From: Clostridia bacterium
GTDB lineage: Bacteria > Bacillota > Clostridia > Christensenellales > Borkfalkiaceae
Reading direction: 5' to 3'
Assembly (NCBI GenBank): GCA_028720205.1
Contig: JAQYLE010000014.1
Coordinates: 1-64,000, forward strand
Length of the DNA stretch: 64,000 nt
This document shows, piece by piece, positions 1 to 64,000 of this stretch. Position numbers and translations under genes: made by a program. Every line of letters begins with the position of its first letter. Position 1 is the stretch's first letter. The notes beneath the pieces are model-generated. The model saw only the letters and a program-made list of their open reading frames with translations. It was not told the origin of the DNA and ran no database searches.

Positions 1-1
1 A

Positions 2-916
2 TGTTCTTTTTTTGCTTATTCCATTCTATCAGAGTTTTGCTTACATGTCTATTTTTTTGTATGCATTTCTTCAATTTGCGAAATTTATTATACCTTATCT
101 AAAGAGGGTCGTGTGCTTTCCTGCGAACAGATCGGGGAAACAATATTTGCGGGTCGTGTGCAAGGAAAAAATGTTTATTCTGTTGCAATTGATTTTCTGC
201 ATATACGAAAATCCTCATGCGATTGCGCTCATGCAAAAAGCGGACGAATTGTTTGTAAGCATATGGTGGCGATGTATTTTACAGCGTTTCCGGAAGAATC
301 GAAGCGATTTATACAATTTAACGAAAGGCTGGGTAACGAGCAGGAAAAATATGAAGAAAGAATGGAGACTATTGTTGAAGAATACATCCGAAAAATGCCC
401 GCCGCGAAGGTTCGTGAAGAATTGTACAGGTTGCTCATGGATTCGCCACGCCCAGTATTTGAGAAATTTGTAAGCGAACATTCTATAGAAGACTCTTACG
501 AAAACGATGTTGGTTATATCGGGGAAAAGGAGTTTGCGGATTTGGTGAAAGAAGTGCAAAGTTGCATGGAATTTTCCAACGATGAAATGACTTTTTATTA
601 TAGCAAGAAAGAACAAAAAATTGTTTTTGTCAGTCCGCATTCAGACGAAAATTTAGATACGGATAGCGGAAATTATCTGAAAATTCCCGATAAAAAGGAC
701 TTTAACGAATATGCCGTTATGCGGGAATTCGCGTTAAAACAGCCGAAACAGGCGTGTGAGCTTTTACAAAAAGCACTGAAAGAAAAAGGTGCTTACAGGA
801 AATTTAAGGACGCCATATCCAAACTTAATATCGAGAAATTTTGGTATGCGTATCGTGATGAAAGCGTCAATTTATTCGCCAGACATTGGTGCGAAATGAA
901 TTTTGTATATTTTTGA
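2..916 (+). CDS. SWIM zinc-finger protein with UPF0158-like C-terminus, 5' end uncertain
   Basis: The frame is open from base 2, so the gene probably begins left of the window; the only in-frame start seen is GTG at 113, after GAGGG at 104-108. I prefer the longer frame because the residues before that GTG (YYTLSKEGRV) fit the usual entry into a SWIM domain. The zinc finger CDCAHAKSGRIVCKHM (CxC then CxH) lies about 35-50 residues after the GTG. The C-terminal third (KDFNEYAVMREFALK, then an aromatic-rich end with RHWCEMNFVYF) resembles UPF0158-type domains. SWIM domains are known for DNA or protein binding; the role of this protein is unknown. It is convergent with the region 1 operon and separated from it by about 135 bases in which I see nothing. 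Confidence 0.6.
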   Translation, partial: CSFFAYSILSEFCLHVYFFVCISSICEIYYTLSKEGRVLSCEQIGETIFAGRVQGKNVYSVAIDFLHIRKSSCDCAHAKSGRIVCKHMVAMYFTAFPEESKRFIQFNERLGNEQEKYEERMETIVEEYIRKMPAAKVREELYRLLMDSPRPVFEKFVSEHSIEDSYENDVGYIGEKEFADLVKEVQSCMEFSNDEMTFYYSKKEQKIVFVSPHSDENLDTDSGNYLKIPDKKDFNEYAVMREFALKQPKQACELLQKALKEKGAYRKFKDAISKLNIEKFWYAYRDESVNLFARHWCEMNFVYF

Positions 917-1050
917 AAGTTTCCAAAAGCACCGGTAGTTGTTTTTTGCGATACGAAAAAAGAGGCCCCATCTGCCATTTAAAATTTTAAAAAATCCGAA
1001 TATATTTTACCGGAACCACGCGTCGGTTGCGATAGACGATTTGTATACTT

Positions 1051-1376
1051 CTAGCAAACGGGAAAGAATACGTCTTCCGTCAAGCACTCTTTATCGAGCC
1101 AACTTCGGATTACCGAAGCTTTTTGACTACACCCAATCACGCCTACGGCAATATGTTTCTTTTTATTCAGACCATCGGCAATATGAAATCCCAAAGCGGA
1201 AAACCTCAACAGCTTTTTTTCGTTGCGACTTGCCAGCCGTCCGCACTATGCAATCTTTTATGTTTTTCTATCCGATCGGAAACGAAAAATCTTATGTTTT
1301 CTTTTTCTTCGACGTTCTCCGAATCAATTTCTTCTCCGACTTCAAACCGTGCGTTCGATACCGTACCGCTGTTCAT
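1051..1376 (-). pseudogene. Remnant of a sialate O-acetylesterase-like gene, frameshifted
   Basis: An ATG at 1376 overlaps the stop of the regulator gene (ATGA). It opens a 56-codon frame ending at 1206 that contains ENIRFFVSDR and HSADGWQVATKK. At a run of seven A (minus strand, 1214-1220) a shift of one base continues as KLLRFSALGFHIADGLNKKK and then HIAVGVIGCSQKASVIRSW before a stop at 1051-1053. This order (IR-F, W, FSA-GF, GVIG-S, W) matches the middle of SASA-domain sialate O-acetylesterases as I recall them. The N-terminal GQSN block and the C-terminal half are absent. I read it as the decayed stump of an esterase gene that once continued the operon. The alternative is a real small translationally coupled ORF (1206-1376). 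Confidence 0.5.
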
Positions 1377-2461
1377 AAGGTACTGTTGCGACAAATAAGA
1401 TAGGAAGATATTTTCTTCACGCTTTTCCCGTACGGCTCGCCGTTAATCTGTCGGAGTAAAATTTTCATTGCCTCTTCTGCTATCTCCTTAGTAGAATAAT
1501 GAACCGTCGTAAGCGAGTGCATCGAATCATTAACGACGCTCAGATCGTCAAATCCAACAATCCCGATCTCTTGTGGAACAACAAAATTCCATTTGCGGCA
1601 CGACCGAAGAACCGTCATGGCAAGCAAATCGTTATTACAAAAAACGGCAATCGGATGTTCTTTTTTCAAAATCGCTTTCGCAATCGTATTTTCCATAAAC
1701 GAATCGAACTCGTTATCGATATAAATAACGTCGTCCGAAGAAAAATCGATTGACTCAGCTTCGAGCCAAGCCCGATACCCCGCCAATCGTTCATCCTCGC
1801 CGTTATGCAAAATCTCCTGAGAAACATACAAAAAACTACGGTAGCCTTTTCGGTAAAGAAATTTCGCCACCTGTTCCCCCGCACTTCGGTTATCAACGAC
1901 GACGCAATCGTTTTCTAACCCAGATATTCTGTTAGATAAAAACACAGTTGGCAATGTATATTTTTCGTAAACTTCGAAAAGTTGTTTATTCCTTCCGGGA
2001 CAACTGAGCACACCGCTCCCGCCCAACCGTTCGAATAAATTCAAGGCTTCCGCTTCTTCTTCGTAACTGTACCCGCTACTGCAAATAACAGTATTGTAGC
2101 CGTTTTTTCGGCAAACCGTCTCCAGGCTTCGCGCCAATGCCGCAAAATACGGACTTTCCAAATTTGGTAAATGTATCCCGATCAACCGTCTGTGAACGAG
2201 TTTCTTATGATAAACCGTATTTGAACCGATCACTCCGTACGTCAGAAAAAATTTTTTTCCGATGAGTTCTATTAATTTTTTCCGGCGTAACTCGACGGTA
2301 ATTCTTTGCGCGCTTACCAAAGAAATTTCGTATTTCCGGCTTAATACGCGCGTAGATAAAAAAAGTTCGCCGGGTTTTCCGAATTTACCCCCTAAAATTT
2401 CATTCTCCAGATTTGCGCTTAAACGTTCGATTTTATTCCGTCCGTTTCCTCTCGAATTCAT
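1373..2461 (-). CDS. GntR-type HTH / LacI-type sensor transcriptional regulator
   Basis: This 362-residue protein has an N-terminal winged helix (about residues 10-70, with LSTRVLSRKYEISLVSAQRI) joined to a periplasmic-binding-protein-like effector domain (RLIGIHLPNLESPYF, then NDLLAMTVLRSCRKW and GIVGFDDLSVV). It ends in the usual YLICRNST strand. That architecture is known from AraR-like sugar regulators, so it probably controls the preceding operon in response to a sugar. ATG 2461 is chosen because AAAAGGT precedes it and it lies four bases after the stop of the esterase gene; a TTG at 2479 would extend it by six residues. The operator was not identified. Being last in the operon, the gene is likely co-transcribed with the genes it controls. 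Confidence 0.85.
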   Translation of the reverse strand: MNSRGNGRNKIERLSANLENEILGGKFGKPGELFLSTRVLSRKYEISLVSAQRITVELRRKKLIELIGKKFFLTYGVIGSNTVYHKKLVHRRLIGIHLPNLESPYFAALARSLETVCRKNGYNTVICSSGYSYEEEAEALNLFERLGGSGVLSCPGRNKQLFEVYEKYTLPTVFLSNRISGLENDCVVVDNRSAGEQVAKFLYRKGYRSFLYVSQEILHNGEDERLAGYRAWLEAESIDFSSDDVIYIDNEFDSFMENTIAKAILKKEHPIAVFCNNDLLAMTVLRSCRKWNFVVPQEIGIVGFDDLSVVNDSMHSLTTVHYSTKEIAEEAMKILLRQINGEPYGKSVKKISSYLICRNSTL

Positions 2462-2465
2462 CTTT

Positions 2466-3572
2466 TTACCTTTTAACAATTTCTTTTAACTTCTCTGTCA
2501 TACTGTCCGCCATAAGCATAAAACCACAGTCCGTAGGATGGATTCCGTCTACCGTATACTCGGTAAATTCCTCTCCGAACAATTCTCCGAAATCCAAGAA
2601 CCAAATTTTCTCGTCGCCCGCCCGACGTGCTTTTTCTATTACCTCTATCTCAAATGCTTTTGCCTCCTCCCGCCTCGCGCAAAAATACTCGTCCCAGTAA
2701 TCCGCACTCTGCTTTGTACCCGATACTATCAAAACAGGCGTTTGTTTATGCCGTTCCCTCAGAATCCGGATAAAAACGGGTAAAGAAGATTTTAACGTCC
2801 CTTTTTCGATGGCGTTAGGTTCGTAATCGAGAACGTACGCCGCAGGCGATTCTATCATAGCCAGACGATTCGCTATACACGATTCCCCGAAAGCATTTCC
2901 GGAAAAGCCAAAATTCAAACACTCCATACGCAGTCTACGTGAGACGATGTTAGTATACGCCATTCCCGGACGAGAGGCGCAACCGCCTTGCAAAATAGAG
3001 GATCCGTAAAAAACGAGTCGCCCGTTTTTCCGAAACTCCGTGTACGGTATTATTTCCGCATCAGATTCGATGCCGATTAAAAATTCCTTTACCTCGGCGT
3101 ACAGCGGAAAATAAATTAAAATCGTCCGCTTTTTTTTAGGTAAGTGATGAAAAAACGTATACACGTATTCAGAGCGATCCGTAGAAAATTTTGTGGCACC
3201 GAAAAAAACAAACCTCTCCGTTTTTTCATCCAGCAAATAGCAGTCCGCTCCGCACTGTCCTAAAGGGGACATATTAAACATATCGGGGCGGGTTCCCAAA
3301 GACACTTTGATGCTTAACGAAGGGCTGTCGGTAACGAATTGTATCTGTCCGCCGGCTGCACATTTCGCTCCCCAGCGGAGTGAAAGGCTGATTTGTTCTG
3401 CCTCTTTCATCCCCGCATCGTCGAACTTATAAAAATGTCCGTTGCTTACGCCGAATCCAAAACCGAGCAGACAGACCTTTTGATCGTCTTGCGCCGATAT
3501 CGCGCGATACCCCTCAAAATTTTCATCGTTCGACGAAGCCATATTTTTATCCGCTTTTCCCGCTTCGTTCAC
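2466..3572 (-). CDS. SGNH/GDSL-type esterase with N-terminal GxDLY-like domain
   Basis: The N-terminal half is a beta-rich domain with GADCYLLDE, matching the GxDLY-type domain that precedes some SGNH hydrolases. The C-terminal half has the SGNH blocks in order: VFYGSSILQG (nucleophile Ser), NFGFSGNAFGE, DYEPNA, and DGIHPTDCGF with the catalytic Asp/His. No signal peptide is visible, so it is probably cytosolic and removes acetyl or other acyl groups from imported sugars. The GTG start at 3572 follows GGGAG at a six-base gap. It lies between the GH1 gene and the regulator in the same operon. Substrate unknown; family assignment firm. Confidence 0.85.
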   Translation of the reverse strand: MNEAGKADKNMASSNDENFEGYRAISAQDDQKVCLLGFGFGVSNGHFYKFDDAGMKEAEQISLSLRWGAKCAAGGQIQFVTDSPSLSIKVSLGTRPDMFNMSPLGQCGADCYLLDEKTERFVFFGATKFSTDRSEYVYTFFHHLPKKKRTILIYFPLYAEVKEFLIGIESDAEIIPYTEFRKNGRLVFYGSSILQGGCASRPGMAYTNIVSRRLRMECLNFGFSGNAFGESCIANRLAMIESPAAYVLDYEPNAIEKGTLKSSLPVFIRILRERHKQTPVLIVSGTKQSADYWDEYFCARREEAKAFEIEVIEKARRAGDEKIWFLDFGELFGEEFTEYTVDGIHPTDCGFMLMADSMTEKLKEIVKR

Positions 3573-3614
3573 AGTTTTCTCCCTTTTGTCTATTAATATC
3601 GGAACAATACCGTT

Positions 3615-4973
3615 TTAGACGGGTTTTCCTCCATGATGCAGTATCGTGCCGTTCCCTGCAACCACGGCTGAATAATATTCCGCACTTTTTTTCGGCGTTC
3701 GCTCCATCGTTTTATAATCCACATATACCAAACCGAACCGTTTGGAATATCCTTCCGTCCATTCGAAATTATCCATAAAGGACCAATAAAAATAACCTCT
3801 TACGTCTATGCCGTCGTCTATCGCTCTCTCTAACTCTTTAAGATAACGTCTGATATAATCGATTCGCGAATAATCGAGAATTTCGCCGTCTTCATCTTTC
3901 CATTCGCTCAAAGCAACGCCGTTTTCCGTAATGACAATGGGAACGCGGTACCTATCGTAAAAATATTTACTTCCGTAATACAGACTTTCTGGCGTAAGGT
4001 TCCAATTCGTGGCGCTTCTACCGACTTCGGGATGCGGAAAAACCTTTTTAAGTCTTCCGTTGATATCCCGATCGGTCGGTCTGCCGTGATATATATTTAA
4101 ACCTATAAAATCTTGTTTTCTGCATATTTTTTCCATATCGCCTGCCCGAATCTCGATTTCTTCTCCGAACGCGCGATAAATTTCTTCGGGATATTTTCCG
4201 AAGACGACGGGATCTACAAACCATGCGTTATTGAACATTGTGCCGTTATAGCTGAAAGCAAGTTTTTCTGCATCCGCTTCGTCTTCTTTACAGGAAGGCA
4301 ACGGCAAAGCGCAAGCGTGCGTCATACCGAGCCTTGCTCCGGATACGTTGTTTCGGATCAAGTCGCAGGCATTCCCGTTTGCGAGCAGAAGATTATGCGC
4401 CGCCGTCAGGACGTCTTTTGTACACAACTTAAGATAAGGACTGTGATTCCCTTCCATCAATCCGCAGCCGATGATACATTCAGGTTCGTTAAAAGTAAAA
4501 TAGTTCTTTACTCTGTCCCCGTAGAAACGGGTTACTTTATCGGCATATTCCCCGAACCATTCCGCCATATCGCGATTGAGAAACCCTCCCTTTTTATAGA
4601 GTGCATAAGGAAGTTCCCAGTGATATAAAGTGAGGTAAGGCGTGATGCCGTTTTTTAACATTTCGTCAATCAGGCGATCGTAAAAATCCTTTCCTTTAAC
4701 ACTGATTTTCCCGATTCCTTCGGGGAACAGACGCGCCCAGTTTACCGAAAAACGGTAATGACGAATTCTGAGTTTCGCCAGCAGCGCCAGATCTTCCGCA
4801 TAGCGGTGATAATGGTCGCACGCCGTATCGCCCGTGTGTCCCTCGAAAATGTATTTTTTGCTTTTCGAACTCACGTCCCAGATACACTCTCCCTTATCTG
4901 CTTCGTAAGCGGCGCCTTCGATTTGATACGCCGAAGTCGCGACTCCCCAGATAAAATCCTTTCCGAAAGACAT
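3615..4973 (-). CDS. GH1 family beta-glycosidase
   Basis: The 452-residue protein has the normal length of a bacterial GH1 (beta-glucosidase, 6-phospho-beta-glucosidase and relatives). It begins with FIWGVATSAYQIEGA, carries the acid/base motif TFNEPE near residue 165 and the nucleophile motif VITENG near 350, and ends with the family-typical SKRFGLVYVDY and RTPKKSA. There is no signal peptide, so it acts in the cytosol on imported disaccharides or short oligosaccharides. ATG 4973 follows a strong GGAGGAG site. It sits directly after the GH94 phosphorylase gene, suggesting that both enzymes share the breakdown of the same imported glycan. The exact sugar cannot be read from sequence. Confidence 0.93.
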   Translation of the reverse strand: MSFGKDFIWGVATSAYQIEGAAYEADKGECIWDVSSKSKKYIFEGHTGDTACDHYHRYAEDLALLAKLRIRHYRFSVNWARLFPEGIGKISVKGKDFYDRLIDEMLKNGITPYLTLYHWELPYALYKKGGFLNRDMAEWFGEYADKVTRFYGDRVKNYFTFNEPECIIGCGLMEGNHSPYLKLCTKDVLTAAHNLLLANGNACDLIRNNVSGARLGMTHACALPLPSCKEDEADAEKLAFSYNGTMFNNAWFVDPVVFGKYPEEIYRAFGEEIEIRAGDMEKICRKQDFIGLNIYHGRPTDRDINGRLKKVFPHPEVGRSATNWNLTPESLYYGSKYFYDRYRVPIVITENGVALSEWKDEDGEILDYSRIDYIRRYLKELERAIDDGIDVRGYFYWSFMDNFEWTEGYSKRFGLVYVDYKTMERTPKKSAEYYSAVVAGNGTILHHGGKPV

Positions 4974-5009
4974 TTCTCCTCCTTTTGTTGCCTTTTCCGA
5001 ATCGCCGTT

Positions 5010-7538
5010 TCAGCAAATTATTTTTATCAGATTTTGCGCCTGCAATTCTTCTCTGTAAATCAAGGTCTTCTTTCTTCCCGTCACGGGGTCTGTGACGGGC
5101 GTTCCCGTTTCTTTTCCGTCAAGCAGAACGGAAACGATTTTCCCAGAATCCGCTTTTTCTCTGTTCTCCTCGGAATTTTCTATTTCAAGGCGTATTTTTT
5201 TACCGTCGTAGGAAAAATCGACTTCTATGTGTTTGAAACGTTTGGAAATACAGGGCGAAAGCAACAATCCCTCCGTAGAATATCCGATACCGACAATCCA
5301 ATTATACACCAAACGTTCGGACATTGCAACTGTTCCGGTTAAAAAAGGCATAGCCGCACGATGATAAAAATACGGAACACCCTGATAACAGTTAACGATT
5401 GCATAAGGCGCGCTCTTAGTGATCCGCACGGGATGACGCGTCTGATCGTAAGGAAACAAATATTCGAGAACGTCGTAAGCCTCTTCCGCTTTGCCCGACA
5501 CCGTAAGCGCTCTTCCCAAAAATCCGTGCGAACCGTGATTGTACATATTTCCGTTCGCCCAAAGACCGATAGGAATATCTCCGCTTGCCATTCGTCCATG
5601 CGAAGAAATCGGCGTTTCACCGAGTCCTTCCGAAAACAGCTTATAACCGAATTCGTATTTGAGCTTCTCGATGTTTTTCCAGATCGAATCTTCTCTCTGT
5701 TTATTCACCGTTCCGGAAATAATCGCATAATAATTGCTCGGTCCGTACACCCTTTCTTTCCCGTCCGGATCGCAGTCGCTGAACAGCCAATTTCCTTCGT
5801 CGTTAAAGACGCTGTTCATAAAACCGTGCTCGTTAAAGGCAAACCTGTTCAGCTGATTCTTGAATTCTTCCGCAATCGCATTATAGCGTACGGTCAGTTC
5901 TTCCGTATCGCACGAAATAACAACGGTTTCCTTTGCTTTTTTCAAAAGCAAAGGAATAAGTTTTAAGGACATAATCAACTGTTCCGTCGCCATTACGGAT
6001 TCACCGCGTCCTTTCAAACCGGCACGATTTACGCTGTCCAGCCAGTCCCCGCCGTATATTTTCACCAAACCGTGCTCTCCGATATTTTCGGGCGCAAGAT
6101 AATAGAAAAACGTCGATAGTATATGTTCCTCCAAAGGAGAACGGAATTCGTCGTCAAGCCAGGGAAGTTTTTCTTCGAAAACGGTATAATCGCACGTCTG
6201 CGTGACGTATTCGTACAAAAATTCCAAAACGAAAACGCCGCCGTCGCAAAAATTCCGCATATCGTGCGGTCCTTTCGGCGAAACGGTAGATACCTGTCTC
6301 GGATACCATCCGTCTTTACGTCTCTGACAGGAAATCAACGAAAGCAACGTCTGCCTGGACCATTCGGGATAAAGAGGGATAATCCCCATAAAATCGTTGG
6401 AAGCGTCTCGCGTACCGTGCATTCCCGTCGGCCAACCGCGATCCAAACACGCCGTCCAATACATTTGCAAGGGCAAAAAAGTATTTACGTAATAATCGAA
6501 CATCGGCTCGCCCGTCAAAACGGTGCGTTTGGAAAACAGATCGTCGTAGAATCTCTCCCATTTTTTCTCTTCCTCTAAAACAGTCTCCTCCCGATCATAC
6601 GCATATAATCGGCGATTCGCCGCAGAATCGTACGTTTCTCCGTCGAACATAATCAGCGTCTGCGTAAAAATACGGCTTTCATTCGGTAAAAGATCGAATT
6701 GGTAACGGCAAGCATAAACGGGCGGAAAACCGAAAACGGTATTTTCTCGATCAAAAACGCCGGGTTCGGTGCAGACGTTTTCTATGTCGATGGCAAGTTT
6801 CCCCCGTTTAACAGATTCCGGAAGGACGAAATCTCCGTTGCCGACGTAATTTTCCAAACTGATCTCGCACTGCGTTTCCGGCAGAAGATCCGCTGTGAAA
6901 GCAACGGCACGGCGCTCCGTCGGATCCGCCTTAGAACTGAAAAGTTTCGTAAAGAAAACTGCTTTATTTCCATCTTTCGATGCCATACTTTCCAAATACC
7001 ATTCGTATTTGTCCCAAGGCGTAAGGTACGCTTTGTTCACATACGGATAAAGTGCCGGATAGCCTTCTACGCGCACTTTTTTCTCCGTCTTATTCGTTAT
7101 TTTCGTCCGCATTACAACGGCAGTCCCGTGAAAAGGAAGAAGCACCGTCGTCTCTACTTCATGCGTTCCGAAATCGTATCGGTAAACGGCTTTTTCCGGG
7201 GAAAACTCGATCCTCGCTTCTGGCGTTACGGAAAAATAAGCGTTTAGCGGGTTATGAAAATTAGAAAAGGGAATTCCTCCGTTAAATTCCGTGCATTTGA
7301 AAAGCATATTCCATTTGGAATACCTATCGGAAAGTTCCCGGCGAAAGAGCACGATATCGTGTGGAGGACGGGCTTGACAATTCACCAATCCAAACTGATC
7401 TACGCGTAACAAAACGTCTCTGTTCTGATAAATATATTCCCACGGATAATTCAGTTCTTCAGGGTGTGTGATTACGTAAGTGCCGTGCTTTTGAAGATCG
7501 AAATAACCGTATTCGCTTTTTACGTTTTCATTATTCAT
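5010..7538 (-). CDS. GH94 family glycoside phosphorylase (cellobiose phosphorylase-like)
   Basis: GH94 enzymes split beta-glucosides with inorganic phosphate, releasing a sugar 1-phosphate. This 842-residue protein has the family length and order: an N-terminal beta-sandwich from YGYFDLQKHGTYVIT, then an alpha/alpha barrel with MHGTRDASNDFMGI (the Asp aligning with the catalytic acid of the usual RD-QD motif), YGGDWLDSVNRAGLKGRGES, and RVYGPSNYYAIISG. It has no signal peptide. ATG 7538 is preferred over GTG 7547 because GGGTG lies eight bases upstream. The start overlaps the end of the DUF4838 gene by eight bases. Acceptor and donor specificity (cellobiose, chitobiose, laminaribiose and others) cannot be assigned. 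Confidence 0.88.
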   Translation of the reverse strand: MNNENVKSEYGYFDLQKHGTYVITHPEELNYPWEYIYQNRDVLLRVDQFGLVNCQARPPHDIVLFRRELSDRYSKWNMLFKCTEFNGGIPFSNFHNPLNAYFSVTPEARIEFSPEKAVYRYDFGTHEVETTVLLPFHGTAVVMRTKITNKTEKKVRVEGYPALYPYVNKAYLTPWDKYEWYLESMASKDGNKAVFFTKLFSSKADPTERRAVAFTADLLPETQCEISLENYVGNGDFVLPESVKRGKLAIDIENVCTEPGVFDRENTVFGFPPVYACRYQFDLLPNESRIFTQTLIMFDGETYDSAANRRLYAYDREETVLEEEKKWERFYDDLFSKRTVLTGEPMFDYYVNTFLPLQMYWTACLDRGWPTGMHGTRDASNDFMGIIPLYPEWSRQTLLSLISCQRRKDGWYPRQVSTVSPKGPHDMRNFCDGGVFVLEFLYEYVTQTCDYTVFEEKLPWLDDEFRSPLEEHILSTFFYYLAPENIGEHGLVKIYGGDWLDSVNRAGLKGRGESVMATEQLIMSLKLIPLLLKKAKETVVISCDTEELTVRYNAIAEEFKNQLNRFAFNEHGFMNSVFNDEGNWLFSDCDPDGKERVYGPSNYYAIISGTVNKQREDSIWKNIEKLKYEFGYKLFSEGLGETPISSHGRMASGDIPIGLWANGNMYNHGSHGFLGRALTVSGKAEEAYDVLEYLFPYDQTRHPVRITKSAPYAIVNCYQGVPYFYHRAAMPFLTGTVAMSERLVYNWIVGIGYSTEGLLLSPCISKRFKHIEVDFSYDGKKIRLEIENSEENREKADSGKIVSVLLDGKETGTPVTDPVTGRKKTLIYREELQAQNLIKIIC

Positions 7539-9318
7539 TTGCTTCACCCAAATATTTCTTTTTCCATTCGGCGATCTTAACTTTCATTTCAGGCCCGCCT
7601 ACTTTCACGCCTCCCCCCGTTTTAAACCTCGTCACACCTGTTATTCGGGCAAGGCATTCGAATTCCGAGATCATCTTCGACAATTCTTTCGGCGTATATC
7701 GATCGTGGTAAAGCTCCAAGCGCATATAATGAACAAACAAACTTTCTCTTAAAACGCGTAAACGCAACTTTTCTGTCAAGTCGTCCGAATCGCATGTTAA
7801 AACGCTTCTCAACGCTTCGTTAAGATCGTTTTCGCATTTGTCGAGAAACTCTTCACCGAAAATTTCGCGCGTAAACGCTTTCGCGCCCGTATTCCACGGA
7901 CAATAAGCGTGAAAAGGATGTTCGGGAGTATCTTTCGTATTATAGTTATCTTTTATCCTTTCGTAATATGCCATCATATAAGGGGCTGCGACTTTATAAT
8001 AATGTTCGAAAAACTCGTTTTTCAATGCCGAAACGTCTGCTTTTACATTCCACATTAAGGCGGAATGTAAATAAATTTTCAGATAGTGAAAAGTATCGGG
8101 AGAATTAAAAATTCCCTGATTGAAAATGTAAACGACTCCGTATTTCTTAAACGTTTCGTACGTACTCACCACCGTATTGTAATTATTCAGAGGTACAAGA
8201 TAACCCGCATAATTCGAACTGTAACACCAGACTAATAATTTATCAGACGTTGCCGACCATCCCAGCAGATTGTTCCGTACTTTCAGATTGCAAGTCTTGT
8301 TCATAATATCATGCGTAAAACAGGTGAAAATGGGAGCAAACATAACGCCTACGTTATGACGCGCCTTTACTTTTTCGTCTCTCAGACGGAAAGAATCCGT
8401 ATCTACGTCGTACTCTGCAGGCGGTTCTTCCGTTTTGCAATAGGCGAACGTAACGAGAAGAATTTCCCTCTCGGGAAATTCTGACGCAGCAATCTTTTTC
8501 TCTATCTCTTCGGCGACTTTATTGACGAATACCATCATAGTACCCGAGCGCCCGCCGTACTTCTGATGAGAGGCACGGCAACGCTGGCAATCGCAAAACG
8601 TATCGTCGTCTTCCTGACCGAGCATAAAATACTCCGCCGCCGGTTTATCGCAAATAATCTGCCAAAGATTATCGACGAATTGTTTAAGCATTTCATCGTT
8701 CGTCAGACAAAGCTGAGTTTTATCCGCACTGTACCAATCCGGGTGTTCTTCTGCATATTTTTCGGGCGGAAGAATAAGAAAATGCGTATGCGCCCAAAGT
8801 CCCCAGTTTCCATGGTCGTGAAGCACTCGTTTACAATAGGCGAAAGATTTGTCGTTCATCGTGCCGAAGTAGCCCAGCATTCTCGTTTCGAAATCGGGCA
8901 CGTTCCGATAAAACCCGAGCGGTAATTCTAACCGATCGGTACGCGGACAAAACGTTTCGTCCGGAGCCAAAAATCTTACTCCTAAAAACTTCTCTAAAAA
9001 TTCAACCGTTGCGTTTACGGTTCCGTCCTCGTCGTCGCCGTACAAATATACGGCGCCCGTCCGCACGTCGATATTAAATGCGTCTCGTTTTTTCTCGCGT
9101 GTTTTGTCTTTCAGAAGCGCAGCAAGTTTCTCGGTCTCTCCGACGGAAATAAAATTCCCTGTACTGTCTTCTTGTATTTCCTCTAATTCCACCCCGCAGC
9201 ATTCGTAAAAACACTTTTTCAGCAATTCAATAGCATATGCCGTCTTTTCACCGCATTCCTTCGGATATATCAAACCGAACGAAGTCCGTCCTCCGTCAAT
9301 CAACACCACGTTTTTCAT
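7531..9318 (-). CDS. DUF4838 domain protein, cytosolic paralogue
   Basis: This 595-residue protein is a close paralogue of the lipoprotein encoded just upstream; both share NWGLWAHTHF, HPDWYS, QLCLTN, EYFMLGQED followed by two CxxC-like cysteine pairs, and VTFAYCKTE. DUF4838 proteins have an N-terminal domain like that of GH67 alpha-glucuronidases and are common in glycan-use loci, but their activity is not known to me. Unlike its neighbour this copy starts directly with MKNVVLIDGGRT and has no signal peptide. ATG 9318 overlaps the upstream stop as TAATG, indicating coupled translation, and alignment with the paralogue supports this start; ATG 9339 is possible. Confidence 0.82.
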   Translation of the reverse strand: MKNVVLIDGGRTSFGLIYPKECGEKTAYAIELLKKCFYECCGVELEEIQEDSTGNFISVGETEKLAALLKDKTREKKRDAFNIDVRTGAVYLYGDDEDGTVNATVEFLEKFLGVRFLAPDETFCPRTDRLELPLGFYRNVPDFETRMLGYFGTMNDKSFAYCKRVLHDHGNWGLWAHTHFLILPPEKYAEEHPDWYSADKTQLCLTNDEMLKQFVDNLWQIICDKPAAEYFMLGQEDDDTFCDCQRCRASHQKYGGRSGTMMVFVNKVAEEIEKKIAASEFPEREILLVTFAYCKTEEPPAEYDVDTDSFRLRDEKVKARHNVGVMFAPIFTCFTHDIMNKTCNLKVRNNLLGWSATSDKLLVWCYSSNYAGYLVPLNNYNTVVSTYETFKKYGVVYIFNQGIFNSPDTFHYLKIYLHSALMWNVKADVSALKNEFFEHYYKVAAPYMMAYYERIKDNYNTKDTPEHPFHAYCPWNTGAKAFTREIFGEEFLDKCENDLNEALRSVLTCDSDDLTEKLRLRVLRESLFVHYMRLELYHDRYTPKELSKMISEFECLARITGVTRFKTGGGVKVGGPEMKVKIAEWKKKYLGEANE

Positions 9319-11237
9319 TACAGTAAATTTTTTCTCCATTCGGTAATTTTCTTGGATAAATCCGGACCGCCGACGATGCCGTCTGCAGACACATACCGGG
9401 TAACTCCGCACTCATAGGCGTCCGCCTCAAAAGAATCTATCAATTCTTCAAGCTGCGTCACGGTATAGTAAACAGGGTAAAGTTCCAGAATCATATATCG
9501 TGCATAGAGAGATTCGCGCTTTGTCCGCTTCAATATTTTATTGCGTTCTTCCACGTCTTCTATTTTCGCTATTTCTTCATAAGCTCTTTCAAAAATCGAA
9601 AGACATTGATTAAGCAACGATTTCGGCCAATATGCAGACGTCAACGTTAAAACACCCAGATTCCACGTGCAATAAGTATGGAAAGGATCGTTTTTTTCTT
9701 TGCCTTCTTTTTCCAACGCAATATAATGCGTCTTAATAAGTTCGTAATATTCCCTTACGTAGGGAGCCGCCTGTTTATAATAAGCTGAAAAGAACGCATC
9801 TTCCAGTTCCGTAACGCTTTGTTCCGGGTTCCAGAGCATTTTCGAATGAATATATACGCGCAAATCGTGGAAACTGTCGTAGGAATTATATATGCCCTGA
9901 TCGTATATATAAACAACCCCGTTTTCGCGGAAAGCACTGTAATCCGCTTTTAGCGAAGAATAATTATTGAACGGTTGAAGATATGCAGCATAGTTGGAAG
10001 AGTACGTCCAGACCATCAGTTTCGCTGAAACCGCCGCCCAACCCAACAAAGCGGTACGCGAAAGGGCGTTACAGTTTTTGTCGAGTATATCGTGTGAAAA
10101 ACAAGCGTAAATCGGAGCGAACATAACGCCTACGTTATCCGCCGCAACAACCCTCTCGTTAACGGGACGGTAACTGTCCGTCGCCTCGTCGTACGTCGTC
10201 GGAGCAGATTCCGTCTTGCAATATGCAAACGTGACTAACGTTACGTTTCGTTGCGGGTTCGTCTCCTTCAGCCATTTTTTTATTTCCGCAGCAACTGAAT
10301 TGACGAAAATCATTTGCGTGCCGCTCTCTCCTCCGTTTTCTGCGTTGGAAGCCCTGCACCTACCGCAAGTGCAAAAAGTGTTCTGATCTTCCTGCCCCAG
10401 CATAAAATATTCGGCATTCGGTTTTTCCGCAATAATCGTCTTGAGATTTTCGATGAATTTTGCTTTCATCTCTTCATTCGTCAAACAAAGTTGCGTACCG
10501 TCCGAACTGAACCAATCGGAATGATCCGTCTTGTAAGATTTTCCCGGTTCAAGATCGTAATTAATAATGGTGAAGTGGGTGTGAGCCCAAAGCCCCCAAT
10601 TCCCTACGCCTTCTCCCAAACGCATCCGCAAGGCATTATTCCGGTCTCCCTGCGTAGCTAAATAGCCGAGAGCTCTCTCTTCGAATGCCGGACGGATTTC
10701 TTCGGAATACTTATATAACGGCACATCCGTATATTCCGGCACCACGATTTCGTCGGCGGCATAAAAACAGACGCCGAGCGTCGTTTCCAGAAACTCGTAA
10801 ACGGCAAAAAGCGTACCGTCTCCTCCATATCCCGCCATAATCAGGTCGTTACCCGAAAGGACAAGATAAAATCCGTCGTCGCCGAGACGCGAATAGGAAA
10901 CTTCCAGTCCGGAAGATTGCAGAAGATCCGTTCCCCCCACGGAGAGATATTTCCCCTCCGAAGAAGTTTCGTACGTCGTTTCCAGACGAACCCCCGTGGA
11001 TTTTTCCATATACGTCGTCAGTTCTTCCGCCGCGTACCTTTCCCGATCGGACGGAATACGCGGAAGCAATATACGATAATCCGTCCGCCCGTTCTCTACG
11101 AGTTTGATCCCGCTTTCTTCATACTTCGGAGTCGTATTCGACGAACCGCCTCCCGGAGAAGTTCTTCCGCTTTCTCCGCACGATCCCCCGATTATCGCTA
11201 TTAACGCTGCCAGCAGGCAACAAATCATTTTTTTCAT
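9318..11237 (-). CDS. DUF4838 domain lipoprotein
   Basis: The 639-residue product begins with a lipoprotein signal (MKKMICCLLAALIAIIGGSC, lipobox Cys about 20) and a Gly/Ser linker, so it should be anchored on the outer face of the membrane. The rest aligns with the following gene: VENGRTDYRILLP, NWGLWAHTHF, QLCLTNEEM, EYFMLGQEDQNTFCTCGRC and VTFAYCKTE. The conserved acidic and aromatic positions suggest a carbohydrate-active enzyme of the GH67-like type, but no catalytic pair is established. AGGCGG precedes the ATG. The extracellular/cytosolic paralogue pair suggests stepwise handling of one substrate outside and inside the cell. Confidence 0.85.
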   Translation of the reverse strand: MKKMICCLLAALIAIIGGSCGESGRTSPGGGSSNTTPKYEESGIKLVENGRTDYRILLPRIPSDRERYAAEELTTYMEKSTGVRLETTYETSSEGKYLSVGGTDLLQSSGLEVSYSRLGDDGFYLVLSGNDLIMAGYGGDGTLFAVYEFLETTLGVCFYAADEIVVPEYTDVPLYKYSEEIRPAFEERALGYLATQGDRNNALRMRLGEGVGNWGLWAHTHFTIINYDLEPGKSYKTDHSDWFSSDGTQLCLTNEEMKAKFIENLKTIIAEKPNAEYFMLGQEDQNTFCTCGRCRASNAENGGESGTQMIFVNSVAAEIKKWLKETNPQRNVTLVTFAYCKTESAPTTYDEATDSYRPVNERVVAADNVGVMFAPIYACFSHDILDKNCNALSRTALLGWAAVSAKLMVWTYSSNYAAYLQPFNNYSSLKADYSAFRENGVVYIYDQGIYNSYDSFHDLRVYIHSKMLWNPEQSVTELEDAFFSAYYKQAAPYVREYYELIKTHYIALEKEGKEKNDPFHTYCTWNLGVLTLTSAYWPKSLLNQCLSIFERAYEEIAKIEDVEERNKILKRTKRESLYARYMILELYPVYYTVTQLEELIDSFEADAYECGVTRYVSADGIVGGPDLSKKITEWRKNLL

Positions 11238-11252
11238 ATTCTTTCCGCCTTA

Positions 11253-14066
11253 TTATTCCACCGCAATCACAAAATCACGTATCACGAAATTATACTCATC
11301 GTCTCTGCAAAAATATCTGACGATATATTTCCCTTTCTTTGAAAATACATATTCCTCTTCGTCCACGATATTTATTTTTCCGCTCTCTTCGATAATAAAA
11401 ATATCCGCACGAAGATTAACGGAAACGTTATCCGTCACGATAGCGGAAGGAAATTTCACCTTTTCGCCTTTCTTGACGGTTGAAGGAAGCTTTCCATCGA
11501 TCGTCATCCGGGGCTTTACCTCGTCGAGTATTTCCACCGAATAGGTCTGCGTACTTATATTTCCTCTGGAATCGACTGCTTTGTATTCAATCTTATACAC
11601 GCCGTATGAACGCGCCGTAAAATACAAATCGGAAAGAACGGAACCGTCTTTTACGAGATAGTTCCCTTTTTTGTCCGTCACGGAAACAGTCAGAACGACT
11701 TTTTGATCAAGGACGTCCATAGCCTTTGCCGCCGGAATTTTAACTTCTTCGCCGTAATGCCGATCGCGTTTTACTTCTTCGCTCACGATAATGACGGGAC
11801 GTATATAATCGTCGTCTATATCGCTGATCATTTGATTAATCACCCGATTCACTTCTACCGCCGATATACCTTCTACGCCTTCCATAGTAAACGAAAGATA
11901 TATCTTCCCCGAAGGAAAGCCTTCGAACCGTTGTCCGTATACCGTTTCCGAAACGGTCATAATCACGCCGCTCGATGCGTCCGTGATGCTTCTTCCCTGA
12001 AGCCCGATGATAAAGAAATTATTCGTCGTCTCGTAAAAGCTTCCTAAAATATCCGCCGCTTCACCCTTATCGTTCACATACAATTTACTATAAATAGAAT
12101 CAGGGTCCGAGGAGTTTTTATAAACGGAAAGTTTTACTTTGATCCGAGGATCGGCGGCGTCTTCAAGCCATACCGCAACCGAATCGAAATGGTTATATTC
12201 GCGTGGAACCGTAAAGGAAAAGGAAAACCCCTCGGCGGGCAATGCGTTGACGAACACCCGTCCTGCGCCGTCCGTCTCCGTCGTGTATACAACCGATGTT
12301 TCTTTTGGCAACAGAGAAGTGTTTACGCTTCCGTCGTAAAAGTAATTTCCCACCTCGTCAATTTCCAGTACTTCTACCGTTTTACGAAAAACGGAAATTT
12401 TTTCAGCGTCGTACAAACAGGCGGCACGATACTCCACAATGATTTTATTTCCGAACGAAATATCAGGAACAAAAACTCTGTCCGCATAATCGGGTTCGGC
12501 GATAATATCGCCCTCTTCATTGTAGACACGTATGGATTTACGGTTTGTCTCACGTGGATAACCGGGCGTGGAAAAATAGTCGTACGCAATAAAGTCATCG
12601 AAAATCACAGGTTTCCCGCTGACGACATAACGGGGCACAAAGGGTTCCTCGATGACGGGTGTGTCACTCTCCTTTACGACAATCTTTCGGGTAAGTTTAT
12701 ATTCCCTTCTAAGATAATCCGTACAACGTACCGTCACGTTATAAACGCCCTGTTCCTCAGGTGTAAACGCGCCGTCCGCAAGCACGATTTCAGTATCGTT
12801 GCCAATCCGCTTCACCGAAGTAACAACCGTCACTTTACCCGAACCGTTCTCGGCTATTCCGCCCGGAAGTTCTATTCTCTCTCCTACCTTAGCCGAATCC
12901 GGAAATGCACCGGCAGGACGATAATAAAGATCTCCCCAAGGCTTTCGAATCTCCGTTTCAAAAATCTTTTCCGTCATCCTCCCCGCAAGGTCTTCTGCGG
13001 TGTACGTAAAGGTATACGTTCCTACCGAATCGGGAGTAAAACTGTTCAGTTCCCTCGAAAAACCTGAAGCAAAAACTTCGCCGTCCTCTCTCGTTCCCTT
13101 ATAAACGACAATCTGTGCCCCCGACATTTCTCCGTCGATTTCATCGAAAACGGTAACGGCAAAAAGCGGATACGGATAACCTACGCACCCTACGGGGACC
13201 TCTTTATTTCCTTCCGTATCCACGTAAATTACGGGATCTTTTTCGTCTGAGATTTCCCTTCCCGCCATACTTTGCCCGTTTATATTAAGCAGCATGAATT
13301 CCGCTTTCGTACGTTTGATCGACGAAAAGGTAAAAGATATATACACTTCTCCCGTCGTAAAACCGTCCCACTCTACGGAAACGTATTTCGGATCGGAAAA
13401 TTTATTGACGAGATTGCTTTCGTTTAATTGAGAATATACCTCCGGATAAGCGTAAAGCGCCCGTGCCGAATAGTCGTATCCAAGCCTCAACGTTCCGCTC
13501 AACCCTTTTACGCCGACGCCGTTAAAACTCGCATATACGGGCGTTCCGCGTTCCGTTTCCGTGTGCATCTTTTTCGTATTGGCGTTATAGCCAGCTAAAA
13601 CCTGTCCGGGAGCTTTCGCTTTAATCATTCCGATCATAGAATCGTACATTCCGCGATAAAAACTGATCGTAAGTTTATTATCGGAATCATAGGCGTCTTC
13701 TATAGTGACGATCAACTCGTAAAAGTCAGCCGTATCCTGAATAGAAGGCATAACGAGCAGTTCTGCCAATATATCGGTGCGCTTATTTGAAGAAATATCG
13801 AGTTTGTTTTTATAACGGACGGTTGCGCCCTCGTCGCCTGCGGTAAAAACGACGCCCTGTTTAGGCGAAACGTTTGTATACGCCGAACTCGTCCTGTCTT
13901 CCGATATTTTCACTCTGCCGTCGGATTCGAAAAGCCTACCGTAAGAGGTGAATTCGTCCGCAGCAACAGTCCCCCCGTTTTCCTCGGCAACCGCAAACGT
14001 TACGCCTATCAAAGACAACGCGACAAAAACAACGGAGGCAAAAAAGACGTAAAAAATTTTTTTCAT
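11253..14066 (-). CDS. Large secreted Ig-like surface protein, no C-terminal anchor
   Basis: The 937-residue product starts with a signal peptide (KKIFYVFFASVVFVALSLIG, then TFAVAEE). It contains two copies of a module shared with the two other giant proteins of the operon (about residues 55-270 and 600-730), the first ending GEVYISFTFSSI and then LLNINGQSM. Between and after them lie bacterial Ig-like beta-sandwich repeats (for example GTYTFTYTAEDLAGR and YKIEYKAVDSRGN). No transmembrane tail is seen, so it is probably released or bound to partners. ATG 14066 has GAGGG upstream; TTG 14081 is less likely. It follows the second permease gene by 28 bases, suggesting a glycan-capture role. Confidence 0.82.
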   Translation of the reverse strand: MKKIFYVFFASVVFVALSLIGVTFAVAEENGGTVAADEFTSYGRLFESDGRVKISEDRTSSAYTNVSPKQGVVFTAGDEGATVRYKNKLDISSNKRTDILAELLVMPSIQDTADFYELIVTIEDAYDSDNKLTISFYRGMYDSMIGMIKAKAPGQVLAGYNANTKKMHTETERGTPVYASFNGVGVKGLSGTLRLGYDYSARALYAYPEVYSQLNESNLVNKFSDPKYVSVEWDGFTTGEVYISFTFSSIKRTKAEFMLLNINGQSMAGREISDEKDPVIYVDTEGNKEVPVGCVGYPYPLFAVTVFDEIDGEMSGAQIVVYKGTREDGEVFASGFSRELNSFTPDSVGTYTFTYTAEDLAGRMTEKIFETEIRKPWGDLYYRPAGAFPDSAKVGERIELPGGIAENGSGKVTVVTSVKRIGNDTEIVLADGAFTPEEQGVYNVTVRCTDYLRREYKLTRKIVVKESDTPVIEEPFVPRYVVSGKPVIFDDFIAYDYFSTPGYPRETNRKSIRVYNEEGDIIAEPDYADRVFVPDISFGNKIIVEYRAACLYDAEKISVFRKTVEVLEIDEVGNYFYDGSVNTSLLPKETSVVYTTETDGAGRVFVNALPAEGFSFSFTVPREYNHFDSVAVWLEDAADPRIKVKLSVYKNSSDPDSIYSKLYVNDKGEAADILGSFYETTNNFFIIGLQGRSITDASSGVIMTVSETVYGQRFEGFPSGKIYLSFTMEGVEGISAVEVNRVINQMISDIDDDYIRPVIIVSEEVKRDRHYGEEVKIPAAKAMDVLDQKVVLTVSVTDKKGNYLVKDGSVLSDLYFTARSYGVYKIEYKAVDSRGNISTQTYSVEILDEVKPRMTIDGKLPSTVKKGEKVKFPSAIVTDNVSVNLRADIFIIEESGKINIVDEEEYVFSKKGKYIVRYFCRDDEYNFVIRDFVIAVE

Positions 14067-14094
14067 ATTATTTTCCCTCAAAATCCGTCGAAAC

Positions 14095-15003
14095 TTAACC
14101 TTTCAACCCGCCGATCGCGATATTTCCCACCAACTTATCCTGAAAGAGAACGAACAAAACGAAAATCGGCACCATCGCCAGCGTACACCCCGCAAGTTGC
14201 ATAGGCACGGAATTGATTTCGGGATCAAGTGAAAACTGATACTGAAACAAACCATAAGCCACGGTAGGATAGCTGGGCAGATAAATCATCGGAGATTGAT
14301 AGTCGTTCCACATATTGATAAAGCACAGCAGCCCCGTAACGAACACTGTAGTCTTTGCCAAAGGAATCATTATATTGAAAAGAATTTTCCAATGCGAAGC
14401 CCCGTCGATTAAGGCGGCTTCCGCATATTCCCAGGAAATCCCCTTGAAAGTCGCGTAAAAAATCAGGAAATTCGTTCCTAAGAACCCTGCTTTCATGATG
14501 ATGATTCCAAACATGTTATCGTACCAACCGATAGCGCGTATCAGCTGTAATTCAGAAGCCAAGGAACCGACTATAGGCATAATCATCGCGACGATGACGA
14601 AACCGTAGAGGAATCTTCCGAACTTGAAGTTATACTTAGCACAGGCATAGGCGACAAAACAGTGAGACATTGTGGTAACTATCGTTCCGCCCAACGTATA
14701 GATAATGGTATTAAACAACATTTCCCACATATATACGTTACGACTTCCCGTAGGCGTCTGAATCCGCACGTACAGTTTATTGAAAGCCGTCGAATAATTG
14801 GAAAATTTCCATACCTTCGGCAATCCGAAAGGATTGTTATAAAAGTCCAACCGTCCTTTTACGGAACTGAGCAGCATCCACAGAATGGGAATCAGCAAAG
14901 ACAACGAATAAATAAGTAAGATTATAAAGAAGATGATCGGAAACACCTGACGCATCATTCCTTTATTATATACTTTTTTTTGATTTTTTTCTTCTTCGCT
15001 CAT
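14095..15003 (-). CDS. Carbohydrate ABC transporter permease (MalG/LplC type)
   Basis: This is the second inner-membrane subunit of a sugar importer of the CUT1 class. The 302-residue protein has about six membrane spans, starting with FPIIFFIILLIYSLSLLIPI, and the cytoplasmic EAA loop EAALIDGASHWKILFNIMIP that docks on the ATPase. It ends in the family-typical KLVGNIAIGGLKG. AAGGAG precedes the ATG at 15003. Its gene follows the MalF-type permease gene by 16 bases and the binding-protein gene lies upstream of that. No ATP-binding subunit is encoded nearby, so an ATPase from elsewhere (MsmK-like) must be shared. Confidence 0.95.
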   Translation of the reverse strand: MSEEEKNQKKVYNKGMMRQVFPIIFFIILLIYSLSLLIPILWMLLSSVKGRLDFYNNPFGLPKVWKFSNYSTAFNKLYVRIQTPTGSRNVYMWEMLFNTIIYTLGGTIVTTMSHCFVAYACAKYNFKFGRFLYGFVIVAMIMPIVGSLASELQLIRAIGWYDNMFGIIIMKAGFLGTNFLIFYATFKGISWEYAEAALIDGASHWKILFNIMIPLAKTTVFVTGLLCFINMWNDYQSPMIYLPSYPTVAYGLFQYQFSLDPEINSVPMQLAGCTLAMVPIFVLFVLFQDKLVGNIAIGGLKG

Positions 15004-15019
15004 ATAGGCGTTCTCCTTG

Positions 15020-16084
15020 TTAAAACTCTGTATTCGGTCCGTATTTTTCCAACAACCATTTGACGGTTAATGTAACGGGCGCGGCAATTGCCGTGAAAAT
15101 AAGCCCCATTGCGCTGGCATACGGATAATCAGCGTTAGAGGAAGCCGATCCCACAACTCTTACAAAGAAATAATATCCCAGGGTATTGATATTGGGAGGT
15201 GCGTTTCCGCCGTAGAAATTATACGCCGAAACCTGCGAAGTAAAGAAGCCGGATACGCTGACGACCATCATCGTTACCAACGTCGGATAGATTAACGGCA
15301 ACGTGATATGCCAAAATTCCTGCCATATACTCAAACCGTCCAATCTGCCGTATTCGATAATGCTATCCGGAATACGGCTCATAGCACCCGTATAGAGAAT
15401 AATCGAGCCTCCGAATCCCGCCCACATACCGTAGAAGAGCAACGTCCAATATCGGGTTTCTACATTAGAAAGCAAACTCATCGGCAATTCTTCCGAATGC
15501 GTGAGGATTTTAACAAGATAAGGAACCCCGACTTCAACAAAGTATTTGAACATTAAAGTAACTACGATCGATGAAATAATCTGCGGTAAAAACAATACTA
15601 TTTTGAAAAAACCGCTTCCCGGCAATCTTTTATAAATGAAGAACGAAAAAACAACGCAAAGAGGAAAGAATATGCCCTGCATAAATAAATATGTTATACA
15701 GGAATTTTTAATTGCCGTCTTCATAACAGATTCGTATTTCACTGCCTGAAAAAATTTCACGAAATTAGAGATACCGTCGAAATAATACTTTCCCAGGTTG
15801 ATATCGTACTTTTCAAAAGCGAGAAAAATAGAATTAAGATTTACCCCTACATAAAATATCGTAACATGAATTACGGGATATAAAAGCAGCGTAAACAGAA
15901 ATATGCGTTCGCTCTTCTTAAAATGTCCCATCGACCGGGCTTTCTTTTTTTTCTTAGAATGCAGCCAAACCGATAAATCATAAAATAAATCTTTAATCAT
16001 CGAAAAAAATGAACGGATTGCTAAAGAAACATTTTCAGGTATCGATTTTAAAATCTGCATGAAACCTTTTTTCTCTTTCTTCAT
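15020..16084 (-). CDS. Carbohydrate ABC transporter permease (MalF/LplB type)
   Basis: The 354-residue membrane protein is the first permease subunit of the CUT1-type importer. After a basic N-terminus of about 60 residues with KKKKKARSMGHFKKSE it has about six membrane spans (first span near FLFTLLLYPVIHVTIFYVGV) and the EAA-type loop RLDGLSIWQEFWHITLP. The start ATG 16084 follows AAGGAG at a ten-base gap. It should pair with the MalG-type permease encoded next and receive sugar from the lipoprotein encoded just upstream. The long basic N-terminal extension is somewhat unusual but seen in LplB-like members. Confidence 0.94.
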   Translation of the reverse strand: MKKEKKGFMQILKSIPENVSLAIRSFFSMIKDLFYDLSVWLHSKKKKKARSMGHFKKSERIFLFTLLLYPVIHVTIFYVGVNLNSIFLAFEKYDINLGKYYFDGISNFVKFFQAVKYESVMKTAIKNSCITYLFMQGIFFPLCVVFSFFIYKRLPGSGFFKIVLFLPQIISSIVVTLMFKYFVEVGVPYLVKILTHSEELPMSLLSNVETRYWTLLFYGMWAGFGGSIILYTGAMSRIPDSIIEYGRLDGLSIWQEFWHITLPLIYPTLVTMMVVSVSGFFTSQVSAYNFYGGNAPPNINTLGYYFFVRVVGSASSNADYPYASAMGLIFTAIAAPVTLTVKWLLEKYGPNTEF

Positions 16085-16151
16085 CTATGCTTTTCTCCTT
16101 AAATTCCTTTGGTCTAGAGTGATCCGTAGCATCGGTAAGTATATTTCCCTC

Positions 16152-17792
16152 TTATGCGCCAAGAATCATTTCTTTCCAATATACTTCGCTGTAACGTTTC
16201 TGAAGTCCCGAGAAATAATCTTCCACAGTCAAATCGCGATAATCCTTAAAGGTATGAATCGGATCGTTTACGTAACCTTTTTTGGATTCGCTACCCCAGC
16301 TCCATGTATATAATTCGTTTTGATGCGTCATACGTAATTCGTTTTTCGTAAGCGCATGAACGATTTCAACGTCTTCTCTGTGATACAGATCCCACATACT
16401 CTTCTGAAAATAGGTCAAATTGTTATAGGATTCTTGCGATAATGTATAATCGTAAGGACGGCTTACGCCCGTATTTTTCGTAAAAATTTCCAAAGCTTCG
16501 TTCGAGGTTGAATAACGCAGAAATTTCATTGCTATATCCTTACGCGTACTTCGATCGTTAACTACTACCGCCGTCGATCCGGGGGTATACAGCGTGATTC
16601 CGTCGTATTTCTGATCGGGCACTCCTTCTGTTCCAACGAATTTCGGAACGGGCATAAGACCGAATCTTCTCGTTTTATAGGCATACTTTTGATCGATCTC
16701 AACTGCCATATCACCGAAGATTCCTCTTGCCTCGTATTCCCACCAGCCGCCGTCTATAATCATAGCAATCGGCGACGATTTTTCACGGCTCATCAAAAAT
16801 TCCGTCTGCGCGTTCGAGTGAGTCTGAATCGTAGAATACGCCTGCGTAGAAGCGTAATTTTTCGAAGCGAGATCGTGCGCCAGCGTCAAGGCTGCCAATT
16901 TCCCCGACTGTTGCTGTAAAAGATAGGCGTTCTGATTGGTAATTTCTCCCAATGAGCTATCCGTTCCCGAAAAAGTATAATTGAGTTTAAAATTAGACAG
17001 ACCTTCGTATCCCGCCCAGATGGAATCAAGGAACCATTCTCTGTACCCTGTATAGGCGCCAGCCCAAGTGACGGGAGTTATCCCCATATTCTGCATACGG
17101 TTGAACAAACTCTTCATCTGTTCGTACGTTTCGGGAAGTCCGTCGTCAAAAGTTCCTGCTTTCCCGTCGCGCCCGACCGATTTATTTTCCGCACCCGTCC
17201 ACGTTATTTTGCCCCCTTCTACGGAAGAGATGAATAACTTTCTTTCTTCAAACAGATCCACGTCGTAAACATATCCGTATAACGCGTCGAAATAAGGAAT
17301 GGCATAATATGAAGTTTTTCCGTTCTCCGTAACGGCGTAGTGGTTTCGGCTGTCGCTATCCATTTTATCGGCGATGCTGACGCTTTCACCGAATTCCGTC
17401 AAAGGCTGCGTCACGGCTTCGGTAATATCCGCAATCAACCCGTTGGTTTTGTAGTCCATCATCTGAATGGACGTGGTAAAATATATATCTTCTTTTCCGT
17501 CGGGCATATAGCTTCTCAGATTAGTATAACTGTACTTTTCCTTGTCCGGCTCAATCATAACCTGATATTCCGGATACTTTTCTTCAAATCCGTACTTCAA
17601 CTGATTCATCCAATCAAGCCCCATTCCTCCGTTATAGTAACCTACGTATAACTGTTTTCTGTTCGGATCAACTTTTTCCTGCTCTCCGCTGTTATCTCCT
17701 TTAAATCCGCACCCCGCGGCAAAAACAGAAGTAGAAGCGACAAGGAATCCGATAGCCAAACAGGTCAATTGTCTTTTTTTCAAGTTTTTCAT
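16152..17792 (-). CDS. Extracellular solute-binding lipoprotein of sugar ABC importer
   Basis: The 546-residue product has a type II signal (VASTSVFAAGCGF, lipobox Cys about 28) and a bacterial extracellular solute-binding fold of family 1 type: LYVGYYNGGMGLDWMNQLKY at the N-terminus, later GWWEYEARGIFGDM and MKFLRYSTSNEAL. It should be tethered outside the membrane and deliver oligosaccharides to the two permeases encoded next. ATG 17792 has GGAG nine bases upstream and overlaps the stop of the preceding giant-protein gene as ATGA, so translation is probably coupled. An upstream in-frame start (17873) would bury the signal peptide and is rejected. Confidence 0.93.
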   Translation of the reverse strand: MKNLKKRQLTCLAIGFLVASTSVFAAGCGFKGDNSGEQEKVDPNRKQLYVGYYNGGMGLDWMNQLKYGFEEKYPEYQVMIEPDKEKYSYTNLRSYMPDGKEDIYFTTSIQMMDYKTNGLIADITEAVTQPLTEFGESVSIADKMDSDSRNHYAVTENGKTSYYAIPYFDALYGYVYDVDLFEERKLFISSVEGGKITWTGAENKSVGRDGKAGTFDDGLPETYEQMKSLFNRMQNMGITPVTWAGAYTGYREWFLDSIWAGYEGLSNFKLNYTFSGTDSSLGEITNQNAYLLQQQSGKLAALTLAHDLASKNYASTQAYSTIQTHSNAQTEFLMSREKSSPIAMIIDGGWWEYEARGIFGDMAVEIDQKYAYKTRRFGLMPVPKFVGTEGVPDQKYDGITLYTPGSTAVVVNDRSTRKDIAMKFLRYSTSNEALEIFTKNTGVSRPYDYTLSQESYNNLTYFQKSMWDLYHREDVEIVHALTKNELRMTHQNELYTWSWGSESKKGYVNDPIHTFKDYRDLTVEDYFSGLQKRYSEVYWKEMILGA

Positions 17793-20700
17793 TTTCTTTT
17801 TCTCCTTTTTACCAATAAGATTGTTCCAACGACGACGCCCGCTAAGACCGCTACGCCTCCGACTACCGCCCACGCTATCGCCGCTACGTTCAGTTTTTTG
17901 ATTTCATAAGTTTTTTCTGTCAGATTCCCGGTATAATCCACGGCTCTCACCGTTACGCGATACTTTCCTTTCAAAGCCGTGAATTTACCGTCTTCTAATT
18001 CAACCAGCCGACCGTCGCATGTCACGATTACGCTAACGGAAAGTTCTCCGTCCTCGTCGTCGACTGCCGTAAAACCGCTCACGTCGATGCTTTCACCGCT
18101 TTTATAATGCTTTGGCAGTGTGGGGCCCGAAATTAAGGGAGCAATCCCGTCCACAATCGTCATAAGTTCTTCCAGATATACCGTTTCCTCGTTTTTTGTC
18201 GCGGTATAAACTATCGTATACGTTCCGCGTCCGTCTGCCACGAAGGCGGTTTCCTCGCCTTCGTAAACCGTCTTATCTCCGTTTTTTACGGTGATGAGTA
18301 TTCGCGCGTCCGAGACCTCGTTACCGAAATAATCTTTCACGTTCGCTTCGCTCAGAAGTATGGTTTTCCCCGTCTTTTCCGTAACGGAATTTTCCCGGTT
18401 CAACGAGATTTCCAGCCAATAGTCGCGGACGTCGAAAACAAATACGAGCTTATCCGTAAATCCCGCAGAATCCACCGCGCGATATTCAACAACGTACATT
18501 CCCGAAGAGGCGGGAATAAAAATGCCGTCGACAAGCAGATCCGAAACGTCGGTTTCGTTTTCTCCTGCAAGTTTTTTGATCGTTACCGTGTATCCGAGAC
18601 GAGAGAATCCGATATCTTCAACTACCGCTTCGGGCAACAGAACGGATGCTCCGGTCAACGCTTTGAACACAAAACTTTTGGCACTGAGTTTTTCGATAAG
18701 CTGCGCTCCATCTAACCGCTCTATGTCCGATTGCGGCACAATGACGGGAGCGCTATAATCGATGGCGTCGATCAGCACCCATGCATATCCGATATTACCC
18801 GCCTCGTCCGTTGCGGTAAAACGCAACGTATAGACGCCCGCCCGATCGAACAGCGCGGAAAGATCTGTTCCGTCCTGTATTTCTATCCATTTTTCCGAGG
18901 CGGTATCTCCCCTTTTCTCACCGTATAAAAATTCGGTTTTCTCAAGAGAAACAACTATGTCTTTATTGTCTAAAATTTCTATTTCCGAATAGGAAACGAT
19001 AAGCTCTCCGCTTCCCGCGTCATAATTAAAATCTCCTTCTTTCCAGAAAATTTCGGGCGGAACATCGTCGTAGGAAATTAAAATTTTTCTAATCAAAACA
19101 TCTCGGTTCAGCACGCCTTCCGTCGTATACTCCACCGTGTATGTAACCGTATATTCTCCTATTGGCGAATCGTTTCCGAAACGATACGCATCTCCCGTAA
19201 ATTGTTCCTCTCCGTTAAACAGAACGGAAATATTCACGCTTACAGACGATGAAGACGAGATATTCCCCAATATCCCGTCGCTTACGGTGATATTGTTACG
19301 CTCTATTACGAAAGCAGGGCGCTTTTCGCCGATAACCCACTTTTCTTCGGCTGTATTTCCGGATGAGAATTCCACCTTAATTCTAACCGCGTCCAGATAG
19401 ATTTGTTTAAAGATTTCGTTCCCTTTGCAGTCGGTGCCTCTGTATTCGAGCAGATATTTTCCGGAGTTGGGAAACACATAATATAGATTTTCCTTTACGG
19501 CAACCGTTTCCAGTACGGTTCCGTTTTGACGGATCGTAAGGAATAAAGCGACATTTTCTCCGCTATTCATATTCGAATAAGCGCGCGCACCCAATTGAAT
19601 TCCGGTCGGCGTCAAACTATCTTTCGCCTCGTCGCCCGAAAACAACGCGTTAGAAAATTCAATGCCCGTTTCCAGCCGATCGTAAACGGTAAAATCGCAA
19701 AAAAATTCTGCCCCGTCCGCCCCGAAACTATCCTTCCAGTCTCTGTAAAAAACGCGGTATACGCCCGATTCGGTCGGTCTGAAAGAAGCGTCTTTTCCCC
19801 GATAAACCTCTATGCCTTGACTGTATACGACGTATTCTCCGTTGAAGGAGAGAGACGGTTCGATTACGTCGCAGAGTACCGGCTCGACAAACGCATAATC
19901 TTCGCCGAGCAACAAGTTATCCGAAGACGCGTACCCTGCGGGAGCTGCGTTTCGAACGATTCTTCCGAAATTGTTGTCGAAACTCTGCCCGTCGATTCCG
20001 AGAATCATCAATCCGGCAGGAGCCGAAGGATCGCTGCTGTTTACCGTTACGGAAAGCTTAACGGATTTCGATGAAAATCCCTTAAATTTTACGTCGGACA
20101 GGCTAAGCCCGAGCGCATTGCCAAAATCGGGATTTCTTAAATCGCGCACCAAAACCGGCGCATCAACTTCTCCTTCCGTTCCGGAAACGAATCTATAAGG
20201 AGCAACGTAAACGCAATCGGATTCATTATCGTAATACAATTTGACTGAATCGTATTTTCCCGTATACGAAGAGGCGCCCGCAACTCCGCTATCCGCAAGT
20301 CCGAAAGGCAAATGCGTTCCTTCCGTCGCGGAAAGTTCGTTCTTATTGATCCCGAGAAGTTCCTGTCCTTTTCCGCCCGCCGTAACATAGGCAAAATCAG
20401 CCGTCATCGATTGCGTGATACGTATTTCAACATAAATATTCTCGTTTGCGGAATCCGTCAGGCGTATCGTAATATTGCTTAACCCGGCCGCTTTTTTTCC
20501 CTCTCTCTGAGTGACTAACGGCATCAGTTCCAATAAACAATCGGACGAAGTATTGTCCGCAAGATAAATTTCTCCCGTATAAGAAACCGTGGCATTATCG
20601 CCTCTGGCGGCAAAACCGATTCCTTTATAGGTGCTTCCGTCGCCGTACGTAGGGGTTCGCTGTACCGTACCGGAGTAAATCACGGCAGAAGAATCCGCCG

Positions 20701-22342
20701 AAAGTAATTCGGAAAGTTGCGAATAGACGTAAATTTCCCGTACTTCTTCATACGAATCCCCGTCTTTTTCAGCAGTCAGAACAAGCCGCCATATTCCCGC
20801 CGTCACGGGGACGAATTGCCGTTCCGTCGATCCGTCGTCCGAAAATTCCTCGCTACCGTCCGGGCGAAGAAGCCGTCTTCTCGCCGTCGCCTCTTCAGTC
20901 CCCTGAAACGCTTCAACCGCGGGAACTTCCACCCCCGTGCCGACAAACGCATATTCCGCTAAACGTCCGCATTCAAAATGCATTCTTTCGAGCACCTGTA
21001 CCGATACGCTTGTTTCAGGAACCGCGTTGTTGAAAAGATCTGTTGCCCGAAAAACGATACGATATTCTCCCGCCCGATCAGGCGTAAAAGAATCTTTACC
21101 GTCCGCCGTCAGCCCTTCGAGAATCAGATTTCCTCCCGAATAAACATCGGCAAACACTTCATCGGTATATCCGTTCAGATACCCCTCGTTTATCGTATGA
21201 ACGCACGGAATGAAAACGGTTTCCCCGATTCCGTAGTTTTGCTTCGGCTCGGACAAGAAAGACAGAGAACTTTTTTCCGGCAATTTGCTTGCCGTGGGCA
21301 ATTTGTATTCCAGAAAAGCGTTGCCGTTCGGGTCTTTAAACTGCACGGTGTACGTGCCCGTTTCCGTAACGAAAGAGGAATCGCGCGTTACAGGTCCGTC
21401 AAACGGTTTCTGCGACATCTTTTTCACGGTGCAAACGAACCCCTCGGCGTCCCTTTTTCCGTACAGAAGATCAAAGCTGCACGGCATCGGCAGACGATAA
21501 ACGGTGTTCTGATATGCCTGCGCGTTACGCGTAATGACAAACGTCTTTTCCTCTGATTCCGAAATCACGTTTCGTCCGTCGAGCTCCGTTAAAAGAAACG
21601 AAGACGAGGTGACTTCCGAAGAAAATGTTTTATCAAGAAAACGAACGGACGTATAGGCCGTAACCGAAAAATCAACTTCTCCCGACGGGAATCCGTCGAA
21701 AACGACGGGATCGATTACGTCGGAATAACCGTCAAGAGACCTCACTAAGGTTTTTTGCTCACCCGTAGCCACATAAACGTCTTTTCTTTCGTTATCGTAA
21801 ATAAAAGAAATCGGCTTTCCGGAAGAAGTTTCTACTCTCGTTCCGTCCAGAGCGTAAGCCCCGTCGACGACAAAGATTCCGTCTTCGTCTTTCACATATC
21901 CCGCCGTATTTTCTCCGAGTACGCCTGCCGAAGCGTAATAATCTTCCATTAATACACCGTTCTGCGCCCGCTTGCCAAGCACGGCGCAAAAACCTCTGTT
22001 CGGATCTTTCGCATCGCAAACGCGTATTTCAAGGCGCACAAGTCCCGTAAGATCCGGAATGATCGTACATAAAGCGTCCGACTCGGTATTGTCGGCAATA
22101 TATAAAGTATGTCTGTAATCCAGACGGTAAACGGAAGAAGAAGAAACGGTTTCAATCCCCGAAAGATTGTTTCCGTCAACGGAAGCAACGCCGATCCGCA
22201 TATCGGCGTTTTCCGCGGAAAACATATCCGACGGAAAAACGCTCTCCGCCGTACCCGAAAGAGGCAAAGCGATCGCCGCACAAAAACACAATGCAAAGCC
22301 GACGCTTAATCCGTATATCGTCTTTCTGTATGATTTTATCAT
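17789..22342 (-). CDS. Giant Ig-like surface protein with C-terminal membrane anchor
   Basis: The 1517-residue product has a signal segment (YGLSVGFALCFCAAIALPLS) and a C-terminal span followed by a basic tail (VVGGVAVLAGVVVGTILLVK then RRKRK). It carries two copies of the module shared with the neighbouring giant proteins (about residues 50-280 and 570-830, the second ending MILGIDGQSFDN). A long series of Ig-like repeats follows, with motifs such as YTLRFTATDEAGNIGYA and YVVEYRAVDSAG. It should stand out from the membrane as a long arm. ATG 22342 is chosen because it immediately precedes the signal segment, although its ribosome site (GGGAAAAG) is weak; upstream in-frame codons would give an unlikely basic leader. 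Confidence 0.82.
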   Translation of the reverse strand: MIKSYRKTIYGLSVGFALCFCAAIALPLSGTAESVFPSDMFSAENADMRIGVASVDGNNLSGIETVSSSSVYRLDYRHTLYIADNTESDALCTIIPDLTGLVRLEIRVCDAKDPNRGFCAVLGKRAQNGVLMEDYYASAGVLGENTAGYVKDEDGIFVVDGAYALDGTRVETSSGKPISFIYDNERKDVYVATGEQKTLVRSLDGYSDVIDPVVFDGFPSGEVDFSVTAYTSVRFLDKTFSSEVTSSSFLLTELDGRNVISESEEKTFVITRNAQAYQNTVYRLPMPCSFDLLYGKRDAEGFVCTVKKMSQKPFDGPVTRDSSFVTETGTYTVQFKDPNGNAFLEYKLPTASKLPEKSSLSFLSEPKQNYGIGETVFIPCVHTINEGYLNGYTDEVFADVYSGGNLILEGLTADGKDSFTPDRAGEYRIVFRATDLFNNAVPETSVSVQVLERMHFECGRLAEYAFVGTGVEVPAVEAFQGTEEATARRRLLRPDGSEEFSDDGSTERQFVPVTAGIWRLVLTAEKDGDSYEEVREIYVYSQLSELLSADSSAVIYSGTVQRTPTYGDGSTYKGIGFAARGDNATVSYTGEIYLADNTSSDCLLELMPLVTQREGKKAAGLSNITIRLTDSANENIYVEIRITQSMTADFAYVTAGGKGQELLGINKNELSATEGTHLPFGLADSGVAGASSYTGKYDSVKLYYDNESDCVYVAPYRFVSGTEGEVDAPVLVRDLRNPDFGNALGLSLSDVKFKGFSSKSVKLSVTVNSSDPSAPAGLMILGIDGQSFDNNFGRIVRNAAPAGYASSDNLLLGEDYAFVEPVLCDVIEPSLSFNGEYVVYSQGIEVYRGKDASFRPTESGVYRVFYRDWKDSFGADGAEFFCDFTVYDRLETGIEFSNALFSGDEAKDSLTPTGIQLGARAYSNMNSGENVALFLTIRQNGTVLETVAVKENLYYVFPNSGKYLLEYRGTDCKGNEIFKQIYLDAVRIKVEFSSGNTAEEKWVIGEKRPAFVIERNNITVSDGILGNISSSSSVSVNISVLFNGEEQFTGDAYRFGNDSPIGEYTVTYTVEYTTEGVLNRDVLIRKILISYDDVPPEIFWKEGDFNYDAGSGELIVSYSEIEILDNKDIVVSLEKTEFLYGEKRGDTASEKWIEIQDGTDLSALFDRAGVYTLRFTATDEAGNIGYAWVLIDAIDYSAPVIVPQSDIERLDGAQLIEKLSAKSFVFKALTGASVLLPEAVVEDIGFSRLGYTVTIKKLAGENETDVSDLLVDGIFIPASSGMYVVEYRAVDSAGFTDKLVFVFDVRDYWLEISLNRENSVTEKTGKTILLSEANVKDYFGNEVSDARILITVKNGDKTVYEGEETAFVADGRGTYTIVYTATKNEETVYLEELMTIVDGIAPLISGPTLPKHYKSGESIDVSGFTAVDDEDGELSVSVIVTCDGRLVELEDGKFTALKGKYRVTVRAVDYTGNLTEKTYEIKKLNVAAIAWAVVGGVAVLAGVVVGTILLVKRRKRK

Positions 22343-22377
22343 ATTTTCGCTTTTCCCGATTATTTTATCCGCACGAT

Positions 22378-22425
22378 CTCCGGAAAGGGTTTCACCGTTC
22401 CGGAGAACGCGCCGTCCGTCCCGTT
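22378..22425 (-). promoter_or_regulatory. Two hairpins between the giant surface-protein genes
   Basis: In the gap between the two giant-protein genes an 8-bp perfect stem (CTCCGGAA at 22378-22385 with TTCCGGAG at 22398-22405) is followed by a short stem GTCCC/GGGAC around 22418-22432. No T-run follows on the minus strand, so these look like RNA processing or stability elements rather than a terminator. This would help set different amounts of the two surface proteins. Inference only. Confidence 0.4.
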
Positions 22426-22457
22426 CGGGGACGATTAACAATTTAATTTTCCGTAGG

Positions 22458-25400
22458 TTAATCTTTCTTCTTTTTGCAAAGAATAGCCACGCCAGCAAGC
22501 AACGACATTGACATCATTCCCAAACTTCCGATAAACGATCCGCACCCTGATTTTTTTGCGGGGGGATTTTCCGAACCGGGATCTCCACCTGAAGACGGAG
22601 GAGGCGTCACAGGATCGGACGAAGGAGGCGTCACAGGATCAGACGAAGGAAGAATGGTAAGATCCTTTTCCAGATCCCCTTCGTAGTTTTGCTCCCCGAC
22701 GGTATAAGAGAATACAAACACTACCTTATATTCACCCGCTTCAAGCGTATCGTTCAGAACGACGTTCTCGCCGCTCGAAATCACCGTTTCGCCTTTCATC
22801 AATTTAACAGTCAAGACGAAATCGGTAACTTCGCCCGCCTCTGCATCGACAATGCGCAAATCGTCCTTATTAAATGTAACGCCGTCGCCGCCGACCGTAT
22901 ATGAATTCTTCGTCGGATTGAGATCGGATACCTCAAAGCGGTTCCGTACTTCGAAATCGAAAGATACCGTTTCGCCTTTCTTTCCCATAGCATCGGTATA
23001 ATCCGAATAAGTTACCGTATAAATACCCGCTTTTTCGGCGACGAATTTACCGTCCGTAATCTGTACGGAAACATCGCCGCACGATACTTTAGTCCGTCCG
23101 TTAAACGTAATTTTTCCGTCGATGATATCGTAAACAGACGCTTCTTTCAAAACGATTTCGTCTCCGATATATGCGTTTGCATACGTCTGATTCCCCAACG
23201 TAAGAGAAGGCGCCGCATTCTCGGTAAGAATTCCGGCCTTGTTGTCAAACGATTGCCCGTTGAGCCCCAATAAAAGCAGCTTTGCGGTCTTGCCCGCACC
23301 GATATTCAGGAATTGGAAAGAAACGTATACTTCGCCTGTCGTAAAGCCCTCGAACGGATCGCCGAATCCTGCACCGTATTTATCGGCGGAACCGAAATCT
23401 CTCACTTTCGTATAGTTCTCGTTTGCGTCCTCTCCGAGGTTTTTCCAACGGGCGGGGTAAGCATACAACGCATTATCTTTCAGATAGAGTTTGACTGAAT
23501 TAAAGCCGAGCGTATAGTCGGGGTTGCCTCCGTTGCTCTGCGTGCCGTCGAAGCCGAAAGGAAGAAATGTACCGTATGTTCCGTGAAGAGCGTCGCCCGC
23601 GAAAAGAACGGTACCGTCCGCCTGCTTGTCTACATTCTTATGCCAACCCGCAAACTGCTGTCCGGTTGCGGCGGCTTTAAGATGAGACAGATTGGATGAA
23701 GAGGCATATACGCTATAATCAATCGTGATTTTTTTCTGCGCGTCGTATTTATCCGTCAAGGTGATCAACAAACTGCCGAAATCGAATTCCCATTTGCCCT
23801 GCACGTCGCTGACGATCATAAATTCAACGAACGGCGTATCAAGACTATCATTCAGGTTAATTGCTTCCTGATAAGTGAAAACGTCGTTGCTTGTCGTAGC
23901 CGTTACCAAGACGCCCGTTCTGGTATCAGTCACGCCTTTGGTCGGCGTATAAGAATATCCGTTTTTACCGATGTTTACGCTTTCCGACGTCGCATCCGCC
24001 GACAACAGATCCTTGCCGTAAACGCCCGAATAGATTTCGTATTCTCTCGTTCTCGTTTCGCCGTCAAACTCATAGCTGTAAACGAGGGTATATTTCCCTG
24101 CTTTTTCTAATTCGGCAGCGTTGTAAGTAACAGCATCCGCTTCGGCAGACAAAGCCGTTTCCTTCTTGTCCGGATCGATCAATTTTGCCGTGACGGCATA
24201 ATTTTCATCTCCAAAAACGGCGATACCGACGGGGAAACGCGCCTCGCTGCCGACTTCATAACTTTCGGTAAGTTCCGTCGCGAGAGAAAAGTCTGCGTCG
24301 AAATAGACCTCCGTCTGCTTTTCAAGCGTTTTTTGCACACCCGTGCTGTCCGTAACGGTATAGCGCAGCGTATAATTCCCTTTTTCTGCAAACACGTATT
24401 CCGCGCCGACGAACGTTTCATAGCCGGAGAAAGAGGCGATTTCCTGCGTACCTTTCAAAATCTGCACGTCCGCATATTTTTTAATGCCGTAATTTAAGCC
24501 CGCGTCAGTTAAAACAGCGGGGGAAACGGTATACGGAACGCCTTTCAGCACTTTGTTCTGAACCTGTCCGTCTACGGCAAGAGTTCCGGAAACAGCGTTT
24601 GCAGGTAAAACATTCAACGGAGATACAGCCGTTTTGCCGTTTTCGGTATAAGCGACAGAATACGTTCCCGCGACGGTCGGCGTGAATTTCCCGTTCGAAA
24701 CGCTTACGGAACCTCCGGAAGGATCTGTTACGGTATAGGCGCCGCTAACGCTCGAGTCGGAAACGCCGCTCTTTGCCCCGAAAATTTTGGCGGCGGGAAG
24801 AGTATATTCGCTTCCGACGACGCCGGCTTTTTCAAGAACGGGCACGCCGCCGCTCTTCGCGTCGGTAGTCGAAAAATTCTCGCCCAACGTCTGTCCGTCC
24901 ACGGAACAGATCATGTAATGCGCGCTATCAAACCGATTTACGCCGTCGGCGGTTAACCCCATTGTCTCCACTTTGACGGACACGATAACGGCTTCGCTAT
25001 CGAAAACGTCGCTCACCGCGCCGCCGTACTTTGTTGAATCCACGGAAAAATCGCGGATCATTAAAGCGTTGGTTTCACTGTCGACCGTTCCGCCGAAACC
25101 GCTCTCTCCGCTCGCATAGCGACTCGGCGATACGTAGAGCTTGGTTCCGTCCAGATAGAAAGCATACGGTTTATGTTCGCTGACAGCATAATTCGAGTTA
25201 TTCCCTCCAAGTCCCACGCCGATATTCATCGCCCAATCGGCGTCATAGGTACCGTCTTTCTTTACGCCAGTCAATTTTTGGGCGGCGCCGGCTCTAGCCA
25301 AAGTTCTCGCGCTGTTCAAGGCATTGAACGAGGAATCCATAGAGATTTCAACGAACTTCTCATAGTCGTATGCGTCCGTCAAGGTAATCGTCAATTTTTC

Positions 25401-25748
25401 GGCTTCCGCAAAACCAGTAATCTGTCCGTCCGCGTTCTTTTCGGGCGTCATCAACAGTTCCAGAATCGGCGTATCCAAGCCGTTATCTCCGATATAGACG
25501 GGATTTTTCAACGTTACCGTCGCTCCCGCCGTCGCCGTTACTCCGACGCCTTTATACGTCGTTCCGTTCCCCGCCACATAAGATTCGTCCGCTTTCGTCT
25601 CCGCGTTTACCGCATTGAACAGCGAAGCGGCACTGGAATCGGCGTTTGCGCCGAAAAATCCCGTCAGCGATGCGCTTGCTCCCGCAACGCCAATGACCAA
25701 AGCCGCCGAAAGAGCCGCTTTTTTCATCGTTTTGCTTTTTTTGCTCAT
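22458..25748 (-). CDS. Giant surface protein with Cys-Gly C-terminal sorting-like tail
   Basis: The 1096-residue product has a signal peptide (KKAALSAALVIGVAGASASL) and two copies of the shared module (about residues 60-310 and 590-870). The second copy ends GEVYVSFQFLNI and LLLGLNGQSFDN. Ig-like repeats separate them. The C-terminus has a Pro/Ser/Asp repeat linker, then KKSGCGSFIGSLG, a hydrophobic span and KKKKD, a three-part tail like those of CTERM-type sorting signals but with Cys-Gly at the head. ATG 25748 has a strong GGAGG. It is separated from the oxidoreductase gene by a 56-base AT-rich gap, so an extra promoter or weak hairpin there (AACGGGAAACCG) is possible. Function inferred: glycan binding at the cell surface. 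Confidence 0.83.
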   Translation of the reverse strand: MSKKSKTMKKAALSAALVIGVAGASASLTGFFGANADSSAASLFNAVNAETKADESYVAGNGTTYKGVGVTATAGATVTLKNPVYIGDNGLDTPILELLMTPEKNADGQITGFAEAEKLTITLTDAYDYEKFVEISMDSSFNALNSARTLARAGAAQKLTGVKKDGTYDADWAMNIGVGLGGNNSNYAVSEHKPYAFYLDGTKLYVSPSRYASGESGFGGTVDSETNALMIRDFSVDSTKYGGAVSDVFDSEAVIVSVKVETMGLTADGVNRFDSAHYMICSVDGQTLGENFSTTDAKSGGVPVLEKAGVVGSEYTLPAAKIFGAKSGVSDSSVSGAYTVTDPSGGSVSVSNGKFTPTVAGTYSVAYTENGKTAVSPLNVLPANAVSGTLAVDGQVQNKVLKGVPYTVSPAVLTDAGLNYGIKKYADVQILKGTQEIASFSGYETFVGAEYVFAEKGNYTLRYTVTDSTGVQKTLEKQTEVYFDADFSLATELTESYEVGSEARFPVGIAVFGDENYAVTAKLIDPDKKETALSAEADAVTYNAAELEKAGKYTLVYSYEFDGETRTREYEIYSGVYGKDLLSADATSESVNIGKNGYSYTPTKGVTDTRTGVLVTATTSNDVFTYQEAINLNDSLDTPFVEFMIVSDVQGKWEFDFGSLLITLTDKYDAQKKITIDYSVYASSSNLSHLKAAATGQQFAGWHKNVDKQADGTVLFAGDALHGTYGTFLPFGFDGTQSNGGNPDYTLGFNSVKLYLKDNALYAYPARWKNLGEDANENYTKVRDFGSADKYGAGFGDPFEGFTTGEVYVSFQFLNIGAGKTAKLLLLGLNGQSFDNKAGILTENAAPSLTLGNQTYANAYIGDEIVLKEASVYDIIDGKITFNGRTKVSCGDVSVQITDGKFVAEKAGIYTVTYSDYTDAMGKKGETVSFDFEVRNRFEVSDLNPTKNSYTVGGDGVTFNKDDLRIVDAEAGEVTDFVLTVKLMKGETVISSGENVVLNDTLEAGEYKVVFVFSYTVGEQNYEGDLEKDLTILPSSDPVTPPSSDPVTPPPSSGGDPGSENPPAKKSGCGSFIGSLGMMSMSLLAGVAILCKKKKD
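22600..22647. repeat. 24-bp tandem repeat coding a Ser-Asp-Pro linker
   Basis: Two near-identical 24-bp units (one base different) encode SSDPVTPP twice in the linker before the C-terminal tail of the surface protein. Such repeats can change copy number by slippage and alter linker length. Confidence 0.75.
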
Positions 25749-25804
25749 TTTTTTTCCTCCATAAATTAATATTATTAAAGCGGTTTCCCGTTTTAATTTC
25801 AGAT

Positions 25805-26881
25805 TTACATAAATACAGGTCTGCCCGTTTCGATACTGTCATACACTGCAAGCATCGCCCGTATAGTATTTCTATGGTGCTTCAGATTAATCATAGGCGT
25901 TTTTCCCGTTCTGATGCACTCCACAAACTCGTCTATCAAGCCTACCCATTCGTCAAAATAGGTATATTGTACTGTATATCTTTCTTTCGGCGCCGTGTTA
26001 TGATAAATATTGGGGCCGAAACAATCCGCCATAAGGCTTCCTTTTTCACCGTGCAACGTTACGTTCACTTCCATTCGTTTAGGGTTAATCTCCCAGCCGC
26101 GGACGGGTTTTTTTATTCTTTCTTCCGATTTTCCCCAAGACGGATCGAGCGAAAATACCGTCCCGTCTTTCATTCGTCCCGTCACGCAAAGCATATCCTC
26201 TTCCTCGAGGTCTTTCCGAATATTCGGCGCCGCTTGCGCGAAAATCATTTCGAATTCGCTTCCCGTTACAACCCGGATCAGATCGAAAATATGCGGATGA
26301 TCGCACAACGCTCCTCCGCGATAACGGGAATCCCCCGGTTTAAGCGCGCGTCTGCAACCATAACTGTATTCCGGCTTTCCCTGCCAAGGGAAAGCCCATG
26401 CCGGGCACAGAGTCACGTTGGTGGCGTTAAAAGAAAGAAGTCTTCCGATTTTCCCGTTCTCTTTTAATTCTTTCAAGCGTTTCACAACGGGATTATAATG
26501 TAATTCCAGTTCCACTTGACAAACGATATGATTTTTCTCTACGAGTTCTTCCATTTCGTCGTATTCTTTCATGTCGAACGTAGGAATCTTCATTGACAAA
26601 ATATGAACTCCGCGTTCTGCGCAAAGCCTCATCTGTTTTAAATGTTCGCTGTTTTCGCTAGCTATGACGACCGCTTCGATTTCCGGATGCGCGGAAAACA
26701 TCTCTTCTTCCGTTTCGTAACAAGGAATGCCCTTAACGTTCTCCTCGAAAAATTCTTTTGCCAAAGGATCGCGAACCTGAACGGCAACCCAATCCAACAA
26801 CGGATTTTCGTTCAATACCTGAAAATATTTTCTCGTATGACCGTGCGTAAGAGAAAGCATGGCGATTTTAACCGGTTTCAT
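25805..26881 (-). CDS. Gfo/Idh/MocA family oxidoreductase
   Basis: This 358-residue protein has the N-terminal NAD(P)-binding fold (KIAMLSLTHGHTRKYF, then AVVIASENSEHL) and a C-terminal substrate domain with GGALCDHPHIFDLIRVVTG. The usual EKP motif is replaced by KIPTFD, so the catalytic lysine sits in an altered context. Family members oxidise or epimerise sugars and inositols; the substrate here is unknown. ATG 26881 follows AAGGAGGAGG; the longer frame to 26935 is rejected because it overlaps the preceding gene. The stop of that gene lies one base upstream, so the two proteins are probably made together. Confidence 0.88.
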   Translation of the reverse strand: MKPVKIAMLSLTHGHTRKYFQVLNENPLLDWVAVQVRDPLAKEFFEENVKGIPCYETEEEMFSAHPEIEAVVIASENSEHLKQMRLCAERGVHILSMKIPTFDMKEYDEMEELVEKNHIVCQVELELHYNPVVKRLKELKENGKIGRLLSFNATNVTLCPAWAFPWQGKPEYSYGCRRALKPGDSRYRGGALCDHPHIFDLIRVVTGSEFEMIFAQAAPNIRKDLEEEDMLCVTGRMKDGTVFSLDPSWGKSEERIKKPVRGWEINPKRMEVNVTLHGEKGSLMADCFGPNIYHNTAPKERYTVQYTYFDEWVGLIDEFVECIRTGKTPMINLKHHRNTIRAMLAVYDSIETGRPVFM

Positions 26882-26882
26882 T

Positions 26883-27584
26883 TTATTCCTCCTCCTTAAC
26901 GAGAATATTTTCGGATGAGCGATGTGAAAGTTCAACCGATTGTAAAAGTCGTTCCGTTTTTCGATATTCTCTCTCGTAATCGGTTTTATCTTTTCCCGTT
27001 ATAACGTCAAATGCCTGTCGCACCAGCGCGACTTCCTCTTCGTCCAGCCCGAAAAGCTCGAAATCGTTATCGGTATACGTTTCTTCTTCCTCGCTGAAAA
27101 GATATACGGACCGCTGACGATATTGCGTGTCTATCGCTTTGTCGCATACGATTCCCGAAGAAGAGATTGCCTCGTGCTTATCCGTCTCCGCTTCTTTTCG
27201 GCGAAGCGTAAAACCAAGTTCTATAACGCCGACGTAACCTTTTTTCGATTTTATCAGCAAATTTGTCGCGACGTCGTTGCGTACTGTAAAAATTTCGGCA
27301 ACATCGTCTCCCGTCAACCATCCGAACAAATCGATTTCTTTTCTGACCGCTTCTCTCTTATTGGCGGAACATAACCTGACGGACATGGCGCGATACATAC
27401 TCATCCCTTCAAAATACGGCGAAGCGATAATATTTTTCATCTCCGTAAAACGTCGTTCTCTGCGCCAAGGGAGCAACGGAATTTTCTTCCCTCCCGTAAA
27501 GAGCGTATTGCCGCAAAGTTCCGCCTCTTTTTCCGAACCGTATTTCTGCAATAAATCCCTCAATTTCAAATTAAGTTTATCCAT
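26883..27584 (-). CDS. Unrecognised protein, resembles an isolated Gfo/Idh C-terminal domain
   Basis: I do not firmly recognise this 233-residue soluble protein. Its middle part (IDLFGWLTGDDVAEIFTVR, then GYVGVIELGFTL and KHEAISSSGIVCDKAID) runs like the C-terminal beta-sheet domain of Gfo/Idh/MocA oxidoreductases: D-WL-G followed by a glycine-rich strand pair and H-E-I--G. No Rossmann N-terminus is present. Its gene sits one base before that of a complete Gfo/Idh/MocA enzyme. It may form a mixed dimer with that enzyme, or be a degenerate relative. GGAG lies eight bases before ATG 27584. No signal peptide or membrane span. Confidence 0.6.
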   Translation of the reverse strand: MDKLNLKLRDLLQKYGSEKEAELCGNTLFTGGKKIPLLPWRRERRFTEMKNIIASPYFEGMSMYRAMSVRLCSANKREAVRKEIDLFGWLTGDDVAEIFTVRNDVATNLLIKSKKGYVGVIELGFTLRRKEAETDKHEAISSSGIVCDKAIDTQYRQRSVYLFSEEEETYTDNDFELFGLDEEEVALVRQAFDVITGKDKTDYEREYRKTERLLQSVELSHRSSENILVKEEE

Positions 27585-27623
27585 AAATTAACTCCGATTT
27601 ATTCTTCGCCATGCATACGTCGG

Positions 27624-28382
27624 TTACAGCATTTTTATTCTGCCGTCGTATTTTTCAAGATAAGCGCGGTTTTTCTCGTCTCCGCCCGGTACGTTTGCAC
27701 TGTTCCAAACCGGAGGCGTCAACCCGCGTCGCAAACACTCCTGCACCGTAGCAATTTCTAATTCATGCGCGATATAAAAATCTGCGATATTGGAAACGGG
27801 GCCGACGGCGGCATCAAGGCCGGGTACATTGACTACTGCATCGCCGACGGGATTGTAATCGTCTATACATATTTCTGCAAAATCGAACAGATTTTTTCCT
27901 GACGGATGACGGATAAAATGATCCGCGGGAATTTCCGACTGCCATTTTCCGCTGGATACGGCGATGATTCTCACGCCGTTATCATACGCTTCTTTCGCGG
28001 CGTCTATTGTTGCAGGATTAATGCCGATATTATGAAAAATAATCAGAACGTCCCCTTTTTGCAGGTGATAATATTTCATAATGGATCTGCCGTAATTAAC
28101 CGTCCGTTCCAGTTCCAGATATTTTTTCGCCTGATTGAACACAGAAAGCCCCGTTTCCATAATTGGATTGATGTTGGCAAGCCCGCCTGCGCGGAAAAAC
28201 ATCTCGCCCACGCAAAGCGTAGTGTGCCCGCCGCCGGCATACACGTTAATCAGGCGGTCTTGGGCAATCGCGTCCGCCATTATTTCCGCCGCTTTACGGA
28301 TATTGTCCGCCTGTTTTTCATTGATTTCCCGTAAATTCTTCAATATGAATTCAAAATAGCCGTAATCGTTTAATTTTTCCAT
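27624..28382 (-). CDS. SIS-domain sugar isomerase-like protein (UPF0309 type), copy 2
   Basis: This 252-residue protein contains a single SIS (sugar isomerase) domain of UPF0309 type: helix-rich N-terminus, then INVYAGGGHTTLCVGEMFFR, FRAGGLANINP, GDVLIIFHNIGINPATIDAA and GVRIIAVSS. SIS domains bind phosphosugars. It is a paralogue of the SIS protein encoded two genes upstream, but the usual FGCGHSH is changed to YAGGGHTTL, so substrate may differ. ATG 28382 has GGAGG and lies inside the end of the kinase gene (13-base overlap); the longer upstream frame is antisense-like. Probably converts or senses a sugar phosphate made by the neighbouring kinase. Confidence 0.86.
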   Translation of the reverse strand: MEKLNDYGYFEFILKNLREINEKQADNIRKAAEIMADAIAQDRLINVYAGGGHTTLCVGEMFFRAGGLANINPIMETGLSVFNQAKKYLELERTVNYGRSIMKYYHLQKGDVLIIFHNIGINPATIDAAKEAYDNGVRIIAVSSGKWQSEIPADHFIRHPSGKNLFDFAEICIDDYNPVGDAVVNVPGLDAAVGPVSNIADFYIAHELEIATVQECLRRGLTPPVWNSANVPGGDEKNRAYLEKYDGRIKML

Positions 28383-29269
28383 AAACTTTCCTCCGATACT
28401 TGGTAAACAGCACGCACTTCTTCTAACCGCAAAGCGCATGACGCTCCTTTTTTTGTTGCCGTAATTCCGCCGGCAACCACCGCTTTTTTCAGCGCCGTTT
28501 CTTCTTTGTCTCCAGCGGCAAGGAAATAGGCAAACGCTCCGCAAAAGGCGTCACCGGCTCCCGTCGTATCCACCGCCTCCACCGTAATTGCCTTTACCCT
28601 CGTTTTTCTGTTCCCGAAACGGGCTTCGGCGCCATCTGCGCCCAACGTTACTATCAGATTTTTGGCTTCTTCCGCACCGACGATATGTTCGCGCTCGAAA
28701 CGGTTGGGCAACAGGTAATCCACTTTATAAATCTGCTCTTTCGTAACGCGATCGGCGGGTGCGGGATTATATAAAACGGGTACGCCGACTTTCTTTGCGG
28801 CATCGATTGCCGCATCGATAGCCCCGGTGGGAATTTCTGCCTGCAATAATAACAGATCGCATTCCGAAATTGTCTTGGCAAAACTTTCCACATCGCTTTC
28901 GGTCAATGCGTCGCTCGCACCCCGATATACGGTAACGGCATTTTCACCTTTTCTATCGGTCAGAATGGTTGCAAACGCCGTCGGAACGTTTTTTTTCGCG
29001 GGAAACGCTTTTACGCCTTCCTCCTTCAACCGCTGCAAGCATCTCTCCCCGTCTCCGTCTTCTCCAACCGCCGTCAGAAAGTTCGCTTCGCCGCCCAATT
29101 TTGCAATCGTTACGGCTTGATTGAACCCTTTTCCGCCGTATTCCGTAAAAATTTCTTCCGCCGTGACGGTCTCCCCCATCGCGGGAAAATTCTTCACACG
29201 CATAAATACCGATTTTCCCGAAAGTCCAATTACGGCAATTCTAGGTTTTGTTTTTATTGTTTCGCTCAT
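28370..29269 (-). CDS. PfkB family sugar kinase (ribokinase-like)
   Basis: The 299-residue protein has the ribokinase fold: IAVIGLSGKSVFMRVKNFP, YGGKGFNQAVTIAKLGG (substrate lid region) and VDTTGAGDAFCGAFAYF with the catalytic Asp and anion hole. It phosphorylates a sugar or nucleoside with ATP; the substrate is unknown. ATG 29269 overlaps the stop of the first SIS gene (ATGA) and its own 3' end overlaps the second SIS gene, so the SIS-kinase-SIS trio is translationally linked. The trio suggests phosphorylation and isomerisation of one imported sugar. Confidence 0.9.
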   Translation of the reverse strand: MSETIKTKPRIAVIGLSGKSVFMRVKNFPAMGETVTAEEIFTEYGGKGFNQAVTIAKLGGEANFLTAVGEDGDGERCLQRLKEEGVKAFPAKKNVPTAFATILTDRKGENAVTVYRGASDALTESDVESFAKTISECDLLLLQAEIPTGAIDAAIDAAKKVGVPVLYNPAPADRVTKEQIYKVDYLLPNRFEREHIVGAEEAKNLIVTLGADGAEARFGNRKTRVKAITVEAVDTTGAGDAFCGAFAYFLAAGDKEETALKKAVVAGGITATKKGASCALRLEEVRAVYQVSEESLWKN

Positions 29270-29988
29270 TTTAAACAGGATACCCTTTTTTCATAGCGCT
29301 TTATTAAACGGAGATTTTTCTCGGCTCCTCCCTCTATGTTCCCACTGACGAACACGGGCGGCTCGATCCCTCGTGCAATCATCTTTCCAACAGCTTCGCT
29401 GACGATGCTCTCCAGTATCGCCGTCACTGTAATCGTCGATAACGGTGCGCAAACGGTATTTCCCGCTCTGATTCCCGCGTCGCCTTTCGGACAACGATTG
29501 TCGAAGACAAGATCGCAACATTCATACAGATGAACGCCGCCTTCTGCACGCGACTTCTCTTCGTCATACGCTCTCGACGTGATTCCCACCGTATATGCGC
29601 CGCGTCTTTTCGCTTCCTGCGCCGCCTGCACCGGTACGCCGTTGATTCCCGAAACGGAAACGACGATAAATATATCTTTCTTGGAGAAGTTGTATTTTTC
29701 CAAGAACTGAACGGCTCTTCCATTCATTCTTTCAAGGCGGGAAGATGTCACGGCTCCTTGATGAAGCATAAGTTCTTCCGAAAAAATCGGATAAACGTTT
29801 GCCAATCCTCCCGCACGATAGAAACATTCTTCCGCAGCCATATGCGAATGCCCGCAACCGAAAATATAGATCAAACCGTCTTTTTCCACCGTATCTGCAA
29901 ACTTTTCCGCCAGAAATATTATCTTATCGCGATCCGTCGCTTCGATTTCGTTCAGCTTATCTCGGACGATTTCAAGATATTCTATCAT
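29266..29988 (-). CDS. SIS-domain sugar isomerase-like protein (UPF0309 type), copy 1
   Basis: This 240-residue protein is the more typical of the two SIS proteins: LIYIFGCGHSHMAAEECFYR, FRAGGLANVYP, KDIFIVVSVSGINGVPVQA and GAYTVGITS. UPF0309 members are small cytosolic SIS proteins with suspected sugar-phosphate isomerase activity. The start ATG 29988 overlaps the stop of the TIM-barrel gene (ATGA); the ribosome site is weak, as expected for coupled translation. Its product probably works with the PfkB kinase encoded next. Confidence 0.87.
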   Translation of the reverse strand: MIEYLEIVRDKLNEIEATDRDKIIFLAEKFADTVEKDGLIYIFGCGHSHMAAEECFYRAGGLANVYPIFSEELMLHQGAVTSSRLERMNGRAVQFLEKYNFSKKDIFIVVSVSGINGVPVQAAQEAKRRGAYTVGITSRAYDEEKSRAEGGVHLYECCDLVFDNRCPKGDAGIRAGNTVCAPLSTITVTAILESIVSEAVGKMIARGIEPPVFVSGNIEGGAEKNLRLIKRYEKRVSCLK

Positions 29989-31016
29989 TTTTTCTTGACC
30001 CGATTGTAATTTTCGCCTATGCGATCCCAAAGTTGTAAGGGATTTTCCGCCTGAACCACCGTACCGTATCCGCCGCGATAAGTCCACGTAGCAAGTCTGT
30101 CTACGCCCATATTTTCATATAGAGAGACGACACGATCTACCTGCGCAAGATCTTTGGGCGATTTGTTGTAACCCATAATCCAGCGTTCCGATTGTTTATT
30201 GTATTTTCGGGCTGTTTTTACCGTTCTCTCCGTAATATCGATAAAGAATTTTTCAGGCAGATCCCAGCTGATGATCGTCGTGGAAAACACATCGAAATAG
30301 GGGCAACTCGCCACTAAATCCCAATTGTCGTACCCCCGAAGTTCAGTGACGTAATATGTATTCATCGTTGCATGTACGCAACAGGTAATTTCCAGTTTCG
30401 GATTATATTCTTTCAGCGCTTTGCTTGTTTCGGTGAGAATCACCATTGCTTCGCGCCAGCGAAATTGTTTTACGTCATCGTTCATCATTCTCGGCATTTC
30501 ATATCCGTAATAATCCAAGAACTTTTTCTTGCAGACGGGGCACCGACAAGACCAGTCGTCACCCGCGCCTCCCGTAATGGAGGCATAACTTTTAGGATAA
30601 GCGTAGTGCGGCTCGTCCCAGAAAAACCCGTCCACTTCGGTGTTTTGCGCAATTTTCAGACAAAAATTTTTAAAATAATCGCGGAAAGAGGAAGTATTAA
30701 AACAAGCAAAATTTAAAACTTCATCGGTAAAAGCCGATACCTGTCGGTTATGTATATTGTTTTGTAAGAACAGACTCACCTGTTCTCCCCCGAAATATTT
30801 TCCGATTCCCCATGGATCTGCAATGGCTCTTAACCCAATTTCATGCGCTTTTTTTACAATGTTGTTAAGATTAGGAAACCAAAAATCAAGATCAAATTCG
30901 GTAACGGCCAGAATAACGGTATCGCAACCATGTTCTTTCATCTCCCTGAAATCCCTTTCCGCTTGTTCCGTATAACCCAATCCGTAATAGCTTACCGCCG
31001 TATGTTTGATAGACAT
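29985..31016 (-). CDS. TIM-barrel putative glycoside hydrolase
   Basis: The first gene of the operon encodes a 343-residue soluble protein without signal peptide. Motifs: AVSYYGLGYTEQAERDFREM near the start, VDGFFWDEPHYAYP with an Asp-Glu pair at the end of a strand, then WSCRCPVCKKKFLDYYG, a cysteine-rich loop often seen in hypothetical TIM-barrel glycosidases. I recognise the general fold but not a named family. ATG 31016 follows GGGAGG at a six-base gap. As the leading cytosolic gene it may hydrolyse or rearrange the imported sugar. The alternative is a non-catalytic TIM-barrel protein. Confidence 0.7.
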   Translation of the reverse strand: MSIKHTAVSYYGLGYTEQAERDFREMKEHGCDTVILAVTEFDLDFWFPNLNNIVKKAHEIGLRAIADPWGIGKYFGGEQVSLFLQNNIHNRQVSAFTDEVLNFACFNTSSFRDYFKNFCLKIAQNTEVDGFFWDEPHYAYPKSYASITGGAGDDWSCRCPVCKKKFLDYYGYEMPRMMNDDVKQFRWREAMVILTETSKALKEYNPKLEITCCVHATMNTYYVTELRGYDNWDLVASCPYFDVFSTTIISWDLPEKFFIDITERTVKTARKYNKQSERWIMGYNKSPKDLAQVDRVVSLYENMGVDRLATWTYRGGYGTVVQAENPLQLWDRIGENYNRVKKK

Positions 31017-31046
31017 ATGATTCCTCCCGACCATTTTCTGCCCCTT

Positions 31047-31075
31047 ATCTTATCATAGATTCCTTTTCCAGTCAA
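31047..31075 (-). promoter_or_regulatory. Candidate promoter of the 30-kb glycan operon
   Basis: On the minus strand TTGACT (31070-31075), a 17-base spacer and TAAGAT (31047-31052) lie about 30 bases before the first start codon. The -35 matches 5 of 6 and the -10 matches 4 of 6. The upstream 60 bases are very AT-rich and hold TGTATAACA, a short dyad that could belong to an operator. Weak but well placed. Confidence 0.5.
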
Positions 31076-31127
31076 TAGGAACAAAAAAAATATTTGTATA
31101 ACATTTTTAAGATGATATATTTTTATT

Positions 31128-31137
31128 AAAAATCTTG
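31128..31137. repeat. Left copy of 10-bp direct repeat, candidate attachment site
   Basis: AAAAATCTTG occurs here, just upstream of the glycan operon promoter, and again at 43015-43024 next to the tRNA-Leu terminators. The two copies bracket all recombinase, relaxase and cargo genes. AT-rich 10-mers can match by chance, so this is only a candidate element end. Confidence 0.35.
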
Positions 31138-31266
31138 GCTTACAAAACCTATTTTTTATTTATCGCCGCAGGGCATACCGCCCTTTAAATATGGTATAAA
31201 ATTCCCTCTCCGTTTTTGTTTAGAATTTAATTGCAAAAATTTACCCGAATTTACCCGTTTGGCAAC

Positions 31267-31385
31267 AGTGCGTGCCCTTATATTTATACAAGTCGGCTCG
31301 CTCGCCCCTCCCCAAAAACCGCTCGGTGCGCTCGCCCTTTTTCGGGCCCCTATGGCGCGCGTCGCCGAATATAAGGGCACGCACT
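31267..31385. repeat. MITE-like element with perfect 18-bp inverted repeats
   Basis: AGTGCGTGCCCTTATATT at 31267-31284 is exactly repeated in inverse orientation at 31368-31385, with 83 bases of G+C-rich sequence between. The short frames through it are Arg/Gly/Pro-rich and do not look like protein. It could be a small non-autonomous mobile repeat or a long-stem RNA. No target duplication is evident. Confidence 0.6.
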
Positions 31386-31451
31386 ACCTGACTGACTGCC
31401 TGTTGATCTGCCCGTTTACTCACCTCGTTTCCCTCTTTAATTTTTCTGCAG

Positions 31452-31587
31452 CGAAACGGCGGGGCGTTCGCCGCTGACCCGCTTTGGCGAATCGCCCCCG
31501 CTTTCCGTTTCGTTTTCTTGTCCTATCTGATCTCGCCGCATTTCACTGTAAACGTAAGTTGCCGTACTTTTTAAGTACGGCTTTTTT
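31452..31587 (+). ncRNA. Candidate structured RNA ending in an intrinsic terminator
   Basis: An extended hairpin is built from CGAAACGG (31452-31459) pairing with CCGTTTCG (31505-31512), enclosing GGGGCGTTCGCC (31461-31472) pairing with GGCGAATCGCCCC (31486-31498) with one bulged T. About 50 bases later a textbook terminator follows: GCCGTACTT, loop TTT, AAGTACGGC, then six T (31561-31587). No convincing ORF lies between. This suggests a short structured plus-strand transcript; no clear promoter was found and no known RNA family was recognised. Confidence 0.45.
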
Positions 31588-31757
31588 GCGCTTTAATCGT
31601 AATGTCCTTATTTCGGGTGCATTACTATCCCCTCCAAGATTCTTTCTGCGAGGATATTGTAGCACATTTATATCCCGTTGGACACGACGGATTTTGTCTT
31701 ATTTTGTTAAGCAGTAAAAAACAGGGTTACGCATTCAACGCATCCCTGTTCGTATAT

Positions 31758-32009
31758 TTACTTTTTGTCTATTCGGCGAAGTATCTTTTGCATCTCTTCA
31801 TCTGTTTTTGCCGCCAACATTTCGTTTAAAATTTTGAAATAATCTCCCGTTTTTACATTCTTGATTCGTAATTCTTCCGGATGTACCTTTTCGGTTATCG
31901 GTTGTATCACAAGCGGAAATCGGAAGTCAATCTCAACGCAAAAATATCGCTGAAAATTCGTATATCGTTTATTTATAAAGGTTATATCCGTTCGTTCGGG
32001 TATAGCCCT
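31758..32009 (-). pseudogene. Coding remnant, start lost, family not recognised
   Basis: A minus-strand frame of 83 codons reads like real protein (RYFCVEIDFRFPLVIQP, then ELRIKNVKTGDYFKILNEML and EEMQKILRRIDKK) and ends at TAA 31758-31760. Upstream in frame there is a stop at 32013-32015 and no ATG; only an internal GTG at 31910 could start a 50-residue product. A run of six A just before the frame would allow a shift from a TTG frame at 32020. It is probably the 3' remnant of a larger element gene, or a small protein from GTG 31910. Confidence 0.4.
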
Positions 32010-32046
32010 TTTTTATGCAATATTTTTGCTTTTTCGTTGACTTCCG
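31921..32046. repeat. Long interrupted inverted repeat
   Basis: CGGAAGTCAA (31921-31930) and GCAAAAATAT (31938-31947) are matched in inverse order by ATATTTTTGC (32020-32029) and TTGACTTCCG (32037-32046). The two blocks are separated by seven bases on each side. The arms are thus 27 bases long around a 72-base centre, and they overlap the coding remnant. This looks like a recombinase or regulator site, or a cruciform, near the left end of the element. Confidence 0.5.
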
Positions 32047-32139
32047 TTTGACCGCCTCGCAAAAATTAACCGCTTATCTTCCCGTTGTGATTCTTCCCTC
32101 TTCGCCGAAAAGGGTAAATACAATCCGGAGGATAGACAA

Positions 32140-32733
32140 ATGAAGTTATCTAACCAAGTTATCTCAGAACAAAGCGTGCAGAGCTTAGGCGACCAAATCG
32201 CGATTATCGCCGTTAAAACAAAGTCGCGACGCCTTAGCGGTAAATTAGACCGGCTGATCAAAGGGTTGTTATTCGACGTTTACAAACGTAATACGCCCGG
32301 TCATATCTTTTCAGACGGCTACGACCTTGTTCAAACGGCTGTCTGCTTTTTATGGGAATACAGAGGGCATCGTTTAGACGAACCCTACGGCAAAGACGGT
32401 AAAGGAAAGAATTGCAATATTTTATACGCCTGCTACCACGTTGTTGACAAATGTTTAACCAAGTATTGCAAAAAGATTTACACGACGGTCAGTCTGGAAG
32501 AAAAGATAAAACAGATAGAAGAGATCCCCTGCCGATCTACCGAAAACGATTACACGAAATACGATAAAATCGTAGAAAAGATGCACTTGAAACAAGGCGA
32601 GCAGGAAACGCTGGATTGCTATATGGCGGGTATGACCTTCTTCGATATAGCAAAATTTTTAGGCGTTAACTCTTCCACGATCTGGCGAAGGAGAATAAGC
32701 CTGCAAAAGAAATACTTGCAGGCGATTTATTAA
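32140..32733 (+). CDS. Sigma-like helix-turn-helix protein of mobile element
   Basis: The 197-residue protein has an N-terminal segment DGYDLVQTAVCFLWEYRG, typical of sigma-like proteins found in Clostridia conjugative elements. A C-terminal HTH (GEQETLDCYMAGMTFFDIAK, then LGVNSSTIWRRR) resembles sigma region 4. Such proteins probably steer transcription or replication of the element, but the exact role is unknown. GGAGGA lies seven bases before ATG 32140. It is followed by the integrase leader. Confidence 0.72.
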   Translation: MKLSNQVISEQSVQSLGDQIAIIAVKTKSRRLSGKLDRLIKGLLFDVYKRNTPGHIFSDGYDLVQTAVCFLWEYRGHRLDEPYGKDGKGKNCNILYACYHVVDKCLTKYCKKIYTTVSLEEKIKQIEEIPCRSTENDYTKYDKIVEKMHLKQGEQETLDCYMAGMTFFDIAKFLGVNSSTIWRRRISLQKKYLQAIY

Positions 32734-32782
32734 TACCAAGTTTTCTGTATACGACAAAATCTGTCTTAGACAAATTCAGTCG

Positions 32783-32811
32783 TGGTCAAACGCGTTTGGA
32801 TATGCTATGAT
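32783..32811 (+). promoter_or_regulatory. Integrase promoter with extended -10
   Basis: TGGTCA (32783-32788), a 17-base spacer and TATGAT (32806-32811) preceded by TGC (extended -10). It lies about 115 bases before the integrase ATG, giving a leader long enough to fold. Confidence 0.6.
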
Positions 32812-32819
32812 ACGCTTGC

Positions 32820-32901
32820 TTTCAGGTAAGTCCGCTTTTACCGCCTGAAACGCAGAAAATCAGGTAAAAGTAAACGCGTTTACGTTCCCTGACGAGGGAA
32901 C
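32820..32901 (+). promoter_or_regulatory. Integrase leader with competing hairpins
   Basis: TTTCAGGTAA (from 32820) can pair with TTACC-G-CCTGAAA (to 32850). The same CTTTTACC can instead pair with GGTAAAAG at about 32862-32870, so the two folds exclude each other. A palindrome TAAACGCGTTTA and a 7-bp hairpin GTTCCCT-GACG-AGGGAAC (32884-32901) follow, just before the ribosome site. This resembles an attenuator or protein-responsive leader, and parts could also be integrase arm sites. Confidence 0.45.
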
Positions 32902-32928
32902 TGACCGAAATTTTCACAAAGGAGGACA

Positions 32929-34140
32929 ATGACAACTACAGAATTGAATTTAACCGCTAATTATATTCAAGCACTCGCATCGCAACCCGATGCAACCGAA
33001 CGAATCGGATTATTTTTATCAAGTCTTCTTTCTACGAATAAGAAAGAGGACGATTTTGAGCGCGAAAAAACCGTTTCGTGTAAACTTACTTTTACGAAAA
33101 AGGAGCTAAATAAAATGTCTAAAACTTTTAAGACGGAATTCGTCATCAACGGGTTTGCTGCGCATGTACTTAAACGTCAACGTAGCAAAAATTGCTTTAT
33201 TTTCGTCGTTCGCTATCGCCGAGGTGAATACGATATTTACGTATCGGCAAACACGATGGAAAAAGCAAAGGAACGCTTTATTGAGGCAACTTCACCGCAA
33301 AATATCGATAAGTATCGCGTTAAAAAGAGAGGCGGAGAAAAACATTCTTTTGCAAAAATTACAAGGGAATGGCTTGCTTACAAGGACGGTACGATTGATC
33401 CGAGAACGTTACGTGATTACGTTATGAATTGTGAAACGCGTATCCTCCCGGTTTTAGGAGAACGGAAAATTTCGTCTATAACCACTAACGATTTGAAACA
33501 AATTATCGACGCTCACCAAGGGCGTGTAATCGAAACCCTGCAAACTATTCTGAAAGGCATTATGCACTATGCGATTGCAAACGGCGAAATTATGTATAAC
33601 CCTATGCAGGCAATCAAATTCAAAAAAGCGAAACGGGAAACGCGCCGAGCCTTGACAATCGAAGAGCAGGCAACTTTCCGTGAGAGAGTTTATCTTCCCG
33701 AATTTGCGCCGTATCGGAAATTGCTACTATTGCAATACTATTTCGGGTTGCGCCCTGTAGAATTGACAGACGCCCGCTTTGAAGGGGATTTCTTGATTGC
33801 CTTGAATGCAAAGCATAAAACGTCCAACGGGGATAAAGTTTACAAGAAAATTCCCATTCCCAAACAGGCGCGCGTGCATATTGATATTACCGAGCCGATT
33901 GAATGTCCCTTTGCTTTGGATACCTTGAACCGTATCTTTAAAAAGGTGTTGCAGGATAAAGATGTCACACAATATTATTTACGCCATACCTATGCGACGA
34001 CTTGTGTTCAATACGTAAGACCTGATATTGTAGATACTTGGATGGGGGATAGCTCTGAACGGCTTGTTGGACGAGTATATACCCATTTCCCTGATAAATT
34101 CATGACTACACAAATGGATTTAGTACAATTCGAATTCTAA
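32929..34140 (+). CDS. int: Tyrosine recombinase / phage-type integrase
   Basis: The 403-residue protein has a core-binding SAM-like domain (FAKITREWLAYKDGTIDPRT) and a catalytic domain with the expected residues: Arg in YYFGLRPVEL, Lys in AKHKTSNG, YYLRHTYAT (the usual HxxR box with Tyr for the first His), and the Tyr nucleophile in RVYTHFPDK. About 60 extra N-terminal residues precede the arm-binding region. AAAGGAGG sits directly before ATG 32929. It should catalyse excision and integration of the element together with, or instead of, the serine recombinase encoded convergently. Confidence 0.93.
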   Translation: MTTTELNLTANYIQALASQPDATERIGLFLSSLLSTNKKEDDFEREKTVSCKLTFTKKELNKMSKTFKTEFVINGFAAHVLKRQRSKNCFIFVVRYRRGEYDIYVSANTMEKAKERFIEATSPQNIDKYRVKKRGGEKHSFAKITREWLAYKDGTIDPRTLRDYVMNCETRILPVLGERKISSITTNDLKQIIDAHQGRVIETLQTILKGIMHYAIANGEIMYNPMQAIKFKKAKRETRRALTIEEQATFRERVYLPEFAPYRKLLLLQYYFGLRPVELTDARFEGDFLIALNAKHKTSNGDKVYKKIPIPKQARVHIDITEPIECPFALDTLNRIFKKVLQDKDVTQYYLRHTYATTCVQYVRPDIVDTWMGDSSERLVGRVYTHFPDKFMTTQMDLVQFEF

Positions 34141-34156
34141 AAAAATCAAGCAAAAA

Positions 34157-34188
34157 GCCGTTTGAGAAAATTTCCCGAACGGTTTTTT
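34157..34188. terminator. Bidirectional terminator between integrase and serine recombinase
   Basis: GCCGTT and AACGG arms around an AAAATTT-rich loop are flanked by AAAAA on the left and TTTTTT on the right, so it can stop transcription of both convergent recombinase genes. Confidence 0.75.
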
Positions 34189-34310
34189 CTATGTGAAAAA
34201 AAAGCAAAGTGGACACCAAAACGCGCACCAAAAACGGGTTAAATCGAAAATTTACTATTTTTAACTGCATAAAATACGTAATTATACAAAAAAATCGGGT
34301 ATTTACGCAC

Positions 34311-35795
34311 TTATTTTGCATAAATATCCGATTCTGGTGCCGCAAGGCATTTCAAATCCGAACCGGACGGCGGACAATTCACTTCCGATAGAAATACCGT
34401 TTTCGTGCCGTCCTTGTAGTTAAACGTAAATGTTATCTTGTCATCGTAAAGGTATATCGCATTGATAAATCCGTCTATCAGCCGCTGTTTCCCTTCTTTC
34501 GTTGAAATATCCAACTGCTTGAATTTCTCAATTCCAAATCGAATTTGCTCTTTCGTGAGAAACGGCTTTTTGATTTGCTCCTGCACAATCGTCAGGTCGA
34601 GTTCGCTTTTCTCTTGCTCCAACTCCGCCAGACGTTCTTTCGTAGAATCGAAAATAATTCCTTGCTCTATCGCCTTTATGATATTTTGTATCTTATTTTC
34701 CACTTCCGCCATTTGCTCTTTCAAACGGGGCAATCGCGGGTTTTCGTCTGACTGCAATTCGTAAATTCGCTCCGTCAGGTAATCCACCACCGTTTCGTCG
34801 TGCAATATATCCATCGCTTTTCGAACGGCTAAATCTTCTATCCACAATTTCTGTACCGCTTTCTTGCCGCAAGTATGCTTTTTCGCATTTACGCATTTAT
34901 AATAGCGGTGCACCCCGTTTCTTCCCGTTCCCGTCTCGCCTACCATCATCGCGCCGCACCGGCCGCAAAAAAGTTTTGTCGTTAACAAATAATCGTCTTC
35001 CGCTTTATGCCTTGCCGGCGCGCGGGCGTTCTTTTCCATTCGCCGTCTGACTCGTTCAAACAAGTCTTTACTAACTATGACGGGCACCGCGTCGGGGATT
35101 ACAATGTCGTTATATCTGTACTCGCCGATGTATTTGCGGTTCGTCAACATGTATTGCACCATATTATACGAGATTTTCTTTCCGTACTTCGTTACGACGC
35201 CTTTTTCGTTAAAGCGTTTAACGATGTCTTTAATCAGATACCCGTCGGCATACATCGTAAACGCTTCCAAAACAATCGGCGCAAGCGTCTCATCGACGGC
35301 AAGTTTTTGATTTTCGTCGATATAATAGCCGAATGGGATTTGTCCGCCGTTGACTTTCGCTTTTAACGCGTTTTCCTTCAAACCGCGCTTTACTTTCACG
35401 GAAAGTTCCGCCGAATAGTACTCCGCCATGCCTTCGAGCATACTTTCCAGGATAATTCCTTCTGGTCCGTCGCTGATATTTTCTTTTGCCGAAACCACTT
35501 TCACGCCGTTCTTTTTAAGAATGTGCTTATAATGCGCGGAATCGTATCTGTCGCGAGAAAAACGGTCTAATTTCCACACGATAACCATATCGAAACAGCG
35601 CTTATAACTGTCTTTAATCATACGCTGGAAATCGGGGCGGTTATCCGACGTTGCCGTCAGCGCACGGTCAATATAATTCGCTATCACTGTTATACCGTTT
35701 TTTTCGGCGTATTCCATACATTCGCGAAGCTGACCTTCTATGGAGGCTTCACGTTGACTATCCGAAGAATATCGGGCGTATATTACTGCTTTCAT
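34311..35795 (-). CDS. Large serine recombinase (resolvase/invertase family)
   Basis: The 494-residue protein has an N-terminal catalytic domain (AVIYARYSSDSQREASIEGQ, nucleophile Ser10 or 11; then VWKLDRFSRDRYDSA), a recombinase domain (GGQIPFGYYIDENQKL) and a zinc ribbon (LFCGRCGAMMVG with later CVNAKKHTCGKK). A coiled-coil of about 50 residues (RLKEQMAEVENKIQNIIKAI) follows. These enzymes integrate or excise mobile elements. The start ATG 35795 overlaps the repressor stop (ATGA), so its synthesis is tied to the repressor gene. A second, independent integration enzyme beside the tyrosine integrase is notable. Confidence 0.93.
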   Translation of the reverse strand: MKAVIYARYSSDSQREASIEGQLRECMEYAEKNGITVIANYIDRALTATSDNRPDFQRMIKDSYKRCFDMVIVWKLDRFSRDRYDSAHYKHILKKNGVKVVSAKENISDGPEGIILESMLEGMAEYYSAELSVKVKRGLKENALKAKVNGGQIPFGYYIDENQKLAVDETLAPIVLEAFTMYADGYLIKDIVKRFNEKGVVTKYGKKISYNMVQYMLTNRKYIGEYRYNDIVIPDAVPVIVSKDLFERVRRRMEKNARAPARHKAEDDYLLTTKLFCGRCGAMMVGETGTGRNGVHRYYKCVNAKKHTCGKKAVQKLWIEDLAVRKAMDILHDETVVDYLTERIYELQSDENPRLPRLKEQMAEVENKIQNIIKAIEQGIIFDSTKERLAELEQEKSELDLTIVQEQIKKPFLTKEQIRFGIEKFKQLDISTKEGKQRLIDGFINAIYLYDDKITFTFNYKDGTKTVFLSEVNCPPSGSDLKCLAAPESDIYAK

Positions 35796-36160
35796 TTGCG
35801 TTCTCCTTGCTGTTCTTCAAGCATTTTCTTTAAGGTTTCTTTGAGTTTTGCGTGCGCGTCGGTGCTTGGGTCGAAACACATTTCGATAAACTCTTCCATG
35901 CGGTCGGTCTTTTCGATTTTCGGCTGCCCGTAAAGTCTCCCTTCGGGTTTATCCGTTCTGCCGAGAAGATAATCCGTTGATACGTTAAAGTAATCGGCAA
36001 TTTTAATAAGCACGGGGTAGGACGGCATAATAGAGCCAAGCTCGTAACGGGCGAGAACGGGTTGCTTAACGTCGCCAAGCGCCGCAGCAAGTTTTGCCTG
36101 CGAGAGTTTTGCTTTTTCTCTCAATAATTTAATTCTGTATCCGATAACGTTTTCTTTCAT
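35792..36160 (-). CDS. XRE-family repressor-like regulator
   Basis: The 122-residue protein has a Cro/cI-type HTH (IGYRIKLLREKAKLSQAKLA, then VKQPVLARYELGSIMPSY and LIKIADYFNVSTDYLLGR) and a short C-terminal tail. It probably represses the repressor-recombinase operon, since a dyad overlaps the -35 of its own promoter. ATG 36160 is chosen because it starts the HTH and lies 26 bases after the -10; a longer frame to 36247 would start upstream of the promoter. Confidence 0.88.
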   Translation of the reverse strand: MKENVIGYRIKLLREKAKLSQAKLAAALGDVKQPVLARYELGSIMPSYPVLIKIADYFNVSTDYLLGRTDKPEGRLYGQPKIEKTDRMEEFIEMCFDPSTDAHAKLKETLKKMLEEQQGERK

Positions 36161-36185
36161 ATACTCTTTATTCCTATTTTTTATT

Positions 36186-36224
36186 ATTATACCCGAAAAT
36201 TTATTAAATGTCAATACGATATTG
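36186..36224 (-). promoter_or_regulatory. Consensus promoter of repressor-recombinase operon with operator-like dyad
   Basis: TTGACA (36209-36214), a 17-base spacer and TATAAT (36186-36191) match the sigma-A consensus fully. CAATA-CGA-TATTG (36212-36224) forms a dyad that covers part of the -35, a natural place for autorepression by the XRE protein. Confidence 0.82.
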
Positions 36225-36247
36225 GTATAATTATATAAATTAGACAT

Positions 36248-36279
36248 AAAAACGGCAGATTTTTTAATCCGCCGTTTTT
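36248..36279. terminator. Terminator after the SIR2-like gene
   Basis: AAACGGC(A)GATT and AATC(C)GCCGTTT form an 11-bp stem with one mismatch, with A and T runs on both sides. It ends the minus-strand SIR2 transcript and insulates the repressor promoter. Confidence 0.78.
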
Positions 36280-36291
36280 CCTTTTTAACGA

Positions 36292-37530
36292 TTATTTCGC
36301 GATATTCAAAACGTCTGCGGCGGCTTCGGGGAATCCCGCCGTATTCAGATATATTTCGTTAGCGGTAGAAAGATACCTTTTCGCTGCGCTTTTCGTGCTT
36401 TCAGAATAGCCGACTAAATCGTTTTCGTCTTTTATTTTTTTGAATCCGTCGGTCGGCTTGCCGTCTTTCAACACCACGAAAACTTCTTTTACGTTGCACA
36501 GCGACTTAAAAAAAGTTCTGTAATCGGTATCGTCCGTCGGCAAAGAATAACCGATAAAAACCAATCTTTCGGCGCTTTCGAGTTCGCAAAACATTTTTAT
36601 GCGCGTTTCTTCGAGAAATGCGTTCCGCGTTTTGAAATTCGACTGAATAAGAACGTTAAAATCGTTCGTAGATACTTCACCCGAACAATTAATGCACTTG
36701 TAAAGAGTTTTATCAGAACGATAGTCCAGAGAATCGCACGTACTTTTTACGTCGAGTTTCCCAAGATACAAAGAATGTCGCGCGCAGTTAGGGCATCTGA
36801 AAGAATTCATAAGCCCGTGCGGAAAATACGCTTTCGTTAGAATCACGCGCCTTTTGGTATCGTATTTTTCAGAGTTTGCTATATTTGCCGCAGGCTCTGT
36901 GAACGGATACCACGGTTTTTCGGATTTTAAATTCGTTGCGCATTCGTAATTGAAATCCGTGTACGTTCTGAGTTGCGGCAGCCTTCCGCAAGAGAGATAC
37001 CGATTGTTTTCGTGATTGAGTTTACCGTTTGCTTCTATAATGGGGAACAAAGAATATAAATCCCAATTGAAATTTATGATAGAATAATCCGATATAAAAA
37101 ATTTCCTGTCGTTGAAATCGGCTTCGCTACACAGTTTATCGCTTAACTCTTTTTCTGCAAGTTTATAATAAAAATCCACGTATTTTTCGTAAACCTTTTC
37201 GTCCCTTTCTTGAATAATTGATAAAAACTTGTCGAACGTGAAAGCAACAAGTTCCCGCTTTGCTCTCAATACGTCGATATACTCGATTTTTTCTCCGCCG
37301 CCCGATAACCCCGTCTGCAAAAGCAACGCCGTGTCAATCAGATTATAAACGTCGTTGATATCGTATTTTTTCCCTTTGAATCTGCTTTCCGCGATTTTAT
37401 ACAAACTGCCGAGTAACGATAGATCTGTGTTTGCCGCCTCGCGCAGAAATTCTACGTGTTGATCGGAAGGGGGCATTCCCAACGCGACGGTAGAACCCGC
37501 GCCGAAAATAAATACAGTTTTACGCTTCAT
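36292..37530 (-). CDS. SIR2-like protein with zinc ribbon, possible anti-phage effector
   Basis: The 412-residue protein starts with TVFIFGAGSTVALGMPPSDQ, the NAD-binding GAG-S motif of SIR2-like domains. It has IINFNWD (about residue 155), FPHGLMNSFRCPNC (about 236-249, a His-Gly like the sirtuin active site followed by the first zinc pair), KCINC (about 280) and a C-terminal FIGYSLPTDDTDY. SIR2-like proteins of this type are known in several anti-phage systems that destroy NAD, so a defence role on this mobile element is a reasonable inference. ATG 37530 overlaps the 3' end of the 68-residue gene by 11 bases. No second effector (HerA, pAgo) is encoded here. Confidence 0.75.
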   Translation of the reverse strand: MKRKTVFIFGAGSTVALGMPPSDQHVEFLREAANTDLSLLGSLYKIAESRFKGKKYDINDVYNLIDTALLLQTGLSGGGEKIEYIDVLRAKRELVAFTFDKFLSIIQERDEKVYEKYVDFYYKLAEKELSDKLCSEADFNDRKFFISDYSIINFNWDLYSLFPIIEANGKLNHENNRYLSCGRLPQLRTYTDFNYECATNLKSEKPWYPFTEPAANIANSEKYDTKRRVILTKAYFPHGLMNSFRCPNCARHSLYLGKLDVKSTCDSLDYRSDKTLYKCINCSGEVSTNDFNVLIQSNFKTRNAFLEETRIKMFCELESAERLVFIGYSLPTDDTDYRTFFKSLCNVKEVFVVLKDGKPTDGFKKIKDENDLVGYSESTKSAAKRYLSTANEIYLNTAGFPEAAADVLNIAK

Positions 37531-37726
37531 ATTCGATTGAAACAATTTTTTTCGACGCCAAGTCTATTTCAAGCCCTAACTTTTTACCGAAAAAATACGT
37601 AAGGTCTTTTGTCGCGCTGAATTCTGTATTGATAGGAATAAGCTCTGCTATTCTTTCTTTAGAAGCTTTTATGTAAATATTAAATTCTTCTTCGTCGATT
37701 TTTACGGTTGTTTCCAGTTTATTCAT
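37520..37726 (-). CDS. Small protein translationally linked to the SIR2-like gene
   Basis: I do not recognise this 68-residue soluble protein (KLETTVKIDEEEFNIYIKAS, then TEFSATKDLTYFFGKKLGLE). Its 3' end overlaps the SIR2 start by 11 bases, so the two are probably made together. It could be a regulator, antitoxin-like partner or sensor of the SIR2 protein. The ribosome site before ATG 37726 is weak. Confidence 0.65.
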   Translation of the reverse strand: MNKLETTVKIDEEEFNIYIKASKERIAELIPINTEFSATKDLTYFFGKKLGLEIDLASKKIVSIEYEA

Positions 37727-37750
37727 AATATGCCCATTAATTTTTTATGA

Positions 37751-40600
37751 TTATTTAATTGTTCCGTCAGTGCATTGAACCGTATAACTTGGCGTATTTT
37801 CATCCCAAGTCGATTGCTTTCTTATACTTGCCCATTGCGCTGTTGTTCCTTTATAAATTATACGTGTAAGTCTGTTGCAACCACTGATCGCATAAGAACC
37901 GATTCTCGTTACGCTGTTCGGTATCGTCACGCTCGTTAAACTACTACAACCATAGAACGCCTGCCCGCCGATATTCTTTACGCTGTTTGGTATCGTCACG
38001 CTCGTTAAACTTCTGCAATAAGAGAACGCATAAGAACCGATACTCGTTACGCTGTTTCCTATCGTCACGCTCGTTAAACTACTGCAACTGCTGAATGCAT
38101 AAGAACCGATACTCGTTACGCTGTTTGGTATCGTCACGCTCGTTAAACTACAGCAATTAGAGAACGCAGAAGAACCGATACTCGTTACTCTGTTTCCTAT
38201 CGTCACGCTCGTTAAACTACTGCAATTAGAGAACGCAGAAGAACCTATACTCGTTACACCATCGGGAATTGCAAACGTCGTCGCCGTTTTTCCTATGGCG
38301 TATTGAATCAACGTTGTTCCGTCCTTTGTGTATAAATTCCCATCTATCGATTGATAAGACGGATTGCCTTCCGCTACTATAATGCTCGTTAAACTGCTGC
38401 AATCATAGAACGCAGAAGAACCGATACTCGTTACGCCGTTTCCTATCGTCACGCTCGTTAAACTGCTGCAACCATCGAACGCAGAAGAACCTATACTCGT
38501 TATGCTATTTCCTATCGTCACGCTCTTTAAACTACTGCAATATCTGAACGCATAAGAACCGATACTCGTTACGCTGTTTCCTATCGTCACGCTCGTTAAA
38601 CTACTGCAACCTCTGAACGCATAAGAACCGATACTCGTTACGCTGTTTCCTATCGTCACGCTCGTTAAACTACTGCAATTATAGAACGCCCCGTAAAGAA
38701 TATTACCGCCCGTTACGGTTACTTTCCTTAAACTGCTCGGGATATAATATGTAGTACTTGTTGTTGAACTCGTAGAACTGCCATAGTAATATTGCGTTAC
38801 AGCCGTGCTGCCCGAATAACTACTTGTTCCGAATATGTATCCGAACGGATATTGATACGTATCGCTTGCAGTTTTCCCCGCCTCGGCTCCGACAAACGAT
38901 ATCGTTATTTCTTCAAGACTACTGCAACGGCTGAACGCAGAAGAGCCGATACTCGTAACGCTGTTCGAAATCATCACGCTCGTTAAACTATTGCAATTAT
39001 TGAACGCATACCTACCGATACTCGTTACGCCGTCGGGAATCGTCACGCTTATTAAACTACTGCAACCGGTGAACGCAGAATCTCCGATCGCCGTAATCGC
39101 TACTCCATCGATTTTAGACGGAATATTCAACTTGGTATAATTATTTTTGCCGTGATCGGTCAGACCGGTAACCGTGCCATTCGAAAGGGTGAAAATCGCG
39201 TTCCATTTTGCCGTAACGGTCAGATTTTCGGCAGGCATTGTTATCGGCATTGTTTTATCCCACCCCGCAAAATCGTAGCCCGCTCTGCTTTCAGGATTTG
39301 CAATGCTTTCTATCGGCGTATTATAATCCTGTGTAATTACTTTATTTTCCTGCCCGTTGCCGTAAACAATTGTAAGCGTGTATTGATTGATCGTCCATAA
39401 TGCGGTTACGGTAAAGCTTTCGCCTATATTCGTATAATTCGTTTTATCGTAGCCGTTAAAAGTATAGCCTGTTCTGGTATACGTAGGCGCGGTTACGCTA
39501 CCGCCGTATTTCACCGTTTGACGTTCCCTGCCACTTACTCGCCTTCCGCCGTTCCCGTCAAATGTAACGGTATACGTATCTCGCGTATAATACACCTTTA
39601 ACACCGTCGAGCCGTCGCCGTTGATATTGCCGCTTTCCGAAAAACCCGTTTTATGAGTGAAATGGGCAAACGTTTTAATTTCCGCCGTTGCGGTCGTGTC
39701 CGTCGTGCCTGTCAGATTCTCCGTTTCAGAGTTCTGCAAGGTATAAAAATCGTTTGCAAGATTTTGAAGATAATATTCCACGCGATATTTCGTATCGGTA
39801 TTCGCTTGCCACTCAGCCGTAATATTCAGGTTGGCTGTAACGCTTTGCGAAAAATCATAGTCCCATTTTTCAAACGTGTAGCCGAGCCGTTCGGGCGTTG
39901 TTTCGGGTACTCGTGCGCAACTATCTTCTTCTATCCATTGAGATTGCACCGCCGTGTCTCCCTCTGTTTCAAACGAAACGGTATAAACCGGTCTGCGCCG
40001 CACTGTAACGGTGTAAACCTTAACGGTTTCTCCGTCGATTGTTTCTATTACGTATGCGGTGTTATCGCCTACGTTCAGCGCTATCGTTTTTGTGGCTACC
40101 TGCTGCGCGCCGTAAATATCCAAAGCCACGATACATTTCGATAAGCCGTAAGAAGTCACTTCTTCCAGAAACGAAAACGTTTCCGTTGCGTTGCTCACTT
40201 TTCCGTAAACGTTCGTTCCGTCCACGGTAAGCGTTTTAAACGAAAGCCCGGTATTTGTTTCTTCGCTTTTTGTTTCCTCTCCGCTTTCTTCTTGTTTCGG
40301 CTTCCATTTACAGTACACGTTCATATCGGAAGAAAGCGGCGCGTCTAACAAGGAATTTGCCGTGAACGGAGTTTGCCAGGTATCTTTATCCCAATACCAC
40401 CCGTCGAAAACGTAATCGTCTTTCGTGGGGTTTTCCGGCATTTTAATTACTTCTTCGCCGTTGGTGCTTAGCGTGGCGTACACCTCGCCGTCCACTACGA
40501 AATTCACTTTGAAATCAACTTTTCCGCACGCCGACAAACCGAATATGCACGTAAGCATAGCCGTGATCGTGAAAATAAGGGTTAAGAATCTTCTCTTCAT
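37751..40600 (-). CDS. BspA-like leucine-rich-repeat lipoprotein with InlB-type repeats
   Basis: The 949-residue protein has a lipoprotein signal (RRFLTLIFTITAMLTCIFGL then SAC), about five InlB/Flg_new-type repeats in the N-terminal half (YVFDGWYWDKDTW, YTFNGYDKTNYTN, YDFAGWDKTMPI), and then BspA-type LRR_5 repeats of 23 residues (LTSVTIGNSVTSIGSYAF). It should be displayed on the surface as an adhesin-like protein. GGAGG lies seven bases before ATG 40600. The repeats are almost identical at DNA level. It is cargo of the mobile element. Confidence 0.92.
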   Translation of the reverse strand: MKRRFLTLIFTITAMLTCIFGLSACGKVDFKVNFVVDGEVYATLSTNGEEVIKMPENPTKDDYVFDGWYWDKDTWQTPFTANSLLDAPLSSDMNVYCKWKPKQEESGEETKSEETNTGLSFKTLTVDGTNVYGKVSNATETFSFLEEVTSYGLSKCIVALDIYGAQQVATKTIALNVGDNTAYVIETIDGETVKVYTVTVRRRPVYTVSFETEGDTAVQSQWIEEDSCARVPETTPERLGYTFEKWDYDFSQSVTANLNITAEWQANTDTKYRVEYYLQNLANDFYTLQNSETENLTGTTDTTATAEIKTFAHFTHKTGFSESGNINGDGSTVLKVYYTRDTYTVTFDGNGGRRVSGRERQTVKYGGSVTAPTYTRTGYTFNGYDKTNYTNIGESFTVTALWTINQYTLTIVYGNGQENKVITQDYNTPIESIANPESRAGYDFAGWDKTMPITMPAENLTVTAKWNAIFTLSNGTVTGLTDHGKNNYTKLNIPSKIDGVAITAIGDSAFTGCSSLISVTIPDGVTSIGRYAFNNCNSLTSVMISNSVTSIGSSAFSRCSSLEEITISFVGAEAGKTASDTYQYPFGYIFGTSSYSGSTAVTQYYYGSSTSSTTSTTYYIPSSLRKVTVTGGNILYGAFYNCSSLTSVTIGNSVTSIGSYAFRGCSSLTSVTIGNSVTSIGSYAFRYCSSLKSVTIGNSITSIGSSAFDGCSSLTSVTIGNGVTSIGSSAFYDCSSLTSIIVAEGNPSYQSIDGNLYTKDGTTLIQYAIGKTATTFAIPDGVTSIGSSAFSNCSSLTSVTIGNRVTSIGSSAFSNCCSLTSVTIPNSVTSIGSYAFSSCSSLTSVTIGNSVTSIGSYAFSYCRSLTSVTIPNSVKNIGGQAFYGCSSLTSVTIPNSVTRIGSYAISGCNRLTRIIYKGTTAQWASIRKQSTWDENTPSYTVQCTDGTIK
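37880..39090. repeat. Near-identical 69-bp repeats coding the LRR units
   Basis: Units of 69 bp encoding the 23-residue LRR (core GTTTCCTATCGTCACGCTCG on the plus strand) recur many times with few differences, interrupted by unique stretches near 38250-38380 and 38690-38900. Such identity favours recombination and repeat-number change. Boundaries are approximate. Confidence 0.85.
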
Positions 40601-40649
40601 CAAAACGCCTCCGAAAATAAATGTACTTTTCGTATCTGTTTTTTGACAT

Positions 40650-40701
40650 AGATTATTCTAATCTGTGTAATCATTTTAATTCTTTACTACAAAAAAGTCA
40701 A
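40650..40701 (-). promoter_or_regulatory. Promoter and operator-like dyad of the LRR lipoprotein gene
   Basis: TTGACT (40696-40701), a 17-base spacer and TAAAAT (40673-40678) make a good promoter. AGATTA-TTC-TAATCT (40650-40664), a perfect 6-3-6 dyad, lies about 9-24 bases downstream of the -10, where a bound repressor would block transcription. A 38-codon frame (40676-40792) overlaps the promoter and is not called a gene. Confidence 0.65.
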
Positions 40702-40821
40702 TGATATTTATCGTTGCACGCCAAAATCGTTTAGAAAAAAAGTACGTTTTATTAAAAACATCATTTCCGTTAAGAGCGTTCCTGCGCACCATGTATGCTT
40801 TCACCACCTCCTGAGTTTAAG

Positions 40822-40849
40822 TATGCCGCCCGAAAATTCGGGCGGCATA
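40822..40849. terminator. Strong hairpin downstream of the 62-residue gene
   Basis: TATGCCGCCCGAA and TTCGGGCGGCATA form a perfect 13-bp stem with an AA loop. T-runs are poor on both sides, so it may end the minus-strand relaxase transcript only in part. Confidence 0.6.
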
Positions 40850-40926
40850 TATTATATCATTTTCCGTTATATTTTCGGGCGAACGGGTACCCGCGCCGCC
40901 TTAACTCGGCGGCAATCCCTTGCTGT

Positions 40927-41115
40927 TCAAAAGGATTCTTTCTTATTCGATTTGTTATTCAGTTGTGATTTTTGCCTTTCGTCTTGCCATAATGCAAACT
41001 CTCTTTGTCCTTCTTCCGTTTCAAAGTAGGCTTGAATTGCAGGCAATAACGCCCTTGCGAGCGAATCGATTTCAAAATCGGGAATTCCCGTATTGTTCTT
41101 TCTTCTCCTCGACAT
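40927..41115 (-). CDS. Small mobilization-associated protein
   Basis: This 62-residue charged protein (KNNTGIPDFEIDSLARALLP, then FETEEGQREFALWQDER) resembles small proteins that often accompany relaxase genes in Clostridia elements; no function is known to me. The start is odd: GGAG serves a three-codon frame (ATG AAT ACA TAA, from 41125) whose stop overlaps the real start as TAATG, so translation of this gene probably depends on reinitiation. Confidence 0.72.
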   Translation of the reverse strand: MSRRRKNNTGIPDFEIDSLARALLPAIQAYFETEEGQREFALWQDERQKSQLNNKSNKKESF

Positions 41116-41265
41116 TATGTATTCATCGTACTCTCCTTATTTACTTCAATTAGAAATTTTCATTTCACGTAATTTTATCCGTAAGTTTTAGCCCCTAAGG
41201 GCAAGCGTCATCGACAATAGCTGTTTTCTCCAACCGTTCGGCTATTTTACCGTGGAGCAGGTGCG

Positions 41266-42255
41266 TCACTTCGTCCAAATGTTATTTTTTGACGAAGAAG
41301 ACGGCTTGCTTTTCTGTCCCTTGCGTTCAGAGGCGAGCCTTTGCACGTACTCGAATTCGTCGGGTGCGAACTCTTTTAACTTTATAAGGATTTCCGCGCT
41401 CCACTTGTATTTTTCGGCTTCCTGTTCTTTTTGTTTGAGAAGATTGAATATGTAATCCCTGTCCTTACCGACAATTTGCAATTGCCTTGCTTGCTCGACG
41501 TTAGTTGTACGAAGAGAGACAATCTCTTTTTCGGCGTCTTTACGTTTTTTCGGAACGGGCTTATTCTGCGCGTCTGCAACTGTTTCTACGGTCTGCATTA
41601 AATCGTCAAGTTCTTCTTTCTTCCGCTCGGTCTGCTCGTCGATTTCTCGTTCGCGCCGTTCTGCGCTCTCGATAATCTTCTTTGCCTTATACTCCGCCGT
41701 GGAGAGGTGTTTTGCCTGACTGCCTTCCTTACCGCGTTGCAAACCCCATTTCCTGCCGATACTCTCGTGAAGTTCGGTTTGCAACTGTGCCAACTTCTGC
41801 CTATCGAAAAGGCTTTTACTGCTCAACCGACCTTCGTTGATGGGGATAAAGTTTAAGTGCATATGCGGCGTGGTTTCGTCCATATGAACGATTGCAGAAA
41901 TCATGTTTTCACTTCTGTACTTGCGAGAGAAAAACTCGGCGCAATCTCTAAAAAATTCTCTCTGTTCCCAAGGGTGCAAACCCATGAAAAACTCTCCGTC
42001 CGACGTTACGATAAACGAATTCATCAGGATAGCGTCCGAACGGATTTTGCGTTTTAATTCCAACTCTAACAACCTCTCGTTGATTATCTCCAAATAACTT
42101 TTCATCGGGTAGACTATGTGGTAGTTGAGATGCGTTCTCGAACTGTCTATTTGCGGATTGCTCGCCTGATAGGTCTCGGCTCTCTCATTTTCTTGCTCGA
42201 CAGGGCTGACTTCCTGCCGTTTATATTTTTCCATATGACATACTAAATAACTGAT
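41266..42255 (-). CDS. MobV-type relaxase (Pre/Mob), apparent ATC start
   Basis: The protein nicks oriT and leads the DNA strand during mobilization. It contains SRTHLNYHIV, the metal-binding box HMDETTPHMHLNFIP, and a C-terminal coiled region with KIIESAERREREIDEQTERK. Family alignment suggests the protein begins (M)SYLVCHMEKYKRQ. The codon at the first position (42253-42255) is ATC, yet AGGAGG lies exactly eight bases before it, as for a normal start. The first in-frame ATG (42234) is 26 bases or more from that site and would lose seven conserved-looking residues. Either ATC is used or a start mutation has weakened the gene. Total 329 residues from ATC, 322 from ATG. Confidence 0.85.
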   Translation of the reverse strand: MSYLVCHMEKYKRQEVSPVEQENERAETYQASNPQIDSSRTHLNYHIVYPMKSYLEIINERLLELELKRKIRSDAILMNSFIVTSDGEFFMGLHPWEQREFFRDCAEFFSRKYRSENMISAIVHMDETTPHMHLNFIPINEGRLSSKSLFDRQKLAQLQTELHESIGRKWGLQRGKEGSQAKHLSTAEYKAKKIIESAERREREIDEQTERKKEELDDLMQTVETVADAQNKPVPKKRKDAEKEIVSLRTTNVEQARQLQIVGKDRDYIFNLLKQKEQEAEKYKWSAEILIKLKEFAPDEFEYVQRLASERKGQKSKPSSSSKNNIWTK

Positions 42256-42310
42256 TTTCGTTTCCTCCTATAATTTTTTAGTGGTCAAAAAGCCTCGCAG
42301 AGCGAACGGA

Positions 42311-42360
42311 ACTTAGCCTTGCTAAGTGTAGTGAGTTACACTTACGCCCATTTGTAAGTC
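42311..42360 (+). other. Putative oriT with pMV158-like nick site
   Basis: TAAGTGTA (42323-42330) and TACACTTA (42337-42344) form a perfect 8-bp inverted repeat around GTGAGT. The centre reads TAGTGAG/TTACACTTA, very close to the MobV nick sequence TAGTGTG/TTA of pMV158 as I recall it; the predicted nick is between 42335 and 42336. Overlapping hairpins ACTTAGC-CTT-GCTAAGT (42311-42327) and ACTTAC/GTAAGT (to 42359) flank it. It lies directly upstream of the relaxase gene, as expected for this family. Confidence 0.72.
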
Positions 42361-43050
42361 GATTTTTTCTCTCTGCTTGTTTTCACTTTGGTTTGCATTT
42401 TGCGTGCGTTTGGATTGCGCTTGCTTGCTTTAATTAAGGCGGTCTGATTGTAATTTGCTTGCTCATAAGTTACCTCCGAATTGATTATTTTATCTGTTTC
42501 CACGCCACGAAACGGGGGGATAACAGCTGAAAAAGAACGCGAAAAAAGTCGCTGAAATCACAACGTTTCACCGACCTTAACCGTATTTAGCAAGTTCTGT
42601 TTGCTCTATGGTGGTTAGCCATTCGATTAAGTTGTAAAGTTTATTTAATGGGTATTTCTCCTAAAAAATTGTATGACAAAATTGACCATCAACGCTATCC
42701 GTCTTTTTTCGCAAACGCTTTCACGAATAACTCCGGTTGTCAAAAATCTACTATGCCGTAAAAATGTACGACAATAAAACCCGACGAAAGCCGTTTTTAT
42801 TTCCCTTACATTAAAACGACTTCGGGTAAATAGGAAAACTTCTCTTTATCAGCGCGCGTTAGTACGCTTACAAAGCCTGCCATACTACCGCAAGCCGAAT
42901 CAAGAGAACCTATCACTAAATATATATACCCGCACTAAACAGAATCTAAACATATGTTCGTGTTTGTAATTTTATTTTATCATATAAAATAGCGAAAGTC
43001 AATAGTTTATGTCCAAAAATCTTGTATGTATGACAATTTTTTTCGACGCA
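42361..43050. other. Right end of mobile element: decayed short frames, no intact gene
   Basis: No intact gene is seen. On the minus strand a strong GGAGG site starts MSKQITIRPP (42466-42434), after which the next frame reads on as LIKASKRNPNARK and KTSREKKSTYKWA to a stop inside the oriT repeat, as if one base were lost. A second scrap (42577-42660) reads YPLNKLYNLIEWLTTIEQTE without a start. Both look like remains of small genes that preceded the relaxase. An imperfect hairpin lies at 42781-42830. Confidence 0.4.
43015..43024. repeat. Right copy of 10-bp direct repeat, candidate attachment site
   Basis: AAAAATCTTG, identical to 31128-31137, lies between the last element sequence and the tRNA-Leu terminators. 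If both copies are attachment cores the element is about 11.9 kb. Confidence 0.35.
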
Positions 43051-43052
43051 CG

Positions 43053-43084
43053 AAAAAACGGCGGGAACGTGTATTCCCGCCGTT
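43053..43084 (-). terminator. Second terminator downstream of tRNA-Leu
   Basis: AACGGCGGGAA and TTCCCGCCGTT form a perfect 11-bp stem with a six-base loop, followed on the minus strand by six T. It backs up the tRNA terminator and faces the mobile element. Confidence 0.8.
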
Positions 43085-43098
43085 AAAGTTATTTAAGC

Positions 43099-43148
43099 AA
43101 AAAAGTAAATCCGAACCATTCGCTTGTTATAAGTATCTGGTTCGGATT
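43099..43148 (-). terminator. tRNA-Leu terminator
   Basis: AATCCGAACCA and TGGTTCGGATT make a perfect 11-bp stem with a 19-base loop, ten bases after the tRNA CCA end, followed by TACTTTTTTG on the minus strand. Confidence 0.82.
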
Positions 43149-43157
43149 ATACTGACT

Positions 43158-43242
43158 TGGTGCGATCGACAGGAATTGAACCTGCATGGTGTTAGCCACA
43201 AGATCCTTAGTCTTGCGCGTCTGCCAGTTCCGCCACGATCGC
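43158..43242 (-). tRNA. tRNA-Leu, anticodon AAG
   Basis: The 85-base gene folds as a class II tRNA: acceptor GCGATCG/CGATCGC, D-arm region GGCGGAACTGGCAGACGC, anticodon stem CAAGA/TCTTG with loop CTAAGGA (anticodon AAG, reading CUU-type Leu codons), a variable arm, T-arm GCAGG-TTCAATT-CCTGT, and an encoded CCA end. The variable arm and GGTTCAAT loop agree with Leu. Its 3' end faces the mobile element, a common integration target, but its own terminators are intact beyond it. Confidence 0.95.
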
Positions 43243-43283
43243 ATATTTCTTCTTGCGTATTATTGCTTACTACGACAAATTAC

Positions 43284-43312
43284 ATTATATACTAATCCGT
43301 TTCGTTTGTCAA
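43284..43312 (-). promoter_or_regulatory. Consensus promoter of tRNA-Leu
   Basis: TTGACA (43307-43312), a 17-base spacer and TATAAT (43284-43289) match the consensus fully and lie about 42 bases before the mature tRNA 5' end. Confidence 0.88.
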
Positions 43313-43450
43313 CCTTTTTTCGTCTGCTTTTTTTAAAAATTTTTCTTTTATTTTTCTTTGCATTTTTCGCGAAAAAAACTGAAAAACAAAAAAAAGCACT
43401 ACTACCCCGTTGAATACAAATGCGTCCGCGCCGCCCGCTTTATACGGTCT

Positions 43451-44458
43451 TTATACCGGTATGGCAAGCGCGCGGAACAGCCTTTTATCTCTAAGAAGCG
43501 CCCCCGCGCCGGAAATCACCGCATATTGCGGTTCGGCGCATACATGCACGCGCATTTCAAGTTTTTTCGACAGATATTCCGCCGCGTGAAAAAGGCGCGC
43601 CGCTCCGCCGGAAAAATACAAGCCGTTTTTATTCACCGCCGCCGCGACTTCCGCAGGTAAACCCTGCAAAACGTACGCCGCGTATTCCACCGCCTTATCG
43701 AAATAAGCCGAAATGCAATCTGCGATTTCACCCGCCTGTACCGAGACGCCCGCAGGGCGGTACTGCGTAACGCTGATCCCCTCCGCAACGGCGGTACCGC
43801 GCGCCTGAGGAGAAAGCGAACCGATTTCGTTTTTCAGCCGTTCCGCCGTAAGCGCGCCGATGCGGAGCGCTTTGATTTTTTCCACCCGATACGCGATGTC
43901 CGCGTCCATATTATTGCCGCCGATATTCATCGAAAGTCCCGCGATGATTCCTTCGGAAGAGAGCACGGCTATATTCGTAACGCCCCCGCCCATATCCATA
44001 ACGAACACAGGTTCGCTATCGGAGAGCACCGCTTCCGAGCCCAGCGCGGCGAGGTACGGCGTTTCGGCAAAATACACGTTTTTCAACCGACAATCTTCGG
44101 CGAGCGAAGCGTACGCCGATTTCAATTCTTCTCCCGCGCCGCAGGGCAGGGAAAAAAGCACTTCGGTTTTTCGCAGCGCCGCCGCGGAATCGAGGTTGAC
44201 GCGCCGTAAAAATTCTTTCAGCATCTCTGCCGCAAGTCTGCCGTTTTGTATTTCCCCTTCGTACACAGGAAAGACTATTTCGGTATATTCCGTGGTTTTT
44301 CCCACCAGTTTTTTCGCTTCTTTCCCTATTGCTTTCACTTCGCCCGTAACGCCGTCCGCCGCCACGGCGGAAGGTTCCGCAAGAACGATACCGCTGCCGC
44401 CGTCCGCACGGAAAATCTTTGTTACCGAAGAACCTAAATCTATGGCAAGTTTTATCAT
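43451..44458 (-). CDS. mreB: MreB/Mbl-family actin-like cell shape protein
   Basis: MreB filaments guide cell-wall synthesis along the membrane. The 335-residue protein has the actin-fold motifs: phosphate-1 AIDLGSSVTKIF, IVLAEPSAVAAD, phosphate-2 VMDMGGGVTNIAVL and adenosine loop YFSGGAARLFHAAEYLSK. It is divergent from textbook MreB in the first loop (LGSS for LGTA) and lies next to maf rather than mreCD, so it may be an accessory paralogue. ATG 44458 overlaps the maf stop (ATGA), linking their translation. Confidence 0.82.
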   Translation of the reverse strand: MIKLAIDLGSSVTKIFRADGGSGIVLAEPSAVAADGVTGEVKAIGKEAKKLVGKTTEYTEIVFPVYEGEIQNGRLAAEMLKEFLRRVNLDSAAALRKTEVLFSLPCGAGEELKSAYASLAEDCRLKNVYFAETPYLAALGSEAVLSDSEPVFVMDMGGGVTNIAVLSSEGIIAGLSMNIGGNNMDADIAYRVEKIKALRIGALTAERLKNEIGSLSPQARGTAVAEGISVTQYRPAGVSVQAGEIADCISAYFDKAVEYAAYVLQGLPAEVAAAVNKNGLYFSGGAARLFHAAEYLSKKLEMRVHVCAEPQYAVISGAGALLRDKRLFRALAIPV

Positions 44459-45081
44459 CTTTGCGCCTCCGCCTCCGTTCGGTTTTTACTCAGGTTTGTG
44501 TTTCCGCCGATATCCGTTTCGTCTTTTCCCCGGCGGCTTAGCATACGGCATAGAAGTTCGGTGGGCAACCCCACCACGTTATCGTAACTGCCCCTGATAT
44601 ATTCTACGGGAATCCCGTCCTGTATGCCGTACGCGCCCGCCTTGTCCATCGGCGAGCCGCCCGCGACGTAGTTTTCGATGAACTCTTCCGAAAGCGCGGA
44701 AAATTTCACCCGGGTTTCGTCGTATGCCGTATCTTTTTCCCCGTTCGGAAAAATCAGACAAACGCCCGTAACAACGACGTGTTCTCTTCCGGAAAGCAGC
44801 CGCAGCATTTCTTTCGCCTGCCGCTTATCTTTCGGTTTTCCCAGAATTTTTCCGTCTATCGTCACCACCGTGTCGGCGCCGAGCACCGTTTTGCCCGCGT
44901 GTTCTTTTTTCGCGGCAATCTCCTCCGCTTTCTGTTTTGCCAAAAATTCCACCGTTTGCCGGGGCGGGAAAGAGTCGTCCGCTTTTTCCTCGCTTTTCGC
45001 AGCGTCGATTTCAAAATCGCCGACGATTTTTTTTAACAGTTCTCTGCGCCGCGGCGAAGCGCTCGCCAGTACGAATTCCAT
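44455..45081 (-). CDS. maf: Maf family nucleotide pyrophosphatase
   Basis: Maf proteins hydrolyse non-canonical nucleoside triphosphates (dTTP/UTP pyrophosphatase type) and affect septum formation. The 208-residue protein has the start motif FVLASASPRRRELLKKI (substrate-binding SxSPRR), LGADTVVTIDGKILGKP and YDNVVGLPTELL. A Lys/Asn-rich tail of about 20 residues extends past the usual end. It is co-transcribed with the mreB-like gene, a frequent pairing in Firmicutes. A 126-base G+C-rich gap separates it from the upstream phosphatase gene. Confidence 0.93.
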   Translation of the reverse strand: MEFVLASASPRRRELLKKIVGDFEIDAAKSEEKADDSFPPRQTVEFLAKQKAEEIAAKKEHAGKTVLGADTVVTIDGKILGKPKDKRQAKEMLRLLSGREHVVVTGVCLIFPNGEKDTAYDETRVKFSALSEEFIENYVAGGSPMDKAGAYGIQDGIPVEYIRGSYDNVVGLPTELLCRMLSRRGKDETDIGGNTNLSKNRTEAEAQR

Positions 45082-45207
45082 GAATTTTCCGCCTTTGCCG
45101 TTTTTCGGGCGCGTCGCGACGAATCGATAAAAAACGAAGCCGCCTCGCGGCGCGATCGCGCGCCTGAGCGGCCTTATTCCTGCGCCCGTTTTTCCGCGCC
45201 CGTAGCC

Positions 45208-46719
45208 TTAAAGTATTTCCAGATTTTTACGGAACGATTTTTTAAATTCTCCCGCGGCGGACATCGCCGAACGGATTTCCAGCGCCGCGTCGCCCGCAAG
45301 TTCCGTCTTCATAATTACGGAATCGCCCAGAACGTCGCAGGTAATTCCCGTGACCAGCCCCGCGTGCGAACGGTCGAAACTTTCGGCAATGCGCAAAAGC
45401 ACGCCGAGTTTTTTCACCGCGTCCAGATCTTCCGGAGTAACGAGATCTTTGTATTTCTGCCATTCGGCAAGATTTACGTCCTCTTTTTCATGACACCCCG
45501 CCACAAACGCCGCCAATACGATTTCTCTGTGCGTTGCGCCGCAGATCATAGAGTTCAGAATCATATACAGACTGTGTTTCTGATGCCCGTAATAATTGAC
45601 GCGCAGTCCGCAATCGTGCAAAAACGCCGCAATCTTCAATACTTTAAGATACTGCCTTGAAAACTTATGCAAAACGCGCAACTGTTTGAAAAGTTGAATG
45701 GAAAGGCGCACCACGTTTTCAACGTGCGACGGCTCTCCGCCGTAATAGAGCACCAGTGTTTCCAGCGAATAATTGAGCACGTCCGAAATAGGCTTTTCCG
45801 CCGTCATCGGAACCGCCTGATTGAACATAATGCCTTCGCGCAGTCCGTTACCGCCGATAACGAATTCTTTTACGCCCATATAATCCACAAACGATTTTAT
45901 GATGGACATCGCAGCGGGCATAATGTCCGCGCGGGAAGGCGAAAGCCCCTTGATTTTCTTGCGTTTTTCGATATCCAGCGCCTTGATTTTATCGTAAATC
46001 GAAGTGAAATCTTCTGCGGACAAACGGTAATTATGTACCGTGTCGAGCGGATATTTTTTTACGAGTTTGCTGATTTTGAAAAGGTTTCTGAACGAACCGC
46101 CCACGCCGATCATCTGCGCTTCCGGATCCACTTCCGAAAGCCAATCGATTTTTTTGAGTTGTTCGGTGAAAAATTCGTACGTATGCGCCGCCGCTTCTTC
46201 GGGCGTGCAATCCGCCGAGAACAGATCGGTAAGCGTCACCGCGCCGAACGGCAACGACGCCGAACCGATGACGTTACGGCGATTATAATAAATCACTTTC
46301 GTACTGCCGCCGCCGATCTCCAGAATCAGCCCCTTGGGGATGTCCATCGTATTGATTACGCCGCGATACACTAAAATCGCTTCTTCCTCTTCGGAAAGAA
46401 CGCGGATTTTTATGCCGCAGGTCGCCTGAATTTCGTCGAGAAACGAACGCTGGTTCTTTGCGCGCCGCACCGCCGCCGTAGCAACCGCGATGATACGGTT
46501 TACTCCCGAAGCGTCGCAAAGCCGCTTGAACATTTTCAGCGCGCGAATGGTCTCCGCCACGCGTTGCGGCTTTAAAAAGCCGTCCCTGTCCATATCCTGC
46601 CCCAAACGGACGCTCTCTTTCAGCTGATCCGTTACCATGAAATGCCCTTCTGCGAATAAATCTACGATAACCAGTCTTGCCGTGTTCGATCCCAGATCGA
46701 CGATCCCGATTCTTTCCAC
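45208..46719 (-). CDS. Ppx/GppA exopolyphosphatase-type phosphatase with HD domain
   Basis: The 503-residue protein joins an N-terminal Ppx/GppA domain (GIVDLGSNTARLVIVDL, then LILEIGGGSTKVIYYN and MIGVGGSFRNL) to a C-terminal HD-type domain (AAFLHDCGLRVNYYGHQKHS). Such proteins degrade polyphosphate or pppGpp and tune stress responses. The length is normal for the two-domain form. A promoter lies about 140 bases upstream, with a leader holding 15-bp repeats. Confidence 0.92.
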   Translation of the reverse strand: MERIGIVDLGSNTARLVIVDLFAEGHFMVTDQLKESVRLGQDMDRDGFLKPQRVAETIRALKMFKRLCDASGVNRIIAVATAAVRRAKNQRSFLDEIQATCGIKIRVLSEEEEAILVYRGVINTMDIPKGLILEIGGGSTKVIYYNRRNVIGSASLPFGAVTLTDLFSADCTPEEAAAHTYEFFTEQLKKIDWLSEVDPEAQMIGVGGSFRNLFKISKLVKKYPLDTVHNYRLSAEDFTSIYDKIKALDIEKRKKIKGLSPSRADIMPAAMSIIKSFVDYMGVKEFVIGGNGLREGIMFNQAVPMTAEKPISDVLNYSLETLVLYYGGEPSHVENVVRLSIQLFKQLRVLHKFSRQYLKVLKIAAFLHDCGLRVNYYGHQKHSLYMILNSMICGATHREIVLAAFVAGCHEKEDVNLAEWQKYKDLVTPEDLDAVKKLGVLLRIAESFDRSHAGLVTGITCDVLGDSVIMKTELAGDAALEIRSAMSAAGEFKKSFRKNLEIL

Positions 46720-46778
46720 TTTTCTACTCTGCCTTCCTTTTGCCCTGCAACGAATTATTTCCCGAAAACGTAACTTTT

Positions 46779-46816
46779 TTACGTGTTTTTCGCGTATTTC
46801 GTTACGTGTTTTTCGC
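46779..46816. repeat. 15-bp direct repeats in the phosphatase leader
   Basis: TTACGTGTTTTTCGC occurs at 46779-46793 and 46802-46816 (23-bp period), between the promoter and the start codon of the Ppx/GppA gene. Two helical-phase-like copies could bind a regulator, or arise by slippage. Confidence 0.5.
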
Positions 46817-46859
46817 TTATTTTTAAACGCGCCCGTATGCGCGCTGCTTTTTTATATTT

Positions 46860-46888
46860 ATTTTACCACATAAAGAGCGATTTGTCTA
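46860..46888 (-). promoter_or_regulatory. Promoter of the Ppx/GppA gene
   Basis: TAGACA (46883-46888), a 17-base spacer and TAAAAT (46860-46865), each 5 of 6 to consensus, give a leader of about 135 bases. The stretch 46889-47090 beyond it shows nothing recognisable. Confidence 0.7.
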
Positions 46889-47090
46889 TACCCTTTGGTA
46901 AATTTTTCACCCTTCGGGCATTTTTTCTTTTATTTTCGATATTTTTACCGCGTTTTTCTTGTGCAAATTCGTCAGCGCCCGACACTTTTTCCTTCGTATT
47001 TTCCCCCGGACTTTACGCGCCCGCGCCGAGTCGTCAGCGCATTGTTCCGGTTGTGTTCAGTCGGTTCTTCGCGGTTGAAACCGGGGTATT

Positions 47091-47468
47091 TTATCGATTG
47101 TTTTTTGACGTTTTTCCGCCGGAAGAAAGAGAAAAAAGCGCGAGAAATATTAAAAACAAACCGAACGTTTTACGCAGAAAAGGCGCAGGCAAAGCAAGCG
47201 CCGCAAACGATCCCGCCGCCGCGGCGAAAAGAGCGGGCAGAGCGGTTTGCAGCGCCATCTTTTTTTGCAGAAGTCCGTTTTTTACATGCACGTTCAAAGC
47301 GCATGCGCCCGTGGGCAAAAAGGCGAACAGATTGGCGGATTGCGCGATTTTCTGCGGCACCCCGCCGAAAAAAAGCAACAACGGAATGGTAATCGTGCCG
47401 CCGCCCATTCCCATGCCCGCGGGAACGCCGCCCAGAAAGCCAAGCAACAAATAGAGATAAAATTTCAC
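47091..47468 (-). CDS. TauE/SafE half-transporter, second half
   Basis: This 125-residue membrane protein has about four spans and the TauE/SafE signature LLLGFLGGVPAGMGMGGGTI followed by QSANLFAFLPTGA. Full TauE/SafE sulfite/sulfonate exporters are about 250 residues with two such halves in one chain. Its gene follows the other half by 15 bases, so the two products probably form a heterodimer. Export of an anion is likely; substrate unknown. Confidence 0.86.
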   Translation of the reverse strand: MKFYLYLLLGFLGGVPAGMGMGGGTITIPLLLFFGGVPQKIAQSANLFAFLPTGACALNVHVKNGLLQKKMALQTALPALFAAAAGSFAALALPAPFLRKTFGLFLIFLALFSLSSGGKTSKNNR

Positions 47469-47483
47469 TTTTTTCTTCCTCTT

Positions 47484-47861
47484 TTACGATAACAACATCC
47501 AGAATCCCGCGAAAAGTTGCAAAGCGGTAAACGTGAAAAATACGGCTTTTTCCGGCAGAAACAAAAGCAGTTTCGCCCCTAAAAATCCCCCCGCGAATCC
47601 GCCGATCGCCGTAGGCAAAGCCACGGAAAAGTCAAAACAGCCGCGTAGGGCGTACAGGATAAACGAAAGCATGGAAACGGGCAAAATTACCGCAATTGCC
47701 GTAGCGTGCGCCTCCTTTTCCTTACTCCCGAGGGCGCGCAAAAGCGGCACGGCGATCATTCCGCCGCCTCCGCCGAACAGCCCGTTTGCCGCGCCCGTCG
47801 CCGCGCCGCAAAGTATATTTTTTACAACGTTCGTTTGTTTTGTTTCCCGCGTGTTTTTCAT
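47484..47861 (-). CDS. TauE/SafE half-transporter, first half
   Basis: The 125-residue partner has the same repeat, ATGAANGLFGGGGGMIAVPL, then HATAIAVILPVSMLSFI and AIGGFAGGFLGAKLL, with about four membrane spans. Start ATG 47861 follows GGAGAG. Together with the next gene it makes one full-size transporter split in two. The two halves differ clearly in sequence, so this is a stable gene pair, not a recent frameshift. Confidence 0.86.
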   Translation of the reverse strand: MKNTRETKQTNVVKNILCGAATGAANGLFGGGGGMIAVPLLRALGSKEKEAHATAIAVILPVSMLSFILYALRGCFDFSVALPTAIGGFAGGFLGAKLLLFLPEKAVFFTFTALQLFAGFWMLLS

Positions 47862-48010
47862 TACGTTCTCTCCGATTGATCGTCGTTTTTTTCCGTTTTA
47901 TTTGTTGTTATTGTAAAATTTTTACGCCGTTTAAACGCCGATATTTTTATTTATTTTGCGTAAATTCCGTAAAAATATCACGTTTTTTGTGCGTAACTAC
48001 GGGAAAACGC

Positions 48011-48039
48011 TTGCCTGACAAACGGTTTTATGGTACAAT
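48011..48039 (+). promoter_or_regulatory. Promoter of the large surface lipoprotein gene
   Basis: TTGCCT (48011-48016), a 17-base spacer and TACAAT (48034-48039) precede a leader of about 120 bases with G+C-rich hairpins (AGCGCG/CGCGCT around 48091-48117). The preceding AT-rich bases 47862-48010 hold no gene. Confidence 0.62.
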
Positions 48040-48167
48040 AATATAGCATATCTTCGATAACGCTCGAAATATGCCCTATGCTTCCGTTGCGGAGCGCGCG
48101 AAAAAGCGTTTCGCGCTTTGCGCGTACGGCATACGGGAAAATTTTTTGACGTAAGGGTATTGTGACT

Positions 48168-51100
48168 ATGAGCAAAAACAAACGCAAAAATAAACTTCTT
48201 ACTTTGTTTTTAACCGCGTTTTTCCTTTCCGCTTCTGCGGGCACGCTGGCCGCCTGTGCGGGCAACGAGGACGCCTCCGAAGTGGATCAATCGGAAATTT
48301 CTTCCAGCCAGACCGCCGATAATTCGCGGATTAAGAACGGGGGCTTCGAATCGGATACGGCAAAAGACTCGGCGCCGATTATCACTTCGCCGAAGAGTTG
48401 GTCGAAATCCTCTCAGGTTTCCAGCAAAACGGCAAGCGGCGTCATCGATACGAAGCCCGAAGCGTGGGATTCGCTTACCAAAACGGGCAACGTTTCCCCC
48501 GCCAACGAAACGGAAGCCGCCGAAAAATGGGCGGAGATGAACGCATACGACAGATTGCAGTATATCAAGAACTGGAAAGATGCCAATTCCGGCAAAGACG
48601 TAGACGATCTGGAATTTTATACGGACAAGTACAATATTTCCGCCGACGATATTCCCGAAGCGGACGTGAACCCCGGCACGCATTACGCCGGCGGCGAGGC
48701 GGGCGCGGACAAGAATACCAGAGTGCTGATGATACACAACGCGGTTTCTTCTACTTCCGCGATCGGCGCGGCGCAGTATTACACGTCCTCTTCCACCATC
48801 ACCCTTGCCGCGGGAACAGCCGCGAAGTTTTCCGTTTGGGTAAAGACGGCGAAACTTACCTACGGCTCTGAAAATTCCGAGGCGGATAAAAACCGCGGCG
48901 CGTATATCGCCGTTTCTCAGACCGTGGGCGGAAAGAGCAAGGAACAGGTGCAGGTGAAGAACATCAACACCGAAAAAATCAATCCCGCGGGCGAAAACAA
49001 CGGCTGGGTAAAATACGAATTTTACGTAAAAGGCAGCAACTACGCCGCAAGCACGTTTACCGTAGCGCTGGGGCTGGGGCAGGGAACGAGTTCCAACCAG
49101 TTCGGCGGCGTGAACGGCTATGCGTTTTTCGACGATTTAGAATGTTCCGTAATCAGAAGTTCGGAATACGACGCTCTCGTTCCCGCAAGCGCGACGGATA
49201 TAAAACAGGTTACCGATACGGAATACGAGTTTTCCGCCGACCGCGACTGCATGAATATTTTTAAATACGCCATTAACCTCAGTTCTTCCCTGAGCGCGGG
49301 CACGTTTGCCGATTTAGGCATTACCTCTTCCGACGCACGGAAGATCGACGCGAAAAACAATGTATTCGACGACGCCGACGCCATTGATAAATACGGCATA
49401 TTCACCAAATCGGCGATCGACGCCGGAATCGATACGGAAAGCAACGAATATTTTAAAGCCGTATGGCAAAGCGATTTCGCCTCGTTCCCCTTTGCCGACG
49501 CGAGCGATTTGCTCGTACTCTTCTCCGCAAGCAAAACGGCGTACGAAGCACAGAGCGATACGATTACTCTTTCCGCAAACACCTGCGCGCTGTATTCGGT
49601 TTGGGTAAAAACTTCTAAAATCGCAAGCGGCAACACGGGCGCGGGAATAACGCTTACCGAAAAGGCAAGCATTTCCGATCCTTCCGACGACGACGCCACG
49701 GCGCTGTTATCCTCGCTTGACTCCACCACGGGCACGAAAACGGACGTGGACGGCAGCGCGGGCGCGAAAGACGAGGATATTTTCGCAGGCTGGCAACAAT
49801 GCACGCTGCTTATCGAAAACAAAACGGACTCCGATAAATATTTCTCGTTAACCTTTACCTTCGGCGCAACTGCCGACGACGCGGAAAAATCCGCCTACGG
49901 CGCGGGATACGCCATGTTTACCGGAATTGAAAGCGCAACGCTTACTTCCAAACAGGCGGAATACTATTCCACGGGTACGTACGCGGCGAAAAAGACTTTC
50001 GAAGCGGAAACCGAAGATACGGGCGCGGCGGCATTCGACGACCGCGCGGGCGACGAGGATACCGACCGTATAAAAACCGGATTCACCAACCTTTCTTCCT
50101 ATTACGGCGTAGAAGGCGGAAGTTCGTGGGTAAACAAGAACAATCACGACGAAACGAAAGTAAACGCATACGAATACGCGGGGCTGGTCAATAAGGCATA
50201 TGCAAGCGCCTATGCAGGCACGTACGCGGGCGAATCCGATCTTACCGCCTTGTTCGCCTACCCCGAAGCGTTGTTCGAAAACGCGGAAGAACCGCTGATG
50301 ATTTACAACAAAGAAGCGGGCAAGTCTTACGGATTCATCGCGAAATCTTCCACAAGCGTTTCTTCCGATTCCTATAAGACGATTTCCGTACGCGTAAAAA
50401 CGGGGAACGGCGCGAAAGCGAGCATTTACCTGGTGAACGCCGACGCCGCGGATAAAACGGCGTTTACTTTCAACACGCCCAAAGTAGCGTACTGGTACGA
50501 CAAGACGGGGAACGTTTGCGCGAAAGACCCTACCGACAGTTCTTTCAAACGCGATACGGATACGGCGTTCTTTTTGGATAAACGCGGCTTATACGTGGCT
50601 AACACCGCCTGGACGGGCTACGACGAATCCTTGATGAAAGACAAGGTATTCGCCAACCTTTCCGCGTACGAAAAAGACGCGGATAATAACAACCTGATGG
50701 TGGCGGAAGGCGGCGTTTCGTACAACTACGATTCCACCCAATGGAACAATCAGGGCGTGGACGGCATTGCGTATTATTATAAAGACGGAAAGTATTATGC
50801 GTATTCCGATCACACCACCGAAGTCACCGATTTAATGACGCTGGTTTCGGCAGGAAAACTTACGCCGAAATCGTTGACTGCGGATACGCAGGGCGAAATT
50901 GCTTTAAGCGCGGAAACCATCGACACGAACGGGCAGTGGCAAACGTTCACCTTCTACCTGCACACCGGAAACGAAGCGAAAAATTACCGCCTGGAAGTAT
51001 GGAGCGGCGTGAGAAACGGCGAGACGGAAAACGCCGCCGGAAGTTACGTTATGTTCGCCGCCGACAAGCGTTCCGATCTTACCTCCGACACCTGGAAATC

Positions 51101-51584
51101 CAACCTTGACGAAAGCGTGAAAAAGGCGAAGGGAACGATGAGCGAAGACGAATTCAAAAAGAGCGAAAACGTAAGATATTACGCCTTCTCGTTCCTCGAT
51201 TCGGCTAAATTCCTGCGCTACGATTCCACTTTGGATAAAGACGAAGTAGGCAATTCGTACACTTCGTACGACTCCACTTCTTCCGATTATGCGGAAGGCG
51301 TTTCGTACCTCAAATACGCCGACGTCGACGGCAATACTCTGGTGTACGTGGATTATTCCAAAACGGAAGTTACCGTAACGGCGGATACCGCCGACGATTC
51401 TTCGAACGATACCGAAGAGGATTCTGCCGATTCAAACGGCGTCAACGTCTGGTTGCTGGCAAGTTCCATTATTCTTGCGGCGGTATTGTTACTGACTATC
51501 GTAAGCATCGCCGTCCGCCGTATTCTGAAAAAGAAAGGCAGAAAGGCAAAAGCGCCGAAACAGAAAAAGGCCAAAAAACAATAA
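48168..51584 (+). CDS. Large surface lipoprotein with CBM-like repeats and C-terminal membrane span
   Basis: The 1138-residue protein has a lipoprotein signal (KLLTLFLTAFFLSASAGTLA, lipobox ending AAC) followed by NGGFESDTAKD. Jelly-roll-like segments repeat about four times (ITLAAGTAAKFSVWVKTAKL, ITLSANTCALYSVWVKTSKI, YKTISVRVKTGNGAKASIYL, GQWQTFTFYLHTGNEAKNYR), resembling galactose-binding or CBM4/9-type folds. A Ser/Asp/Glu linker, a span (VWLLASSIILAAVLLLTIVS) and a Lys-rich tail close it. Having both a lipid anchor and a C-terminal span is unusual. ATG 48168 fits AAGGG ten bases upstream; GTG 48162 is less likely. Function inferred: cell-surface glycan binding or envelope structure. Confidence 0.85.
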   Translation: MSKNKRKNKLLTLFLTAFFLSASAGTLAACAGNEDASEVDQSEISSSQTADNSRIKNGGFESDTAKDSAPIITSPKSWSKSSQVSSKTASGVIDTKPEAWDSLTKTGNVSPANETEAAEKWAEMNAYDRLQYIKNWKDANSGKDVDDLEFYTDKYNISADDIPEADVNPGTHYAGGEAGADKNTRVLMIHNAVSSTSAIGAAQYYTSSSTITLAAGTAAKFSVWVKTAKLTYGSENSEADKNRGAYIAVSQTVGGKSKEQVQVKNINTEKINPAGENNGWVKYEFYVKGSNYAASTFTVALGLGQGTSSNQFGGVNGYAFFDDLECSVIRSSEYDALVPASATDIKQVTDTEYEFSADRDCMNIFKYAINLSSSLSAGTFADLGITSSDARKIDAKNNVFDDADAIDKYGIFTKSAIDAGIDTESNEYFKAVWQSDFASFPFADASDLLVLFSASKTAYEAQSDTITLSANTCALYSVWVKTSKIASGNTGAGITLTEKASISDPSDDDATALLSSLDSTTGTKTDVDGSAGAKDEDIFAGWQQCTLLIENKTDSDKYFSLTFTFGATADDAEKSAYGAGYAMFTGIESATLTSKQAEYYSTGTYAAKKTFEAETEDTGAAAFDDRAGDEDTDRIKTGFTNLSSYYGVEGGSSWVNKNNHDETKVNAYEYAGLVNKAYASAYAGTYAGESDLTALFAYPEALFENAEEPLMIYNKEAGKSYGFIAKSSTSVSSDSYKTISVRVKTGNGAKASIYLVNADAADKTAFTFNTPKVAYWYDKTGNVCAKDPTDSSFKRDTDTAFFLDKRGLYVANTAWTGYDESLMKDKVFANLSAYEKDADNNNLMVAEGGVSYNYDSTQWNNQGVDGIAYYYKDGKYYAYSDHTTEVTDLMTLVSAGKLTPKSLTADTQGEIALSAETIDTNGQWQTFTFYLHTGNEAKNYRLEVWSGVRNGETENAAGSYVMFAADKRSDLTSDTWKSNLDESVKKAKGTMSEDEFKKSENVRYYAFSFLDSAKFLRYDSTLDKDEVGNSYTSYDSTSSDYAEGVSYLKYADVDGNTLVYVDYSKTEVTVTADTADDSSNDTEEDSADSNGVNVWLLASSIILAAVLLLTIVSIAVRRILKKKGRKAKAPKQKKAKKQ

Positions 51585-51614
51585 AAACGCTTTTCATACC
51601 CCATCAACAAACAA

Positions 51615-51657
51615 CCCGTCGCTCTGACGTTTGCCGAGCGACGGGCTGTGTTTTTTT
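51615..51657 (+). terminator. Terminator after the surface lipoprotein gene
   Basis: CCCGTCGCTC (51615-51624) and GAGCGACGGG (51636-51645) form a perfect 10-bp stem; CTGTG and seven T follow. Confidence 0.85.
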
Positions 51658-51685
51658 CGTGCTGAAAATTTCAGAGCGACGTTCG

Positions 51686-52987
51686 TTATCCGTGCAGTCG
51701 CAGTCCGTGCGGAAGATGGTTTTTCACCACTCCCCCTACTCCTTTTCCCCAACCGACGGGGTAGCCGTTCACGCACACCGTACACCAGCCGGAAATATTG
51801 CCCTCCACGCTTTCGCCGCACAGATATTTTTGCAGCCGCGGATCTTCGTAACCGAGATTCAATGCGTTTTTCGCCTCGCCGCGTTTCAGAGAAAGGGCGT
51901 AGGCATGGGCGGGTTCGAAGCGATTTTTTATTATTTCGCCTATTTTTACGCCGCAACGCAAAACTTTAAGCCCGTTCCAATCAAAACACCCGGCGGGAAG
52001 CGCGTAAAGCGCGCCGCCTTTTTCGTACAGGCTATATTCTTTCGTCTCGCCGAAAACGGAAAGGCAGAATTCGTCGAACAACCTTTGCGCCGAATAAGAC
52101 GCGCCGCTCTTTTTAAGCGGCAGATCGCGCCGTCCGCCCCGCGTTTTTTCAAACGTCGCGCAATAATGCCCCTCGCCGCGTATTTTGTGCGGCAGCAGTT
52201 TCTCTTCCGAAAGCAAACGGAATTCTTCATGCGCTTTTAAAAAGTTCCGCGTTTGTTCCTCGTCCTCTTCGCGCGAAAACGTACAGGTAGAATAGACGAG
52301 TTTTCCCCCGCCCGACAACATTTTCGCCGCCTCGTTTAAAATACGGCTCTGCCGCGCCGCGCATGCGCGCACGTTATCATCGCTCCATTCGCGCCTTGCC
52401 TCTTCCGCGTTTTTACGGAACATACCCTCTCCGGAACAGGGCGCGTCCACCACGATTTTATCGAAATATTCCGTAAAAAAACCGCTGATTTTTTCGGGAT
52501 ATTCGTTTACTACCACCGCGTTTTTTACGCCCAGACGCTCCGCGTTGGAAAGCAGAATCTGCGCGCGCGAAGGCACGGGTTCGTTACTTACCAAAATCCC
52601 CTCTCCGTTTGTCGCCGCCGCCAAAGCGGCGGTTTTCCCTCCCGGCGCGGCGCATAAATCCAGCACCCGTTCTCCCTTTTTTACCTGCGCTTTAGGCGCA
52701 ACGCACGAAGCGGACGGCTCCTGCATATAATATAATCCCGCGAAATGGTAGGGTTCTTTTCCTACTTTTTCGTGATTGACGTATCGCGCGTTTTCCGCCC
52801 AGGGTACGGCGCCGCAAAGCGCAAGCGGCGCGATTCTTTCGAATTCTTCAACGGAAATTTTCAGCGTGTTAATAAGCAGCCCCTTTTCGCTTTGCTCTTT
52901 TTCGTATACGGCGAAAAAATCTTCCCGCTCGCTTTCGGGAAGAATATTTTTCATGCGCTCTACGAATTTTTCGGGAAGGAAATACAC
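51686..52987 (-). CDS. RsmF/NOL1-type rRNA m5C methyltransferase
   Basis: The enzyme adds a methyl group to cytosine C5 in rRNA using SAM. The 433-residue protein has VYFLPEKFVERMKNILP at the start, the SAM loop LDLCAAPGGKTAALAAA, the motif VVDAPCSGEGMFRK, the catalytic Cys in VYSTCTFSREEDEEQ, and a C-terminal RsmF-like/PUA-like domain ending VGWGKGVGGVVKNHLPHG. GTG 52987 is chosen because it matches the family N-terminus and has GGAG ten bases upstream. A longer frame runs into the exonuclease gene. Co-oriented with the exonuclease gene 26 bases upstream. Confidence 0.9.
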   Translation of the reverse strand: MYFLPEKFVERMKNILPESEREDFFAVYEKEQSEKGLLINTLKISVEEFERIAPLALCGAVPWAENARYVNHEKVGKEPYHFAGLYYMQEPSASCVAPKAQVKKGERVLDLCAAPGGKTAALAAATNGEGILVSNEPVPSRAQILLSNAERLGVKNAVVVNEYPEKISGFFTEYFDKIVVDAPCSGEGMFRKNAEEARREWSDDNVRACAARQSRILNEAAKMLSGGGKLVYSTCTFSREEDEEQTRNFLKAHEEFRLLSEEKLLPHKIRGEGHYCATFEKTRGGRRDLPLKKSGASYSAQRLFDEFCLSVFGETKEYSLYEKGGALYALPAGCFDWNGLKVLRCGVKIGEIIKNRFEPAHAYALSLKRGEAKNALNLGYEDPRLQKYLCGESVEGNISGWCTVCVNGYPVGWGKGVGGVVKNHLPHGLRLHG

Positions 52988-53013
52988 CGCGTTGCCGCTC
53001 CTTTTTGTAGTAT

Positions 53014-54006
53014 TTAATCCGTCCGGGTTTCGCCTGTATTTAACGCATTTACCGCCGTTTCGAGGTCGGCGCGCAACTCTTCCGGCGTACAGATTTTCGC
53101 GCCTCGATCTTCCGCCTCTTTTCTCCGCGCGCCCGTCTCCTCCGCAAAACATACGTAACAGGTACACTCCGCCGTTTTATAGGCGTATTTCGCGCCCGCT
53201 TTAAACAACAAGGAAAGCAACGGAAGAGAACGCTCGTTATCTTCTTCCAACCGACGGGAAAAACCGATCGATTCGCCTTTCATCGCGCCGTTTTTATTAC
53301 GCCGCCGCGCGCCGGAACCGGCGGCGCGGTGAAACTCCGACAGCGCCTTTTCACGGCGTTCTTTCCGCTTTTTCGCCTCTTCCGCTTCCTTTTTCCCCGC
53401 AGCGGAAGAAACGGGCGTAATCGTATAATTTTCTATTCTGCCGCACGAAATCTTGTATTTATCCATAAGCGCGCGGAAAGATACGCCTTCTTCCCTGCTC
53501 ATCGCCTCGGCGATTTTCATGGCGGCGTAAGCGTCGTCCACCGCGCGGTGCGGCGTAAATTCCACGCCGAGTTCCTCCGCAATCGTTCCCAATTTATACT
53601 GCCTCTTCATATTCTTTTTCCGGCACATATACGCATACTGCGTATCGGAAAACGAAAAACAAAACGAAGGCAGGGAAAAACGGCGCGTTTCCAAATTGAG
53701 ATACTTCACGTCGTTGCCCGTGGCATGACCGCACACCAGCGTGTCTTTATTTTGCAACAACGCGTAAATTTTATCGGCAACGGCGGGAAAATCGGGGCGG
53801 TTTTTAAACGTTTCGTAATCGTAGGGCAACACCAGCCCTTTTTCGCCTTTACGATCGGTAAGGTGAAAACCGCCGTGCGGATTGATGAGAATATCCTCTT
53901 TTTCGATCACGTTAAAATTTTCGTCCGTCAGGCAATAGCCGAAGGCGCAGATTTTTGCGGTATTTTTATTTACGCTGGCGCATTCAATATCGAAAAACAG
54001 ATACAT
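53014..54006 (-). CDS. DnaQ-like 3'-5' exonuclease with possible BRCT-like C-terminus
   Basis: The 330-residue protein has a DEDDh exonuclease domain: MYLFFDIECASVNKN (first Asp/Glu), CGHATGNDVKYLN and HRAVDDAYAAMKIAEAM. A charged linker rich in Lys/Arg/Glu (about 200-260) leads to a C-terminal part (CTCYVCFAEETGARRKEAED, then RGAKICTPEEL) that reads like a BRCT domain. It probably trims DNA or RNA 3' ends; partner unknown. ATG 54006 is preferred over GTG 54024 because it starts the fold and follows GAGAGG. Confidence 0.86.
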   Translation of the reverse strand: MYLFFDIECASVNKNTAKICAFGYCLTDENFNVIEKEDILINPHGGFHLTDRKGEKGLVLPYDYETFKNRPDFPAVADKIYALLQNKDTLVCGHATGNDVKYLNLETRRFSLPSFCFSFSDTQYAYMCRKKNMKRQYKLGTIAEELGVEFTPHRAVDDAYAAMKIAEAMSREEGVSFRALMDKYKISCGRIENYTITPVSSAAGKKEAEEAKKRKERREKALSEFHRAAGSGARRRNKNGAMKGESIGFSRRLEEDNERSLPLLSLLFKAGAKYAYKTAECTCYVCFAEETGARRKEAEDRGAKICTPEELRADLETAVNALNTGETRTD

Positions 54007-54201
54007 GTTTCCTCTCTTTCGCACGCAACTTTTCTTCTGTCTTCCCGTATCGTTCTCTCCCGTATCGTTTTACGCCCGATTTGCGCAAAACGGAAAAAAC
54101 CGCGGCGAAAAAGCGGATCGATACGGTTCAAAGCGGTTCGAAACAAATCGGAACGGCTTCTACGCGCCGCTTTATGCCAATGCGGTTCTCTTCTGTTCAC
54201 G

Positions 54202-55491
54202 TTATTTTTTGGGTAAGATCGCCGTCTTTCCGCCCATATACGGCTGCAAAACGGCGGGAATCGTAACGCTGCCGTCCTCCTGCAGATGATTTTCCACAAA
54301 AGCGATCAGCATTCTGGGCGGCGCCACCACCGTATTGTTCAGCGTATGCGCAAGTTTTATTTTGCCGTCTGAATCCTTATAGCGAATGGAAAGTCTGCGC
54401 GCCTGCGCGTCGGTAAGATTCGAGCACGAGCCTACTTCGAAGTATTTCTTCTGCCGCGGCGACCACGCCTCTACGTCGCAACTTTTATATTTCAGATCGG
54501 CGAGATCGCCCGAACAGCAACCGAGTTGACGTACGGGAATTTCCATAGAACGGAACAGTTCCACCGTATAATTCCACAGTTTTTCGTACCACGCTTCGCT
54601 TTCTTCGGGGCGGCACACCACAATCATTTCCTGCTTTTCGAATTGGTGAATACGGTAAATGCCGCGCTCTTCTATGCCGTGCGCGCCCTTTTCCTTTCTG
54701 AAACAGGGCGAATAACTGGTAAGGGTAAGCGGCAGTTTGTTTCCGTCGATGATCTGCCCCATGAACCTGCCTATCATGGAGTGTTCCGAAGTACCTATGA
54801 GGTATAAATCTTCTCCTTCGATTTTATACATCATATTATCCATTTCGTCGAAACTCATCACGCCCGAAACCACGTCGCCGTGAATCATATACGGCGGAAT
54901 CACGTAGGTAAACCCTTTATCTATCATAAAATCGCGCGCGTAGGTGAGCACCGCCGAATGCAGCCGTGCGATATCGCCCGTCAGATAATAAAATCCCTGC
55001 CCGGAAGTACGCCGCGCGGAATCCACGTCGATGCCGTCCAATTTTTCTAAAATATCCAGATGATACGGCACTTCAAACGGGGGAACGTACGGCTCGCCGA
55101 AACGCTTTAATTCCACGTTCTGGGAATCGTCTTTACCGATAGGCACGTCGTCTGCAATGATATTCGGGATCGACATCATCACTTTTTTCAAAGCGCCGTC
55201 CGTTTCTTCCGTTTCCTTTTCTATTTCCGCAAGACGGGCGGCGTCGGCGGCAACTTCCGCTTTCACTTTTTCCGCCTCTTCTTTTTTTCCTTCTTTCATC
55301 AGCGCGCCCACCTGTCTGGAAAGAGCGTTACGCGCGGCGCGTAACTTATCTCCCTCTATAATCAGCGCGCGGCGTTTCGCATCGAGATTAAGCGCCTCGT
55401 CTACCAAGGGGAGTTTTTTCTCCTGAAATTTTTTACGGATATTCTCGCGGACTTTTTCCGGATCTGTTCTGATAAGGTTAATGTCGATCAT
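54202..55491 (-). CDS. serS: Seryl-tRNA synthetase
   Basis: The enzyme charges tRNA-Ser with serine. The 429-residue protein has the N-terminal tRNA-binding coiled coil (about 30-100, rich in Lys/Glu/Ala), motif 2 region SPCFRKEKGAHGIEERGIYR followed by IHQFEKQEM, and EVGSCSNLTDAQARRLSIRY. Motif 3 reads HTLNNTVVAPPRMLIAFVEN, where the usual form as I recall it is LNGSGLAVGR. It keeps the catalytic Arg but in a different neighbourhood. Its promoter has a perfect TATAAT, and no T-box is visible in the short leader (about 75 bases). Start ATG 55491. Confidence 0.95.
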   Translation of the reverse strand: MIDINLIRTDPEKVRENIRKKFQEKKLPLVDEALNLDAKRRALIIEGDKLRAARNALSRQVGALMKEGKKEEAEKVKAEVAADAARLAEIEKETEETDGALKKVMMSIPNIIADDVPIGKDDSQNVELKRFGEPYVPPFEVPYHLDILEKLDGIDVDSARRTSGQGFYYLTGDIARLHSAVLTYARDFMIDKGFTYVIPPYMIHGDVVSGVMSFDEMDNMMYKIEGEDLYLIGTSEHSMIGRFMGQIIDGNKLPLTLTSYSPCFRKEKGAHGIEERGIYRIHQFEKQEMIVVCRPEESEAWYEKLWNYTVELFRSMEIPVRQLGCCSGDLADLKYKSCDVEAWSPRQKKYFEVGSCSNLTDAQARRLSIRYKDSDGKIKLAHTLNNTVVAPPRMLIAFVENHLQEDGSVTIPAVLQPYMGGKTAILPKK

Positions 55492-55574
55492 CTGTTTTTA
55501 ATGCGCTCCTTTGTTTTCCGACGCATCTTTCGCACGCGCGATGCGGCTGCGCGGCTCACGTCTCTTTTTTCATC

Positions 55575-55603
55575 ATTATACAACTTTTTAAAGTAAATTG
55601 CAA
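55575..55603 (-). promoter_or_regulatory. serS promoter
   Basis: TTGCAA (55598-55603), a 17-base spacer and TATAAT (55575-55580). A G+C-rich stem (GCCGCGCAGCCGC region, about 55525-55555) lies in the leader. Confidence 0.75.
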
Positions 55604-55653
55604 TTAAAACGCGGATTAAATTGCGGATTCGCCGCGATTTTTCGTTGAAAACG

Positions 55654-55682
55654 TTGTAATTTTCGCGCAAGTATGGTATAAT
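55654..55682 (+). promoter_or_regulatory. P-type ATPase gene promoter
   Basis: TTGTAA (55654-55659), a 17-base spacer and TATAAT (55677-55682). It is divergent from the serS promoter about 75 bases away. Confidence 0.75.
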
Positions 55683-55798
55683 AAAAACGTGTTTTTTAAA
55701 AAACAGAGAATGATCGAAACGTAAGTTCCCTTTTCCGGCAGATTCAAGCGGTGCAAAAAACGCTTTCAGCCTTTACGGAACTCGTTTGGGAGAACGGT

Positions 55799-58615
55799 AT
55801 GAACGAAACGAAAAAGACGCCTGAAAAACGCCGCGCGGCGAGCATACGCGAAAACGCGGCGGCAACGACCGCCGGGACGGAAAAAGAAGCCTCCGGGAAA
55901 CAAGAGGTTTCTGTGCCTGCTTTGCGCGAGCCTGCCGAAAAAAACAAAGCCGAAAAAAATAAATCCGAAGAAAAAAGAAAAAACAAAAAAAATAAAATAA
56001 AAGAAGAGACGGAGATTATACGTTTCTTTCCCGACAGAACGCGCGGGCTCACCGATCAACAGGTTGCCTCCCGGCTGGAACAGGGCTTAAACAACAGCGC
56101 GCCGAAAAAATATTCCAAATCGTACGGAAGCATATTTTTCGGCAATATCTGCACGTTTTTCAATTTTTTATGCGTAGTGGCGGCGGCGGCGCTGATTGTA
56201 GCGAATGCGCCCGTTTCGCAGTTTACCTTTGTGCTCATCTTTTTCTGCAATATCGTTGTGGCGATTGTGCAGGAAATCCGCGCAAAACTGAAAATCGACA
56301 GACTATCCATTCTTTCCGCGCCTACGGCAAAAGTACTGCGCGAAGGAAAGAAAAAAGACGTTCCCGTTTCGCAAATCGTTCTGGACGATATCGTATTTCT
56401 TTCCGCAGGGCAGCAGATCCCCGCCGACTGCATTATGCTTGACGGCGCGGGCGACGTGAACGAAGCGCTTCTGACGGGCGAATCCGTGCCTATTAAAAAA
56501 TCGGAAGGAGATTCGCTTTTAGCCGGTTCGTTCGTCACCGGCGGGCATCTGACGGCGCGCGTTGATAAAATCGGTACGGATACGTATATCAACCGCCTGA
56601 CGGCGCGGGCGAAAAAGTACAAACGCCCTAATTCCGAAATCATCAATTCCATTTATCTGTTTATTAAACTCATCGGGATTATGATCGTGCCCGTGGCGAT
56701 ATTCATGTTCTTCACCAACTTAAAAGCAGAGGGCATTTTATGGGCGGATATCGAAGCGCGCGGCGGCTTTTTCAATATTCTGTTTTCTTCCAACACTTTC
56801 GATTCCGTAATACAAAAAACGTTTTCCGTGGTGATCGGCATGATCCCTTCGGGACTGTTGCTGCTTACCACCGTCGCGCTTTCCGTAGGCATGATACGGC
56901 TTGCCAAGTACAACACTCTCGTGCAGGATATGTACTCCCTGGAAATGCTGGCGCGCGTAAACGTATTGTGTCTGGACAAAACGGGTACGATTACCGACGG
57001 GCGCATGCGCGTAAGCGACTGCGTGCTGCTGAACAACCCCACCGAATATACCGTAGACGACATTTTAGGTTCGATGCTCGCTTCGCTGGACGATAACAAT
57101 CAGACGTCCATTGCTTTATACGACAGATTCGGGCATTCTTCCGCGTTGCAATCTACGGCGCAGATTCCCTTTTCTTCCGTACGCAAACTTTCGGCGGTGA
57201 GTTTCGGCGACCTGGGTACGTTTGCCATGGGCGCTCCCGAGTTCGTGCTTCGCCCCATGCCCGCCCGTGTGGAAAAACTGGTAAAACAGTATGCGCAGAT
57301 GGGTTTACGCGTGCTTGTTCTGGCGCATTCTCCCCAGCAGATTATGGGGGATAAATTGCCCGTGATTTTCCGCCCTGTGGCGATTATCACCCTTTCCGAT
57401 AATATTCGCCCCGACGCGATCGACACCATTCGCTGGTTTAAAGAAAACGACGTTGCGGTTAAGGTAATTTCCGGCGACAACCCCGTTACCGTTTCGGAAG
57501 TGGCGCGGCGCGCGGGAATAATTAACGCCTCTAAGTTTATCTCGCTGGAAGGTCTGTCGCCTCTGGAAGTGGAAAACGCGGCGAACGAATACACCGTATT
57601 CGGCAGAGTAACGCCCGAACAGAAAGCCATTTTAATCCGTTCTATTAAAAAAGCGGGCAATACGGTGGCGATGACGGGCGACGGCGTAAACGATATTCTC
57701 GCCATGAAAGAGGCGGACTGTGCCGTTTCCGTGGCTTCGGGCAGCGAGGCGGCGCGCAACGTTTCCAATCTGGTATTGCAGGACAATAACTTTTCCTCGA
57801 TGCCGAAAATCGTGAACGAAGGGCGGCGCGTCATCAACAACATTAAAAATTCCGCGTCGCTGTATATCATGAAAACGCTGTTGACGCTGATTCTCGCCGT
57901 TGTGTGTATTGCCACGGGCAGCCGTTACTTCTTCACCACAAATAACATGATTTTATACGAAGTTTTAATCAGCGCCGTGCCGTCGTTCGTTCTTTCTCTG
58001 CAACCCAATACCAGTCGCGTGAAAGGCAAATTTATTCCTTTCGTTATCTCCCGCGCGCTACCCGGCGCGCTGACTATGGCGCTCGGTATCGTGGCTTTAT
58101 ATATGCTGAATATGAGTTCGCTTTCTTATATTTTTTCTTACGCGTCTCCAAGCGGCGAAACGCTCAGCCTGTACGAGCCGATGCTTATCCTTTCCCTCAC
58201 CTTTACGGGACTTGTGATGCTTCTGCGTATCTGCCAGCCGCTCAATTTAATCCGTTCCGTGCTGTTTGCGTTCTGCGCGGCGGCGTGCGTAACGGTGCTG
58301 GCCATTCCCATGCTGGGCGAATTTATTTACGAGGGTTGGTCGGGTATCGATTTCAACGTGACGCAGATTCTTTTAATCGTGGTGATCGTGCAAGCCGCCA
58401 TGCCCGTCTCTTCGGGGCTTATAAAATTCTTCGACATGTTTAACCCCGCCGAAGACGACCCTGCGCCGCCTGCGCGCTATTCTTCCACCGCCGCGGCAGG
58501 CAACGCCGCCGTGCGTTACGGCGAATCGGGCGCTGCCGAAAATGCGTTAAAACAGGAAGATCCGCCCCGTAAAAAAACAAGCGCCTGGAAGAAAATATTT
58601 ACGGGGAAAAAGTAA
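55799..58615 (+). CDS. P-type cation-transporting ATPase (HAD-IC, CtpE-like)
   Basis: The 938-residue membrane pump has the P-type ATPase order: actuator TGES motif (NEALLTGESVPIKKSEGD), M4 segment GMIPSGLLLLTTVAL, phosphorylation site VLCLDKTGTITDG, and hinge AMTGDGVNDILAMKEADCAV. There are about ten membrane spans. The M4 motif is PSGL where classical Ca pumps have PEGL; I recall this form from CtpE-like Firmicutes pumps, so the ion (Ca or Mg) is uncertain. The first 80 residues are a Lys/Glu-rich cytosolic tail. ATG 55799 follows GGGAG by six bases; GTG 55751 is less likely. Confidence 0.9.
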   Translation: MNETKKTPEKRRAASIRENAAATTAGTEKEASGKQEVSVPALREPAEKNKAEKNKSEEKRKNKKNKIKEETEIIRFFPDRTRGLTDQQVASRLEQGLNNSAPKKYSKSYGSIFFGNICTFFNFLCVVAAAALIVANAPVSQFTFVLIFFCNIVVAIVQEIRAKLKIDRLSILSAPTAKVLREGKKKDVPVSQIVLDDIVFLSAGQQIPADCIMLDGAGDVNEALLTGESVPIKKSEGDSLLAGSFVTGGHLTARVDKIGTDTYINRLTARAKKYKRPNSEIINSIYLFIKLIGIMIVPVAIFMFFTNLKAEGILWADIEARGGFFNILFSSNTFDSVIQKTFSVVIGMIPSGLLLLTTVALSVGMIRLAKYNTLVQDMYSLEMLARVNVLCLDKTGTITDGRMRVSDCVLLNNPTEYTVDDILGSMLASLDDNNQTSIALYDRFGHSSALQSTAQIPFSSVRKLSAVSFGDLGTFAMGAPEFVLRPMPARVEKLVKQYAQMGLRVLVLAHSPQQIMGDKLPVIFRPVAIITLSDNIRPDAIDTIRWFKENDVAVKVISGDNPVTVSEVARRAGIINASKFISLEGLSPLEVENAANEYTVFGRVTPEQKAILIRSIKKAGNTVAMTGDGVNDILAMKEADCAVSVASGSEAARNVSNLVLQDNNFSSMPKIVNEGRRVINNIKNSASLYIMKTLLTLILAVVCIATGSRYFFTTNNMILYEVLISAVPSFVLSLQPNTSRVKGKFIPFVISRALPGALTMALGIVALYMLNMSSLSYIFSYASPSGETLSLYEPMLILSLTFTGLVMLLRICQPLNLIRSVLFAFCAAACVTVLAIPMLGEFIYEGWSGIDFNVTQILLIVVIVQAAMPVSSGLIKFFDMFNPAEDDPAPPARYSSTAAAGNAAVRYGESGAAENALKQEDPPRKKTSAWKKIFTGKK

Positions 58616-58628
58616 TTTCCGCGCCGTT

Positions 58629-59894
58629 TTACTTTCCGACGTTTTCGCCGTTGTTGTTTTGCACGGCGGTTTCCGCGTTTTCCCCGGTTGCCGCGTCGAT
58701 TTCCTCTTCTATCGGGCGCACGGCAAGGCGCAACGTCGCCGTGAATTTATTTTGAAGAAGCAGCCCGAAAAGCAAGATGAAAAATGCCGCGACCGAATAC
58801 ATTTTAGCGGGGTAAACGGCGGCGAGAGCAAACGCTACGATTTCGCTCAGCGCAAACGCGAAATATACCGTTTTGCCCTTTACGCGCGAAAATTTTTCGT
58901 ACGCCTGAAAAATGGCGTAATTTTTTTCGTATTTCTTTTCCCCGCCGTCCGCGCCGTCCCGTTCGAAGATGCTCTTTTGCGCTTTTTCCGCCTGTTTTAT
59001 TCTCCGCGCGTACGGAAACGCCGCGCTTGCCGCCAACGCCGCCGCCACGGCGAAAAGGCAGATTACGGGGTACGCATAGCCGGCAAACCGATCGGTTCCC
59101 TCCACGGCGAAACGTACGATGAAAAGTGCGATGAGCGCGACGATCAGCGCGACAACCGTTACCGCAACGGTTGTTTTTATATGTTTTTTCTGATTTTCTT
59201 CCGTGATCTTCCGCAGATTTTCATCAGGGAAGAGATAGCGGTAATTTTGCAGATTTCTGTCGTTATATACGTCGTAGCGGTATTTTCTGCCCTGCGCTTC
59301 GTCGATCTTCTTTTCCGCCGCGGTAAGCGCCGCGCCGTCTTTTGCGCGTTCCTGCGATTTTTTTAAATTGGCGAAATACGTTGCGAAAAAATACGTCAGC
59401 AGTCCTGCCGCGAATACCGCCGTGCCGATCATGGAAAGCACGCCGAACTCGTCGCTTTCGGATTTTGAAGTTTCCGCGGCAATCAGCGCCACCATAACTA
59501 CAATGCTTACAATCAGCACGAACAGCGCGGGGCGGGTGCGTTTTTTCTCCGTTTTTGTCTCCGCCGCCATTTGTTCGCGGTACGCCGTCACTTCGGGTGC
59601 GTTTTCTTCCGCCGCGCCGCCGCCGTTTTTCAATACCTCTTTAAACCCGCGCATAAATTTTCCGCGCAATATAAGATAAACCGCCGCGCTTACAATCCAC
59701 GCAAGCACCAACGCCGCGCCTAATTGCCAACCCGTATCTTCCGCCGCGTCCGCCGTGATATACGCCCATACGACGATTGCGATACATATCGCAAAGAACG
59801 CCGTTGCCGCAACCGCTTTGGCTATATATATTTTATGTAACCGCTTCCGCGTTTCTCCGTCCGCAATCGCCCGCGCGTATTTCGTAAACCCCAT
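58629..59894 (-). CDS. Unrecognised multi-span membrane protein
   Basis: The 421-residue protein shows about eight hydrophobic spans in four pairs (near residues 27-48, 58-77, 122-142, 155-175, 236-258, 268-290, 335-355 and 358-378). They are separated by highly charged cytosolic loops such as ENLRKITEENQKKHIKTT, and the C-terminal tail is acidic and Asn-rich. I do not recognise the family. ATG 59894 follows AAGGGG and starts just before the first span. The gene lies after gyrA beyond a terminator-like hairpin and ends 13 bases from the P-type ATPase gene (convergent). A role in the envelope is all that can be said. Confidence 0.75.
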   Translation of the reverse strand: MGFTKYARAIADGETRKRLHKIYIAKAVAATAFFAICIAIVVWAYITADAAEDTGWQLGAALVLAWIVSAAVYLILRGKFMRGFKEVLKNGGGAAEENAPEVTAYREQMAAETKTEKKRTRPALFVLIVSIVVMVALIAAETSKSESDEFGVLSMIGTAVFAAGLLTYFFATYFANLKKSQERAKDGAALTAAEKKIDEAQGRKYRYDVYNDRNLQNYRYLFPDENLRKITEENQKKHIKTTVAVTVVALIVALIALFIVRFAVEGTDRFAGYAYPVICLFAVAAALAASAAFPYARRIKQAEKAQKSIFERDGADGGEKKYEKNYAIFQAYEKFSRVKGKTVYFAFALSEIVAFALAAVYPAKMYSVAAFFILLFGLLLQNKFTATLRLAVRPIEEEIDAATGENAETAVQNNNGENVGK

Positions 59895-59919
59895 AATTAA
59901 CCCCTTCTTTATACCGATT

Positions 59920-59971
59920 TTTAAAACAAACGGGTGCGGATTGCCGCGTTTTCCGCCGCCCGTCCGCACCC
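59920..59971 (-). terminator. Terminator-like hairpin after gyrA
   Basis: CCGCACCC and GGGTGCGG (59932-59939 with 59964-59971) form an 8-bp stem with a G+C-rich 24-base loop, followed on the minus strand by GTTTGTTTTAAAAA. It likely ends much of the gyrBA transcript. Confidence 0.6.
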
Positions 59972-59984
59972 TAAGCCGTTTCCG

Positions 59985-62624
59985 TTATTCTTCTTTGTCG
60001 CCGTCTTTTTCTTCGCCGTCCGTTTCGTCGCTTACTTCCTCAAACGCCGTTCCGGTTTCGTTCGCCTCGTCGTCGAACTCCTCCGCCGTGGCGTTGCGCT
60101 CCTCTTCGGGCAGTTCCGTCTCTTCGGGTTCCGCCACTTCCGCGTCGTCCTCGCGTTCGGTAACGTCTACGGTGGCGACGAGCGAATCTTTCACGTTCAT
60201 CACCTTCACCCCGCGCGATGCTCTGCCGATACGAGAAATGCTGTCCGCATGCATACGGATAATCGTACCCGCCGTAGTGATAATCATAATGTCGTTTTCG
60301 TCCGTCACCTGTTTCATCGCCACAAGTTCGCCCGTCTTTTCGTTGAACGTTCCCGCTTTGATGCCCTTGCCCGCTCTGCCCTGCACGCGGTAATCTTCCA
60401 CCGAGGTGCGCTTGCCGTAGCCCTTGGCCGTGAGCGTTAAAATATCGAAGTTCTCGTCCACCACCAGCATGTCCACCAGCGCGTCGTTTTCGCCAAGGCG
60501 CATGGCGCGTACGCCCGCCGCCGTTCTGCCCATGGCGCGGATATTGCTCTCGTGGAAGCGAATACACTTGCCCGAACGGCTGGCAACTAAAAGTTCGTTT
60601 TCGCCCGTGGTGAACTGCACGGAAATAATCTCGTCGCCCTCGTTCAGCCGCACAGCGATTTTGCCGTTCTTCATAATGCGCGAATATTCGTCCGTCGTGG
60701 TCTTTTTGATTAAGCCGCGCTTTGTGGCGATAACGATAAAGCCTTGCCCGTCCGCTTTTTTGGGCAGTACCGCCGCGATTTTTTCACCCTGATCCAATCC
60801 CACAACGTTCACCACCGCTCTGCCGCGGGAAGTGCGGTTGGCTTCGGGAATCATATATCCTTTAATCGAATATACTTTCCCAAGCGACGTGAACAGCAGA
60901 ATATCGTCGTGCGTGGAGGCGATGAACATCTTCTCCACGTAATCCTCGTCCTTAGGTTTGTGCGCCGTAATGCCCATGCCGCCGCGGTGCTGCGCCTTGT
61001 ATTCCGTAACGGGCAGGCGCTTGATGTACCCCGAATGGGTAAGCGAAATCACCACATCCTCCCTGTCGATTAAATCTTCGTCTTCTATCGAGCCGAAGTC
61101 CACGGAAATCTCCGTTTTTCTGGGCGACGGGTAGCGGTTTTTGATTTCGAGCAAATCGTTTCTGATAATTGCCATCACGCGGCTTTCGTTGTTTAAAATA
61201 TCCTTTAAATCTACAATAGTGGCTTCCAGTGCGGCGAGTTCTTCTTTCAGTTTTTCCACTTCCAGAGAAGTGAGGCGTTGCAGGCGCATTTCCAGAATGG
61301 CGTTCGCCTGCTTTTCATCGAGTTCGAAGGTTGCCGTCAGTTTTTCCACCGCTACGTTTTTATCCGCCGATTCTTTAATGACTTTTATCACTTCGTCGAT
61401 ATTCGCAAGCGCCAGCACCAGACCTTCCACGATATGCGCGCGCTCTTCCGTTTTATTGAGTTCGAAACGCGTGCGGCGGGTGATGACTTCTTTCTGATGC
61501 TGCAGATAGTACGAAAGGATTTCGCGCAGGTTCAAAGTTCTCGGTTCGGTGCCGTTTTCCACAAGCGCCAGCATAATCAGTCCGTCGGAAATTTGCAGGT
61601 TCGTCTTTTTGTACAGCGTGTTCAAAACCACCTGCGCGTTGGCGTCCTTTTTCACTTCGATAACAATGCGCATACCCGTTCTGTCCGATTCTTCGCGGAT
61701 ATCCGAAATACCTTCCAGGCGCTTGTCGCGCACCATGTCGGCAATCGTTTTAATCAGCACCGCCTTGTTTACCTGGTAGGGTATTTCCGTAACCACGATG
61801 CCCTGACGGGCGTTTCCGCCCGTGCCGTATTCTTCGATTTCGCACTTGGAACGAATGACGATTTTCCCCTGCCCCGTCTGATATGCTTTTTTAATGCCGC
61901 TTCTGCCCATAATCACGCCGCCCGTGGGGAAATCGGGGGCGGGAATGTATTCCATAAGTTCGTCCACGGTAATTTCGGGGTTGTCGATCATCGCCACCGT
62001 GCCGTCGATCACTTCCGCTAAGTTGTGCGGCGGAATATTCGTGGCCATCCCCACGGCAATACCGTCCGAGCCGTTCACCAGCAGATTGGGAAAGCGCGAA
62101 GGCAACACCACGGGCTCTTCTTCGCTGCCGTCGAAATTGGGAATAAAATCCACCGTTTCTTTATCGAGGTCTTTCAACATTTCCGCCGCAAGTTTGGTAA
62201 GCCGCGCTTCGGTATAACGCATTGCCGCGGCGGGGTCGCCGTCTACGCTGCCGAAGTTGCCGTGCCCGTCTACCAGAGGAAAGTTAATGGTAAAATCCTG
62301 CGCCAGCCGTACCAGCGCGTCGTACACGGACGAATCGCCGTGCGGATGGAATTTACCCATGCAATCGCCTACGATACGCGCGCATTTCCTGAACGCTTTG
62401 TCGTTATACAACCCCATTTCGTGCATGGAGTATAAAATTCTTCTGTGCACGGGTTTCAACCCGTCGCGTACGTCCGGAATCGCGCGCGATTTGTTTACCG
62501 CCATCGCGTAGGCGATGAACGAACGCTTTAATTCGTCGTCCACCTCCATATCTATGATCTTCGTCATTTCCAGCGTCTTTTTAAATTCTTCGGTCAATTC
62601 GGGACTCGTTTCTCTCTTTGCCAT
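59985..62624 (-). CDS. gyrA: DNA gyrase subunit A
   Basis: GyrA cuts and rejoins DNA in the gyrase tetramer. The 879-residue protein has the breakage-reunion domain with VNKSRAIPDVRDGLKPVHRR, the QRDR segment MGKFHPHGDSSVYDALV, and the catalytic Tyr137 in AAAMRYTEARL. The six-bladed C-terminal domain carries the GyrA-box form QHRGGMG, which marks it as gyrase rather than ParC. At the quinolone hot spots it has Ser98 and Asp102 (normal), with Ser instead of Ala at 99. An acidic tail of about 50 residues follows. The gene starts 33 bases after gyrB. Confidence 0.97.
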   Translation of the reverse strand: MAKRETSPELTEEFKKTLEMTKIIDMEVDDELKRSFIAYAMAVNKSRAIPDVRDGLKPVHRRILYSMHEMGLYNDKAFRKCARIVGDCMGKFHPHGDSSVYDALVRLAQDFTINFPLVDGHGNFGSVDGDPAAAMRYTEARLTKLAAEMLKDLDKETVDFIPNFDGSEEEPVVLPSRFPNLLVNGSDGIAVGMATNIPPHNLAEVIDGTVAMIDNPEITVDELMEYIPAPDFPTGGVIMGRSGIKKAYQTGQGKIVIRSKCEIEEYGTGGNARQGIVVTEIPYQVNKAVLIKTIADMVRDKRLEGISDIREESDRTGMRIVIEVKKDANAQVVLNTLYKKTNLQISDGLIMLALVENGTEPRTLNLREILSYYLQHQKEVITRRTRFELNKTEERAHIVEGLVLALANIDEVIKVIKESADKNVAVEKLTATFELDEKQANAILEMRLQRLTSLEVEKLKEELAALEATIVDLKDILNNESRVMAIIRNDLLEIKNRYPSPRKTEISVDFGSIEDEDLIDREDVVISLTHSGYIKRLPVTEYKAQHRGGMGITAHKPKDEDYVEKMFIASTHDDILLFTSLGKVYSIKGYMIPEANRTSRGRAVVNVVGLDQGEKIAAVLPKKADGQGFIVIATKRGLIKKTTTDEYSRIMKNGKIAVRLNEGDEIISVQFTTGENELLVASRSGKCIRFHESNIRAMGRTAAGVRAMRLGENDALVDMLVVDENFDILTLTAKGYGKRTSVEDYRVQGRAGKGIKAGTFNEKTGELVAMKQVTDENDIMIITTAGTIIRMHADSISRIGRASRGVKVMNVKDSLVATVDVTEREDDAEVAEPEETELPEEERNATAEEFDDEANETGTAFEEVSDETDGEEKDGDKEE

Positions 62625-62657
62625 ATTTTTTCACTCCTGTTTTCTTCGTGCCTGCCC

Positions 62658-64000
62658 TTAAATATCGAGATCGGTAACCAGCGAGGCGTTCTCTTCGATA
62701 AACTTGCGGCGCAGTTCCGGGCTTTCGCCCATCAGCATGGCGAACATTCTGTCCGCTTCCGCCGCGTCCTCCATCGTAACGCGCACCAGCGTACGCGAGG
62801 AAGGGTCCATCGTCGTAGACCAAAGTTGTTCCGTGCTCATTTCGCCTAATCCCTTATACCTCTGATATTCCACTTTGGAAGTCGCCTGCGCGTCGAACGC
62901 CGTTTTTTCCTCTTCGGAATACAGATACGAATCTTTTCCTTTGTAGGTGGCTTTATAAAGAGGCGGCAAAGCCGAATACACGTGACCGTGTTCGATGAGC
63001 GGACGCATATACCGGAACAGGAACGTATACAGCAATATACGGATATGCGCGCCGTCCACGTCGGCGTCGGTCATGGAGATGATACGGTCGTAACGCAGTT
63101 TGCTCTCGTCGAAATCGTCGAGAATGCCGCAACCGAACGCCGTAATCATCGCCTTGATTTCCTCGTTTTCCAAAACGCGGTTGAGTCGCACTTTTTCCAC
63201 GTTTAAAATTTTGCCGCGCAAGGGCAGAATCGCCTGAAAGCGCCTGTCGCGCCCCTGCTTCGCCGTGCCGCCGGCGGAGTCGCCCTCTACGATGTAAATT
63301 TCGCAAAGTTCCGAACGGCGATCGGAACAATCGGCAAGTTTTCCGGGCAGCGTGGAATTTTCAAGTACCCCTTTCCGGCGCGTTAAATCGCGCGCCGCAC
63401 GCGCCGCGTCACGCGCTTTCTGCGCTGTTAAACAACGCATAACCAGTTCTTTCGCCGCCGCGGGATTTTCCTCTAAAAACACGCTCATATGCTCCGTAAC
63501 GCACTGACTGACGAACGAGCGGATAGAAGAATTGTTGAGTTTGTCCTTCGTCTGCGATTCGAACTGCGCGTTTACGAGTTTAACGGAAACCACCGCGGTA
63601 ATCCCCTCGCGCACGTCCTCGCCCGAAAGTTTCTCGCTGTCCTTCATAATGCCCGCTTTTTTGCCGTAATCGTTGATGACTTTGGTTAAGGCGAGTTTCA
63701 GCCCCTCCACGTGCGTGCCGCCGTCCACCGTGTTTACGTTATTGGCGTAGGAATAAATCACTTCGCTGTACGATTCGTTGTACTGAATCGCCACTTCGCA
63801 CACCGTGTCGCCGTCCGTTTCTTCAAAATAGACGGGTTGCGGAAACAATAACTGTTCGCGGGAGGAGTTGAGGTCTTCCACGAACGAACGGATACCGCCC
63901 TCGTAACAGAAAGAATCTTTCTGGTCCTGCCCCGCGCGCTTATCTTCCAGCGAAATGCGCAAACCCTTGTTTAAATACGCAAGTTCGCGAAGCCGTATTT
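62658..64000 (-). CDS. gyrB: DNA gyrase subunit B, 5' part outside the window
   Basis: The frame is open to the right edge (ELAYLNKGLRISLEDKR is read just before it), so only the C-terminal 447 residues or so are present. Visible parts are the transducer domain (NNVNTVDGGTHVEGLKLALT), the TOPRIM domain (IYIVEGDSAGGTAKQGRDR, ITAFGCGI, SMTDADVDGAHIRILLYTF) and the tail RYKGLGEMSTEQLW. The ATP-binding GHKL domain lies outside. gyrB followed directly by gyrA is the usual Firmicutes arrangement close to the origin. Confidence 0.97.
   Translation of the reverse strand, partial: IRLRELAYLNKGLRISLEDKRAGQDQKDSFCYEGGIRSFVEDLNSSREQLLFPQPVYFEETDGDTVCEVAIQYNESYSEVIYSYANNVNTVDGGTHVEGLKLALTKVINDYGKKAGIMKDSEKLSGEDVREGITAVVSVKLVNAQFESQTKDKLNNSSIRSFVSQCVTEHMSVFLEENPAAAKELVMRCLTAQKARDAARAARDLTRRKGVLENSTLPGKLADCSDRRSELCEIYIVEGDSAGGTAKQGRDRRFQAILPLRGKILNVEKVRLNRVLENEEIKAMITAFGCGILDDFDESKLRYDRIISMTDADVDGAHIRILLYTFLFRYMRPLIEHGHVYSALPPLYKATYKGKDSYLYSEEEKTAFDAQATSKVEYQRYKGLGEMSTEQLWSTTMDPSSRTLVRVTMEDAAEADRMFAMLMGESPELRRKFIEENASLVTDLDI

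Follow-up and report, generated by a model that had tools for sequence, protein, structure and literature searches.

A probable glycan utilization locus of a Christensenellales bacterium, built on a conserved core of CUT1 importer, lectin-like giant protein and DUF4838 lipoprotein

The analyses described here indicate that the operon in the window (the whole 64,000-nucleotide stretch of DNA analysed), which belongs to an uncultured gut bacterium known from a 1.94-Mb MAG and related to Candidatus Borkfalkia (Christensenellales), is probably a Gram-positive polysaccharide utilization locus (gpPUL) resting on a five-gene core, namely a solute-binding protein (SBP), two CUT1 permeases, the lectin-like protein giant3 and a DUF4838 lipoprotein, and feeding the cell as proposed below. 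The original prediction, which took the operon for such a locus of an undescribed type, is supported in outline by the conservation of the giants with the importer and DUF4838. Polysaccharide loci of Gram-positive bacteria are identified chiefly from the enzymes that they encode, since they are not known to share a constant marker of the SusC/SusD kind. If constant, the lectin-DUF4838-importer core would supply one for a large, mostly uncultured gut order, whose glycan loci could then be catalogued and assigned to substrates from their sequences. No prior description of the same core was found in open-licence PMC papers.

The operon comprises 18 intact ORFs on the minus strand, the first starting at 31034 and the last ending at 1373 (Table 1), as had been claimed, and the claimed joining of the genes is borne out by short gaps and overlaps (start contexts and ends were checked), such as the ATGA overlap of the SIS1 and PfkB genes at 29266–29269. 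All the families named earlier (SIS, PfkB kinase, SIS, Gfo/Idh, two CUT1 permeases with an SBP, two DUF4838 proteins, GH94, GH1 and an SGNH/GxDLY esterase) were matched; the unclassified first gene, p349, was absent from that list. In the regulator, earlier called GntR/LacI, the LacI-type sensor domain was recovered, but the GntR-type N-terminal helix-turn-helix was unmatched by Pfam even at E ≤ 1; a homologue (40%) lies within the same locus type in another genome. The operon contains no ATPase gene, no secreted endo-glycanase was recognized in it, and Pfam scans of all 18 proteins detected neither a TonB receptor nor a SusD family. A promoter scan gave 16 sites against 16.1 expected from shuffles, and terminator counts were little above shuffles; these scans were not taken as proof of a single transcript.

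Table 1 Features of the operon and of the candidate attachment site
Feature	Position	Strand	Basis or remarks
Candidate operon promoter, TTGACT-17-TAAGAT, extended -10	31047..31075	-	Consensus match only; directly precedes first gene
p349, predicted cytosolic, first gene	29985..31034	-	ORF without assigned family; motifs WDEPH and CxCPxC
SIS1, UPF0309/NagS-family sugar-phosphate SIS protein	29266..30087	-	PF13580; PRK02947; 9eol E 1e-39
PfkB-family sugar kinase	28370..29269	-	PF00294 1.2e-48
SIS2, second NagS-family SIS protein	27624..28544	-	PRK02947/UPF0309
p233, small predicted cytosolic Gfo/Idh partner	26883..27584	-	Recurs directly beside Gfo in G168, G397 and G118
Gfo/Idh/MocA oxidoreductase	25805..26935	-	PF01408/PF22725
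giant1, 1096 aa, two lectin-like modules (aa 46-306, 586-862), Ig-like domains	22458..25748	-	Signal peptide by inspection
giant2, 1569 aa, two lectin-like modules, OmpL47-type Ig-like repeats	17789..22498	-	NF047446 53.8 bits, cut-off 40
CUT1 SBP, predicted lipoprotein, core gene 1	16152..17873	-	PF01547/PF13416 weak, near cut-off; NgcE/CPR_0540-like, weak
CUT1 permease F, core gene 2	15020..16084	-	PF00528
CUT1 permease G, core gene 3	14095..15003	-	PF00528
giant3, 942 aa, predicted exported, two lectin-like modules, Ig/cadherin-like domains, core gene 4	11253..14081	-	Modules, orthologues
DUF4838a, predicted lipoprotein and GH115/GH84/GH67-like fold, core gene 5	9318..11237	-	PF16126; model pLDDT 80.5
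DUF4838b, second copy without signal peptide, predicted cytosolic	7531..9411	-	PF16126
GH94-family phosphorylase	5010..7547	-	PF17167 102.4 bits, cut-off 27
GH1 beta-glucosidase-type enzyme	3615..4973	-	TIGR03356 495 bits, cut-off 478.5; motifs TFNEP and ITENG
SGNH/GDSL esterase, GxDLY N-terminal domain	2466..3572	-	PF14606, PF14607
Transcriptional regulator, LacI-type sugar-binding domain, probable GntR-type DNA-binding N-terminus	1373..2479	-	PF13377
105-bp direct repeat at tRNA-Leu 3' end, candidate attachment site	43076..43180	-	Second exact copy on contig C2 (L163, 8865-8969)

The three giants match no Pfam family but share a module of about 250 aa, present in two copies in each, so that the earlier description of them as related is correct. 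Among 60 loci fetched on this module alone, a DUF4838 gene was found in 57 and a CUT1 permease gene in 58, against 1 and 3 of 20 control regions (Fisher p about 1e-14 and 1e-12, respectively), and an SBP gene in 50; the conservation of the giants with neighbouring genes, on which the original prediction had been staked beforehand, is thus upheld. Of the 201 genomes sampled within the family, 86 encode the module, and the strict order SBP, permease, permease, exported giant of about 1000 aa and DUF4838 was seen, besides the window, in 52 of the 76 module loci fetched, many of the others being cut by contig ends and some uncut ones (e.g., L082, L093, L105 and L131) departing from it. A permease gene lay directly upstream of the giant and a DUF4838 gene directly downstream in 49 cases, with gaps mostly of a few tens of bases. 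The core proteins diverge in parallel (Spearman rho 0.44–0.69, with 0 of 499 permutations as high), as measured by distances that ignore species relatedness. Two further families of the order, f18 and f32, have the same core, and a complete second one (L145) is present in the window's own genome; in a class-wide search with the module (391 genomes sampled), only matches to the Ig part were obtained outside the order. The flanking enzymes vary between loci, with GH36, 38, 20, 3, 94 and 112, sialidase and Big_2 proteins encoded downstream of the cores and GH2, GH78, GH3, Gfo and AraC regulators upstream. Of the 18-gene unit originally proposed, the five-gene core is conserved but not the whole, the fuller version in the window recurring partly in at least five other genomes; phosphorolytic breakdown, also proposed, is represented in the window by GH94, but as an optional accessory and not a constant part. 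GH94 alone was rejected as a locus marker, its close relatives being confined to few genomes and frequently unaccompanied by the core.

Structure models of the module and of DUF4838 were built on alignments of 7–8 sequences from the window and related loci. The model of giant3 aa 35–470 resembles in fold the Staphylococcus aureus serine-rich adhesin SraP (4m00, E 1.9e-11), the module and Ig stretch corresponding to its L-lectin/cadherin region, with a lectin-like jelly roll followed by Ig/cadherin-like domains; the module matches are distant, with TM-scores of about 0.2–0.5. The giants are thus modelled as lectin-cadherin-like proteins, predicted by inspection to be exported, and may bind glycan as lectins. 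They differ from SraP in having no serine-rich repeats or LPXTG anchor (by inspection), in carrying two modules each and in being encoded in a sugar operon. At its C-terminus, giant1 has a Ser-Gly-Cys-Gly motif, a hydrophobic stretch and a Lys-rich tail, a tail type that recurs, and giant2 a transmembrane helix followed by KRRKRK. The core protein giant3 has no detectable C-terminal anchor, which leaves its surface retention unaccounted for and counts against the preferred explanation, as does the distance of the module and DUF4838 fold matches.

In the Foldseek search, the DUF4838 model matched GH115 (E 3e-13), GH84 (E 1e-12), GH67 (E 9e-11) and also GH138, with TM-scores of about 0.4–0.5. 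The likeness extends to an invariant Asp, Asp284, located just after a barrel strand (277–280), whereas identity is only 10–14%, no Pfam match to these families exceeds its cut-off (GH67 N-terminal domain, 22.2 bits against 24.3), and DUF4838 has four nearly invariant Cys residues of its own. Asp284, Tyr339 and Tyr412 are invariant in 95 of 95 sequences. The residue preceding Asp284 varies, so that a GH84-like carboxylate pair is not general; DUF4838 may be catalytic, and a constant core would give this domain a testable role. The DUF4838 protein encoded directly after the giant is a lipoprotein in 63 of 71 cases, and the other (second) copies have no lipobox in 19 of 24. DUF4838a would be lipidated, as judged by inspection, and the true start of DUF4838b is probably further inside its ORF. 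A search with a three-sequence DUF4838 alignment matched three loci, one in Ca. Borkfalkia stercoripullorum.

From the gene content, core conservation, fold similarity and motif conservation observed, we infer the order of steps, the regulation and the kind of substrate as follows. Together with giant3, giant1 and giant2, which have hydrophobic anchors at their C-termini, would retain a complex glycan on the cell surface, where the DUF4838 lipoprotein may trim or bind it. The SBP would pass oligosaccharides to the two CUT1 permeases, import being energized by a shared MsmX-type ATPase, which is assumed. Inside the cell, DUF4838b, the SGNH esterase, GH1 and GH94, the last by phosphorolysis, would yield a sugar phosphate together with monosaccharides; an unusual sugar released in this way may then be converted by the kinase and by the SIS and Gfo/Idh proteins.

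The surface proteins can be read in other ways. That the giants are adhesins, or biofilm or S-layer-like structural proteins merely adjoining a sugar importer, which attach cells to host or plant surfaces with no feeding role, we consider quite improbable: SraP, an adhesin, is the best fold match of the module-Ig model, with S-layer and cadherin matches ranking below it, Ig-like repeats are present and many Big_2 surface proteins lie in the neighbourhood, but in the 49 cases above the gene of the giant is tightly packed between those of a permease and of DUF4838, and genomes carry several copies of it next to importers, a placement that a plain adhesin would not need. It is somewhat unlikely that DUF4838 only binds glycan, as a SusD/SGBP-like lipoprotein whose hydrolase fold has degenerated, depolymerization being left to enzymes coded elsewhere. 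The residue before Asp284 is a non-carboxylate in many copies, and no report of DUF4838 activity was found in the open-licence PMC literature, where the name occurs in one paper and PF16126 in none, both in keeping with binding; the invariant Asp and Tyr residues and nearly invariant Cys residues argue for more than binding, as do the copies without signal peptide, in which a surface binder would be useless.

Concerning the locus as a whole, a gpPUL is defined by at least one polysaccharide-degrading enzyme, a transporter and a regulator (PMC5320581, Sheridan et al. 2016). Two PF00528 permeases with the SBP represent the transporter here, and the protein with the LacI-type sensor the regulator; the candidate enzymes are GH94, GH1 and the SGNH esterase, which usually act on small glycosides, and DUF4838, which is GH-like by fold only. 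As in gpPULs, an ABC sugar importer, carbohydrate-active enzymes and a regulator share one locus, with many loci per genome and varied enzymes. It is nevertheless very improbable that this is an ordinary Roseburia-type gpPUL with decorative hypothetical proteins and nothing new, since no GH family accompanies the importer as constantly as do the giant and DUF4838, which belong to a fixed five-gene core that places an exported lectin-like protein of about 1000 aa and a DUF4838 lipoprotein by the permeases, whereas gpPULs are described as having no dedicated surface glycan-binding proteins, enzyme CBMs serving instead (PMC10318527). The reading of the locus as salvaging amino-sugar glycans of host or bacterial origin (fragments of mucin or peptidoglycan), with GH94 as a chitobiose-type phosphorylase and SIS1 as a HexNAc-6-phosphate enzyme, is a substrate-specific version of the preferred explanation, not a denial of it, and seems to us unlikely. 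Membership of both SIS proteins in the UPF0309/NagS family, the weakly NgcE-like SBP, GH112, GH20 and sialidase beside sister cassettes and the GH84 N-acetylglucosaminidases among the DUF4838 fold matches all favour it; chitobiose phosphorylases, however, are more distant from this GH94 than 4zle ('putative b-glycan phosphorylase') and cellobiose phosphorylases are, SIS2 has lost two phosphate-binding serines, and among the NagS homologues tested, those from Clostridium and Paenibacillus showed no activity on GlcNAc-6P (PMC12680351).

Returning to the preferred explanation of a gpPUL on a five-gene core, the role of the core is worth comparing with that of Sus-type PULs of Bacteroidota (SusC/SusD and SGBPs), in which a constant transporter and surface-binder core is likewise repeated with differing enzymes; the operon proteins do not match SusC/SusD, and the importer is a CUT1 ABC system. 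The transporter-linked lectin-like protein and DUF4838 are, on the best reading, comparable in role to SusD/SGBP. More tentatively, as a live possibility and not the expected outcome, we suggest that Christensenellales may have evolved their own SusCD/SGBP counterpart, a modular, much-duplicated cassette, one per glycan, in which the lectin-cadherin protein, a DUF4838 enzyme and one CUT1 importer would depend on one another as an obligatory complex at the surface, the paired outside and inside DUF4838 enzymes representing a new GH family.

Among the cytosolic proteins, GH94 shares its catalytic domain and four conserved active-site motifs with known GH94 phosphorylases (RD...D, DWxD, N..H and TGT align with 4zle and/or 8ho9), motifs that we take to supply the catalytic Asp and the phosphate site, but belongs to a divergent clade, with 36–42% identity to copies in related genomes. 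SIS1 and SIS2 score 269 and 232 bits with PRK02947 (cut-off 135) and thus fall in the same UPF0309 SIS subfamily as NagS (GlcNAc-6-phosphate dehydratase SCO4393). SIS1 keeps the substrate and catalytic residues of NagS (by eye; residues as named in PMC12680351), whereas SIS2 keeps the catalytic His/Arg/Glu/Asp/Asn with His/Ile at the phosphate-binding Ser119/Ser121 positions; a tested clostridial homologue had no activity, only the Streptacidiphilus one among four being active (PMC12680351). SIS2 homologues from further genomes that carry this type of locus are 72–75% identical. The Gfo/Idh protein is inositol dehydrogenase-like, with a score below the cut-off, and p233 is possibly related to the Gfo/Idh C-terminal domain, its PDB profile matches reaching only E 0.6. 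Neither p349 nor p233 has a significant PDB relative; for p349, Pfam gave no family at the E ≤ 0.001 threshold, GHL15 appearing only with E 0.03, and its homologue in G118, 68% identical, lies beside the same kind of cassette. A remnant acetylesterase, earlier taken with the SGNH esterase as a hint of an acylated glycan, was not recognized in the translated frames of 640–1372 and 31034–32200 (read by eye); the acylated-glycan idea, left with the one intact SGNH esterase, is weak.

Finally, a tyrosine integrase gene is located at 32929–34140, and a Mob_Pre relaxase was also found. With the integrase and the duplicated tRNA 3' end, the region has the makings of a tRNA-gene island; the window contains no further copy of the repeat, and the linkage of contigs C14 and C2, not joined in the assembly, is assumed. 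Judging from the 105-bp exact repeat and the low GC, the operon appears to lie on an island at tRNA-Leu.

The operon comprises 18 intact ORFs on the minus strand of the window (31034 to 1373), transcribed in the order p349, SIS1, PfkB kinase, SIS2, p233, Gfo/Idh, giant1, giant2, SBP (sugar-binding lipoprotein), permease F, permease G, giant3, DUF4838a, DUF4838b, GH94, GH1, SGNH esterase and regulator. Assignments of the enzymes and transport proteins are backed by Pfam and NCBIfam; the Pfam scan returned no family for the giants, nor for p349 and p233 at E ≤ 0.001. The source genome (1.94 Mb, 82 contigs, the window lying on contig C14) belongs to the family that includes Candidatus Borkfalkia, which NCBI assigns to Christensenellales.

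Coordinates of the operon proteins and flanking features discussed in the text
Feature	Coordinates	Location
p233	26883-27584	operon
giant1	22458-25748	operon
giant2	17789-22498	operon
giant3	11253-14081	operon
DUF4838a	9318-11237	operon
DUF4838b	7531-9411	operon
Tyrosine integrase	32929-34140	between operon and tRNA-Leu
Serine recombinase	34311-35795	between operon and tRNA-Leu
HTH protein	within 31000-43000	between operon and tRNA-Leu
BspA-type leucine-rich repeat surface protein	37751-40603	between operon and tRNA-Leu
Mob_Pre relaxase	41266-42234	between operon and tRNA-Leu
Direct repeat, first copy	43076-43180	tRNA-Leu 3' end and downstream DNA
Direct repeat, second copy	8865-8969 of locus L163	contig C2

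All three giants share a module of ~250 aa, present in two copies in each. A profile of it hits 86 of the 201 family genomes sampled, at most 14 times in any one of them; the hits count domains and not cassettes. Outside the order, none was found among 391 sampled genomes of the class, save two matches to the Ig part. Sixty regions around module matches, mainly strong ones spread over genomes, were compared with 20 controls of comparable length drawn from genomes of that set. In the originally proposed neighbourhood test, conservation of the giants with the enzymes was borne out: DUF4838 is present in 57/60 module loci versus 1/20 controls (Fisher p 2.5e-14), and a CUT1 permease in 58/60 versus 3/20 (p 1.8e-12); because the loci were picked by the module alone, the selection did not create these associations. 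The giant has a permease immediately upstream and DUF4838 immediately downstream in 49 cases, separated in most instances by no more than a few tens of nucleotides. Adding loci from elsewhere in the order, outside the family, and one from the window's own genome brought the set to 76; the strict order SBP-permease-permease-giant-DUF4838 was found in 52 of them, besides the window itself. Many of the other 24 are truncated by contig ends or by the ORF caller, and some, such as L082, L093, L105 and L131, truly depart from it. Pairwise distances of the five core proteins, uncorrected for species relatedness, correlate with rho 0.44-0.69 (0/499 permutations as high), which fits inheritance of the core sequences as a unit.

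The structure model of giant3 residues 35-470 (pLDDT 74.4) has the ligand-binding region of SraP as its top PDB match (E 1.9e-11, but TM only 0.2), with cadherin-like and S-layer proteins ranking next, and also matches GH16-type jelly rolls (5sv8, TM by target 0.48). The simplest reading of this model is a putative lectin-like module followed by cadherin-like domains. The C-terminal tail of giant1 combines Gly-Cys-Gly/Ser with a hydrophobic stretch and with basic residues, and such a tail also occurs in surface proteins of loci L048, L087, L092, L142, L144 and L146; a simple pattern for it hits 14/1128 ORFs. It resembles cysteine-type sorting signals such as MYXO-CTERM or Synerg-CTERM; giant1 gave no match to NCBIfam models of such signals at E ≤ 1. 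In L035/L036, from Ca. Borkfalkia stercoripullorum, the giant1/giant2 region appears to be split into several ORFs, perhaps by frameshifts or assembly errors.

The model of DUF4838a (pLDDT 80.5) matches GH115, GH84, GH67 and GH138. Across 95 DUF4838 sequences, Asp284, Tyr339, Pro346 and Tyr412 never vary, and Cys251/289/291/294 almost never do. A lipobox is found in 63/71 copies immediately after a giant and is absent from 19/24 copies elsewhere, a split suggestive of separate outside and inside forms; of the two window copies, DUF4838a carries a lipobox and DUF4838b none.

Among the remaining enzymes, GH94 when aligned with 4zle and 8ho9 is seen to keep the RD..D, DWxD, N..H and TGT motifs, and GH1 scores above the beta-glucosidase cut-off. 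SIS1 and SIS2 fall in the UPF0309 group, which includes NagS. Compared with NagS by eye, SIS1 keeps the residues named in PMC12680351, whereas in SIS2 His and Ile replace the two serines that bind phosphate in the 119/121 loop. The same paper reports no dehydration of GlcNAc-6P by its Clostridium and Paenibacillus homologues.

The analysis shows which genes are present, how they are ordered and conserved, and what their models resemble; beyond that we infer a pathway, with export, lipid anchors and membrane tails assigned by inspection, in which the giants would retain glycan at the surface, the DUF4838 lipoprotein would trim or present it, and the SBP and permeases would import it. In the cytosol, DUF4838b, the esterase, GH1 and GH94 would degrade the imported glycan, and the kinase, SIS and Gfo/Idh proteins would process a released sugar. 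Gram-positive polysaccharide utilization loci (gpPULs) are defined by an enzyme, a transporter and a regulator (PMC5320581), and surface glycan-binding proteins are said to be absent from them (PMC10318527); the present core differs in its putative surface glycan-binding giant. No earlier description of this core was found among the open-licence PMC papers searched.

In the sister cassettes, accessory enzymes vary and the core is constant. The 70 downstream proteins scanned include Big_2 (28/70), HL_N-beta (10/70) and, at one to three each, GH36, GH38, GH20, GH3, GH112, GH94 and sialidase-type domains; the 53 upstream proteins include Gfo/Idh (7), GH2 (4), AraC (4), GH78 (2) and GH3 (2). Big_2 proteins often come after the DUF4838 gene in sister loci L047-L106, and may represent a sixth, less constant cassette member; some of them also bear a hyaluronate-lyase N-terminal beta domain.

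Parts of the window's fuller gene set recur in stitched loci from other genomes: SIS, SIS, Gfo, p233, core, an extra giant and LacI in G168; Gfo, p233, two DUF4838, core, two giant-sized proteins and LacI on contig C6 of G397, with two extra giants, core, a second DUF4838, LacI and SIS on its C15; Gfo, p233, p349 (68%), core and an extra giant in G118; GH94 (41%), two DUF4838, core (one permease masked by an antisense ORF call) and an extra giant in G151; and two DUF4838, core and an extra giant on C39 of G060. Identity is 72-75% for SIS2 relatives and near 23-28% for the giants. The p233 gene, whose product bears a weak likeness to the inositol dehydrogenase C-terminal domain, immediately adjoins Gfo/Idh in three other genomes; p233 may be a partner subunit of Gfo/Idh.

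The GC content of the window is 42-46% over 1-43 kb versus 51% to the right, and third-position GC is 44-55% in operon genes versus 58-66% in six genes beyond tRNA-Leu. The 3' end of tRNA-Leu with its downstream DNA forms an exact 105-bp direct repeat with a second copy on C2, where no tRNA accompanies it. The stretch from the operon to tRNA-Leu holds the integrase, the serine recombinase and the Mob_Pre relaxase. A likely interpretation is an integrated island that would include the whole operon; C14 and C2 are separate contigs in the assembly. The C2 copy adjoins GH38, DUF6259 and GH106-like genes in DNA of 44.0% GC, suggesting that the candidate island would carry further glycosidases besides the operon.

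Follow-up and report, generated by a model that had tools for sequence, protein, structure and literature searches.

A recurring five-gene cassette with a predicted ConA-like surface module and a DUF4838 protein in hindgut Clostridia, a candidate Gram-positive polysaccharide-utilisation locus

The window, i.e. the whole 64,000-nucleotide stretch of Clostridia bacterium DNA analysed here (GCA_028720205.1, JAQYLE010000014.1:1-64000), contains one long row of genes on the minus strand, which is the strand of every gene and module located below. Three of its products are giant surface proteins: A (1096 aa, 22458..25748), B (some 1517 aa when counted from its probable ATG, 17789..22342, with the listed ORF running to 22498) and C (about 937 aa, 11253..14066, listed ORF to 14081). 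The span from 11253 to 25748 also holds, between B and C, the genes of an ABC importer (14095-17873), namely a solute-binding lipoprotein (SBP; 16152..17792, listed ORF to 17873), which matches SBP_bac_1/SBP_bac_8 just below the cut-off, permease 2 of the MalF/UgpA type (15020..16084; BPD_transp_1, 8e-13; MalF and AlgM1 in the PDB) and permease 1 of the MalG/UgpE type (14095..15003; BPD_transp_1, 1e-16, and an NCBIfam match). C is followed by the genes of two DUF4838 proteins, a (9318..11237; PF16126, 4.5e-55; Glyco_hydro_67N, 1.8e-4) and its second copy b (7531..9411; PF16126, 3.8e-61), and then by those of a GH94-like phosphorylase (5010..7547; PF17167, 3e-29), a GH1 beta-glucosidase (3615..4973; TIGR03356 over the cut-off), an SGNH/GDSL esterase (2466..3572; PF14606, 1.7e-37) and a LacI-type sugar-responsive regulator (1373..2479; PF13377, 8e-25, with an RbsR-like NCBIfam model below the cut-off). 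The presence of GH94, GH1 and esterase genes hints that the glycan might be an esterified beta-linked oligosaccharide. A promoter scan gave signals at shuffle level. PADLOC returned no match to anti-phage defence, and such a role was rejected on this ground.

Each of the three proteins is secreted and carries two homologous segments: A1 (24864..25628) and A2 (23229..24017), the divergent B1 (21545..22231) and B2 (19964..20713), C1 (13248..13955) and the short, degenerate C2 (11826..12368). The shared segments were recognised by protein BLAST among A, B and C and by leave-one-out HMMs run against 1000 shuffles, which found A1, A2, B2 and C1 at E values of 1e-20 or better and B1 and C2 near 1e-5. 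As circularity had to be avoided, another HMM was made without the window sequences, from 75 relatives, all from outside the window. It detected C1 at 3.7e-64, A2 at 1.3e-36, B2 at 5.6e-23, A1 at 4.4e-20 and B1 at 3.9e-11, the best shuffled sequence scoring 0.003; the Ig-like segments of A, B and C gave no match to it, and C2 as a single sequence was at chance level (0.002). The C2 region is conserved in 54 canonical proteins of the cassette described below, to which C belongs, and its profile built from them matched the module profile over 171 columns with a probability of 98.2 and an E value of 3.7e-14. Since the external HMM finds five of the copies and the C2 profile matches the module profile, we conclude from sequence comparison that all six copies are real, C2 being recognised by profile comparison only. 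An earlier note on this DNA had claimed two module copies in each giant protein with Ig-like repeats between them, and both claims stand, the latter being seen in A and repeated in the layout of C and its relatives. The copy size of about 200-260 residues given there does not cover C2, which is shorter (about 180 residues).

The same note ascribed to all six copies one order of features, from a DxxxxPxxELM-like opening through ITLTDAYD- and LYAYPAR-like strands and GFxxGEVYxSFxF to GxxGQSF. This order is complete in A2 and C1 and nearly so in B2; both ELM and LYAYPAR are missing from B1 and C2, GQSF from C2 and GFxxGEVY from A1. No part of the first module alignment was conserved strongly enough to be used for scanning contigs. 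Among 79 members the most conserved positions are an invariant Asp at the end of the LTD strand, the Asp and Asn of the next YDxxN, a site rich in Gly, and the loop WxGFTTGEV, though the conservation of the latter is inflated, because most of the 79 loci were retrieved by the pattern WxGFTTGE[VC]. In 23 members not selected by motif the Asp is invariant, and the Glu of GFTTGE is sometimes Lys, Ser or another residue; it is also replaced in B2 and C2. The conserved set consists of Gly, Asp, Thr and Glu with one Trp and includes no obvious aromatic sugar platform; its role may be structural.

No Pfam or NCBIfam family exceeded its curated cut-off in any module copy, and no PDB chain matched the module significantly by sequence. 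The 79 members gave only scattered weak matches to named families, none of them recurring, such as those to Laminin_G_3 in two members. An OmpL47-type domain model passed its cut-off in protein B, with its best stretch (466-502) inside the Ig-like region. The Pfam, NCBIfam and 79-member scans led us to reject a named-family identity, in agreement with the earlier claim that the module belongs to no named family. AlphaFold2, applied to C1 (as 13215-13979) with 78 relatives, predicted an all-beta structure (pLDDT 92.2, pTM 0.88). The best Foldseek matches of this model in the PDB were a phage baseplate protein, GH16 glucanases, legume lectins, CBM66 and SPRY domains, and the solved-structure matches also include an ulvan lyase; nearly all are ConA-like, with E values from 9e-5 to 1e-2 and TM scores of only 0.3-0.4. 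Eleven PDB matches had E<=0.001, again nearly all ConA-like and with TM below 0.5. Judging by the model, we read the module as a remote ConA-like beta-sandwich outside every listed family, and the lectin-like beta-sandwich proposed in the note is probably right. On this reading its predicted fold would be that of the ConA-like families (glucanases of GH16, CBM66, legume lectins, Laminin_G_3), from which the module differs by these low TM scores and by lacking both a significant sequence match and the GH16 catalytic signature. A phage or viral origin was rejected, no viral relative being confirmed in IMG/VR with the patterns used; the fold matches to phage tail proteins reflect the common ConA-like fold only.

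Protein A consists of a signal peptide, A1, an Ig-like region, A2 and another Ig-like region, and its C-terminus is a membrane segment ending in CKKKKD. B has, besides B1 and B2, many Ig-like repeats and a C-terminal membrane segment with RRKRK, while in C a signal peptide, C1, Ig-like domains, C2 and Ig-like domains follow each other with no C-terminal anchor. The two-copy layout of C, with a strong first and a short second copy and Ig-like domains between and after them, is the rule in its relatives. According to a simple hydropathy scan, by which signal peptides and anchors were called, a stretch resembling a signal peptide stands at the N-terminus of 75/75 full-length module proteins, and three of the 75 have a C-terminal membrane segment; these three are all extra copies encoded 5' of the SBP, as A and B are here. 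At one locus (L106) there are additional module proteins with lipoprotein-like starts. The best explanation of A and B is that they are extra membrane-anchored module carriers joined to the cassette of C.

This cassette, in the order SBP, permease 2, permease 1, module protein and DUF4838 protein, was found at about 100 loci of gut Clostridia. Twenty loci of the genus were selected on their module score only, and they show this order almost without exception, the apparent gaps being mostly contig edges or opposite-strand ORFs produced by the simple gene caller. At 80 further loci the DUF4838 gene is directly 3' of the module protein in 66 of the 68 that have a gene there, and permease 1 is directly 5' of it in 62/74, with five more one gene off; permease 2 and the SBP are in place in 58/71 and 55/69, respectively. 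The genes after DUF4838 are variable and encode proteins with Ig-like and hyaluronate-lyase-type N-terminal domains, GH3, GH94, rhamnosidases and GH20. The cassette includes no ATPase, and the one MalK-type ATPase domain found in the genome of the window is on another contig; a second cassette of this genome lies on contig C27. Neither the DUF4838 partner nor the recurrence of the cassette appeared in the earlier note, and a literature search on both yielded nothing informative.

Immediately 3' of the module protein gene lies that of a clear DUF4838 family member (PF16126) with a predicted GH115/GH84/GH67-like fold. The AlphaFold2 model of DUF4838 protein a (pLDDT 92.1) matched GH115 alpha-glucuronidases, GH84 O-GlcNAcases and GH67 in Foldseek (E values from 1.7e-15 to 1e-10, TM 0.35-0.53), and its N-terminal domain matched GH67 by profile (2.9e-8). 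On the strength of this model the protein is probably a glycosidase; no tested activity of the family was found in the literature searched.

The module is present in 37/57 genomes of the genus, the highest number of matches in a single genome being 15, so that a genome of about 2 Mb may contain over a dozen module loci. At the level of the order it was found in 12/297 sampled genomes, and beyond the order about 390 samples at class level and 399 at phylum level gave no match at E<=1e-6, on which ground a wide distribution was rejected. Most of the named holders are metagenome genomes of Clostridia whose source was the hindgut of ruminants or the chicken, among them Candidatus Borkfalkia (Christensenellales) and Candidatus Gallimonas; two loci are labelled Bacilli. 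The module is best read as being mainly limited to one Christensenellales-like order.

Across 49 complete cassettes the distances between module proteins correlate with those between SBPs (r=0.84) and between DUF4838 proteins (r=0.83), a correlation that could partly come from species relationships. Genome G039 carries 11 complete paralogous cassettes, among which the module correlates with the SBP at r=0.92 and with DUF4838 at r=0.88 (0/5000 in a permutation test for each) and with the permeases at r 0.61-0.72. Here species relationships are no explanation, because all 11 cassettes are within one genome, and the cassettes therefore diverge as units. This is as expected if module, SBP and enzyme have one ligand in common; a joint duplication history alone would also yield the correlation, and the weaker permease values fit both readings. 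The gene order of about 100 loci and the co-divergence with the SBP speak for the tie to the adjacent transporter that the earlier note had suggested. The five-gene unit is a stronger finding than the module itself.

The locus is best read as a Gram-positive polysaccharide-utilisation locus of a type not described before, with the module as its predicted carbohydrate-binding surface component. From the predicted fold, the cassette order, the co-divergence and the secretion-like N-termini we consider it fairly likely that the module is a ConA-like carbohydrate-binding domain on surface proteins, in line with the role suggested in the earlier note, and that it serves the glycan import of its cassette in the following way. 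The modules, carried by the Ig-like stalks of secreted proteins, would keep the glycan, or pieces of it, on the outer side of the membrane; the putative DUF4838 glycosidase and the enzymes encoded nearby would trim the held glycan; the SBP lipoprotein would then hand the product to the permeases, presumably energised by a MalK-type ATPase acting in trans and common to the cassettes. Several observations count against this reading: the TM scores of 0.3-0.4, the diversity of ConA-like folds, which also include enzymes and protein-binding domains (SPRY), the missing aromatic platform, and the canonical protein having no visible cell anchor to keep it near the importer.

Three other roles of the module have to be weighed. 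As the ConA-like fold includes lyases and GH16-like proteins, and as GH16 glucanases and an ulvan lyase are among the best structure matches, the module might itself degrade polysaccharides, as a lyase or as a glycosidase like those of GH16, for which the one Asp invariant in 79/79 members could also speak. However, the GH16 catalytic signature ExDxxE occurs in 0/23 motif-unselected members, for which reason a GH16 identity was rejected; the Glu of GFTTGE is replaced in several of the unselected members as well as in B2 and C2, and two diverged tandem copies are more typical of binding modules. An enzymatic role of the module thus seems to us quite improbable. An adhesive or structural role (surface layer, attachment to host or fibre), in which the ligands of the modules would be proteins or polymers of the cell wall and not the glycan that is imported, would agree with the giant size, the many Ig-like repeats, the membrane anchors of A and B and the SPRY protein-binding domains among the fold matches. 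We nevertheless hold it to be unlikely in view of the near-invariant position between permease and DUF4838 and of the diverged copies, over a dozen of them in certain genomes, whose divergence tracks the SBP and enzyme of their own cassette, which would be unexpected for a general adhesin.

The fixed place directly after permease 1, the lack of an anchor in the canonical protein and the co-divergence with SBP and DUF4838 could also suit a subunit of the transporter assembly that docks the SBP or DUF4838 protein to the permeases with no sugar binding of its own. Well-studied CUT1 importers, however, are not known to need such a subunit; the canonical place is not the only one, as extra anchored module proteins and lipoproteins with the module are encoded elsewhere, and the predicted fold is most often a sugar-binding one. 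To a docking role we therefore assign little probability, and we retain the module as a predicted carbohydrate-binding component of the import system.

GH1 and GH94 enzymes act on oligosaccharides. Gram-positive polysaccharide-utilisation loci (gpPULs) are defined by at least one gene of a polysaccharide-degrading enzyme, a carbohydrate transport system and a transcriptional regulator; a surface-binding protein is not among the obligatory parts, and the authors ascribe the binding of polysaccharides by the Roseburia group to CBMs (PMC5320581). The window contains an SBP with two MalF/MalG-type permeases, the LacI-type protein (1373-2479) and, as enzymes, GH1, the GH94-like protein and DUF4838 with its glycosidase-type fold, which would have to provide the polysaccharide-degrading activity. 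The five-gene unit resembles the gpPULs of Roseburia and Eubacterium rectale, which likewise combine enzyme genes with an ABC importer for sugars and a regulator and of which each genome has many, specific for different substrates (PMC5320581). It goes beyond them by one module protein and one DUF4838 gene, two recurrent partners that the published description does not include and whose positions are fixed in almost all loci.

By analogy, the SusCD loci of Bacteroidota may also be compared with it, as they likewise have a repeated, diverged core unit, and each of these loci is marked by proteins that bind sugar at the surface. In contrast to them, the cassette is without SusC, SusD and TonB-type parts and has an ABC importer, different folds and a Gram-positive host; no genes of TonB-dependent SusC or of SusD were found among the scanned window proteins. 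We tentatively suppose, at somewhat less than even chances, that the cassette is a Gram-positive counterpart of Sus, in which a new lectin-fold surface protein is the obligatory partner of an ABC importer and an uncharacterised glycosidase family, the fixed five-gene unit having been duplicated at least a dozen times per genome and re-specialised as a whole for different glycans. This reading concerns Christensenellales-like bacteria of the hindgut.

We know of no hallmark gene in Gram-positive loci so far that is comparable to SusD. Uncultured Clostridia are widespread in animal hindguts, but little is known about how they choose their glycans and import them. The module and the cassette together are a candidate hallmark, by which such loci could be found and counted automatically, and two protein families without a tested function, the module and DUF4838, are named as partners. 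The prediction that follows is that the SBP, the lectin module and the enzyme of one cassette would have one substrate in common, which is testable with recombinant proteins.

Downstream of the DUF4838 gene, many of the genes aligned for the module loci of related gut Clostridia (L055-L117; alignment A6) encode large secreted proteins. Big_2 domains are present in 33 of the 57 post-DUF4838 genes and the hyaluronate-lyase N-terminal beta domain in 16 of them; in most of the large secreted proteins from these loci no catalytic domain was recognised. These proteins are possibly divergent polysaccharide lyases linked to the cassette.

At locus L106, the DUF4838 gene is followed by a row of three more module-bearing proteins, at least two of which have lipoprotein-like N-termini. 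In L024 (G024:C201), the reading frame of the module protein spans one in-frame TGA, which may reflect a pseudogene, an assembly error or recoding.

The giant protein A of the window (C-terminus at 22458-22560, - strand, KSGCGSFIG...CKKKKD) and the 1327-aa module protein of L068, encoded 5' of the SBP gene (KGGCASSVTG...KKREKRSK), share a similar ending with three elements: a G-C-[GA]-S motif, a membrane segment and finally a basic tail. This ending is perhaps an unnamed C-terminal sorting signal.

Near the operon lie genes of a serine recombinase (34311-35795, -) and a BspA-type leucine-rich-repeat protein (37751-40603, -), a neighbourhood pointing to a possible mobile or variable region. Upstream of the operon, a 349-aa protein (29985-31034, -) heads an SIS/PfkB kinase/SIS gene group and has no Pfam match. 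Nor has a protein of 1140 aa at 48162-51584 (+), which is lipoprotein-like and carries a membrane segment at its C-terminus.

Since the MalK-type ATPase domain at G000:C50:9212-9409 is the sole one found in the window's own genome, one such ATPase may serve all cassettes.
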